NCBI GenBank assembly: GCA_948471095.1
Contig: CAOKRG010000028.1
Location: 1 to 33,898, forward strand
Reading direction: 5' to 3'
Origin: an uncultured Oscillospiraceae bacterium
GTDB taxonomy: Bacteria; Bacillota; Clostridia; Oscillospirales; Acutalibacteraceae
Length of the DNA stretch: 33,898 nucleotides
The position numbers and the translations under genes were made by a program. This document shows positions 1 through 33,898 of this stretch, piece by piece (the stretch's first letter is position 1; each line of letters starts with the position of its first letter). The notes beneath the pieces are model-generated. The model did not search any database and was not told the DNA's origin. It saw only the letters and a program-made list of their open reading frames with translations.

Positions 1-354
1 CCAGCACGCGCGTGTGCCCACCGCCAGGTGGCTCGGTTTGGGGCTTACCGCTTGCAAGTTTATCACCCAGCCCATTCGCGGGCGACTCCGCCAGATGATA
101 CCCCAACGCCAGCACGCGCGTGTGCCCACCGCCAGGTGGCTCGGTTTGGGGCTTACCGCTTGCAAGTTTATCACCCAGCCCATTCGCGGGCGACTCCGCC
201 AGATGATACCCCAACACCAGCACGCGCGTGTGCCCACCGCCAGGTGGCTCGGTTTGGGGCTTACCGCTTGCAAGTTTATCACCCAGCCCATTCGCGGGCG
301 ACTCCGCCAGATGATACCCCAACGCCAGCACGCGCGTGTGCCCACCGCTAGGTG
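1..354. repeat. 108-bp tandem repeat array, three full copies plus a partial fourth, cut by the window edge
   Basis: Copies start at 1, 109 and 217, and a partial fourth runs from 325 to about 354. They are almost identical; the clearest difference is G to A near 215. Each unit contains the palindrome CACGCGCGTG. Because 108 is a multiple of three, any frame without a stop stays open through the whole array. Two plus frames and one minus frame are open, so open frames here are weak evidence for a gene. The array begins 15 bases beyond the stop of the minus-strand Nudix gene. The true copy number is unknown because the window starts inside it. Confidence 0.95.
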
Positions 355-368
355 CGCTAGACGGGCGG

Positions 369-851
369 TTACATGCAGAGTTCGTCCCGCAGGACGGAGC
401 CTAGATAGACGGGGGATGGGGAGGCCAGCACCTCCTCCAACCGGCCCCGCAGCTGGATGGGCACCAGGGGCAGGGTCCCGGCTTCTTCCGGCGTGACCCA
501 GACGGAGCCGGTTTGTTGAAAATCTGGCTCCGCTTGGGCCTGGGGCGCGCCGGGGACCAGCTCGGCCAAAAAGATGTGCATCACCCGATGGCAATATTGG
601 GGGTAACGCCGGCGCATCTGCGGGTTGGTGAAAATTTCCTCGGCCAGGGCCAGAAATCGCAGAGGCCGCACGGTCAGGCCGGTCTCTTCCCGAACCTCCC
701 GGACCAGGGCCTCCTCCATGGTCTCAAAGGGGTTCTGCCCGCCGCCGGGCAGGTCGTAGTAGACGGCCCCGGAGCTGTCCAGATGGGAATTAAGCAGCAG
801 CTTCCCCTGGTGGAGCAGCAGGGCCTTGGCGGAATTGCGGATGATGGGCAT
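369..851 (-). CDS. Nudix hydrolase
   Basis: A 160-aa protein with a complete Nudix box: G37, E43, then REVREETGL at 51-59, fitting GX5EX7REUXEEXGU. The family hydrolyses nucleoside diphosphates linked to another group, using Mg2+ held by the glutamates of the box. The substrate cannot be told from sequence; ADP-ribose, NADH, nucleotides and cap-like compounds are all known in the family. The start chosen is the ATG at 849-851, which has AGGAGG about 8 bases upstream. An upstream in-frame extension has no ribosome site. A promoter lies at 883-911. The gene stands alone, divergent from rubrerythrin, and ends just before the tandem array. Confidence 0.9.
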   Translation of the reverse strand: MPIIRNSAKALLLHQGKLLLNSHLDSSGAVYYDLPGGGQNPFETMEEALVREVREETGLTVRPLRFLALAEEIFTNPQMRRRYPQYCHRVMHIFLAELVPGAPQAQAEPDFQQTGSVWVTPEEAGTLPLVPIQLRGRLEEVLASPSPVYLGSVLRDELCM

Positions 852-882
852 GGCTGACGCCTCCTCGCGTGGTTTGACAATC

Positions 883-911
883 ATTATACACCGTTTCCCC
901 CGGCAAGACAA
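883..911 (-). promoter_or_regulatory. Sigma-A promoter of the Nudix gene
   Basis: On the minus strand, TTGTCT at 906-911 and a perfect TATAAT at 883-888 are separated by 17 bases. The start codon is 32 bases downstream of the -10 box. Confidence 0.75.
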
Positions 912-1057
912 GGAGCTTTGGGCACGATTAAAAAAGCTCCCGATCCGTGCGTTGGTAAAAAACCCATGCTTTGGCAGGGAACGCCGTCCCCTTTTTCCAT
1001 GGCTGCGAGGTACTTAGGAAACTTTATGGCGCTTTCCAGAAAATACCTCCCTCTGCC

Positions 1058-1086
1058 TTGACTTTTCCCTAAAAATAGGAGATACT
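1058..1086 (+). promoter_or_regulatory. Sigma-A promoter of rubrerythrin
   Basis: TTGACT at 1058-1063 and GATACT at 1081-1086 with a 17-base spacer. AAGGAGG follows at 1105-1111. No PerR-like inverted repeat was recognised by eye. Confidence 0.7.
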
Positions 1087-1118
1087 AGGACCAGACTATT
1101 CCAAAAGGAGGACCTACC

Positions 1119-1658
1119 ATGCCAGAGCTGAAAGGAAGCAAGACCGAGGCCAACCTGCTCACCGCCTTTGCCGGGGAGAGCCAGGCCCGGAACAAGTACA
1201 CCTATTTCGCCTCCAAGGCCCGCAAGGACGGCTATGTGCAGATCGCCCAGATCTTTGAGGAGACCGCCGCCAACGAGAAGGAGCACGCCAAGATGTGGTT
1301 CAAAATCCTCAACGGCGGCATCGGCGACACCCTCTCCAACCTGAAGGCCGCCGCCGATGGGGAGAACTACGAGTGGACCGACATGTACGCGGGCTTTGCC
1401 AAAACCGCCAAGGAAGAGGGCTTCGACCAGATCGCCGCCCTGTTTGAAGGGGTCGCCAAGATCGAGAAGGAGCACGAGGAGCGCTACCGCAAGCTGGTCA
1501 AGAACCTGGAAGAGGGCCTGGTCTTCTCCAAAGACGGGGACGCGGTGTGGCAGTGCATCAACTGCGGGCACATCTGCGTGGGCAAAAAGGCCCCGGAGGT
1601 CTGCCCCGTCTGCGCCCACCCCCAGAGCTACTTCCAAGTAAAGCCGGAGAATTACTAA
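1119..1658 (+). CDS. Rubrerythrin
   Basis: A 179-aa cytoplasmic non-heme iron protein that reduces hydrogen peroxide in anaerobes, with electrons from NADH via rubredoxin-type carriers. The N-terminal four-helix ferritin-like domain (about 1-135) shows the two diiron half-sites: E20 with EKEH ending at H56, and E110 with EKEH ending at H119. The C-terminal rubredoxin-like domain has the FeS4 cysteines C146, C149, C162 and C165. The length is normal for the short rubrerythrin class. The start ATG at 1119 has AAGGAGG 7 bases upstream. It is a single gene with its own promoter. A second peroxide-related protein, a manganese catalase, is encoded at 16521-17186. Confidence 0.97.
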
Positions 1659-1792
1659 AAACCTAGGGCTCATTTGAAAAATCGAAACATCGGCTTTTTG
1701 CCCAATTTCGTAAAACGAATATCGAAAGCGTCCACTTCCTGTGTCAGAAATCTTCGCCAGAACCGCAAGCAAGAAAAATCCCACCGGCGCGG

Positions 1793-1857
1793 TAAAGTTT
1801 TTTGAAAATTCTTAAGAAACTTTTTTACAAAAAAGTTTCTTAAGCCGCCGGAGGCCA
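1793..1857 (+). repeat. Short copy of the intergenic hairpin repeat family (copy 1)
   Basis: It contains a long perfect palindrome, CTTAAGAAACTTTTTT (1811-1826) pairing with AAAAAAGTTTCTTAAG (1829-1844), followed by the family signature CCGCCGGAGGCC (1845-1856). The stretch upstream of the palindrome matches the copy at 4676. It lies between two convergent genes and may also act as a transcription stop for rubrerythrin, since the arm carries a run of T. Confidence 0.8.
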
Positions 1858-1869
1858 TTCCCACTACAG

Positions 1870-1909
1870 AAAAAACAAACAGGAGGCTCCCCCCAACGGG
1901 AAGCCCCCT
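1870..1909 (-). terminator. Intrinsic terminator of the serine hydrolase gene
   Basis: On the minus strand a 12-bp stem (AGGGGGCTTCCC against GGGGGAGCCTCCT, with two GU pairs) is followed by GTTTGTTTTTT. It starts about 8 bases after the stop codon at 1917-1919. Confidence 0.85.
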
Positions 1910-1916
1910 TATTTTT

Positions 1917-3446
1917 TTACTTGTTCCCTTCCCAGTACATTTTGGTCTTGGTGTGCACTTCGCCCTCATCCAGGCGGAAGGCCATCCGGGGCTTGTCCAG
2001 CTCGCCCAGGCCCCAGGGCTCGGGAATGGTGGACTCCGCCTCCACCTCCAGCCGGCCGCCCGCAAAGTGGAACCGGAAGCGCTTGCCCGTGGCCATGCGG
2101 CTGTTGCGCAGCTCCACCTCCAACAGGTCCGCCCGCCGCCAGGCCGCATTGGCGCCATAGGGCACGCCGTTTACCAGGCTGGTTGCAAAGTGCCCGCACA
2201 GGCCCAGGTCGATGTCCACGCTCTCCCCGTTCTGCCGGCAGACCAGCTTGGCCTGGTCCCCTTGGAAGCGGAATTCCAGCGCCTCCAGCTTTCCGCCCTG
2301 GGGCTGGAAGCTGCCCGCGCCCCCTACCAGGTCCTCTATGCCGGGCAGTTCGGCCTCGGGGTGATAGACCGCGCCGTCCAGGGAGGCCTCGGCCCCCGGG
2401 TTGCGCATGGGAAGCATGGGGCACAGCTCCAGGCGCTCCAGCCGCTTTTCCAGCCGGTGCTGGGCCTGCCGGTCCTCGGGCAGGGGGCCTTCGGCCATAA
2501 AGGGCAGCAGCTTCTCCCACACAGAGGTGAGCACCGCCTGCAGCCGCATGGAGGCCGAGTGGATCACCAGCACCGCGTCCTGCCTGGTCATTACAATGCC
2601 GTATTGGCCGTAAGCGCCGTCCCCACGGAACACGCCCTCCGGGGCGCAGCGCCAGAACTGGAAGCCGTAGCCCGCCTGCCAATCCGGGTCGCCGCCCCAG
2701 CCGGCCCCCGCGTTGTCGATCTGCTTGGAGGCAGCCAGGTCGAACCACTCCGGGTTCAGCAGCTGTTTTCCCTCCCAGCTGCCCTTGTTGGCCACAAACT
2801 GCACAAACCGGGCCATGTCCTCGATTTTTAGGTACATGCCCGCGCCGCCCATCTCCGTGCCGTCCGGCATGGCCTGGCACTTGACGTCGTCCATGCCCAG
2901 GGGCTGGAAGAGCCGGGGCTTTAGGAACTCCGTCAGCTTCTGGCCGGTCTTTTTGGCGATGACGGCGCTCAGGAGATTGGTACCGGCGGTGTTGTACATA
3001 AAGTGGGTTCCGGGCTCATACACAAAGGGGTGATGCAGGAAGGTTGTAACCCAATCCGCGCTGCCGCCGCTGGCCCACTCAATCTCCGTCTCGTGGCCGC
3101 AGCCCATCATCAGCACATGGCGGACCTGGCATTTCTGCAGGTTCTCGCTGGGGTTCTCCGGAGACTGCTCCGGGAAGATGTCGATGAGCCGTTCGTCCAG
3201 GCTCACGATGCCCTCCTGTACCGCGAAGCCGATGGCCGTGGAGGTCAGGCTTTTGCTAAAGGAGAACATGATGTGGGGGGTCTCCGGGTTGTAGGGGGCC
3301 CAAGAGCCCTGGGCGCAGACCTGGCCGTGGCGCAGCAGCATAAAGCCGTGCATCTCAATGCCGCAGCGGTAGAGCTCGTCCAGCATGTCCACAATGGCCC
3401 CGGAGGGGACGCCCACGCTTTCTGGCGTACAGTGTCGCAGGTTCAT
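1917..3446 (-). CDS. Serine hydrolase of the beta-lactamase (class C / esterase) family
   Basis: A 509-aa protein. The N-terminal 350 residues carry the penicillin-binding fold: SFSK at S62-K65 supplies the nucleophile and base, and YNTAGTN at Y151 is the second motif. A GDGAYGQYG stretch stands where the KTG-like third motif would be. The C-terminal 150 residues are a beta-rich extension often found on such enzymes. No signal peptide is visible, so it is probably cytoplasmic. Members include esterases, D-amino-acid peptidases and self-immunity enzymes, and the substrate cannot be assigned. The start ATG at 3446 has AGAGAGG upstream. It lies 25 bases downstream of the MBL gene on the same strand and may be co-transcribed with it. 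Confidence 0.88.
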   Translation of the reverse strand: MNLRHCTPESVGVPSGAIVDMLDELYRCGIEMHGFMLLRHGQVCAQGSWAPYNPETPHIMFSFSKSLTSTAIGFAVQEGIVSLDERLIDIFPEQSPENPSENLQKCQVRHVLMMGCGHETEIEWASGGSADWVTTFLHHPFVYEPGTHFMYNTAGTNLLSAVIAKKTGQKLTEFLKPRLFQPLGMDDVKCQAMPDGTEMGGAGMYLKIEDMARFVQFVANKGSWEGKQLLNPEWFDLAASKQIDNAGAGWGGDPDWQAGYGFQFWRCAPEGVFRGDGAYGQYGIVMTRQDAVLVIHSASMRLQAVLTSVWEKLLPFMAEGPLPEDRQAQHRLEKRLERLELCPMLPMRNPGAEASLDGAVYHPEAELPGIEDLVGGAGSFQPQGGKLEALEFRFQGDQAKLVCRQNGESVDIDLGLCGHFATSLVNGVPYGANAAWRRADLLEVELRNSRMATGKRFRFHFAGGRLEVEAESTIPEPWGLGELDKPRMAFRLDEGEVHTKTKMYWEGNK

Positions 3447-3470
3447 AACAATTACCTCTCTTTTTAAAAA

Positions 3471-4085
3471 TTAACGCAGGGCGTGCCCGGTGTAAATCTG
3501 CCGGGGCCGCAGCGCTTTGATTCTCTCTAAACTCTTTTCCATCTGTTTCTTATCCTCATAGCACCAGGGCGGGCCCAGCCCCGGCAGGCAGAACATGGCG
3601 TCCCCGGCCAACAGGTCCCGGGAGTCCAGAAAGACCCCCACCGAGCCCGCCGTATGTCCCGGCAGCGCCACCACCCTGCCCTCGATTCCATAGGGCGCCA
3701 GGGACATGCCCTCCTCCAGAAAAACCGAGGGCTCCACCGGCGGTATGGGCGTACCGCGGATGCTCCGGTTGGAGAGCCAGGCAAAGGCCCCGTCCCGGAA
3801 GCCCTCTCCCCGCACGGGCCGCCGGGCCTCGGACAGCAGCTCCGCGTCCTCCCGGCTGACGGCCACGGGGCAGCGGAGCTCCCGGGCGAAATAGGCCGCG
3901 TTCTGGCAGTGGTCAAAGTGGCCGTGGGTCAGCAGAATCAGCTTGACGGCCATGTGGTGGCAGGCGGCTAAGGTATGCTCCCCCAGCTTTTCGGTGCCGG
4001 TATCCACCAAAACGCTGGAGGCCTCTCCCCGCAGCAGGTAGGCCCGGGCCCCGCTGCTGGGCAAGGGAACAATCCGTGTGGGCAT
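3471..4085 (-). CDS. MBL-fold metallo-hydrolase
   Basis: A 204-aa metallo-beta-lactamase-fold hydrolase with all metal ligands: HGHFDH at 54-59, H144 in PGHTAGS, D162 in LAGDAMF and H201 near the C terminus. The size and the GHTAGS context fit the glyoxalase II-like subgroup, which hydrolyses thioesters or similar substrates with two metals. The exact substrate is unknown. The start chosen (ATG 4083-4085) has AGGAGG 7 bases upstream; the upstream in-frame ATG lacks one. It probably forms a two-gene unit with the downstream serine hydrolase. Confidence 0.88.
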   Translation of the reverse strand: MPTRIVPLPSSGARAYLLRGEASSVLVDTGTEKLGEHTLAACHHMAVKLILLTHGHFDHCQNAAYFARELRCPVAVSREDAELLSEARRPVRGEGFRDGAFAWLSNRSIRGTPIPPVEPSVFLEEGMSLAPYGIEGRVVALPGHTAGSVGVFLDSRDLLAGDAMFCLPGLGPPWCYEDKKQMEKSLERIKALRPRQIYTGHALR

Positions 4086-4162
4086 GGCAGACCTCCTGAA
4101 AATCAAGATGCTTTTGAAAGGATGGGTTGGCCTCTGGCGCAGGGGGCCGCCTACACAAGACC

Positions 4163-4236
4163 GTGGGGCTCATGACGTTGGCTCCGCCAAGTCACCCCAC
4201 ACCCTGCCAAGTGCCAACTTCGCGAAGCGAACGTTG
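4163..4236. repeat. Cluster of nested hairpins upstream of the MBL gene
   Basis: Three palindromes lie inside one another: GTGGGG (4163-4168) with CCCCAC (4195-4200), then TGAC (4173-4176) with GTCA (4191-4194), then TTGGC (4178-4182) with GCCAA (4186-4190). A separate hairpin follows, CAAC-TTCGC (4215-4223) with GCGAA (4227-4231) and GTTG (4233-4236). The 3' arms abut with no gaps while the 5' arms are separated by spacers. The rest of 4086-4310 shows no gene. Confidence 0.75.
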
Positions 4237-4310
4237 TAAGCTCCTGGACCGCGTATATTGCCTAATTTTAACGGTCAGAGTAATCGTTTTTCGGCTGTGA
4301 ATACAGATTC

Positions 4311-4593
4311 TAAAAGTTTCGTCCCTCCCGGCTCGGTCGGCGCTAAACGGTCGCTCTACTTGGCTTTGCCAAGTAGCCGGCGACCAGCGCCCTTTTCAAG
4401 AGGTGGACGAGTTATCCAAAGGATAACTCGTGGGTTCTTAGGGGACTTCGCGCAGCGAATGTCGCAAGTCCCGCTAGTTCATTTTTGATGAACTTGGCCG
4501 CCGGAGGGGGAAGATTGCCAGTGGCAATCGTTCTGACCCGACCGACGCGGCAGCGGAGACTCCACTCCGTAAAACTTCAAAAACCGCGCCCTT
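4311..4593 (+). repeat. Intergenic hairpin repeat, long copy with two cassettes (copy 2)
   Basis: In order: TAAAAGTTTCGTCC; a reverse-oriented cassette at 4325-4391; CTTTTCAAGAGGTGG; the palindrome ACGAGTTATCC/GGATAACTCGT (4407-4431); TTCTTAGGGG; GGGACTT/AAGTCCC (4442-4472) holding TTCGC/GCGAA; AGTTCAT/ATGAACT (4476-4494); CCGCCGGAGG (4498-4507); a forward cassette at 4508-4562 headed by GATTGCC/GGCAATC; and ACTCCGTAAAACTTC with CCGCGCCCTTT. The first cassette holds a triple nest: GGCGCT/AGCGCC, GGTCGC/GCGACC and CTACTTGGC/GCCAAGTAG. The left terminal repeat is missing. Confidence 0.9.
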
Positions 4594-4675
4594 TGCGCCG
4601 GAGGGAAAGCTTCCCAATGTGCCGCTCCCCGCCCCGAACCGAGCGCTCAGCACGCGCCTCGCACCAACAATAAGC

Positions 4676-4783
4676 GTGTAAAAGTCTTTGGAGATTCTTA
4701 AGAACCTTTCTTCAGAAAGGTTCTTAAGCCGCAGGAGGCCACTCCGTAAAACTTCAAAAGCCGCGCCCTTTGGACACTCCCCC
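4676..4783 (+). repeat. Intergenic hairpin repeat, short copy (copy 3)
   Basis: It contains the 15-bp palindrome CTTAAGAACCTTTCT (4697-4711) with AGAAAGGTTCTTAAG (4714-4728), then CCGCAGGAGGCC, ACTCCGTAAAACTTC and the right terminal repeat CCGCGCCCTTTGGACACTCC (4761-4780). No cassette is inserted. It ends about 100 bases upstream of the enolase start. Between it and the gene an A/T-rich stretch (4796-4825) may hold the enolase promoter, but no convincing pair of boxes was found. Confidence 0.88.
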
Positions 4784-4811
4784 AAAAAACGCTTCCACAA
4801 AACTAGTATAG

Positions 4812-6110
<1,299 letters not shown>

Positions 6111-6127
6111 AAACGCCGCCCCAAGAC

Positions 6128-6173
6128 AAAGCGTGGAGCCCGGAGGGACAGTCCCCCGGGCTCCACGCTTTTT
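6128..6173 (+). terminator. Intrinsic terminator of enolase
   Basis: A long GC-rich stem, AAAGCGTGGAGCCCGG (6128-6143) with CCGGGCTCCACGCTTT, is followed by a T run. It begins 17 bases after the enolase stop. Confidence 0.95.
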
Positions 6174-6213
6174 CATTTCTAGTATCCGAATCGCTTCAAA
6201 AGGTGCGCCCTTG

Positions 6214-7242
6214 TCAGTCCTCCTGCTCCCACTTGAGCACCTGGCCGGTTTGGGCGTCGATCCCGCATTCATACTCCGCCCAGCCGTTGCGCAGCTCGAT
6301 TTCATAAACCGGCCGCCCATCGTCCCGGTCCAGTTCGCACTTGACCACCACGCTGCCGCTGGGCGCCCTGCCTAAAGCGGTCTCCTTGGCCTGGGCCGCC
6401 GTTATGCCAGTCCCCGGGGCCGGGGTGTCCTGGGGCCCCAGCTGGTCGTGGGAATAGGACCGGATGGCCCCCGTGGTTACATCCACATCGTACTCATAGG
6501 CGATGTTTCCATAGACGAACTCGATCTCGTACTCGTTTTCCTTCCGGTCCAGCTGGGCCTTGGTAAAGGTCACCTCCGCCGCAGTCAGCCCCGCGTGGTC
6601 CAGGGCGATCTCCTTGGCGCCCTCCAAGGTAAGGGCCTGGCCCGGCGCGGGAGTGGAGCCGGGCTGGTATACGTTGCTCACGCTGAAGCCGTTGATGCCG
6701 CCCAGGGCGTCCACATGGACCTCGTACTTTTTGCCGCCGCAGAGGAACTCTACCTCGTATTCCCGGTCCTCCACGTCCAGCTCCACCGTGGCCAGGGACA
6801 GCTCCCCCTGGGCTCCCTGCTTCATGGCGTATTGCCTGGCATTCTGGACGGCCTGGTCCTCGGGAATCATCGCGCCGCCCCAGGGGGCGTCCACCAGCGG
6901 GCCCGGGTCCGTGGGCTGGGGCTCAAACGAAGGGTCCGGGGCGGGCGCGGCTTCCGCCGTCACCTTGGCGGTGCGGGTGGCGGCGTCATAGTCCACCTGC
7001 ATGCCCGCCGCCTCGCACAGGGCCCGAATGGGCGCGTAGGTGGTGCCCTCATAGGAGAAGACCGGCACCGCCCGGCCGTTCACGTCCTTGGGCGTGAAGG
7101 CCTTGCCGTTAAACTCCACCTTGATGCTGTCGTTGATGGTAATTTTGCGGTTGGCCCCCAAAACCTGGACCCCGATCCCCGCAGCCAGCAGGCAGCAGAG
7201 GAAGCCGCTGAGAAAGCCCGTGTAAAACTTTTTGTGTTTCAT
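6214..7242 (-). CDS. Exported protein with a copper-amine-oxidase-type N domain and three PepSY repeats
   Basis: A 342-aa protein. Residues 1-30 form a signal peptide or membrane anchor (KHKK followed by a hydrophobic stretch). Residues about 34-95 match the copper amine oxidase N-terminal (stalk-like) domain, including VNGRAVPV and YAPIRALCEAAG. Three PepSY domains follow at about 126-190, 204-266 and 280-342. Each has an amphipathic helix and a strand pair ending in a DxxTG-type turn (DALGG, DVTTG, DAQTG). Proline-rich linkers separate them. PepSY domains are thought to bind or inhibit peptidases, or to act in the envelope, but no activity is established here. The start ATG at 7240-7242 has AGGAGGG upstream. 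It is a single gene outside the cytoplasm. Confidence 0.88.
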   Translation of the reverse strand: MKHKKFYTGFLSGFLCCLLAAGIGVQVLGANRKITINDSIKVEFNGKAFTPKDVNGRAVPVFSYEGTTYAPIRALCEAAGMQVDYDAATRTAKVTAEAAPAPDPSFEPQPTDPGPLVDAPWGGAMIPEDQAVQNARQYAMKQGAQGELSLATVELDVEDREYEVEFLCGGKKYEVHVDALGGINGFSVSNVYQPGSTPAPGQALTLEGAKEIALDHAGLTAAEVTFTKAQLDRKENEYEIEFVYGNIAYEYDVDVTTGAIRSYSHDQLGPQDTPAPGTGITAAQAKETALGRAPSGSVVVKCELDRDDGRPVYEIELRNGWAEYECGIDAQTGQVLKWEQED

Positions 7243-7310
7243 TTTGTTCCCTCCTGTGCTTATTATGTGTATGAGAACCCATATCAATAGGGGTTTACAC
7301 CTGTTTCTTA

Positions 7311-7432
7311 AGCGCGACAGTAAAAGTTTTGTCCACTTTTTCAAAAGTGGTGGGGGTGGAGGGGGCAAAGCCCCCTCCCCGCCGGAGGCCACTCCGTATG
7401 ACTTCAAAAAACCGCGCCCTTTAAATGCCCCC
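7311..7432 (+). repeat. Intergenic hairpin repeat, short copy (copy 4)
   Basis: GCGCGACAGTAAAAGTTTTG is followed by CCACTTTT/AAAAGTGG (7333-7350) and GGAGGGGGC/GCCCCCTCC (7358-7378, loop AAA). Then come CCGGAGGCCACTCCGT and CTTCAAAAAACCGCGCCC. The second hairpin takes the place of the CTTAGGGGC/GCCCCTAAG hairpin of other copies. No cassette is inserted. Confidence 0.88.
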
Positions 7433-7436
7433 ACGC

Positions 7437-7952
7437 TTATGAACCGGACAGGGCCAGCCATTCAAAGGCCAGCCGCTCCGCCCCGTCCTCCAGGTGGATG
7501 ATTCCCCGGTAGGAAAAGCCGTTCTTTTCCATGGCCCGCCGCATGGGCCGGTTGTCCCGGTGGGTGTCGCCCCGCAGGACGGAAACGCCCCGCCGCTCCG
7601 CCTGGCGCTTCAGCTCCTGGAAAAACAGCCCGGCCGCGCCCCGGCCCTTGATCTGGTTCGAGACCGCCACCCGGTGCAGGTAGCCGTACTCTCCCCAGCC
7701 CTGCCAGGCCCCCCGCTCTATGGCCCGGTAGGTGGGCTCCTCGCCAAAGGCCAGGCAGGCGGTACCCACCACCAGTCCGGCCTCCTCCAGCACATAGGCC
7801 GTACCCGCCGCCACGTCCTGGGCGGCAGCGGAGGCGTCCGGGTAGCCGTCCTGCCACTGGTCCACCCCGGCGGCTTTCAGGGCCGTCCGGGCCTCATCGT
7901 ACAGCGCGGCCATGGCTTCCACGTCCCTGGCCGCGGCTTTGCGCAGTTCCAT
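7437..7952 (-). CDS. GNAT-family N-acetyltransferase
   Basis: A 171-aa acetyltransferase that uses acetyl-CoA. The acetyl-CoA loop is visible as NQIKGRGAAG around residue 100, preceded by the beta-4 strand LHRVAVS and followed by the beta-5 region and KNGFSYRG near the C terminus. The substrate is unknown. The start ATG at 7950-7952 lies one base beyond the TGA of the clpE-like gene (TGACATG), and its GGAGG site sits inside that gene, so the two are very likely translationally coupled. Confidence 0.87.
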   Translation of the reverse strand: MELRKAAARDVEAMAALYDEARTALKAAGVDQWQDGYPDASAAAQDVAAGTAYVLEEAGLVVGTACLAFGEEPTYRAIERGAWQGWGEYGYLHRVAVSNQIKGRGAAGLFFQELKRQAERRGVSVLRGDTHRDNRPMRRAMEKNGFSYRGIIHLEDGAERLAFEWLALSGS

Positions 7953-7953
7953 G

Positions 7954-10254
7954 TCAAATCGCCTCCAACGCCAGCGCTCCGTCCAGAACCGTCAGGGCCA
8001 CGCCGGACACGGCCCCCTCGCCCCGCTCCACCAGCAGGCTGGCGATGCGGTCCTCCACCTCCCGGCGGATGTTGTTGCGCAGGTCCCGGGCCCCGGATTT
8101 GCCCCCCAGGGACTTCTCCGCCAGCAGGGCGCAGGCCTCGTTGGTGTAGCGGAAGCCAATGCCCTTTTCTTGCAAAGAGCCCACATATTCGTCCAGCATC
8201 AGCTGGGCAATGGCCTGGTAGTCCGCCCCGTCCAGAGGACGGAACACCACCACCTCATCGATGCGGCTTAAAAACTCCGGCCGCAGGAACTCGGTCAGGG
8301 CCTTCATCACCTTTTCCCGGCTCAGGTCCCCGGCGGACTTGGCAAAGCCCAGGGCCCCCTCCCTCCGGTCGCTGCCCGCATTGGAGGTCATGACGATCAC
8401 CGTGTTCTCAAAGCTCACGGACCGGCCGTGGGCGTCGGTGATGCGGCCCTCGTCCAAAATTTGCAGCAGAATGTTCATCACGTCCGGGTGGGCCTTCTCA
8501 ATCTCGTCAAAGAGCAGCACCGAGTAGGGCCGGCGGCGGACCTTCTCGGTCAGCTGGCCCGCCTCGTCGTAGCCGATGTAGCCGGGAGGGGAGCCGATGA
8601 TCTTGGAGACGGAGTGCTTCTCCATAAACTCCGACATGTCCAGCCGGATGAGGGTCTCCGGGGTGTCGAAGAGCTCCTGGGAGAGCACCCGCACCAGCTC
8701 GGTTTTGCCCGTGCCCGTGGGACCCACAAAGATGAAGGAGGCCGGCCTGCGCCGGGGGCTTACCTGCACCCGGCTGCGGCGCACAGCGGCGGAAACCGCC
8801 TTGACCGCCTCGTCCTGGCCGATGATCTTTTGCGACAGAACCGTTTCCAGCCCAGCCAGCTTTTGCAGGTCTCCCGACTCGATTTTAGCCGCCGGAATGC
8901 CCGTCCACAGCTCGATCACATAGGCCAGGTCCCCCTCCTCCACCGGGGCGAAGACCCCCTGGCCCCGCAGGCGGTCCAGGCCCTCCTCCAAGGTGGCGAT
9001 GCGGTAGTGGGTCTTGGCCAGCTCCTCATAGTCCACCGAGATCAGCCCCGGGCTGGAAAGGTCCTGCTCCCGCACCCGCTCCCGGTTCAGGTCCATCTCC
9101 ATCTCGTCGTATTCCTCCAGGCGTTTGTTCCGCAGGGCGGCGCAGGCGCAGGCCTCGTCCAAAAGGTCGATGGCCTTGTCCGGCAGGCAGCGGTCGTTGA
9201 TGTACCGCTCGGCCAGCACCACCATGCGCCGGGCGGTCTCCGGCGAAACCGTGACCCGGTGGTACTCCTCGTAATAGCCCTTGATGCCCAGAATCACCTC
9301 CACCGCGTCTTCAATGGAGGGCTCGTTCACGGTAACGGGCTGAAAGCGGCGCTCCAGGGCCGCGTCCTTTTCGATATATTTCCGGTACTCGTTAAAGGTA
9401 GTGGCGCCGATGACCTGGATCTCCCCCCGGGACAGGGCGGGCTTTAGAATGTTGGCCGCGCTCATGCTGCCCTCCGCGTCCCCGGAGCCCACCAGGTTGT
9501 GGACCTCGTCGATGAAGAGGATCACGTCTCCGTCCGCCTTCACCTCGTCGATGAGCCCCTTGATGCGGCTCTCGAACTGGCCCCGGAACTGGGTGCCGGC
9601 CACCAGGGCGGTCAGGTCCAGAAGCTGGATCTCCTTTTCCCGCAGCTTGGCGGGCACATCCCCCCGGACGATGCGCTGGGCCAGCCCTTCGGCCACGGCG
9701 GTTTTGCCCACGCCGGGCTCGCCGATGAGGCAGGGGTTGTTCTTGGTCCGGCGGGAGAGGATCTGGATGGCCCGCTGAATCTCCTTCTCCCGGCCGATGA
9801 TGTTGTCCAGCTCGCCCCGCCGGGCCCGGCCGGTCAGGTCGGTGCAGAAATTTTGTATGTGCTTGCGCTTCTTTTTGTGGGGGTTCTCCCGGCGCTCCCG
9901 CACGTTCTGGCTCTGGTATCCGCCGTTTTGGCTTCCGCCCAGCATCATGCCGTTGGGCAGGGTGGCCGCGCCGCCGGGGGAGAACAGCCCGGCCGCCTCC
10001 TCTTCCTGGGCCTCCTGGGCGTCCATCTGCATCATCTGGGTCATCTGCTCGGTGGCCTCCTGAAACTCCTCCTCGGTCATGCCGGTCTGGCGCTTCAGGG
10101 TGTCAAGCATGTTGTCCATCAGGTCGTTGACCGGCTTGATGCCCAGCTCCTTGGCGCAGACAAAGCAGTATCCTTTCATATCCTTGCTGTCGGCCGTCTG
10201 GGAAACGAACACGGTGGCGGGCCGCTTGTGGCATCTGGTACACAGCATCATCAT
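7954..10254 (-). CDS. clpE: ClpE-like ATP-dependent Clp protease ATPase subunit
   Basis: A 766-aa AAA+ unfoldase that feeds substrates to the ClpP peptidase. The N terminus carries a zinc finger (C5, C8, C30, C33) instead of the paired Clp_N repeats, which is the mark of ClpE. A methionine-, glutamine- and glutamate-rich linker follows. The first AAA+ domain has Walker A GEPGVGKT (178-185) and Walker B LFIDEVH. The second has GPTGTGKT (511-518) and LLFDEIE (about 581-586). LGF at about 635-637 fits the ClpP-binding tripeptide. The start is the first of three consecutive ATGs (10252-10254), 6 bases from AGGAGG. No CtsR-type heptad repeats were found upstream. A clpC-like alternative is less likely because of the zinc finger. 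Confidence 0.93.
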   Translation of the reverse strand: MMMLCTRCHKRPATVFVSQTADSKDMKGYCFVCAKELGIKPVNDLMDNMLDTLKRQTGMTEEEFQEATEQMTQMMQMDAQEAQEEEAAGLFSPGGAATLPNGMMLGGSQNGGYQSQNVRERRENPHKKKRKHIQNFCTDLTGRARRGELDNIIGREKEIQRAIQILSRRTKNNPCLIGEPGVGKTAVAEGLAQRIVRGDVPAKLREKEIQLLDLTALVAGTQFRGQFESRIKGLIDEVKADGDVILFIDEVHNLVGSGDAEGSMSAANILKPALSRGEIQVIGATTFNEYRKYIEKDAALERRFQPVTVNEPSIEDAVEVILGIKGYYEEYHRVTVSPETARRMVVLAERYINDRCLPDKAIDLLDEACACAALRNKRLEEYDEMEMDLNRERVREQDLSSPGLISVDYEELAKTHYRIATLEEGLDRLRGQGVFAPVEEGDLAYVIELWTGIPAAKIESGDLQKLAGLETVLSQKIIGQDEAVKAVSAAVRRSRVQVSPRRRPASFIFVGPTGTGKTELVRVLSQELFDTPETLIRLDMSEFMEKHSVSKIIGSPPGYIGYDEAGQLTEKVRRRPYSVLLFDEIEKAHPDVMNILLQILDEGRITDAHGRSVSFENTVIVMTSNAGSDRREGALGFAKSAGDLSREKVMKALTEFLRPEFLSRIDEVVVFRPLDGADYQAIAQLMLDEYVGSLQEKGIGFRYTNEACALLAEKSLGGKSGARDLRNNIRREVEDRIASLLVERGEGAVSGVALTVLDGALALEAI

Positions 10255-10311
10255 CGGTATCCTCCTCGTCTGGGCCCGCAAACAGAACCGGGGGCCCGGC
10301 TATCTTGAGAA

Positions 10312-10339
10312 GGGGAACACGGGCAATACCGCGTTCCCC
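10312..10339 (-). promoter_or_regulatory. Hairpin in the clpE-like leader
   Basis: On the minus strand GGGGAACGCGG pairs with CCGTGTTCCCC (one GU pair, 6-base loop) between the promoter and the ribosome site. It has no T run, so it is more likely a leader or mRNA-stability structure than a terminator. Confidence 0.5.
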
Positions 10340-10369
10340 TGGAACCTGTCCTTTTGGCATTCCGCCAAT

Positions 10370-10398
10370 ATTATACCACGAAAGCGCTGTCATTTCAT
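10370..10398 (-). promoter_or_regulatory. Extended -10 promoter of the clpE-like gene
   Basis: On the minus strand a TGGTATAAT extended -10 (TATAAT at 10370-10375) with ATGAAA at 10393-10398, spacer 17. It gives a leader of about 110 bases. The promoter separates the clpE-GNAT pair from the upstream S51 gene. Confidence 0.75.
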
Positions 10399-10441
10399 TA
10401 ACAGCCTTTTAACATTTCGCTTCCGCCGGCGGCTTTTCCGG

Positions 10442-11101
10442 CTAAAACCGCGGGCTTTGAGGAGAAAAAGGGCCGATTTCGCCCCGGTCGATCCAATGAA
10501 CGCTCCCCACCGGCGTGATTTCCTCCCCGGCCGCAAAAATGGCGCTGTTGTCCTCCATGGCGCAGATGGGCAGCTCCATGGAGATTTCCAGCAGGGTAGA
10601 GAGTACCTGGCCGTCCGCCGGGGAGAAGTGGGGCTTCACCGTAATGTCCGCCAGGCCCAGGCCGGCATAGGGAACCGGCGACTCCTTTGTGTCCAGGGAG
10701 CGCCGCGCCATGTTGATGGCCCCGGCGCTCACGCCCAGCACCGCCCCGCCGCACTCCCGGATGGCGGCGTCCAGCCCCATATCCCGTATCAGCTGGATCT
10801 GCTGCCCCGGGTGCCCGCCCATCAGGAAAACGCAGGAGGCCTCCCGAAGCTCGTCCACCGCCTTGGAGGGCTCCCAGCGGCAGTCGATTACGCTGTGCCG
10901 CCCAAAGGCCATGCCCTGCTCCGTAAACATCCGGTACATGCCCGCAAGGTCGCCGTCATTCCTCTCATAGTCCCGAGGCCAGACGCTGATGAAGACGATG
11001 CTCCCGCGCTGGGAAAGAGCCCCCCTGAGCCGCTCCGCCACAGCGGGCGGGAACCGGCGGTCGGGAAAGCCGCTGAAAAAGCCCAGCATCCGCTGCCTCA
11101 C
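10442..11101 (-). CDS. Peptidase S51 (dipeptidase E / cyanophycinase-like)
   Basis: A 219-aa protein with the class I glutamine-amidotransferase-like fold of family S51. The nucleophile is S125 in GVSAGAIN, and the family motif FLMGGHPGQQ lies at 92-101. Family members cleave Asp-X dipeptides (PepE) or cyanophycin, and this one cannot be placed precisely. It begins with GTG (11099-11101) one base after the TAG of the pgsA-like gene, with GGAAGG just upstream. An alternative ATG lies four codons in. The tight spacing implies translational coupling with the pgsA-like gene. Confidence 0.85.
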   Translation of the reverse strand: MRQRMLGFFSGFPDRRFPPAVAERLRGALSQRGSIVFISVWPRDYERNDGDLAGMYRMFTEQGMAFGRHSVIDCRWEPSKAVDELREASCVFLMGGHPGQQIQLIRDMGLDAAIRECGGAVLGVSAGAINMARRSLDTKESPVPYAGLGLADITVKPHFSPADGQVLSTLLEISMELPICAMEDNSAIFAAGEEITPVGSVHWIDRGEIGPFSPQSPRF

Positions 11102-11102
11102 G

Positions 11103-11696
11103 CTACCTTCCCCCCTTCTCCCCCGGCTCCCTTAAGATAGCCAGAAAGATCTGAAAATACCGCACCGCCGCGTAGGCCATCATCAGGCCGGTCGCCCCCA
11201 GCAGGCCATAGGCCCACAGGTTGATGGTGCGGGGCTGCGCCAGCCCGATTCCGTCCATAGTCACAATCGCCGCCACAGACACGTAGAACATCACCGTGGC
11301 TACCTTGCCGTACCATTGGGCCGCGCAGGGGCGCTTGTGCTTTTTCAGCAGCACCAGGGCGCAGCACAGCATCAGCAGCTCCTTTAGGATGAACAGCAGC
11401 AGCAGCGGCCGGATGGCCGGGAACTTGACAGCCAAACACAGGGCCACCACCCCCTGGGTCAGCTTGTCGGCAAAGGGGTCCAGCATCTTGCCCAGGTCCG
11501 TGATCTGGTCAAAGCGCCGGGCGATGTAGCCGTCCAGCATGTCGGTCAGGCCGGAGGCCAGCAGCGCCGCCGCCGCCCAAGCCAACTGGTCCCGCAGGTA
11601 CAGCACGGCGAACGCCGGCACAATGAGAATGCGCGCCGCCGACATGGCGTTGGGCACGGTCAATATCCGGTTGGTGGAGTGCGTCTGCTGGGCCAT
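11103..11696 (-). CDS. pgsA: CDP-alcohol phosphatidyltransferase, PgsA-like
   Basis: A 197-aa integral membrane enzyme. The CDP-alcohol phosphatidyltransferase signature D-x2-D-G-x2-A-R-x8-G-x3-D-x3-D is complete in DMLDGYIARRF and the following GKMLDPFAD. The likely reaction is CDP-diacylglycerol plus glycerol-3-phosphate giving phosphatidylglycerophosphate, the committed step to phosphatidylglycerol. The substrate alcohol is inferred from NAMSAARI near the N terminus and from size. Four to six membrane segments are visible. The start chosen is the ATG at 11694-11696, with AAGGAAGG upstream; an earlier in-frame ATG at 11732 has no site. It lies 115 bases after cvpA in the same block. Confidence 0.88.
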   Translation of the reverse strand: MAQQTHSTNRILTVPNAMSAARILIVPAFAVLYLRDQLAWAAAALLASGLTDMLDGYIARRFDQITDLGKMLDPFADKLTQGVVALCLAVKFPAIRPLLLLFILKELLMLCCALVLLKKHKRPCAAQWYGKVATVMFYVSVAAIVTMDGIGLAQPRTINLWAYGLLGATGLMMAYAAVRYFQIFLAILREPGEKGGR

Positions 11697-11811
11697 TTGC
11701 GTCCCCTTCCTTTTTTGAATCTCCATATCCATTTGTTTTTACCCGGTCTCTATGTTTTTATTCCTAGGCGCGGCGCCCCAGGGGCGCGCTTCCCTCTTTC
11801 TCTGTCCCCCC

Positions 11812-12519
11812 TTATCCGAACAAACCGCCCAAGGGGTTCATGGAGACGAACTTCCCGGCGATCAGGGAGCCGCTCAGGGCGCTTTCCACCTGATACTGGG
11901 CGTTCTGGTCCAGCATGGGCTGGAACACCAGCACGGCCGCGATAAGGACCCAGACCACGAAGATGGCCAGCAAAAACCCGAACACGCCGCCCAAAAGGCC
12001 GTCCACCTGGCCCAAAACCGGCAGATGGAGCAGATTGCCCACCACGGAGGCCAGCAGCCGCACCACAGTCATCAGCAGAGAGAACAGCACGATGACGGCC
12101 AGCACCTTCAAAAAGCTGACGAACACCGGGGAGATGTAGTCCACGATCATCCCCGCGGCCTGGGCCGACTGGGCCTTCACCCCGCCGCTGATGGTCTCGG
12201 CGGTAACTCCGGCCTGCTCCAGGGCCCGGACCAAAAAGTCCGGCAGCGAGGCGATGATCTGCTGGGCCGCTCCGGAGGCGTTGTCCGCGCCCAGGGCCAT
12301 AATGGAGGTGTGGATTTTTTCCAGCATGGCCTCCCGGAACAGGGCGTCGAACACCCACTGGGCCAAAGCCCCGCCCAGCACCGAGGCCAGAACCGCCGCG
12401 ATGATGGACCCCAAAAAGTGGACCACGGAGCGGATGAAGCCCCTGTGTACGCCCACCAGCACGAAGATGAGGCAGACAACGGCAATGGCGCCGTCCAAAG
12501 CATAACCCAAAATGACCAC
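11812..12519 (-). CDS. CvpA family membrane protein
   Basis: A 235-aa protein of the CvpA family (colicin V production protein), with an N-terminal membrane segment, the RGFIRS turn after the first helix, and three further membrane segments near 130-160 and 185-205. The molecular role is not established; in other bacteria it affects envelope stress and bile resistance. The start is GTG (12517-12519) with a weak AAGG site 4 bases upstream. It has its own promoter at 12604-12632. Confidence 0.82.
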   Translation of the reverse strand: MVILGYALDGAIAVVCLIFVLVGVHRGFIRSVVHFLGSIIAAVLASVLGGALAQWVFDALFREAMLEKIHTSIMALGADNASGAAQQIIASLPDFLVRALEQAGVTAETISGGVKAQSAQAAGMIVDYISPVFVSFLKVLAVIVLFSLLMTVVRLLASVVGNLLHLPVLGQVDGLLGGVFGFLLAIFVVWVLIAAVLVFQPMLDQNAQYQVESALSGSLIAGKFVSMNPLGGLFG

Positions 12520-12603
12520 CGACCTTGTATGAATTTACCGCAGCGCCGGAAGCGCCGTGCGGGCTCCCGGGCCAAAGGCGGGCCTTTTCCCGCGCCGGGG
12601 AAT

Positions 12604-12632
12604 ATTGTACCACACTTTCCAGCGTTTCACAA
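12604..12632 (-). promoter_or_regulatory. Promoter of the cvpA-pgsA-S51 unit
   Basis: On the minus strand TTGTGA (12627-12632), 17 bases, then TACAAT (12604-12609) preceded by TGG, an extended -10. It gives a leader of about 80 bases. Confidence 0.65.
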
Positions 12633-12693
12633 GGCCCAACCCCTTACAGTTCTCTTTCATTCCCATTACAATCCCACGGGCCCCGGGGGCCGT

Positions 12694-14007
12694 CTAGTTC
12701 AGCTCAATCACGCGCACCTCGCTGACGCCCAGCACATAGGCGCGGCTTTCGCTGGAGAGGGCCAGGCTTTTGGCGTCGGTCCCCGCATCGGCGCGGGCCA
12801 GCTCCTGGCCTGTGCCGTAGTCGCAGAAGACCGCCTCGCCCCCGGCCAGCATGGCCGCCGTGCCCCCAAACACGGAGATGGACTCCACCCGGCGGTCCAT
12901 CTCCACCCGCAGGGGGTTGCCCTCGCCGTAAGGCTCGCCGCCGTTTAGGACCATCAGCGTGCTGGACCCGGCATGGTCGTAGGCGGAGATGGACAGAAAC
13001 GCCCGGTTCGCCGCCAGCTGAAAGGCCGTAAGCTGCCGCCCCTGGTAGTCGTATTCTGTAAATTCCCCGTCCGAGGCCCGGCCGGAGACCAGGGCCGCGT
13101 CCCCCACCGCGTAGACGACCCCGTTCTCGCTCCAGCCAGCCGCCAGCAGCAGGTTGCCCCGGGTCTCATACTGGGCCGTGGGCTCCGGCTGGGAAAAGTC
13201 GAAGAGGGTCAGCCGGGAGACCATCTCCCCCTTGTCGCTGCGCACCGTGCACACCGCCCCCCGGGAGGCGTCGTGGTTCAGGGCGATGGCCGTGACGTAG
13301 TCGTTGGAAAAGGCGTACTCGTACTGAAGGCTGGCGTCCTCCAGGAAGACCTGCAGACGGGAGGCCCCATATTCCCCGGCCAGGCCCAGGGCAAAACGGC
13401 CGTTGGCGGCTATGGCGCCAGTGATGATGTCCTGCTCCGCCACGCCGGAGGCCGCGGCCTCGGCGCCGGAGAGCACCGTATAGCCGGTGCTGCCGCTGTT
13501 ATAGATCAAAAACTGCCCGGAGGCGGCCTTGAGGACCGGCTGGTTCAGGTCGTGGCGCAGGGAGAGCGCCTCCTTGCCCTGGTCCCCCACCATGGTCAGC
13601 GCCGTGTCGCTGAGCATGACCGCCGCGCCGTTGTAGGCCAGAAAGTTGGAGCCATACACCGTGGAGCCGGTGATGTCCACGGGAAAGCCGTCCCCTCCCT
13701 CCTCGCCCAGAACCTGGAGCCTGGCCCATTCCCGCAGGTTGGTCCAGGTGAGGAAGTCCCGGTTGATCCACAGCCCCAGGCCGACGGCCACCGCCACCAG
13801 CGCCAGGGAGGCCGCGTACACGGCCTTGGGAACGGCCCGGCGCTCCCGCTTTGCGGCTTCCCCGGCCGCGGGCGGCGGAAGCCCGTCCTCCTCCAGCGGG
13901 TCTTCATATTCATACCGGGCCTGGGACTCCTGCCAGCCCGCATGCTTTTCCTGGTAGTCTTTGAGCTGGATGACCCTGGTCTCCTGGTCCTTGCCGTGCT
14001 TGGGCAT
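12694..14007 (-). CDS. Membrane-anchored beta-propeller protein, DUF5711-like
   Basis: A 437-aa protein. Residues 1-58 are hydrophilic and cytoplasmic. One membrane segment lies at about 59-81 (AVYAASLALVAVAVGLGLWI). The remaining 350 residues form repeated short beta strands of the YVTAIALNHD and RAFLSISAYD type, as in an extracytoplasmic beta-propeller. This matches DUF5711 in arrangement; the function is unknown. The start ATG at 14007 has AAGGAGG upstream and a promoter at 14057-14086. It lies upstream of cvpA on the same strand, with a 174-base gap that holds a promoter. Confidence 0.8.
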   Translation of the reverse strand: MPKHGKDQETRVIQLKDYQEKHAGWQESQARYEYEDPLEEDGLPPPAAGEAAKRERRAVPKAVYAASLALVAVAVGLGLWINRDFLTWTNLREWARLQVLGEEGGDGFPVDITGSTVYGSNFLAYNGAAVMLSDTALTMVGDQGKEALSLRHDLNQPVLKAASGQFLIYNSGSTGYTVLSGAEAAASGVAEQDIITGAIAANGRFALGLAGEYGASRLQVFLEDASLQYEYAFSNDYVTAIALNHDASRGAVCTVRSDKGEMVSRLTLFDFSQPEPTAQYETRGNLLLAAGWSENGVVYAVGDAALVSGRASDGEFTEYDYQGRQLTAFQLAANRAFLSISAYDHAGSSTLMVLNGGEPYGEGNPLRVEMDRRVESISVFGGTAAMLAGGEAVFCDYGTGQELARADAGTDAKSLALSSESRAYVLGVSEVRVIELN

Positions 14008-14056
14008 AGGAAGCGCCTCCTTCCAGGATATTTCTCCAAAAGCGTACGGTTTCCTT

Positions 14057-14086
14057 ATTATACATCCAATGGGCGGGAATCCGCAA
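14057..14086 (-). promoter_or_regulatory. Promoter of the DUF5711-like gene
   Basis: On the minus strand TTGCGG at 14081-14086 and TATAAT at 14057-14062, spacer 18, about 45 bases upstream of the start codon. Confidence 0.6.
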
Positions 14087-14107
14087 GTGTTTTCTCCGGG
14101 GGAGCGG

Positions 14108-14190
14108 CGTGGCGGCCAAAGGGCGTTGTCGAAGCGTCAGAAAGCCGCCTGTGGCCAAGTCCATCGGAGACGGACTTGCGGGCCGCCCCT
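14108..14190 (-). repeat. Possible decayed copy of the hairpin repeat family
   Basis: GGCCAAAGGGCGTTGTCGAAG resembles the reverse of the family right end (AAACTTC...GCGCCCTTTGG). A nearby AAGTCC...GGACTT hairpin (about 14156-14176) and GCCGCC follow in the expected order. The match is loose. Confidence 0.35.
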
Positions 14191-14239
14191 ATCGCCCAAA
14201 AACTCTTCTCCCGGGCGCCCCTCCCCGCGCGGAAAGGTA

Positions 14240-14268
14240 TTGACAAAAAATGAGAATCCGTATATAAT
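14240..14268 (+). promoter_or_regulatory. Consensus sigma-A promoter upstream of the TetR gene
   Basis: TTGACA (14240-14245), 17 bases, TATAAT (14263-14268): both boxes and the spacing are perfect. The first plausible start codon of the TetR gene is about 265 bases downstream. The 14276-14532 leader is G/C-rich and holds no convincing gene. Confidence 0.9.
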
Positions 14269-14532
14269 TTATACTAAACAGAAGGTGGGGTTTCTTTCGA
14301 TAAAGGACGGAGTGGCAGAGGGGCGCCCGGAAGAATCGGGGGAGCCGCCGCCCTGTCCGTTCCGAAGAAGAAGGGACCGCTGCGTCCGCCTTCGCTTCCT
14401 GCGCCAGTCCCGCGGAGGGCGGGAATTTGCGGCGGAGAAAGCGGCGGCTTCCCCGTCCGCCTCCCGGAGCCGGACCGCTAAGGTGCGCCCGCCTTTTCAA
14501 ACGGGCCCTATCGGGCGCTTGCTCAGAGGGAT

Positions 14533-15156
14533 GTGATTGCTTTGGACGATACCAAGACCCGAATCCTTTTCGCGGCCATGAAGGCCGTGCGGCAATACGG
14601 CCTGGAGGGCGTGCGCATCCAAAACGTCAGCGAGTTCGCGGAGATCTCCCCCGGCGCCATCTACCGCCATTTTGATGGCAAAAAGCAGCTGCTGGCAGAG
14701 TGCTTCCTCTATGTGGACCGGCAGGCCGCCGCCATTTTTGAGGACCTAGAGCTGGCCCCCCTGGCCATGCTTGCCGACCCCATGGGCGCGGTGAAGGGCC
14801 TGTGGCTGCCCTACTTCCGGTTTTGGACGGCCCACCCGGACGAGACCGTCTTCTACCACCGCTTTCGGGACAGCAGCTTTTTTCCAAACTATGACAAGGG
14901 CCGGGACGTGGCCTATTTCGACCGGTTTATCGGCATGGTCCGCACTTTCAAACAGGCGTTTCCCAGCCTGGACCGCATCAACCAGGACCTGCTGTGGCTT
15001 CACGTGCTTACGTCGACGGTGATGTACGCGAAATACGTGGTGGAGGGGACCCTCCCAAACAATGCGGAAACGGAAGACACCGTGTTCCAGCTGCTGGCCA
15101 CCGGGCTTTCCGGCTATTTGAAGCCGGAGCGGCCTGAAACGGACGGCGCGGAGTAA
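14533..15156 (+). CDS. TetR/AcrR family transcriptional regulator
   Basis: A protein of about 207 aa. The N-terminal helix-turn-helix is clear (residues 9-55: RILFAAMKAV, GLEGVRIQNVSEFAEISPG, AIYRHFDGKKQLL). The C-terminal 140 residues form the ligand-binding and dimer domain, too variable to name a ligand. The start is uncertain: GTG at 14533 has AGAGGG only 2 bases upstream, while TTG at 14542 has it at 11 bases. No partner gene such as an efflux pump lies next to it, so it probably acts on itself or at a distance. It is transcribed from a perfect consensus promoter through an unusually long leader. Confidence 0.9.
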   Translation: MIALDDTKTRILFAAMKAVRQYGLEGVRIQNVSEFAEISPGAIYRHFDGKKQLLAECFLYVDRQAAAIFEDLELAPLAMLADPMGAVKGLWLPYFRFWTAHPDETVFYHRFRDSSFFPNYDKGRDVAYFDRFIGMVRTFKQAFPSLDRINQDLLWLHVLTSTVMYAKYVVEGTLPNNAETEDTVFQLLATGLSGYLKPERPETDGAE

Positions 15157-15484
15157 GGCCCTCGTGTTTTTTACGTCTTTGAAAATAAACATTTACTTAC
15201 TAAACGGAAAGAAAGACCGGTTTGGACTGTATAGTAAACGCGCTTGAAAATCGATACATACCAATTTTCAAGCTAGACGGCCGCGCCGCCTGGTTCGAAA
15301 GAGGTATTAGGCCTCTTTCAAAATAGCCGAGGGCCCAGATAGATTGCGCGGTCAAGGGGCGTTCGTGTCTCGCCTTTTGCGCCCGGAGGCCATCTATTAC
15401 TCAACATAAGTCTATTCTGCCAGAGGTCTACTCTACCTCTTTGTGAACCGCGTTAACTATAAAAAACAAAGGTGGATTACGGAT
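15157..15484. other. Gene-free region between TetR and the GGDEF gene, with two hairpins
   Basis: Two hairpins stand out: CTTGAAAAT/ATTTTCAAG (about 15243-15271) and GAAAGAGG/CCTCTTTC (about 15298-15320). AAACGCGC at 15236 and GCGCCCGGAGGCC near 15380 recall the ends of the intergenic repeat family, so this may be a diverged copy. ATTTACTTACTAAAC near 15191 is an A/T-rich site resembling a motif next to the TetR promoter. No gene was found. Confidence 0.5.
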
Positions 15485-16402
15485 ATGGAAAAAATATTGA
15501 TTGTGGATGACAGCGCCCTGCAGGCGGCAAAATTGAAATCCATTCTGGACGACGAATACGACGTTTCCGTGGCCCAAACCGCAGAGGAGGGCCTGCGCCG
15601 CGCCAGCGACGAGGACTTTTCCCTGATTTTGCTGGACGTGGTGATGCCGGGCATGGACGGCTTCACCCTGCTGAAAAAGCTGCAGGAGAGGATCATCACC
15701 CAAAACGTGCCGGTTATTTTGATCACCAGCCTTTCCGATGTGGAAAACGAGCAGCGCGGCCTGGTCTTGGGGGCGGTGGACTATATTGTGAAGCCCTTCC
15801 ACTCCCTGATTGTAAAGGCGCGGGTCAACACGCACATCAAGCTGTACCACTACCGCAGGCAGGTGGAGGAGCAGTCCATGACCGACCAGCTCACCGGCGT
15901 TGCCAACCGGCGCAAATATGATGGCTACAGCCTGACCAAATGGCAGGAGGCCGCCCGGCTTCAAGTCCCCTTTTCCATCTGCATGTTCGACATCGACCAC
16001 TTTAAGAAATATAACGACACTTTCGGGCACCCTGCCGGGGACAAGGTGATCGCCGCCGTGGCCAAAACCGCGTCCGCCCGCTTGAACCGCAGCACGGACT
16101 TCTTCGCCCGGTACGGAGGCGAAGAGTTCGTGGCCATCTGCATGGGCGACCCCTCGAAAAAAATATTCGAGCACCTGAAAAAAATCCGCCAGGCCGTGGA
16201 GGACCTGCACATTCCCCACTCCCCGGACGTGTCCAAGTGGGTCACGGTAAGCGTGGGGGGCATCACGGTGGTCCCCGCCGCGGAAAGCGCCTATGGTGTC
16301 TATTTGAAGATTGCCGACACCATGCTGTACGACGCCAAGAAGCAGGGCCGGAACCGGGTGGTCTGGGCCGACGAGCAGATGCGGCAGATGTGGGAAAAAT
16401 GA
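15485..16402 (+). CDS. Response regulator with GGDEF domain (diguanylate cyclase, PleD-like)
   Basis: A 305-aa protein. The receiver domain (1-120) has the acidic pair D8/D9, the phospho-acceptor D51 in LILLDVVMPG, T81 and K103 in VKPF. The GGDEF domain (about 130-300) has DIDHFKKYND for metal binding, the active-site GGEEF at 211-215, and an RSTD inhibitory site at 202-205, exactly five residues before it. It should therefore be an active, product-inhibited cyclase making c-di-GMP from two GTP when phosphorylated. No sensor kinase is nearby. The start ATG at 15485 has AAAGGTGG 9 bases upstream; an earlier in-frame start is unsupported. Confidence 0.95.
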   Translation: MEKILIVDDSALQAAKLKSILDDEYDVSVAQTAEEGLRRASDEDFSLILLDVVMPGMDGFTLLKKLQERIITQNVPVILITSLSDVENEQRGLVLGAVDYIVKPFHSLIVKARVNTHIKLYHYRRQVEEQSMTDQLTGVANRRKYDGYSLTKWQEAARLQVPFSICMFDIDHFKKYNDTFGHPAGDKVIAAVAKTASARLNRSTDFFARYGGEEFVAICMGDPSKKIFEHLKKIRQAVEDLHIPHSPDVSKWVTVSVGGITVVPAAESAYGVYLKIADTMLYDAKKQGRNRVVWADEQMRQMWEK

Positions 16403-16476
16403 GCCGCCGCCCCATGCCGCCCGGCTTTAGAAGCTGCATCGGTTTTAAGCGCGTTTACCTTACTATAAACACATTC

Positions 16477-16518
16477 AAAAGGACCCCAAAGCCTTTCTCC
16501 GGCTCTGGAGTCCTTTTT
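16477..16518 (-). terminator. Terminator of the Mn catalase gene
   Basis: Read on the minus strand, AAAAGGACTCCAGAGCC pairs with GGCTTTGGGGTCCTTTT over 17 bp, with two GU pairs. On the plus strand those two become mismatches, so it should stop the catalase transcript better than the convergent GGDEF transcript. Confidence 0.85.
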
Positions 16519-16520
16519 GT

Positions 16521-17186
16521 TCAACCGTCAAATTTCGGGGCGCTTACCTGGTTCCCGGCAAAGGTGTTCGGTCCGGGATTCGACAGGGAAAAATACATCT
16601 TGGCGGCCTTCGTCGTGCCAAAGTCCCGGTTGGAGCCCGTATCCTGCACCTCGTTGAAGGCGTCCCGGAACATCTGGTTGTGGGCTTCCTCCCGGTTAAG
16701 GAGGAAGTCGATGGTCTCGCGCACCTTGCTGTCGTTGATCTGGCGGTACAGATACTCGTACACCACCTTGGCCCGCTGCTCCGAGGCAATGTTGCTGAGC
16801 AGGTCGGCGCACAGGTCGCCGGTCACGGTGACGTAGTCCCCCGTCCAGGAATAGCCCGAGGCGTTGATGAGCCCGGGGTTTAGCCCCAGCAGCACATGGG
16901 TTTGTACCTCGCCCGCGCCAACCCGCCCGGCGTCCACGTCATGGCCGTTGAGCAGGTTGATGGTCTGCGCCACCATCTCCATGTGCCCCAGCTCCTCCGC
17001 CGCGATGTCCAGGAACAGGTCCTTGATCTTCTGGTCCTTGATGCGGAACGACTGGGACATATACTGCATCGCCGCCTTCAGCTCGCCGTTTCCGCCGCCC
17101 AGCTGTTCCTGGAGCAGCGCGGCATATTGCGGATTGGGGCGCTCGATTCCCACAGGGTGAAAGAGCGCTTTTTCATGCTTAAACAT
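16521..17186 (-). CDS. Manganese catalase / CotJC-like protein
   Basis: A 221-aa ferritin-like protein. The dimanganese ligands fit E35, E65 and H68 (EELGH), E144 and E166/H169 (EEAH). The family splits hydrogen peroxide without heme; the short form is related to the spore coat protein CotJC of Bacillus. The start chosen is MFKHEK, with GGAGGG about 6 bases upstream. A long in-frame upstream extension runs into the hairpin repeat and is not coding. No cotJA or cotJB lies beside it, so a spore role is only a possibility. Confidence 0.92.
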   Translation of the reverse strand: MFKHEKALFHPVGIERPNPQYAALLQEQLGGGNGELKAAMQYMSQSFRIKDQKIKDLFLDIAAEELGHMEMVAQTINLLNGHDVDAGRVGAGEVQTHVLLGLNPGLINASGYSWTGDYVTVTGDLCADLLSNIASEQRAKVVYEYLYRQINDSKVRETIDFLLNREEAHNQMFRDAFNEVQDTGSNRDFGTTKAAKMYFSLSNPGPNTFAGNQVSAPKFDG

Positions 17187-17296
17187 AAGAATCCCTCCAG
17201 TCTGACGATAGTGTGTCCGCCCTTTTAGAAAAAATACAAAACCCCACTGGCCATCCTGTCTTCTTAATATTAACGCTTTCGGAGGCCCCTCCTTAT

Positions 17297-17607
17297 GGGT
17301 GTGTCCAAAACACGCAGTTTTCGAAAAGTAATACGGAGTGGGGTCTCGCCTGCCGGCTCGGTCAGTTCGCAGCTTGTCTGCCACTGGTAGACGCTCACCC
17401 TCTGGCGGCTTAGGGGCTTCTGGGTCTCGCCTGTCGGCTCGGTCGGTTCGCGGCATGTCTGCCACTGGCAGACGCTCACCCCCTAAGAACCCACGAGTTA
17501 TCCTTTGGATAACTCGTCCACTTCTTGAAAAAGTGGACAAAACTTTTACTGTTGCACTCAGCGAACTTTTCTCTTGTTAAAATTAAAACGCGCGTTTTGG
17601 GCACTCC
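17297..17607 (-). repeat. Intergenic hairpin repeat, full-length copy with both terminal repeats and two cassettes (copy 5)
   Basis: This is the most complete copy, 311 bp. The ends are inverted repeats: GGGTGTGTCCAAAACACGC at 17297-17315, and AAAACGCGCGTTTTGGGCA running into CTCC at 17585-17607. In minus-strand order it holds GCAACAGTAAAAGTTTTG; CCACTTTTTCAAGAAGTGG; ACGAGTTATCC/GGATAACTCGT (17493-17517); CTTAGGGG/CCCCTAAG (17409-17416 with 17480-17487) split by a cassette (17422-17480); CCGCCAGAGG; a second cassette (17341-17400); and CACTCCGT. The cassettes carry GTCTGCC/GGCAGAC and GTCTGCC/GGTAGAC. The catalase-side flank (17187-17296) shows no gene. Confidence 0.92.
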
Positions 17608-17624
17608 GCCTCCTTTCCCTTTCC

Positions 17625-17653
17625 TTGACATTTTCCTCAAAAAAATGTATACT
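17625..17653 (+). promoter_or_regulatory. Promoter of purine nucleoside phosphorylase
   Basis: TTGACA (17625-17630), 17 bases, TATACT (17648-17653). It begins 18 bases past the end of a hairpin repeat copy. Confidence 0.85.
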
Positions 17654-17688
17654 GGCACCAGAATCTTTTACGAAAAAGGGGGATGCGC

Positions 17689-18519
17689 ATGTCTTCTGTT
17701 TTGGAAAAAATTCAAGCCTGCGTCCAGGCCGTCCGGCAGGTTACCGGCTTCGCGCCGGAGTCCGCCGTGGTTTTGGGCTCCGGGCTGGGGGGCTTCGCGG
17801 AGAGAATCCAGGTGGAGGCCCAGGTTCCCTACGCCAGCCTGCCGGGCTTCCCCGTCTCCACCGTGGCGGGGCACGCGGGGCGGTTCTTGTTCGGCTATGT
17901 GGAGGGAAAGCCCGTCGCCGTGATGCAGGGGCGGGTGCACTACTATGAGGGCTACTCCATGGAACAGGTGGTGCTGCCCATCCGGGTGCTGCGGGCCTTG
18001 GGCGCACGGGAGCTGCTGCTCACCAACGCCGCGGGCGGCGTCGGCCCAGGGCTTGCTCCGGGCTGCCTGATGCTGCTGACCGGCCACATTGCCAGCTTTG
18101 TGCCCTCGCCCCTCATCGGACCCAACGAGGAGGCCCTGGGCCCCCGTTTTCCGGACATGTCGGAGGTGTACGACCACTCCCTGCGGGAGCGGGCCAAGGC
18201 CGCGGCGGCGGAGTTGGGCATTGAGCTGAAGGAAGGCGTATACCTGCAAACCACGGGCCCCAATTACGAGACCCCGGAGGAGATTAAGCTCTACCGCCTG
18301 CTGGGCGCGGACGCGGTGGGCATGAGCACCGCCTGCGAGGCCATGGCCGCCCGGCACATGGGGATGAACGTCTGCGGCATCAGCGTGGTGACCAACCTGG
18401 CGGCCGGGCTGGGCGGCAAGCCCCTGAGCCACGAGGAGGTCCAAGAGGTGGCGGACCGGGTAGGCGGGCAGTTTCAGGAGTTGGTTTGGCGCTATTTAGC
18501 CCGTGGAGGGTGCGCCTAG
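17689..18519 (+). CDS. Purine nucleoside phosphorylase (trimeric, PNP-I type)
   Basis: A 276-aa cytosolic enzyme that cleaves inosine, guanosine and deoxy forms with phosphate to give the base and ribose-1-phosphate. Family signatures are the phosphate loop VLGSGLGGF, GRVHYYEGY, LTNAAGGVG, the base-recognition stretch GPNYETPEEI and GMSTACEAMAARHMG. Length and motifs fit the trimeric mammalian-like class rather than the hexameric DeoD class. The start chosen is the ATG at 17689, 6-7 bases after AAGGGGG; an in-frame ATG at 17683 is too close to that site. It is a single gene with its own promoter. Confidence 0.95.
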   Translation: MSSVLEKIQACVQAVRQVTGFAPESAVVLGSGLGGFAERIQVEAQVPYASLPGFPVSTVAGHAGRFLFGYVEGKPVAVMQGRVHYYEGYSMEQVVLPIRVLRALGARELLLTNAAGGVGPGLAPGCLMLLTGHIASFVPSPLIGPNEEALGPRFPDMSEVYDHSLRERAKAAAAELGIELKEGVYLQTTGPNYETPEEIKLYRLLGADAVGMSTACEAMAARHMGMNVCGISVVTNLAAGLGGKPLSHEEVQEVADRVGGQFQELVWRYLARGGCA

Positions 18520-18534
18520 GGCTGGCTCCTTAGT

Positions 18535-18891
18535 AAAACGCGCGTTTGAACAAGAAGAAACCTCCCTGAGCGCAACAATAAAAGTTTCGTCATTCTCGAC
18601 TGCCGTCTCGGTCGGCGCTGGACAATCGCCACTGGCGATTAGCGCCCTTTTCAAAGGTTGCAGGGTTCTTAGGGGGCGACAATCGCCAGCTACTTGGCAA
18701 AGCCAAGTAGAGCGATTCTCCCGTCGCCGACCAAGCCGGTAGGCGAGACCCAGAGCCCCGCAAGTTCATCTTTGATGAACTTGGCCGCCGGAGGGGGAAG
18801 ATTGCCTGTGGCAATCGTTCTGACCCGACCGAGCCGACAGGCGAGACTCTACTCCGTAAAACTTCAAAAACTGCGCCCTTTGGACACTCCC
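18535..18891 (+). repeat. Intergenic hairpin repeat, longest copy with three cassettes (copy 6)
   Basis: The left end is AAAACGCGCGTTT (18535-18547) and the right end CTGCGCCCTTTGGACACTCC (18871-18890). Cassette 1 (18592-18646, reverse) holds GGCGCT/AGCGCC around AATCGCC/GGCGATT. Cassette 2 (18675-18751) lies in the CTTAGGGG loop and nests GGCGAC/GTCGCC, AATCGC/GCGATT and CTACTTGGC/GCCAAGTAG. CAAGTTCATC/GATGAACTTG (18761-18783) follows, then CCGCCGGAGG, and cassette 3 (18795-18849) headed by GATTGCC/GGCAATC. It fills the whole space between the phosphorylase gene and the S24 regulator promoter. Confidence 0.92.
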
Positions 18892-18906
18892 GTTTTCCCC
18901 ATCCGG

Positions 18907-18936
18907 TTGACAATCCGCCTATATGTGGGGTATACT
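18907..18936 (+). promoter_or_regulatory. Promoter of the S24 regulator
   Basis: TTGACA (18907-18912), 18 bases, TATACT (18931-18936), followed by AAAGGAGGGG just before the ATG. The leader is very short, about 15 bases. It starts 16 bases after the repeat copy ends. Confidence 0.8.
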
Positions 18937-18957
18937 ATAGGCAAAGGAGGGGTTCCC

Positions 18958-19701
18958 ATGAGTTTTCCGGAGACCTTAAAGGAGGCCCGCGTTGCCGCCG
19001 GGCACACCCAGCGCTTTATGGCCGAGCAGCTGGGCATTGACACCACCACCTATTCCGGATATGAGACCGGCCGCCGCCAGCCCGACGTGGACCGGCTGCG
19101 CCAGCTGGCCGGACTTCTGCGCATCAGCGGCGACCAGCTTTTGGAGGTCAGCCAGAACAACGGCGTGACCATGCGGGAGATGCGGCAGCTCCGCAAGTAC
19201 CGGACTCTGGACGTCCACGGCCAGGACCTGGTGGACACGGTGCTGGACAAGGAATATGCCCGCATGACCCAGATGGACCTGCGGGAGCACGAGAGCCGGG
19301 GGCCGGTCACGTACATCAACTGCTACGACCTGGCCGTGAGCGCGGGCCTGGGCGAGCCCTGGGTGGACAGCGCCTACAAGACCAAGCTGGAGGTCCCCGG
19401 GGAGCTGGTGCCGGAGCGGGCGCACTTCTGCGTGCGGGTCAACGGCAGCAGCATGCTGCCCGCCTACCGGGACGGGGACATTGTGTTCGTGGAGCGGGTG
19501 GAGGATTTTGTGAACGAAGGGGAGATCGGCATTTTCTTTTTGAATGGCGACGGGTACATGAAGCGGCTGGGCCGGGGGGCCCTGCTGTCGCTGAACCCGG
19601 AGTACGAGCCCATCCCGCTGCACGATTACGACAATCTGCGGTGCCAGGGACGGGTTTTGGGCAAGCTGGAAATGAAAACGCGGAGCTCCGGCATTGGCTG
19701 A
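18958..19701 (+). CDS. LexA-like transcriptional repressor: XRE helix-turn-helix plus S24 peptidase
   Basis: A 247-aa protein. Residues 4-62 form a Cro/CI-type helix-turn-helix (TQRFMAEQLGID, YSGYETGRRQPDVDRLRQLA). The C-terminal S24 domain has the Ala-Gly cleavage site A129-G130 (VSAGLG), the serine S165 in GSSMLPAYRDGD and the lysine K202 in GYMKRLG. Such proteins cut themselves when RecA filaments form, relieving repression, as in phage CI and LexA. No phage genes are nearby, so it may be a chromosomal stress regulator or a phage remnant. The start ATG at 18958 is set by the strong ribosome site. Confidence 0.93.
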   Translation: MSFPETLKEARVAAGHTQRFMAEQLGIDTTTYSGYETGRRQPDVDRLRQLAGLLRISGDQLLEVSQNNGVTMREMRQLRKYRTLDVHGQDLVDTVLDKEYARMTQMDLREHESRGPVTYINCYDLAVSAGLGEPWVDSAYKTKLEVPGELVPERAHFCVRVNGSSMLPAYRDGDIVFVERVEDFVNEGEIGIFFLNGDGYMKRLGRGALLSLNPEYEPIPLHDYDNLRCQGRVLGKLEMKTRSSGIG

Positions 19702-19722
19702 CGCCAGGCCGGGGCTCTTTTT
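19683..19722 (+). terminator. Terminator of the S24 regulator
   Basis: GAGCTCCGGC (19683-19692) pairs with GCCGGGGCTC (19708-19717), followed by TTTTT. The stem includes the last codons and encloses the stop codon. Confidence 0.85.
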
Positions 19723-19788
19723 GTCTGCCTTTCACCCGGCGTTTCGCGCAGCTTGCCGCGCTCCTAAGTCCCCTTGCCCCATCCCCCC

Positions 19789-19825
19789 TTGCGCCGCCCC
19801 GCCGGCCGCGCTATACTGATAGCGC
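19789..19825 (+). promoter_or_regulatory. Promoter of the LytTR gene with a palindrome over the -10 box
   Basis: TTGCGC (19789-19794), 17 bases, TATACT (19812-19817). The -10 lies inside a perfect inverted repeat, GCGCTAT-ACTG-ATAGCGC (19808-19825), well placed for a repressor site. Confidence 0.6.
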
Positions 19826-19870
19826 AGCCAAATCCTTGCGGCCGCGCAAAACAGCAAAGGAGTGTCTCCC

Positions 19871-20311
19871 ATGAAAATCACCCTGGAAGAAGACCCGACC
19901 CTTTCGGAGGCGGAGGTCCTTGTCCGCTGCCCGCCCGGAGACCCCGCCGCGGGGCGGATCCTCTCCGCCCTGTCCGCCGCCGTTCCAGAGGCCCTTGCCG
20001 GCTGGCGGGACGGCCAGGCTTATCCGCTGAACGCCCAGGACCTGCTTTACGCCGAGGCGGTGGACGGCCGGACCTTCCTCTACACCGCCGGCGAGGTGTT
20101 CGAGACCCCCCTGCGCCTGTACGAGCTGGAAAAGCTGCTGGCAGCCCGGGGGTTCCTGCGGGCCTCCAAGTCGGCGGTGGTCAATTTCAACGCGGTGCGG
20201 TCCCTGCGCCCCGACCTGGGCGGGCGGCTGCGGCTCACCATGCGGGGCGGCGAGCAGATCTACGCCTCCCGGCAGTACGCGCCGGACATCAAGAAAAAGC
20301 TGGGTATATAG
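19871..20311 (+). CDS. LytTR-domain DNA-binding regulator
   Basis: A 146-aa protein without a receiver domain. Residues about 45-146 form the LytTR fold: LNAQDLLYAEAVDGRTFLYT, YELEKLLAARGFLRASKSAVVNFNAV and the final LRLTMRGGEQIYASRQYAPDIKKKLG. It binds direct-repeat DNA. Genes of this type are regularly followed by a DUF3021 membrane protein that holds the regulator inactive (LytTR regulatory systems), which is exactly what follows here, once broken and once intact. The start ATG at 19871 has AAAGGAG upstream. Confidence 0.93.
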   Translation: MKITLEEDPTLSEAEVLVRCPPGDPAAGRILSALSAAVPEALAGWRDGQAYPLNAQDLLYAEAVDGRTFLYTAGEVFETPLRLYELEKLLAARGFLRASKSAVVNFNAVRSLRPDLGGRLRLTMRGGEQIYASRQYAPDIKKKLGI

Positions 20312-20329
20312 CGTTCGAGAGGAAAAAAC

Positions 20330-20506
20330 ATGGAAAAATTCATTCAATTTGTGGACGGACTGAAAACCCGGGGCTGCCTAAAATTTACCGGGGCCCTGTG
20401 CGCCTATTCCCTCATCGATTCCCTTTGCGGGGGAGAGCGCATCCGCTACATCCTGATCTGGCAGATGCTGGTCCTCTGCGGCTGCATCCCCACGCGCCGG
20501 CGCTGA
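20330..20506 (+). pseudogene. Truncated duplicate of the DUF3021 gene
   Basis: It encodes 58 residues that align with the first 55 of the next gene: GLKTRGCLKFTGALCAYS against [18 protein letters not shown], and LIWQMLVLCGCI against [12 protein letters not shown]. After CGCI the frame breaks and ends as PTRRR. In the next frame, PALKKRLVI resembles VLKRPSY of the intact gene, so an internal deletion with a frameshift followed by loss of the rest is likely. It keeps its own ATG and GAGAGGA site and could still make a two-helix peptide. Confidence 0.8.
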
Positions 20507-20534
20507 AAAAGCGCCTAGTCATATAGGAGGAAAA

Positions 20535-20987
20535 ATGATGAAAAAGTTTTTACACATGATCGGCGAACTAAAGACCTGGGGCTGCCTGAGCTTTACCGGT
20601 GCCCTGTGCATCTATTCGTTTATCGACTTTCTAACAGGCGGCGAGTACATCCGCCACACCCTGGTCTGGCAGATGCTGGCCCTGTGCGGCTGCATCAGCC
20701 TATTGCAGTACATTTTCTTTTCCGGCCAGGTGCTCAAGCGGCCCAGCTATTTCCTGCGCCTGGCCGTCTTCTGCGGCCTCACCCTGGCGCTTTGCTGCGG
20801 CTTTGCCTGGGCGTTCCGCTGGTTCCCCCTGGAAAACGCCGGAGCCTGGGCCAGCTTTGCGGTCATCTTCTTCCTGGCGTTCCTGGTTTTCACCCTGGGG
20901 TTTGAAATTTATTTTCGGGCTGTGGGAAAAAAGTACGACGCGCTGCTGGGCCGCTGGCGGGCCGGGGAAAAGGACCGTGAAAAGTAG
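20535..20987 (+). CDS. DUF3021 family membrane protein
   Basis: A 150-aa protein with four membrane segments, about 18-36, 46-66, 74-95 and 102-128. Its place directly behind the LytTR gene marks it as the membrane partner that restrains the regulator. What releases it is unknown. AGGAGG precedes the double ATG (20535 or 20538). Confidence 0.88.
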
Positions 20988-21075
20988 CGCCGCGGACGGC
21001 CCCGCCGCCGGCTTTCCCTGGTTTTTTCCAAAAAATGAACAAAAAGTAACAATCCAAAAATCCCGGCCAAAGGGG

Positions 21076-21104
21076 TTGACAAGCCCCGGGGTTCGAGATA
21101 TAAT
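21076..21104 (+). promoter_or_regulatory. Consensus promoter of rpsU
   Basis: TTGACA (21076-21081), 17 bases, TATAAT (21099-21104), a perfect match to both boxes. The leader is about 60 bases. Confidence 0.9.
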
Positions 21105-21171
21105 AGCTATGTTGTATTGGTATATTTACGACGCATACCCCTGCCTTTTCGGCGGATGGGAGGGATATTGG

Positions 21172-21348
21172 ATGGCTGAGATTCGGCTCAAGGAAAACGA
21201 GTCCTTGGATAGTGCCCTGCGGCGCTTTAAGAAGCAATGCGCCCGCGCCGGCGTTATCCAGGAGGTCCGCAAGCGGGAGGCTTATGAAAAGCCCTCGGTG
21301 AAGCGCAAGAAGAAATCAGAAGCGGCCCGCAAGCGCAAGTATAAGTAA
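21172..21348 (+). CDS. rpsU: 30S ribosomal protein S21
   Basis: A 58-aa basic protein of the small subunit platform. It has the family N terminus ([19 protein letters not shown]) and a lysine/arginine-rich tail ([15 protein letters not shown]). GGGAGG stands 8 bases upstream of the ATG. Its own perfect promoter and terminator make it a separate unit, with YqeG beginning beyond the terminator. Confidence 0.97.
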
Positions 21349-21410
21349 GAGCAAGCCGGAGGGAAGGCCTTTCCCGCCGCGCCTGTTCTTATAGGCTGCA
21401 AACCTGAAGG

Positions 21411-21436
21411 AAAGCGGGCGGCGAGCCCGCTTTTTT
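21411..21436 (+). terminator. Terminator of rpsU
   Basis: The GCGGGC/GCCCGC stem with a short loop is followed by TTTTTT (21431-21436). Confidence 0.9.
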
Positions 21437-21462
21437 GTTCCCGGCTGGAGTGTTAGCAAATT

Positions 21463-21984
21463 ATGTCAATTTTGAAACCGACCGCCCTGCGCGGCCGCTG
21501 CGGGGACGTAACCCCCGGGCTTCTGCGCGAGCTGGGCGTGAAGGCGGTGCTGCTGGATGTGGACAACACCATCGCCGCCTACAGCTCCCACGAACCGGCC
21601 CCCGGCGCGGTGGAATGGACGCGGGGGCTGGAGGAGGCGGGCTTCCGGGTGGTAATCGTCTCCAACAACTACAAAAAGCGCGTGGAGGCTTTCGCGGCCC
21701 GGTTCGGCCTGGGCTGCTTCTGCTTTGCCATGAAGCCCCTGCCCTTTGGCTACCTGCGGGCCCGGCGGGCCCTGGGCGCCCGCTGCCGGGAGTGCGCCAT
21801 CATCGGGGACCAGATCTTCACCGACGTGGTGGGCGCGAACCTGTGCGGCATGAAGTCCGTTCTGCTGGAGCCCATGGAGCTGGAGGAAGGCTTCACCTTC
21901 CGGGTCCGGCGGTACTTCGAGCGGGGCCTGCGGGCCCGCTGGGGGCGGACGTTCCCCCAGGGCGGGGCGCAAAACAACGAGTGA
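21463..21984 (+). CDS. YqeG-family HAD phosphatase (IIIA type)
   Basis: A 173-aa cytoplasmic protein. HAD motifs: D32-x-D34 in LLDVDNT, the threonine/serine motif in VSNN near 66, and the acidic motif in IGDQIFTDVVGAN near 115. Relatives include mitochondrial phosphatidylglycerophosphatase GEP4, so a lipid-phosphate role is plausible and would connect to the pgsA-like gene elsewhere in the window, but this is inference. The GGAG site is 12-13 bases from the ATG, a weak fit. Confidence 0.9.
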   Translation: MSILKPTALRGRCGDVTPGLLRELGVKAVLLDVDNTIAAYSSHEPAPGAVEWTRGLEEAGFRVVIVSNNYKKRVEAFAARFGLGCFCFAMKPLPFGYLRARRALGARCRECAIIGDQIFTDVVGANLCGMKSVLLEPMELEEGFTFRVRRYFERGLRARWGRTFPQGGAQNNE

Positions 21985-22002
21985 GGAAAGGATGTTATAA
22001 TA

Positions 22003-23082
22003 ATGAAGAACCCTGTTGAGCGCATACGCGACCGGCTCATCGCCGGGGACAGCCAGAAGGCGGTGCTGGTGTTTTCCGAGTGCAACCGCCGGTACTTCAC
22101 CGAGTTCCCATCGGACATCGGTATATTGCTGATAACGGCCGACGAGGCCTATCTGCTGCAGGACTTCCGCTATGAGGAGGCGGCCCGCTACTCGGCCAAA
22201 AACTGCAAAGTGGTGGGCTTCAAGAAAATATATGAGACTCTCTGCGAGCTTCTGGAGAAACACGGCGTGAAGCAGGTCTATCTGGAGATCAACAAGCTCT
22301 CTGTGTCCCAGGCAAGGAAATTCGAGAAGGAACTGGACGGCAAGGGCGTTGAGGTGGTTTTGGACGAGACCCTGGACAACGCCATCAAGGACCAGCGGAT
22401 GATCAAGTCCCCGGAGGAGGTGGCCAAAATAGAGGCCGCCCAGGCCATTACGGACGCGGCTTTTGAGCACATCCTCCCCTTTATCAAGGAGGGCGTGACC
22501 GAGCGGGAGCTGGCTTTGGAGATCGAGTTCTTCATGCGCAACAACGGCGCGGAGGCTGTGGCCTTCGACCTGATCGTGGCGGCGGGCAAAAGCGGCTCTC
22601 AGTGCCACGCGGTGCCCAGCCTGAACACGGTGCAGAAGGGCGACTTCATCACCATGGACACCGGCGCCATGCTGGACGGCTATCATTCCGACATGACCCG
22701 CACCGTGGCCCTCGGCAAGGTGAGCGAGGAGCAGCGGAAGATTTACGACACCGTTTTGCAGGCCCAGCTGGCGGTTATCGACTTTGTAAAGCCCGGCGTG
22801 CTGTGCTGCGATGTGGACAAGGTGGCCCGGGACATCATCGAAAAGGACTACCCCGGCACCTTCGGCCACGGCCTGGGCCACGGGGTGGGCTTTGAGATCC
22901 ACGAGTGGCCGGCCTTCTCCCACCAGGACCAGACCCCCTGCGCGGAGGGCATGGTCATCACCGACGAGCCCGGCATCTACGTGCCCGCCAAGTGGGGCGT
23001 ACGCATTGAGGACATGCTGCTGGTGACGGCGGACGGCTGCCGGAGCCTGACCAAGTCCCCCAAGGAGCTTATCGAGCTGTAA
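22003..23082 (+). CDS. Xaa-Pro aminopeptidase (M24B family)
   Basis: A 359-aa metallopeptidase that removes an N-terminal residue preceding proline. The creatinase-type N domain covers about 1-130. The pita-bread catalytic domain holds the metal ligands D219 and D230 (MDTGAMLDGYHSD), H289/H293 (GHGLGHGVG), E322 (TDEPGIY) and E336 (VRIEDM). It sits just upstream of efp, a neighbourhood common in Firmicutes. AAAGGA lies about 11 bases before the ATG. It starts 18 bases after the YqeG gene, so the two are probably co-transcribed. Confidence 0.95.
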   Translation: MKNPVERIRDRLIAGDSQKAVLVFSECNRRYFTEFPSDIGILLITADEAYLLQDFRYEEAARYSAKNCKVVGFKKIYETLCELLEKHGVKQVYLEINKLSVSQARKFEKELDGKGVEVVLDETLDNAIKDQRMIKSPEEVAKIEAAQAITDAAFEHILPFIKEGVTERELALEIEFFMRNNGAEAVAFDLIVAAGKSGSQCHAVPSLNTVQKGDFITMDTGAMLDGYHSDMTRTVALGKVSEEQRKIYDTVLQAQLAVIDFVKPGVLCCDVDKVARDIIEKDYPGTFGHGLGHGVGFEIHEWPAFSHQDQTPCAEGMVITDEPGIYVPAKWGVRIEDMLLVTADGCRSLTKSPKELIEL

Positions 23083-23104
23083 AAAGCGTCAAATTTACAA
23101 AACC

Positions 23105-23132
23105 GCGGCGGATTTTCCTTGAAATTCGCCGC
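23105..23132 (+). promoter_or_regulatory. Inverted repeat over the efp -35 box
   Basis: GCGGCGGATTT (23105-23115) and AAATTCGCCGC (23122-23132) form an 11-bp inverted repeat with one GT pair. It encloses the -35 of efp. It could be an operator, or a terminator-like hairpin for the upstream peptidase gene without a T run. Confidence 0.45.
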
Positions 23133-23147
23133 AAGATAGATTACAAT
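23119..23147 (+). promoter_or_regulatory. Promoter of efp
   Basis: TTGAAA (23119-23124), 17 bases, TACAAT (23142-23147), about 30 bases before the start codon. Confidence 0.75.
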
Positions 23148-23176
23148 AGAGGCAGAATAATCTGGGAGGTTTTTTC

Positions 23177-23734
23177 ATGGTAACCGCAGGCGATTTTAGA
23201 AACGGCGTGACCTTCGAGATGGACGGAGGCGTTTACTCCATCATCGAGTTCCAGCACGTAAAGCCCGGCAAGGGCGCGGCGTTCGTGCGCACCAAGATCC
23301 GCAACGTGATCTCCGGGGCCGTCACCGAGCGCACCTTCAACCCCAACGACAAATTCCCCACCGCGTTCATTGAGCGCAAGGACATGCAGTATCTGTACAG
23401 CGACGGGGACCTGTACTATTTTATGGACACCGAGACCTACGAGCAGATTCCCATCAACTCCAACATCCTTTCCGACAACTTCAAGTTTGTGAAGGAGAAC
23501 ATGGAGTGCAAGGTGCTCTCCTACAAGGGCAGCGTGTTCGGCCTGGAGCCCCCCAACTTTGTGGAGCTGGAGGTCACCAAGACCGAGCCCGGCGTAAAGG
23601 GCGACACCGCCACCAACACCTTGAAGCCCGCCACTTTGGAGACCGGCGCGGAGATCCGCGTGCCCCTGTTCATCAACGAGGGCGAGATGATCCGCATCGA
23701 CACCCGGACCGGCGAGTATATGGAGAGAGCGTAA
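23177..23734 (+). CDS. efp: Elongation factor P
   Basis: A 185-aa translation factor of normal length that rescues ribosomes stalled at proline runs. The N-terminal KOW-like domain ends with the loop KPGKG, whose tip residue K32 is the modifiable position. Two OB-type domains follow (about 65-125 and 130-185, ending [13 protein letters not shown]). No lysyl-modification genes (epmA, epmB) are visible here; Firmicutes often use other modifications or none. GGGAGG precedes the ATG. Confidence 0.98.
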
Positions 23735-23756
23735 AAAACGAAGTTTTTTAGCTCCC

Positions 23757-23879
23757 GAGTTTTATTCGGGGTTTGAAAACCCCCGTTTCGCTAACGCGAA
23801 AGCATAAAACTCTTCGAGCGTTCTTTCGGTTTCGCTTTCAGTCCTTCGGACCGAATTCCGCTTCGCGGAAGCGCGAAAC
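23757..23879. repeat. Two successive three-way-junction hairpin clusters after efp
   Basis: Cluster 1: the outer stem GAGTTTTAT (23757-23765) with ATAAAACTC (23804-23812) encloses GGGGTTT/AAACCCC (23768-23783) and TTTCGC/GCGAAA (23786-23801). Cluster 2: the outer stem GTTTCGC (23829-23835) with GCGAAAC (23873-23879) encloses GTCC/GGAC (23841-23851) and TTCCGC/GCGGAA (23856-23870). The pairs TTTCGC/GCGAAA recur in both. A small A/T hairpin, AAAAAAC/GTTTTTT (23733-23749), precedes them at the efp stop. The remaining stretch to 24015 shows no gene. Confidence 0.8.
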
Positions 23880-24015
23880 TTTTTGCCTGGGCGGTGGTTT
23901 GTCCAACGCGAAAAGACGCGGCATTCCCCCACCCAGCCCCACCGTTAAAAGCACCTAACCTCATATAGCCTCCCGCCGTTCCCCAAGCATCTTGTCCCCA
24001 CCCCGCGCAACGGCG

Positions 24016-24088
24016 TAAAAAGTCTTTGAAGATTCTGCAAGTTCGCGGAGCGAACTTGACCGCCGGAGGCCAAGACCCCCTTTTGAAA
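24016..24088 (+). repeat. Intergenic hairpin repeat, short copy (copy 7)
   Basis: GTAAAAAGTCTTTGAAGATTC matches the start of copy 3. The central palindrome here is CAAGTTCGC (24038-24046) with GCGAACTTG (24050-24058), replacing the CTTAAG palindrome, and CCGCCGGAGGCC follows. The right end is lost or diverged. Confidence 0.8.
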
Positions 24089-24104
24089 GGAAGGTAACAA
24101 AATT

Positions 24105-24587
24105 ATGACCAATTCTGAACGCGCGTCTTATATCCGCGGCTTGATGGACGGCATGGAGCTGGACCCCAACGCCAAGGAGACCAAGATTTTCAACGCCATT
24201 GTGGAGCTGCTGGACGATCTTTCCGTCTCTGTGGAGGAGATGGAGGACGAGTACGGCGAGCTGGCCGAGCAGGTGGACGAGATCGACCACGACCTGGGGG
24301 CCCTGGAAGAGGACTTTTACGGCTTGGAGGATGAGGAGGAAGGCTGCGGCTGTGGCGGCGGCTGCCACCACCATCACCACCATGACGAGGACGATGACGG
24401 CATGGACATGGCGTATGGCGTCAACTGCCCCAACTGCGGGGCGGACATTCCCCTGACCGACGAGGTCCTGGACGCGGAAGAGATCATCTGCCCCGGCTGC
24501 GGCGAAAAGCTGGAGTTTGAGTTCGAGGACGAGGATGACGAGGACTTCGCGGAAGAGGACGAGGAAGAGCCCGACGGCGAAGAGTAA
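24105..24587 (+). CDS. CD1247-type zinc-ribbon protein
   Basis: A 160-aa very acidic protein. Residues 1-75 are helical and probably coiled-coil, matching the N-terminal domain named after Clostridioides difficile CD1247. A metal-binding linker follows: C81, C83, C87 and H88-H93 in sequence, then DEDDD. A zinc ribbon uses C108/C111 and C129/C132. The tail is almost all glutamate and aspartate. The function is unknown. It sits behind efp with AAAGGAAGG about 11 bases upstream and its own terminator. Confidence 0.85.
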   Translation: MTNSERASYIRGLMDGMELDPNAKETKIFNAIVELLDDLSVSVEEMEDEYGELAEQVDEIDHDLGALEEDFYGLEDEEEGCGCGGGCHHHHHHDEDDDGMDMAYGVNCPNCGADIPLTDEVLDAEEIICPGCGEKLEFEFEDEDDEDFAEEDEEEPDGEE

Positions 24588-24598
24588 GAACCAAAAGA

Positions 24599-24634
24599 GA
24601 AGCCGCAGGAGTGAAAAGCCCCTGCGGCTTTTTT
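24599..24634 (+). terminator. Terminator of the CD1247-type gene
   Basis: AGCCGCAGG (24601-24609) pairs with CCTGCGGCT (24621-24629), followed by TTTTT. Confidence 0.92.
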
Positions 24635-24646
24635 GTGTTTATCTGT

Positions 24647-25471
24647 TTATCCGGCCTGCGCCGCCCGCTGGCGGGCCGCCTCATAGAGCAGCACCGTGCC
24701 CGCGCAGGCCACGTTAAAGGAGCTGGCGGAAGATTCCTCCGCCATGGGGATGGTGCACAGGCGGTCGCAGCTCTGCTTAAATGCATAGCTCAACCCGTCT
24801 GTCTCGTTGCCCAGCATCAGCAGCAGGGGGCCGGTCAGGTCCGCGCCGTAAATGGGATGCTGCCGGTGGGCGGTGGTGCCGATGGTCTGGAAGCCTGAGT
24901 ACTCCTCCCGCATACGGGCCAAGAAAGCCGCGGCCTGGCTGTTTTCCAGCTGGACCGCCGGGACCCGGAAAAAGGAGCCCATGGAGGCCGTGACCACCTC
25001 CGGGTCGTACAGGTCCACCCCGTGGCCGGTGAGGATCAGGCCGTCCGCGCCCAGACCGTCGCAGGAGCGCAGCAAAGTGCCCAGATTCCCCCGGTTGGAG
25101 GGCCGGTCGAACAGCACCCACAGGGGGTTGGCGGGCCGCCCCAGCAGCCCGGCCCCGCCCTGGCGCATCTCCACCACGGCCATAAGCTCGGAGCCGTCCT
25201 CCTTGCCGGAGAGGCCGTCCAGCAGCGCCCCCGTCAGCCGGTAATGAACCGGCGCGGGGGCCTGATCCAGCATTTCCTGGGCCCAGCGGGAGAGGGGCCG
25301 GTCCAGGGCATAGAGAAAGGCGGCGAATTCCCAGCCGTTCTCCCGGGCCTGGTTTAGGTTCCGCACCCCTTCCACAAAGAACTCCCCATACCGGTGGCGT
25401 TTGTTCCGGTTGGTTTTCAGCACCTGAAATTTTTGATAGTCCGCGTTTTTGCTATATATGTCTTTTCTCAT
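24647..25471 (-). CDS. SpoU/TrmH-family RNA methyltransferase
   Basis: A 274-aa SAM-dependent 2'-O-methyltransferase of the SPOUT class. The three motifs are RPSNRGNLGTLLRSCDGLGA, LLMLGNETDGLS and IPMAEESSASSFNVACAGTVLLYE, the last forming the trefoil-knot SAM pocket. The N-terminal 100 residues resemble the RNA-binding domain of rRNA methylases. The target (tRNA or 23S rRNA) cannot be fixed. The start overlaps the stop of the upstream dehydrogenase by ATGA, so the two are translationally coupled. Confidence 0.93.
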   Translation of the reverse strand: MRKDIYSKNADYQKFQVLKTNRNKRHRYGEFFVEGVRNLNQARENGWEFAAFLYALDRPLSRWAQEMLDQAPAPVHYRLTGALLDGLSGKEDGSELMAVVEMRQGGAGLLGRPANPLWVLFDRPSNRGNLGTLLRSCDGLGADGLILTGHGVDLYDPEVVTASMGSFFRVPAVQLENSQAAAFLARMREEYSGFQTIGTTAHRQHPIYGADLTGPLLLMLGNETDGLSYAFKQSCDRLCTIPMAEESSASSFNVACAGTVLLYEAARQRAAQAG

Positions 25472-26493
25472 TTCTGTACGTCAATCAGCACCTTCATGGT
25501 GGACTCCCGGTTGGCGTCGATGTACTGGTAAGCCGCCAGGTACTCCTGGAAGGGGAAGCGCTTGGAGATCAGCGGGGCCAGCTGGACCTTGCCCCCGGTA
25601 ACCAACTGGATGGCGGTCTCATAGTCCTCGCTCCGGTACATCATAGAGGTGTTCAGGTCCAGCTCGTGGTCGTTGAGCACCGCCAGGTCGATGTGGGCCT
25701 CCTTCGCGAAAACCGCCACCAAAATGATGGCGCTGCCCTTGCGGGCGTGCCGGATGGCCTGGCCCATGGTGACGTCGTTGCCAGCGCAGTCGTAGATAAA
25801 GTCGCACTTGTCCGGCCCGAAAAAGTCTGCCAGGGTCTGGCCGAAATCCTCGGTCTTGGTGTTGACGGCATGGTCCGCGCCGCACTCCTTGGCCTTTTCC
25901 AGGCGCAGATCGCTCACATCGGTGATCATCACCCGCCGGGCACCCAGGCCCTTGACCGCCTGAGCCGTCAAAATACCGATGGGCCCCGCGCCCAGGACGC
26001 ACACGTCCTTCCCGGCCAGGTCTCCGGCCTGGCGGGCCGCGTGGACGGCCACGGCCAGGGGCTCGATCATGGCGCCCTCCTCCAGGTTCATGGAGTCCGG
26101 CAGGGGGGTAACCTTCTTGGCGTCCACCGCGAAATAATGGGAGGCCACGCCGGTGGTCTGGAAGCCCATGACCTTGAGGCTTTCGCACAGGTTATACTTG
26201 CCGTGGCGGCAGGGCCAACACTGGCCGCACACCACCTGGGGCTGAATGGTCACCTTCTGGCCCAGGCTCAGGCCGGTTACGCCCGGGCCCAGCCGCTCCA
26301 CCAGGCCGGAGACCTCGTGGCCCTGGGTGACGGGATAGCTGGTGAAGGGGTGCTCCCCGTGGTACACGTGGATGTCGGAGCCGCACACGCCGATCTCCAT
26401 AATCTTGACCAGAACCTGCCCCTCCCGGGGCTGGGGGACAGGGACCTCCCGGAATTCGATCTGCCCGGGTGCGGTCATAACTTGCTGAAGCAT
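25468..26493 (-). CDS. Zinc-dependent alcohol/polyol dehydrogenase (MDR superfamily)
   Basis: A 341-aa NAD(P)-dependent enzyme. Catalytic zinc: C37, H59, E60 and E144. Structural zinc: C89, C92, C95 and C103. The Rossmann motif is GAGPIG (168-173), and D192 after the second strand (ITDVSD) favours NAD. It is closest to the sorbitol, L-iditol and threonine dehydrogenase group, probably acting on a sugar alcohol or sugar acid. The start ATG at 26493 has AGGAG upstream. It overlaps the RNA methyltransferase gene by four bases. Confidence 0.92.
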   Translation of the reverse strand: MLQQVMTAPGQIEFREVPVPQPREGQVLVKIMEIGVCGSDIHVYHGEHPFTSYPVTQGHEVSGLVERLGPGVTGLSLGQKVTIQPQVVCGQCWPCRHGKYNLCESLKVMGFQTTGVASHYFAVDAKKVTPLPDSMNLEEGAMIEPLAVAVHAARQAGDLAGKDVCVLGAGPIGILTAQAVKGLGARRVMITDVSDLRLEKAKECGADHAVNTKTEDFGQTLADFFGPDKCDFIYDCAGNDVTMGQAIRHARKGSAIILVAVFAKEAHIDLAVLNDHELDLNTSMMYRSEDYETAIQLVTGGKVQLAPLISKRFPFQEYLAAYQYIDANRESTMKVLIDVQK

Positions 26494-26522
26494 GGTATCA
26501 CTCCTGACTGTATTTTGTGGGG

Positions 26523-26673
26523 CTACCGTTTTTTGAAGTTTTACGGAGTGGCCTCCGGCGGCTTAGGGGCTCTGCCCCTAAGGACCCCGCCACTTTTGAA
26601 AAAGTGGACAAAACTTTTACTGTTGCGCTTAGGGGGCTCTCTCTATAATAAAACACGCGTTTGGACGCTCCCC
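26523..26673 (-). repeat. Intergenic hairpin repeat, simple copy with a possible target duplication (copy 8)
   Basis: In minus-strand order: the terminal repeat GGGAGCGTCCAAACGCGTG, GCGCAACAGTAAAAGTTTTG, CCACTTTT/AAAAGTGG (26590-26607), CTTAGGGGC/GCCCCTAAG (26562-26582, loop 3), CCGCCGGAGGCC and ACTCCGTAAAACTTC. No cassette is present, so this copy shows the plain scaffold. CTACCG occurs at 26523-26528 and again at 26673-26678, a possible target duplication seen only at this copy. Confidence 0.9.
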
Positions 26674-26706
26674 TACCGCCCGAATGCCTTAGAGTCTGAA
26701 CAGCCT

Positions 26707-27222
26707 CTAGCCCGCCTCTTTCAAGCTTTCCACCCGGGCGGCAATATACCCCGGAACCTCCTCCCGGGGGATGTCCAGGGCCGCGGCCAGCTCGCCGAAA
26801 AGCAGGTCTTCCCCCTGCTTGAGAAAACGCTCGTCCACGCTGCCAAAGCGCCGCTTCTGCTGCTGCATAGACTCCTTTTTGGCGTGGATGGACATGGTCA
26901 GCTCAATCCAGTCCTGGCAGTCGTGGCGCTCCAGCAAGGCCTCGTAGTGGGCGGCCAAATCCCGCGCCGCCCGGCCGTGGAAGGCCTGACAGTGCAGGCT
27001 GGGAATGCGTGCGATGAGCCGCTCGGCCTCCTCCCGGCTGATGATGGGGCGCATGAACACCTTGTCAGAATCCACGGGCACGGAGATGACGCAGGCCTTA
27101 TAAAGGGGATGAAGCACATAGTAGAGGCGCTGCCCCACGCCGGGAAAGTCCTGGACCTTGATCTCCTCAACCCGGCACACGCCGGTGCCGCCGTACTGAA
27201 CCAACTGTCCTACCTCATACAT
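26707..27222 (-). CDS. CarD family transcriptional regulator
   Basis: A 171-aa protein. The N-terminal Tudor-like RNA polymerase-binding domain (1-60) starts MYEVGQLVQYGGTGVCRVEEI and includes the strands YYVLHPLYK and ISVPVDSD. The helical DNA-binding domain follows (about 70-165). CarD binds the polymerase beta subunit and stabilises open promoters. The start ATG at 27220-27222 has AGGAGG upstream. Its own promoter has a palindrome over the -10 box, and the leader of about 175 bases can fold. Confidence 0.93.
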   Translation of the reverse strand: MYEVGQLVQYGGTGVCRVEEIKVQDFPGVGQRLYYVLHPLYKACVISVPVDSDKVFMRPIISREEAERLIARIPSLHCQAFHGRAARDLAAHYEALLERHDCQDWIELTMSIHAKKESMQQQKRRFGSVDERFLKQGEDLLFGELAAALDIPREEVPGYIAARVESLKEAG

Positions 27223-27400
27223 AATACTTCCTCCTTTTTTCTTTATCCCCTGCAGCCGCTCCGCTCTGTCTACAAGTAAGGAGCAAATCGGTTTCGGTTT
27301 GTTTGCCAGCCCCCTACCGCTGGCCTCTTTGCTTCGGTTACTCCTCAAAAACGAGCGCTTCACGCGAAGGGCAAAAACCCGTAATGTACGCTTTGTGTAC
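27223..27400 (-). promoter_or_regulatory. Structured 5' leader of the CarD gene
   Basis: In the minus-strand RNA, GGAGTAA can pair with TTTGCTCC at the base, and GCCAGC...GCTGGC forms an inner stem. No known riboswitch class was recognised. The structure is proposed by eye only. Confidence 0.35.
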
Positions 27401-27430
27401 ATTATAGCACAATTTAAGAAGAAATGTAAG
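27382..27430 (-). promoter_or_regulatory. Promoter of the CarD gene with an overlapping inverted repeat
   Basis: On the minus strand CTTACA (27425-27430), 18 bases, TATAAT (27401-27406) with an upstream TG (extended -10). TAATGTAC/GTACATTA (27382-27404, 7-base spacer) is a perfect 8-bp inverted repeat covering the -10 and the transcription start. Confidence 0.65.
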
Positions 27431-27475
27431 AGATAAATTCAAAAAAAGGAAGGAAAAATTAAAATATTTTTTCAG

Positions 27476-27874
27476 TCACCACACGCCGTTGGTAAACCAG
27501 TGGGGCAGAAGGGCCAGCTCGTCTAAAATAGCCATGATTTTTATCAAAATGCCGATGGCGGAAACCACTATGCCCGCCACGGCCAGGCCCCGGGTGCGGT
27601 CCCCCCGAAAGCCCAGAATGGACGCAGCCAGCCCCAAAGGCAGCAGCAGAACGCTGGCGAAGAAGTAGCCCAGCACCGAAGAAACAAAGCCCAGCACCGT
27701 GGAAACGTCCATCCAGGTAAACACCTTACGGGGCATGGGAGGCAGAGGCGCCGCCGGCCGGGGCAGAAAAGCGGGAGGCCCGGAGGGCGCGGGCGGCGGA
27801 AACACCGTTCCGCAGCGGGGGCAGGCAGGGCTGCGGTCCTCATTGAGCTGGCCGCAGACAGGGCATTGCTTCAT
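27476..27874 (-). CDS. Zinc-ribbon protein with two membrane segments (DUF4190-like)
   Basis: A 132-aa protein. The N-terminal zinc ribbon has C4, C7, C18 and C21 (CPVCG and CPRCG). A proline-rich linker leads to two membrane segments, about 57-88 and 95-115, with the glycine-rich LGFRGDRTRGLAVAGI turn between them that is typical of DUF4190. The function is unknown. It starts 4 bases after the GNAT stop with only a weak AGAAAGAAG site, so it is probably coupled to that gene. Confidence 0.75.
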   Translation of the reverse strand: MKQCPVCGQLNEDRSPACPRCGTVFPPPAPSGPPAFLPRPAAPLPPMPRKVFTWMDVSTVLGFVSSVLGYFFASVLLLPLGLAASILGFRGDRTRGLAVAGIVVSAIGILIKIMAILDELALLPHWFTNGVW

Positions 27875-27878
27875 GAAA

Positions 27879-28367
27879 TCATCTTCTTTCTGATAAGAGG
27901 GGGCACACCATAATGTACTCCTCCTCGTTTTCATCAACGGTCTGAAAGCCGGCCCGCCGGTACATGCGGGCAGCATAGTTGCGCTTCTGCACCGCCAGGG
28001 AGGCCTGGGCGTAACCGGCTTGGCGGAGCCGGTCCAGCAGGGCGGCCAGCAGGGCGGTCCCCAGCCTTTGGCCCCGGAATTCCGGAAGCAGGGAGATGGC
28101 CAGGGAGGGAGTCTCATCGTCCACATGGCCGTAATCGTTCATAATGCGCGCCCAGGCCGCTCCAACCACCCGGCCCCCGGCCTCGACGGCCAGGGCCCGG
28201 TCGTGGGGGGATTGGCCGAAGCCGTCCACATAGACCCGCAGGGCCGGTTCCCGCAAGATGCTCCGCGCAGGCGGCTGCTGGCCCGCTGGCACGAAAATGG
28301 CTTGGTAGAGAAACTCTTCCAAAAGATCATGCTCCCATGGGCGCAGGGCCCGAATGACGTAATTCAT
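27879..28367 (-). CDS. GNAT-family N-acetyltransferase
   Basis: A 162-aa acetyltransferase. The acetyl-CoA loop is FRGQRLGTALL, the preceding strand is SLAISLLPEF, and the C-terminal NYAARMYRRAGF is the beta-5/alpha-4 signature. The substrate is unknown. The start chosen is the ATG at 28365-28367 with GGAGG 5 bases upstream. It is followed closely by the zinc-ribbon gene. Confidence 0.88.
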   Translation of the reverse strand: MNYVIRALRPWEHDLLEEFLYQAIFVPAGQQPPARSILREPALRVYVDGFGQSPHDRALAVEAGGRVVGAAWARIMNDYGHVDDETPSLAISLLPEFRGQRLGTALLAALLDRLRQAGYAQASLAVQKRNYAARMYRRAGFQTVDENEEEYIMVCPLLSERR

Positions 28368-28432
28368 AAGTACCTCCAAGTGTTTTTTATTGTTAACGCT
28401 CGGAGAAGAAGCCGCACATAGCAAAGTCTCCT

Positions 28433-28861
28433 TTACAAGTGGATTTCTTTTTCCATCATCAGCTCGTCGTTGGCGGTATAGCCCGCGTTCCGGTACAGGG
28501 CTTGGGCCGGGGCGTTCCGCCGCCCGGTGAGCAGCGTGAATTCGGAAGCGCCGAACTTTTCCGCGCAGTAATCCTCCAAAAACGCCAGCATGGCCCTGGC
28601 CAAGCCCCTGCGGCGGCAGGCCGGGGAAACGAACACCTCCGTGACCTCCACGGGAGGAGATTGGTAGCAGAAGGAGCGCTTCACCTGGGCGCAGGCAAAG
28701 CCGGCCAAAGCCCCGTCCACCTGGGCCACAGCCACAACCTCCTGGGCGTTGGCGGCCAAGGCGGCGGCTATCGCCTCCACGGGGGCTCCGCCGGGGCCGT
28801 TGAATCGCTCGTTTAGTTGGTAGAGCTGGGGGGCGTCTTGGGGCGTGGCGAGGCGGATCAT
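28433..28861 (-). CDS. GNAT-family N-acetyltransferase
   Basis: A 142-aa acetyltransferase with strand VTEVFVSPAC, acetyl-CoA loop RRRGLARAML and signature NAPAQALYRNAGY. It resembles small-molecule or antibiotic N-acetyltransferases of the AAC(6')-like type in outline only. The start ATG at 28859-28861 has AAAGGAG upstream. It is in tandem with the unrelated-in-detail GNAT at 27879-28367. Confidence 0.88.
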   Translation of the reverse strand: MIRLATPQDAPQLYQLNERFNGPGGAPVEAIAAALAANAQEVVAVAQVDGALAGFACAQVKRSFCYQSPPVEVTEVFVSPACRRRGLARAMLAFLEDYCAEKFGASEFTLLTGRRNAPAQALYRNAGYTANDELMMEKEIHL

Positions 28862-28994
28862 GGCAGGGCTCCTTTCTGAGGGGGTTGCGTTTTTAGGAGT
28901 GCTGTGAAATATTACTCGCACAGTTAGCAGTCTATAGACCTCTTGCGAAATGGCGGAGAGCTATTACCCCAGCACCAAACGATGGAAAGCAAAG

Positions 28995-29026
28995 TCGGGA
29001 CTGCGTCCCGAAGGGGCCTACGGCCC
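28995..29026. repeat. Two small hairpins beside repeat copy 9
   Basis: TCGGGAC/GTCCCGA (28995-29011) and GGGCC/GGCCC (29014-29026), both with three-base loops, as in the inserted palindromes of the repeat family. Confidence 0.6.
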
Positions 29027-29040
29027 AAGAAATTATTATT

Positions 29041-29154
29041 AAGGCCTCCGGCGGCTTAGGGGCTCTGCCCCTAAGAACCCCGCAACCTTTGTAAAGGTTG
29101 ACGAAACTTTTCCTGTTGCGCTCAGGGCGCTTTCTTCTTGTTAAAACTCGCCTC
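29041..29154 (-). repeat. Intergenic hairpin repeat, simple copy (copy 9)
   Basis: In minus-strand order: GAGTTTTAACAAGAAGAAAG, GCGCAACAGGAAAAGTTTCG, CAACCTTT/AAAGGTTG (29083-29100), CTTAGGGGC/GCCCCTAAG (29055-29075, loop 3) and CCGCCGGAGGCC. It lies directly beyond the stop of the MFS gene. The right terminal part is missing. Confidence 0.88.
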
Positions 29155-29157
29155 CCT

Positions 29158-30447
29158 TTATTTCTGTTTTGCAGCCTGCCGCTGGCCGGCCAGCAGCAGC
29201 GCCAGGCCCACCAGGAACAGCACCGCCAGGCTGATGACGCCCAGGGAGTCCCGGCCCGTCAGCTGGGTGAACAGGGCCACCAGCATGGGGCCGATGACCG
29301 CCGCGAACTTGCCGAAAATGTCAAAGAAGCCAAAGTACTCGTTGGACCGCTCGGCGGGAATCAGCTTGCCGAAATGGGACCGGGAGATGGCCTGAATGCC
29401 CCCCTGGACCGTGCCCACCAGAAAGGCCATGCACCAGAACAGCACCAGGGAAAGCTGCAGGGCCGCCGGGTCGTCCGGGTGGTTCTCGATGTTAAAGCCC
29501 ATAAAGAAGCCCACCACCGTAATGAAGAAATACATGGCCACCGCGCCGCACAGGGCCTTCAGCGCCCCGATCTTCCCGGCCAGCCTGCCAAACAAGATGG
29601 AGAAGGGCACCGCCACGATCTGGGTCATCAGCAGGGCCAGAATCATGCTGATGTTGTCCAGGCCCAGCTTGGAGCCATAGGAGGTGGACACGGAGATGAT
29701 GGTGCCCACGCCGTCGATGTAGAAGAAATACGCCACGATAAACAGGAAGATGTGCTTTTGGGCAAAAATGTCCTTGGCGGTGCGGAGCAGGTTGGAGAAG
29801 GTGGAGCGCACCAGGTTCTTCTGGGGCTCAATGTAGTGAACCTGCCGTACATTGCGCAGGAAGGGGATGCTGAACACCGCCCACCACAGGCTGGTCAGCA
29901 GAATCACCAGCTTGAAGGCCAGCATATTGTCCATGCCCATCACCAGCAGAATGACGATGGAGAGGATGAAGGGGATGGTGCTTCCGCCGATGTACCCCAT
30001 GGCGTAGCCCCAGGAGGAGACCCGGTCCATGCGCTCGTTGGTGGTCACGTCGGTGAGGAAGGAGTCGTAAAACAGGCAGGAGCCGGAGAAGCCGATGTGG
30101 GAGAGCACATAGCCTACCAGCAGCATGCGGTACTCGTCGAACAGGGCGCTGGTAAGGGTGAACAACACGCCGATGGCCAAAAAGCCGGCAAAAAGCCGCA
30201 TTTTGTGCCCCTTATGGTCCGCCAAGGCACCCAGCACCGGGGCCAGAATGGCCACCACAAAGGTGGAGATGGAGGTGCCGTAAGACCAGAGGACCAGGTT
30301 ATCCGCCCCGTTGGCGGCGCAGACGTTTCCGAAATAGATGGGAAAGATAACCGCCAAAATGTTTGTGGCATAGACGGAATTGGCCCAGTCGTACATGATC
30401 CAGCTTTTTTCGGTTTTGGTGAACTTCTTATCGTTGGCATTTGCCAT
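29158..30447 (-). CDS. MFS transporter, UMF1 (Atg22-like) family
   Basis: A 429-aa membrane transporter with about 12 membrane segments. The family signature near the N terminus is MYDWANSVYATNI (residues 18-30), and RSHFGKLIPAERSNEYFGFFDIFGKFAA lies in the second half. Relatives include the yeast vacuolar amino-acid effluxer Atg22; the bacterial substrate is unknown. AAAGGGG lies about 9 bases before the ATG. It is a single gene. Confidence 0.9.
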   Translation of the reverse strand: MANANDKKFTKTEKSWIMYDWANSVYATNILAVIFPIYFGNVCAANGADNLVLWSYGTSISTFVVAILAPVLGALADHKGHKMRLFAGFLAIGVLFTLTSALFDEYRMLLVGYVLSHIGFSGSCLFYDSFLTDVTTNERMDRVSSWGYAMGYIGGSTIPFILSIVILLVMGMDNMLAFKLVILLTSLWWAVFSIPFLRNVRQVHYIEPQKNLVRSTFSNLLRTAKDIFAQKHIFLFIVAYFFYIDGVGTIISVSTSYGSKLGLDNISMILALLMTQIVAVPFSILFGRLAGKIGALKALCGAVAMYFFITVVGFFMGFNIENHPDDPAALQLSLVLFWCMAFLVGTVQGGIQAISRSHFGKLIPAERSNEYFGFFDIFGKFAAVIGPMLVALFTQLTGRDSLGVISLAVLFLVGLALLLAGQRQAAKQK

Positions 30448-30681
30448 AGGGCAACACCCCTTTCGGAAATATCATCTCATATTTTAGCCCAATTAGCAAT
30501 ACCTTTTGTAGATATATTTTTCAAAAAAAGGCAAAACGCGCAAAGGAAGCGGGAAAGCGGCCGCGCCCCACCCGTCTCTAAACTTTTTCCCAATCCTGCC
30601 GACTTTCTTATTATAGAGAAGCCCGCCTGGCGCATGTTCTCTTTTGCCTTGCCAGCGGCGGGAACGGAGGAGAGATTTTTT

Positions 30682-31344
30682 ATGAGTATTTCCATTCTCG
30701 ATCAGACCGGACGCGTTTCTCAAATGAAATCCGCCCGCTGGGCCCCGCCCCGGCCCGCCGGGAAACCGGAGCAGGCCCCGGACCAGGACCGGGCCTCCAT
30801 CTCCCAAGCGGGGCGGGACTCCTTGGAAGCGGCGGAGGAGCCGTCCCCCCTGGAACGGGCCCTTCAAAACGCCTCCCAGGAGCAGATCCAGGGCTGGATG
30901 GCGGACTGGTCCGCCCAGCATCAGCTGGAGGTCAACTGGGACGCCGCCGTGGACCCGGACCACAGCATATACGCCAAGGCCTATATGGAGTCGCTGGCAA
31001 GCCAGCTGGACCAATGCCGCCGGACTGTGGAGGCCTATTATCAGGAAGGGCACCAGGAAAACCTGCGCTTTTCCAACCCCTACAACCATTTGGTGGAAAA
31101 GTACCAGTACTCCGGCTCCCCCTATTTCCGCGGCGATTGGAGCGAAGCCCAGCGGGCCATGGCCTTCCGGCAGGAGCGGGCCCTTTTGTGGGGCGGCCGG
31201 GTGGCCCTCAACGACCCCTGGGCCCTGGCCTCCAGCGGGGGCGTGCCCAGCGGCGAGGCGGTGGAATCCGCCGCCCGCCAAGCGGCCCGGGACGTGCTGG
31301 ATGGGCTGATCGCCCAGTATAAAAGGGAGCATGGGATAGAATAA
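30682..31344 (+). CDS. Hypothetical protein of 220 aa, no recognised domain
   Basis: I do not recognise this protein. Residues 1-60 are low-complexity and proline/glutamine-rich. Residues 60-130 are helical and hydrophilic (SPLERALQNASQEQIQGWMA). Residues 130-220 hold aromatic-rich stretches such as NPYNHLVEKYQYSGSPYF and a helix ending ARDVLDGLIAQYK. There is no signal peptide and no membrane segment. GGAGGAGA lies about 8 bases before the ATG at 30682. An in-frame extension far upstream is only the shadow of the MFS gene. The 30448-30681 space shows no gene. Confidence 0.75.
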   Translation: MSISILDQTGRVSQMKSARWAPPRPAGKPEQAPDQDRASISQAGRDSLEAAEEPSPLERALQNASQEQIQGWMADWSAQHQLEVNWDAAVDPDHSIYAKAYMESLASQLDQCRRTVEAYYQEGHQENLRFSNPYNHLVEKYQYSGSPYFRGDWSEAQRAMAFRQERALLWGGRVALNDPWALASSGGVPSGEAVESAARQAARDVLDGLIAQYKREHGIE

Positions 31345-31362
31345 GAGCGCCCCAGCCAGCTC

Positions 31363-31597
31363 GGGGGCGTGGCCAAACGCGCGTTTTCAGAAGGCTCCCT
31401 AAGCGCAACATTAAAAGTTTCGTCCACCTTTTCAAAGGTGGCAGGGTCCTTAGGGACGGAGTCCCTAAGCCGCCGGAGGGTGAGCGTCTGCCGGGTACTT
31501 GGCTTGCCAAGTACAGCAGACCAAGCTGCGAACCGACCGAGCCGGCAGGCGAGACCCCTTCTAACACTTCCACAACACCGCGCCTTGGGCGCTTCCC
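31363..31597 (+). repeat. Intergenic hairpin repeat, full copy with terminal repeats and one nested cassette (copy 10)
   Basis: The ends are inverted repeats: GGCCAAACGCGCGTTTT (to 31387) and CACCGCGCCTTGGGCGCTTC (to 31597). Between them: GCGCAACATTAAAAGTTTCG, CCACCTTT/AAAGGTGG (31424-31441), CTTAGGGAC/GTCCCTAAG (31449-31469), CCGCCGGAGG, then a cassette at 31479-31558. In the cassette, GTCTGC/GCAGAC (31486-31521) carries GTACTTGGC/GCCAAGTAC (31495-31514) in its loop, and the constant tail follows at 31535. Confidence 0.92.
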
Positions 31598-31627
31598 TTG
31601 GCTTTATGTTGTTTGAAAGGAGCTTCC

Positions 31628-33100
31628 ATGAAAAAATACGCCTATCTTCTCTTCACCGTCCTGTTTCTCTCGGCCTGCCTGGTTCCCTCCCTGGCCATGA
31701 TCCCCCTAGGCCCCAGCTCCGCCGCTGCCAACGAGCATCTGGCTCCGGCCCCCCAAGCGGTCAAGCCCGACGGCTCCCCCAACTGGGACCTGCTCTCCGA
31801 CGCGGCGGACTATTTTTCCGACCACTTCGCCTTCCGCCAGGAGCTGGTCACGGCGGATTCGGCCCTGAAAGCGGCGGTTTTCCACACCTCGGCCCAGCCG
31901 GACGTGGTCCTGGGCCGGGACGGCTGGCTCTTTTACGCCGAAACCCTGGACTGCTACACCGGGGCCTCCACATTGACGGAACGCCAGGCCTACTGCGCGG
32001 CCCGCTCCCTGCGGCTGGCCCAGGGCTATGTGGAGGAAAAGGGTGGGCGGTTCACCTTTGCCATCGCCCCCAATAAGCTCTCCCTCTACCCGGAACACGG
32101 CCCCCGGGGCTTGGAGCGCGCCAGCGCCACCGGCGCGGACCGGCTCGTGGAGGCCCTGGCCCGGGAGGGCGTAGCCTATGCGGACCTGTTTGGCCCCCTG
32201 GCCGCCCAGGAGGAGGACATGTACCTACGCCTGGACTCCCACTGGACCAACCGGGGGGCGGCTTTGGGCCACGACCTGCTGCTGAAATCCTTCGGGCTTA
32301 CGGGCCATGCTTTTGACAAGGCGGGCTCCTACCAGGAGTCCCACCGGGGCGACCTGTACGAGATGCTCTACCCGGCCTCCTCCCGGCTGGACCGGCAGTT
32401 CGAGTTTGCGGAGGCCTTGGACTTTACATATACCAGCCCCATCCGCGGCGTGGACGACCTACGCATCCAGACCTCCAGCGGCGCGGAAAACGGCCCCCTG
32501 CTCCTGTTCCGGGACTCCTTTGGCAACGCCCTGCACGGGCTTATGGCGGAGAGCTTTTCTGAGGCCCTGTTCGTCCGGGCCACGCCCTATGACCTGAGGC
32601 TGATGGACCAGATCGGGGCTCAATATGTGGCCGTGGAGCTGGTGGAGCGGAACCTCTCCCAGTTGGCCCAAGCCCCGTTTGTGATGCCCACCCCCAAGCT
32701 GGCAGAGCTGCCTTGGGATGACGAGGAGCTCTACCGGCCGGAAAGCCTCTCCGAAGCTTCCGCCCTGCTGGAGGTTTCAGCCAACGGCAGCAACACCACG
32801 CTCAGCGGCGCCGTAGACGCCCCCTGCGACCCAGACTCCCCGGTCTATCTGGTGCTCGTTGACGACCCTTCCGCCGCCTGGGAGGCCTTCCCCCAATGGG
32901 ACGAAGAGAGAGGGCGCGTGGCCTTCGCCGCCTATTTTGACCAGGAGGATTCCATCGCTTTTGACATGGAGCTGGTAAACCGCCGGGTGAATGTGGTCTA
33001 CCGCTGCAACGGGCAATGGGTGCTGGCGCTCTGCGACGCGGTTTCCCATGACCCGGAATATCTGGCCAACAAAGGCCTACGCCTGTTCGAGGAGGGTTGA
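31628..33100 (+). CDS. Exported AlgX/DHHW-type SGNH protein
   Basis: A 490-aa protein. It has a signal peptide or N-terminal anchor (KKYAYLLFTVLFLSACLV). The SGNH domain (about 50-340) starts with the family stretch DYFSDHFAFRQELV and VLGRDGWLFY, has the D203/H205 pair in LDSHWTN and the serine S297 in FRDSFGNAL. Such proteins O-acetylate exported polysaccharides together with a membrane MBOAT acyltransferase. No MBOAT gene lies in the window. Residues 380-490 form an extra beta-rich domain. The ATG at 31628 has AAAGGAG upstream. Confidence 0.85.
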   Translation: MKKYAYLLFTVLFLSACLVPSLAMIPLGPSSAAANEHLAPAPQAVKPDGSPNWDLLSDAADYFSDHFAFRQELVTADSALKAAVFHTSAQPDVVLGRDGWLFYAETLDCYTGASTLTERQAYCAARSLRLAQGYVEEKGGRFTFAIAPNKLSLYPEHGPRGLERASATGADRLVEALAREGVAYADLFGPLAAQEEDMYLRLDSHWTNRGAALGHDLLLKSFGLTGHAFDKAGSYQESHRGDLYEMLYPASSRLDRQFEFAEALDFTYTSPIRGVDDLRIQTSSGAENGPLLLFRDSFGNALHGLMAESFSEALFVRATPYDLRLMDQIGAQYVAVELVERNLSQLAQAPFVMPTPKLAELPWDDEELYRPESLSEASALLEVSANGSNTTLSGAVDAPCDPDSPVYLVLVDDPSAAWEAFPQWDEERGRVAFAAYFDQEDSIAFDMELVNRRVNVVYRCNGQWVLALCDAVSHDPEYLANKGLRLFEEG

Positions 33101-33101
33101 T

Positions 33102-33785
33102 ATGGAAATCCGTCCCATCGCCCGCATTCGCAGTGAGTTCCCGGAGAAATTTGGCGTCCCCCGGCAGAGCGGACTTATTGACAGCCTGCGGGCCCAAGTG
33201 GTCTTTCTGCCGGAGTTTCAGGTCCCGGAGGCCTTTCGGGAGCTGGCGGGCTTCTCCCATATCTGGCTGCTGTGGGAGTTCTCAGAGGCCCGCCGGCCCC
33301 AATGGTCCCCCACGGTGCGGCCTCCCCGGCTGGGAGGAAACCGCCGGGTAGGGGTGTTCGCCAGCCGCTCGCCCTTCCGGCCCAACCCCATTGGGCTCTC
33401 CTGCGTGGCCCTGGAAAAGGTAGAGCTCCACAGCCCCCAGGGCCCGCTCCTGCTGGTGCGCGGGGCGGACCTGATGGACGGCACTCCCATTTTTGATATC
33501 AAGCCCTACCTGCCCCAGGCGGACTGCCGCCCGGAAGCCTCCGGCGGCTACACGGACGAAACGCCCTGGCGGGGGCTTTCCGTGGAGGCTCCGCCCGCGC
33601 TGCTGGAACAGGTCCCCGCCGCCTCCCGGCAGGCCCTGCTGGACGTGCTGGCCGCCGACCCCCGGCCCCACTACCACAAGGACCCCCAGCGGGTCTACGG
33701 CATGAGCTTCGCTGGCATGGAGGTGCGCTTCACCGTGGACCAGGGCATGCTGCGGGTGGTAGGCGTGGAGCGGAAGGGAACCTAG
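33102..33785 (+). CDS. trmO: tRNA (t6A37) methyltransferase TrmO
   Basis: A 227-aa SAM-dependent enzyme that methylates N6-threonylcarbamoyladenosine at position 37 of certain tRNAs. Signatures: the start IRPIARIRSEFPEKFGVPRQ, SHIWLLWEF, VGVFASRSPFRPNPIGLS (SAM-binding beta-barrel) and LMDGTPIFDIKPYLP. The C-terminal domain ends RVYGMSFAGMEVRFTV. It starts one base after the SGNH stop (TGATATG), with the ribosome site GAGGAGGG inside that gene, so translation is coupled despite unrelated roles. Confidence 0.95.
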   Translation: MEIRPIARIRSEFPEKFGVPRQSGLIDSLRAQVVFLPEFQVPEAFRELAGFSHIWLLWEFSEARRPQWSPTVRPPRLGGNRRVGVFASRSPFRPNPIGLSCVALEKVELHSPQGPLLLVRGADLMDGTPIFDIKPYLPQADCRPEASGGYTDETPWRGLSVEAPPALLEQVPAASRQALLDVLAADPRPHYHKDPQRVYGMSFAGMEVRFTVDQGMLRVVGVERKGT

Positions 33786-33898
33786 CAACGGCCCCCGGCC
33801 GCGCCTTCGGCGCGGCGGCGCCAAGATGCCGGCCGCGGATGCGGGCCGCCGCGGGGGGGCCCATGCGGCCCCCCCAGCGGGCCCCCCCGCGGGGGGCC
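33786..33898. other. Almost pure G/C right edge with hairpins
   Basis: GCCGCGCC/GGCGCGGC (33798-33816, loop TTC) lies 12 bases after the trmO stop and could serve as a terminator without a T run. Beyond about 33850 the sequence is runs of G and C that pair with each other (GGGGGGGCC with GGCCCCCCC). It is unlike the rest of the window and may be an assembly artefact. Confidence 0.6.

Follow-up and report, generated by a model that had tools for sequence, protein, structure and literature searches.

In most bacterial MITE families described, the copies are nearly uniform. The repeat family described here resembles RUP, Correia/NEMIS, Nezha and ERIC, as these are portrayed in the available excerpts of PMC2229807 and PMC3049150, in being small, intergenic and bound by terminal inverted repeats (TIRs), in producing target duplications, and in its strong secondary structure and high copy number. 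With the BOX repeats of Streptococcus it shares a modular build with exchangeable inner parts; in S. suis, different BOX end modules combine with common inner modules (PMC3049150, in excerpt). Like the GTAG- and CGTC-tagged REPs, it consists, in this genome, of short intergenic palindromes with (C/T)GTC beside the stem. In the excerpted account of PMC3733652, CGTC tags often read TGTC, stems measure 8–9 bp with loops of 4–5, and the first two stem positions are almost invariably A–T pairs. Finally, mitochondrial hairpin elements also occur as single, double or multiple hairpins in intergenic DNA and have no known function, according to the part of PMC2800124 at hand.

Repeat copies in the window and across the genome

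The window, that is, the whole stretch of 33,898 nucleotides analysed here, comes from an uncultured Oscillospiraceae bacterium whose genus is probably Acutalibacter. The original prediction reported ten intergenic copies or partial copies of one hairpin scaffold in it. Our analysis resolved them into the following features:

17297–17608, minus strand: nested MITE of 312 bp with both TIRs (11/13 and 12/13); fold z −4.83; modules m3, m5 and m6
17288–17296, unstranded: target duplication of this copy, low side, CCTCCTTAT, 7/9 against the other side
17609–17617, unstranded: target duplication of this copy, high side, CCTCCTTTC, 7/9 against the other side
31363–31597, plus strand: MITE with a weak right TIR (TIRs 11/13 and 9/13) and a nested module after CCGCCGGAGG; core 31401–31482(+), E 6e-25
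26528–26672, minus strand: MITE with the right end lost and the left TIR kept (12/13); core 26549–26630(−), E 2e-27
7298–7432, plus strand: MITE copy with degenerate ends, hairpin 2 being GGAGGGGG/CCCCCTCC; assigned by core 7310–7391(+), E 2e-25, and by sequence
29035–29152, minus strand: core and head, tail lost; core 29042–29123(−), E 2e-26
18535–18891, plus strand: expanded MITE, three of its slots holding modules, left TIR lost; assigned by core 18568–18695(+), E 6e-4, and by modules
4300–4620, plus strand: expanded MITE with modules m2, m3 and m5 and degenerate ends; core 4300–4386(+), E 3e-3
4664–4783, plus strand: sister-class copy with one long hairpin; R1 match 4672–4741(+), E 6e-4; exact right TIR at 4769–4781
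1785–1862, plus strand: sister-class partial copy; R1 match 1785–1857, E 0.16, not significant alone
24003–24072, plus strand: sister-class partial copy; R1 match E 0.7, not significant alone

These assignments draw on R1, a covariance model built from 7 copies, with 82 positions and 19 pairs. It was applied to the window unfiltered, and its training set included the window copies at 7311, 26523, 29041 and 31363. The common scaffold was recovered for eight of the ten copies at E <0.01, including a match inside the 17297 copy at 17488–17559(−) with E 3e-9, whereas the matches at 1785–1857 and 24003–24072 were at chance level. We place the latter two in the sister class by eye because of the parts they share with the 4676 copy: the 1793 copy has its hairpin and CCGCCGGAGG tail in common with it (90% over 30 nt; family D18), and the 24016 copy its head GTAAAAAGTCTTTGAAGATTCT, again by eye. 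The 4300 copy matches 18754–18882 at 91% over 129 nt, and the 18535 copy keeps an exact right TIR at 18879–18891. The TIRs originally ascribed to the 17297 and 31363 copies were found in both, in the former together with the duplication listed above; no target duplication was seen at the 31363 copy.

The repeat family is confirmed beyond the window. A search of the whole 2.5-Mb genome with the core covariance model, as the original prediction had suggested, gave at least 150 matches at E <=2e-8, a lower bound since 150 candidates were scored, and the pattern CTTAGGGG..CCCCTAAG occurs at 51 places in this genome against 0 for the reversed control. The predicted density of one copy per 3.4 kb is thus true locally, while the genome-wide figure, itself a lower bound on copies, is about one per 17 kb. 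The claim that all copies lie between genes in both orientations holds for all ten window places, which fall outside predicted genes, and for all 112 placed cores genome-wide, none of which overlaps a gene predicted by a codon-bias gene caller. The original prediction also knew of no description of the family, and we found none in the literature searched. In Rfam, no family matched the window elements at gathering score, and among 13 loci inspected at E <=1 only 5S rRNA and one Gut-1 RNA adjoining, not inside, a copy appeared. Such unlisted repeats could break assemblies and draw false RNA-gene calls in gut bacteria.

Ends, target duplications and empty sites

The elements are bounded by TIRs of 13 bp, GGGAGTGTCCAAA. 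At 10/13 or better, the left TIR is present in 40 of 112 copies, the right in 38 and both in 28; the TIR pattern RGGARYGKCCAAA occurs at 82 places in this genome against 1 for its reversed control. In the 28 two-ended copies, the 9-bp flanks match each other at a mean of 6.6/9, compared with 3.9 when flanks are re-paired and 4.7 in the best of 1000 shuffles. Of 43 TIR-bound elements (48 pairs minus 5 alternative pairings of the same DNA), 27 have a 9-bp duplication of at least 7/9, nine of them perfect, and 16 have none at that level. These 43 elements measure 123–508 bp and have no coding capacity. Their mean G+C of 0.53 is lower than that of the fetched DNA (0.61), but they are not A+T-rich.

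Sites lacking an element were sought in the twin spacer of one copy and in relatives. Of two twin spacers between 5S rRNA genes, one is filled and the other empty, the single 9-mer of the latter matching the duplication at 5/9 only. At the locus of the 508-bp element, the flanking genes are separated by 577 bp here and by 4–225 bp in each of the 13 relatives measured (six of 20 loci being left out for strand, and ten further fetched loci lying outside this comparison), and no TIR at 10/13 was found in the matching gap of any of these 13. Taken together, the TIRs, the 9-bp duplications and the empty sites support the MITE-like reading that had been proposed: the repeats are transposition products and form a non-autonomous MITE family.

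The original prediction saw no transposase nearby, and none of the 35 predicted window proteins, all scanned with Pfam, matches a transposase family; three have no match at all. With exact patterns, no long TIR pair enclosing an ORF was found in this genome (assembly 86.6% complete) or in six relatives, where exact TIR words gave four facing pairs 132–157 bp apart, too close for a gene. Beyond the window, the transposase search covered four DDE families, one of them without a working control. PF00872, of IS256 type, occurs in 6 of 29 genus genomes and not in this one, and gave no candidate partner, its 13 fetched loci having no facing TIR-like pair. PF01609 likewise gave none: it occurs in 12 of 29 genus genomes, not in this one, and the fetched loci L203–L232 contain no TIR match at 11/13. 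PF12762 was found in none of the 29 (its control being detected in one genome), and neither was PF06782, for which the control was silent. PF06782 had been selected because ISLre2 elements make 9-bp duplications. As for possible carriers, the exact core pattern was in 0 viral contigs, the TIR-plus-CGCG pattern in six, which we judged to be chance words (three are the same sequence), and a 165-bp element had no match among plasmids; in two phage records it matched only over a 34-nt piece of hairpin 1.

Nested hairpins and slot mosaics

The interior of an element is a row of fixed slots, each taken by a plain hairpin or by one opened for further hairpins, and the opened hairpins hold another at the tip or foot, several levels deep. 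Among the 43 TIR-bound elements, each of the two heads is found with each of the two tails (aa 18, ab 7, ba 4, bb 8, unassigned 6), and intermediates abound, among the at least 150 copies of this one genome, between a plain two-hairpin element and the 508-bp nested tree. The copies are mosaics of slot contents, and this nested, mosaic build of the long copies had been missed in the original prediction. With so many related copies in a single genome, one can trace by comparison alone how palindromes arise, grow and are exchanged.

The stems differ from copy to copy in both arms, while the tip is conserved. Pairing is kept in 97.5% of cells and 15 of 19 pairs are changed on both sides; changed cells number 232 to another Watson–Crick pair against 17 G–T and 17 mismatched, counts that inherited stem types inflate and that come from an alignment fitted to the model. 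In the survey of nesting and stem swaps, 30 of 112 copies could not be parsed. Compared with shuffles, the longest element folds at z −16.25 and others at −5.74 and, for the 17297 copy, −4.83.

Based on these findings, we propose a mechanism for the family. Whole elements with 13-bp TIRs entered intergenic DNA and left 9-bp duplications, and a DDE transposase acting in trans would be the most likely enzyme. Hairpin tips may be fragile owing to cruciform extrusion, nuclease cleavage or stalled replication, and breaks there could be mended with other copies as templates; modules and ends would thereby be exchanged, and modules shuffled by recombination between copies. Copying of one arm from the other would make the stems perfect again and so keep them. 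We consider it likely that the repeats are such a large, trans-mobilised MITE family, with slot mosaics, exchange at tip breaks and arm copying. The elements are probably selfish, with by-product effects on neighbouring transcripts.

A bolder scheme, which we offer tentatively and hold to be less likely than not, is that the MITE carries self-propagating palindromes, hairpin modules which enter the tips of other hairpins without target duplication and whose stems have both arms rewritten simultaneously by intrastrand template switching. If this were true, a palindrome system would breed deeper perfect palindromes independently of the dispersing transposase, having begun from an older unit of two hairpins that is dispersed through the bacterial family.

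The distribution of the modules bears on who moves them. In 375 kb of fetched stretches, chosen around copies such that free modules elsewhere could escape, m1 sits in a single slot in 11 of 11 places and m3 in 14 of 14, while m5 is found in at least three slots and in both orientations. One module also lies within the hairpin 2 tip in L030 and L113. Outside detected TIR pairs lie 24 of 37 distinct m5 places and 33 of 54 for m6. Many of these fall in core copies whose ends are lost. Were the inner modules small mobile elements that insert into tips with enzymes of their own, the MITE being their vehicle, the varied slots of m5, the places outside TIR pairs and the module in the hairpin 2 tip would be accounted for; the single slots of m1 and m3 are unlike free insertion, and no duplication was seen around inserted hairpins, which makes this explanation unlikely.

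Relatives and comparison with described repeats

Copies occur in 16 of 24 genus genomes, yet both TIRs are present at only 5 of 28 genus loci, and outside the genus the core stands without TIRs (0 of 25 family-wide loci have them). The double-hairpin core, originally read as a feature of the MITE, is indeed part of it and ranges more widely than it. Since the core is so often without TIRs, either its ends were lost or other routes account for at least part of its spread. This raises the question of whether a RAYT (Y1/HUH) transposase dispersed the repeats as REP-like palindromes, with the TIRs incidental. The unpaired (C/T)GTC before hairpin 1, nearly invariant in 111 rows from this genome, recalls the CGTC-tagged REPs, and one Y1_Tnp match is present in this genome. 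Even so, we regard this origin as improbable: it leaves the TIRs and 9-bp duplications unexplained, a Y1_Tnp match is present in 9 of the 29 genus genomes but in none of the copy-rich G019, G005, G023 and G015, the tag reads CGCC, GGCC or GCTC in other genera, and the stem opens with C–G in 111 of 111 rows, against the A–T pairs given for CGTC REPs in the excerpts of PMC3733652. Least credible of all is that a function as structured RNA or as transcription terminators maintains the elements. The strong covariation, deep folding and intergenic position would agree with selection on RNA, but strand preference is absent (in tandem gene pairs, 38 copies lie on the same strand and 35 on the opposite one), contexts resemble background, G–T intermediates are rare, and the window elements match no Rfam family at gathering score. 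Of 57 terminator-like window sites (32 + 25), a few touch copies, at 1796–1780, 18887–18873, 29111–29130 and 31366–31350, and not one corresponds to hairpin 1 or hairpin 2. As both arms change while tips and flanks stay fixed, the family instead warns that covariation, the usual mark of functional RNA, can accumulate in seemingly selfish DNA.

Read as a trans-mobilised MITE family, the repeats differ from RUP, Correia/NEMIS, Nezha and ERIC in having their own TIR, 9-bp duplication and sequence, in reaching 123–508 bp by nested hairpins, and in having no known partner; their mean G+C also sets them apart from usual MITEs, in which A+T-richness is usual though not required. BOX, compared here by its published description, varies mainly by the tandem number of boxB according to the excerpted PMC3049150, whereas here modules lie within hairpin tips and stems are swapped. 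From REPs the family is distinguished by its TIRs and fixed 9-bp duplications, by the absence of an A–T stem start, by a tag that is not kept in other genera and by there being no link seen to Y1 transposase genes. The mitochondrial elements are organellar, and the available part of PMC2800124 makes no mention of a TIR or a fixed duplication; in those of the sponge Vaceletia it describes conserved stems and varying loops, while in the present family it is the stems that vary and the tips that are conserved.

Terminal repeats, target duplications and empty sites

Insertion of the elements bounded by 13-bp terminal inverted repeats (TIRs) makes a 9-bp duplication. Among 112 distinct copies in the fetched DNA, a TIR matching at 10 or more of 13 positions was found on the left of 40, on the right of 38 and on both sides of 28. 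The flanks of these 28 repeat 9 bp with a mean match of 6.6/9, versus 3.9 for re-paired flanks, a control whose best value in 1000 shuffles was 4.7/9. Adding 20 stretches picked for their TIR hits gave 48 TIR pairs, of which 43 remained after five alternative pairings were dropped; in these 43 elements, the duplication agrees at 7/9 or better in 27 (perfectly in nine) and falls below 7/9 in 16.

Flanking 9-mers of TIR-bound elements
Locus L009: duplication TGAGGTTCC
Locus L146: duplication CTGTTTATC
Locus L152: duplication CTGCTTTAT
Locus L102: duplication TTGTGCTAT
Window 17297-17608: 312-bp copy, flanking 9-mers CCTCCTTAT and CCTCCTTTC

The original prediction proposed looking for sites empty in close strains. 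One empty twin site is seen at L009 (1127-2092), where three near-identical 5S rRNA genes lie in a row on the same strand, with the MITE in one spacer. The filled and neighboring empty spacers can be aligned, apart from a few base changes close to the insertion point; what the filled one has in addition is the 165-bp element and one extra 9-mer. In the empty spacer this 9-mer occurs once, as CGAAACTCC, and agrees with the duplication at only 5/9; therefore, the two spacers had already diverged. At locus L145, the genes on either side of a 508-bp element encode an ABC transporter and a MarR-type regulator and lie 577 bp apart (BLAST end to BLAST end). The same pair is separated by 117, 54, 44, 89, 89, 55, 48, 34, 4, 120, 138, 104 and 225 bp in 13 relatives (20 of 30 fetched loci examined, six without measurement owing to strand), and none of these 13 gaps has a TIR at 10/13. 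By eye, the equivalent gaps in the relatives G021 and G011 carry other small hairpins, and the site has therefore drawn hairpin repeats on more than one occasion.

Hairpin slots, modules and pairing

Simple elements, mostly 153-169 bp long, have a head and a tail in common and, between these, hairpin 1 (CCACCTT-TTCA-AAGGTGG or a variant), hairpin 2 (CTTAGGGGCAGAGCCCCTAAG or a variant) and CCGCCGGAGG. Two heads and two tails occur, combined as aa in 18 of the 43 elements, ab in 7, ba in 4 and bb in 8, with 6 elements left unassigned. Longer elements carry extra hairpins at fixed slots: the inner module m3 lies between hairpin 1 and GGGTTCTTA or near variants at 14/14 places, m1 adjoins CCGCCGGAGG at 11/11, and a 56-nt module ending GACCGAG.CGG.AG.CGAGAC is placed inside the tip of hairpin 2 (at locus L030, CTTAGGGG[56]CCAAAGCCCCTAAG). 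Slot parsing by expression covered 82 of the 112 copies; in 67 of them the slot ends in a perfect hairpin of at least 6 pairs, in 20 forms, and 15 have none by this strict rule. The CCAGTGG tip of 56-nt-type modules is swapped for ACTTGGC..GCCAAGT hairpins in other copies. Between the flanks GGGGGAA and GTTCTGA, 26 expression matches show alternating stems, GATTG/CAATC (9, one with a mismatched arm), GCTTC/GAAGC (5) and GGTCC/GGACC (5), the remaining seven being unrelated sequence.

In the alignment of the core (hairpins 1 and 2), whose fit to the covariance model favors pairing, 97.5% of pair cells across 111 distinct rows are paired, and 15 of 19 pairs show changes on both sides. On each of five measures, the observed value was reached by 0 of 500 shuffles, and slid alignments scored far lower. 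With helix 2 excluded, 232 changed cells went to another Watson-Crick pair, 17 to G-T and 17 to a mismatch; these count cells and not events, as inherited stem types are common to copies. One pair changes from C-G to A-T (72 and 38 rows) with a lone odd row. DNA folding against shuffles gave z values of -16.25 for the 508-bp element, -5.74 for the 165-bp element and -4.83 for the copy at window 17297.

Copy number, position and spread

The window is one contig of a 2.52-Mb draft genome (83 contigs, 86.6% complete). The single scaffold originally described for ten places in the window is borne out at eight, matched by the core covariance model at E < 0.01, and the proposed search of the whole genome returned at least 150 places at E <= 2e-8, a lower bound, so that the repeats are not confined to the window. 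Their intergenic position holds for 112/112 placed cores, according to a codon-bias gene caller written for this analysis (coding fraction 0.76 of the same DNA). Gene contexts are tandem for 73 cores, divergent for 24, convergent for 10 and stretch edge for 5; intergenic regions of at least 60 bp in the same DNA, copy-holding ones included, number 129, 38 and 25, respectively, for the first three. Both orientations recur: among the tandem pairs, 38 have the element on the same strand as the genes and 35 have it on the other strand. The window again appears free of transposases, with 0 matches among all 35 of its proteins scanned.

Other repeats were also seen. A sister class (window 1785-1862, 4664-4783 and 24003-24072; L149 1001-1269), sometimes within the same TIRs (L149, L150), has the head GTAAAAGTCTTTGrAGATTCT or a TTTGATCCAAAC hairpin instead of the double hairpin. 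At window 1-354, the contig's very end, a G+C-rich 108-nt tandem repeat stands three times in direct orientation, the copies being 99% alike; it has its own palindromes, and no MITE membership was seen for it. Window 20319-20696 holds two tandem 170-nt copies, 75% alike, spanning two short predicted genes without Pfam match. The G011 gap (L257 2463-2689), equivalent to the site of the 508-bp MITE, carries a different long hairpin repeat.

The exact core pattern was found in Acutalibacter sp. 1XD8-33, an Oscillospiraceae MAG and Clostridia MAGs (seven loci). Since the compared part of G021 locus L038 is identical to 1XD8-33 locus L068, the genus of the window genome is probably Acutalibacter. 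The core model matched 16 of 24 other genomes of the genus (from 2 to at least 118 matches each), and gave one weak match in 1 of 15 genomes outside it. Of 150 genomes sampled evenly across the family, 16 had matches at E <= 1e-6, and two of these 16 belong to the genus. Beyond the genus, further hairpins often come after the core, several of them bearing a CCGGkGG tip; the sequences inspected here were 18 of 21 loci, one of which is from the genus. None of the 25 family-wide loci (L178-L202), two of which are placed in the window's genome or G010, has a TIR at 11/13; among 28 core loci of genus relatives, five have both TIRs and one has a single TIR. By the narrower search pattern, TIR words number 73 in the window genome versus 11, 10, 1, 6, 8 and 0 in six relatives. 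Therefore, the core is distributed more widely than the TIR form, which has expanded strongly in the lineage of the window genome.

In four loci from elsewhere in the family, outside the genus (L183, L186, L188 and L199), further hairpins form chains after the core, as many as five or six in a row, with conserved CCGGkGG tips and differing stems; these chains have no Rfam match, and we know of no family name for them. L187 carries a Gut-1 RNA (RF01706; 1263-1341) that scores over its gathering threshold and lies some 160 nt upstream of a repeat resembling the core. A stretch of 34 nt resembling hairpin 1 (94% and 91%) occurs in the phage records MT838876.1 and MT839063.1, both unannotated and obtained from human faeces.

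Proposed mechanism and likeness to known systems

We propose that a DDE transposase acted in trans on the TIR-bound elements. No partner was found in the window genome: PF00872, PF12762 and PF01609 gave no match, nor did PF06782, searched without a working control. The relative G023 (one contig, 3.8 Mb) has 20 matches to PF01609 (DDE_Tnp_1), several in equal-score sets. Recombination between copies, probably with breaks at hairpin tips, could exchange modules and ends, and copying of one arm from the other could maintain perfect stems. Together, these two processes would explain the fixed slots, the mixed ends and the conserved tips with swapped stems, as well as the absence of visible duplications around inner modules. 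That the inner modules are instead free mobile elements of their own seems unlikely to us, and a check made it slightly less likely, because many places of the modules m5 and m6 outside TIR pairs are still within core copies.

No published description of the family was found in a literature search whose scope excluded most subscription journals and ISfinder. The family shows every bacterial MITE feature testable here except a known partner; high A+T content, usual but optional for MITEs, is absent. Compared with REP elements, it lacks two of their features, and a third is uncertain. With BOX elements, as judged by description only, it shares a modular build.
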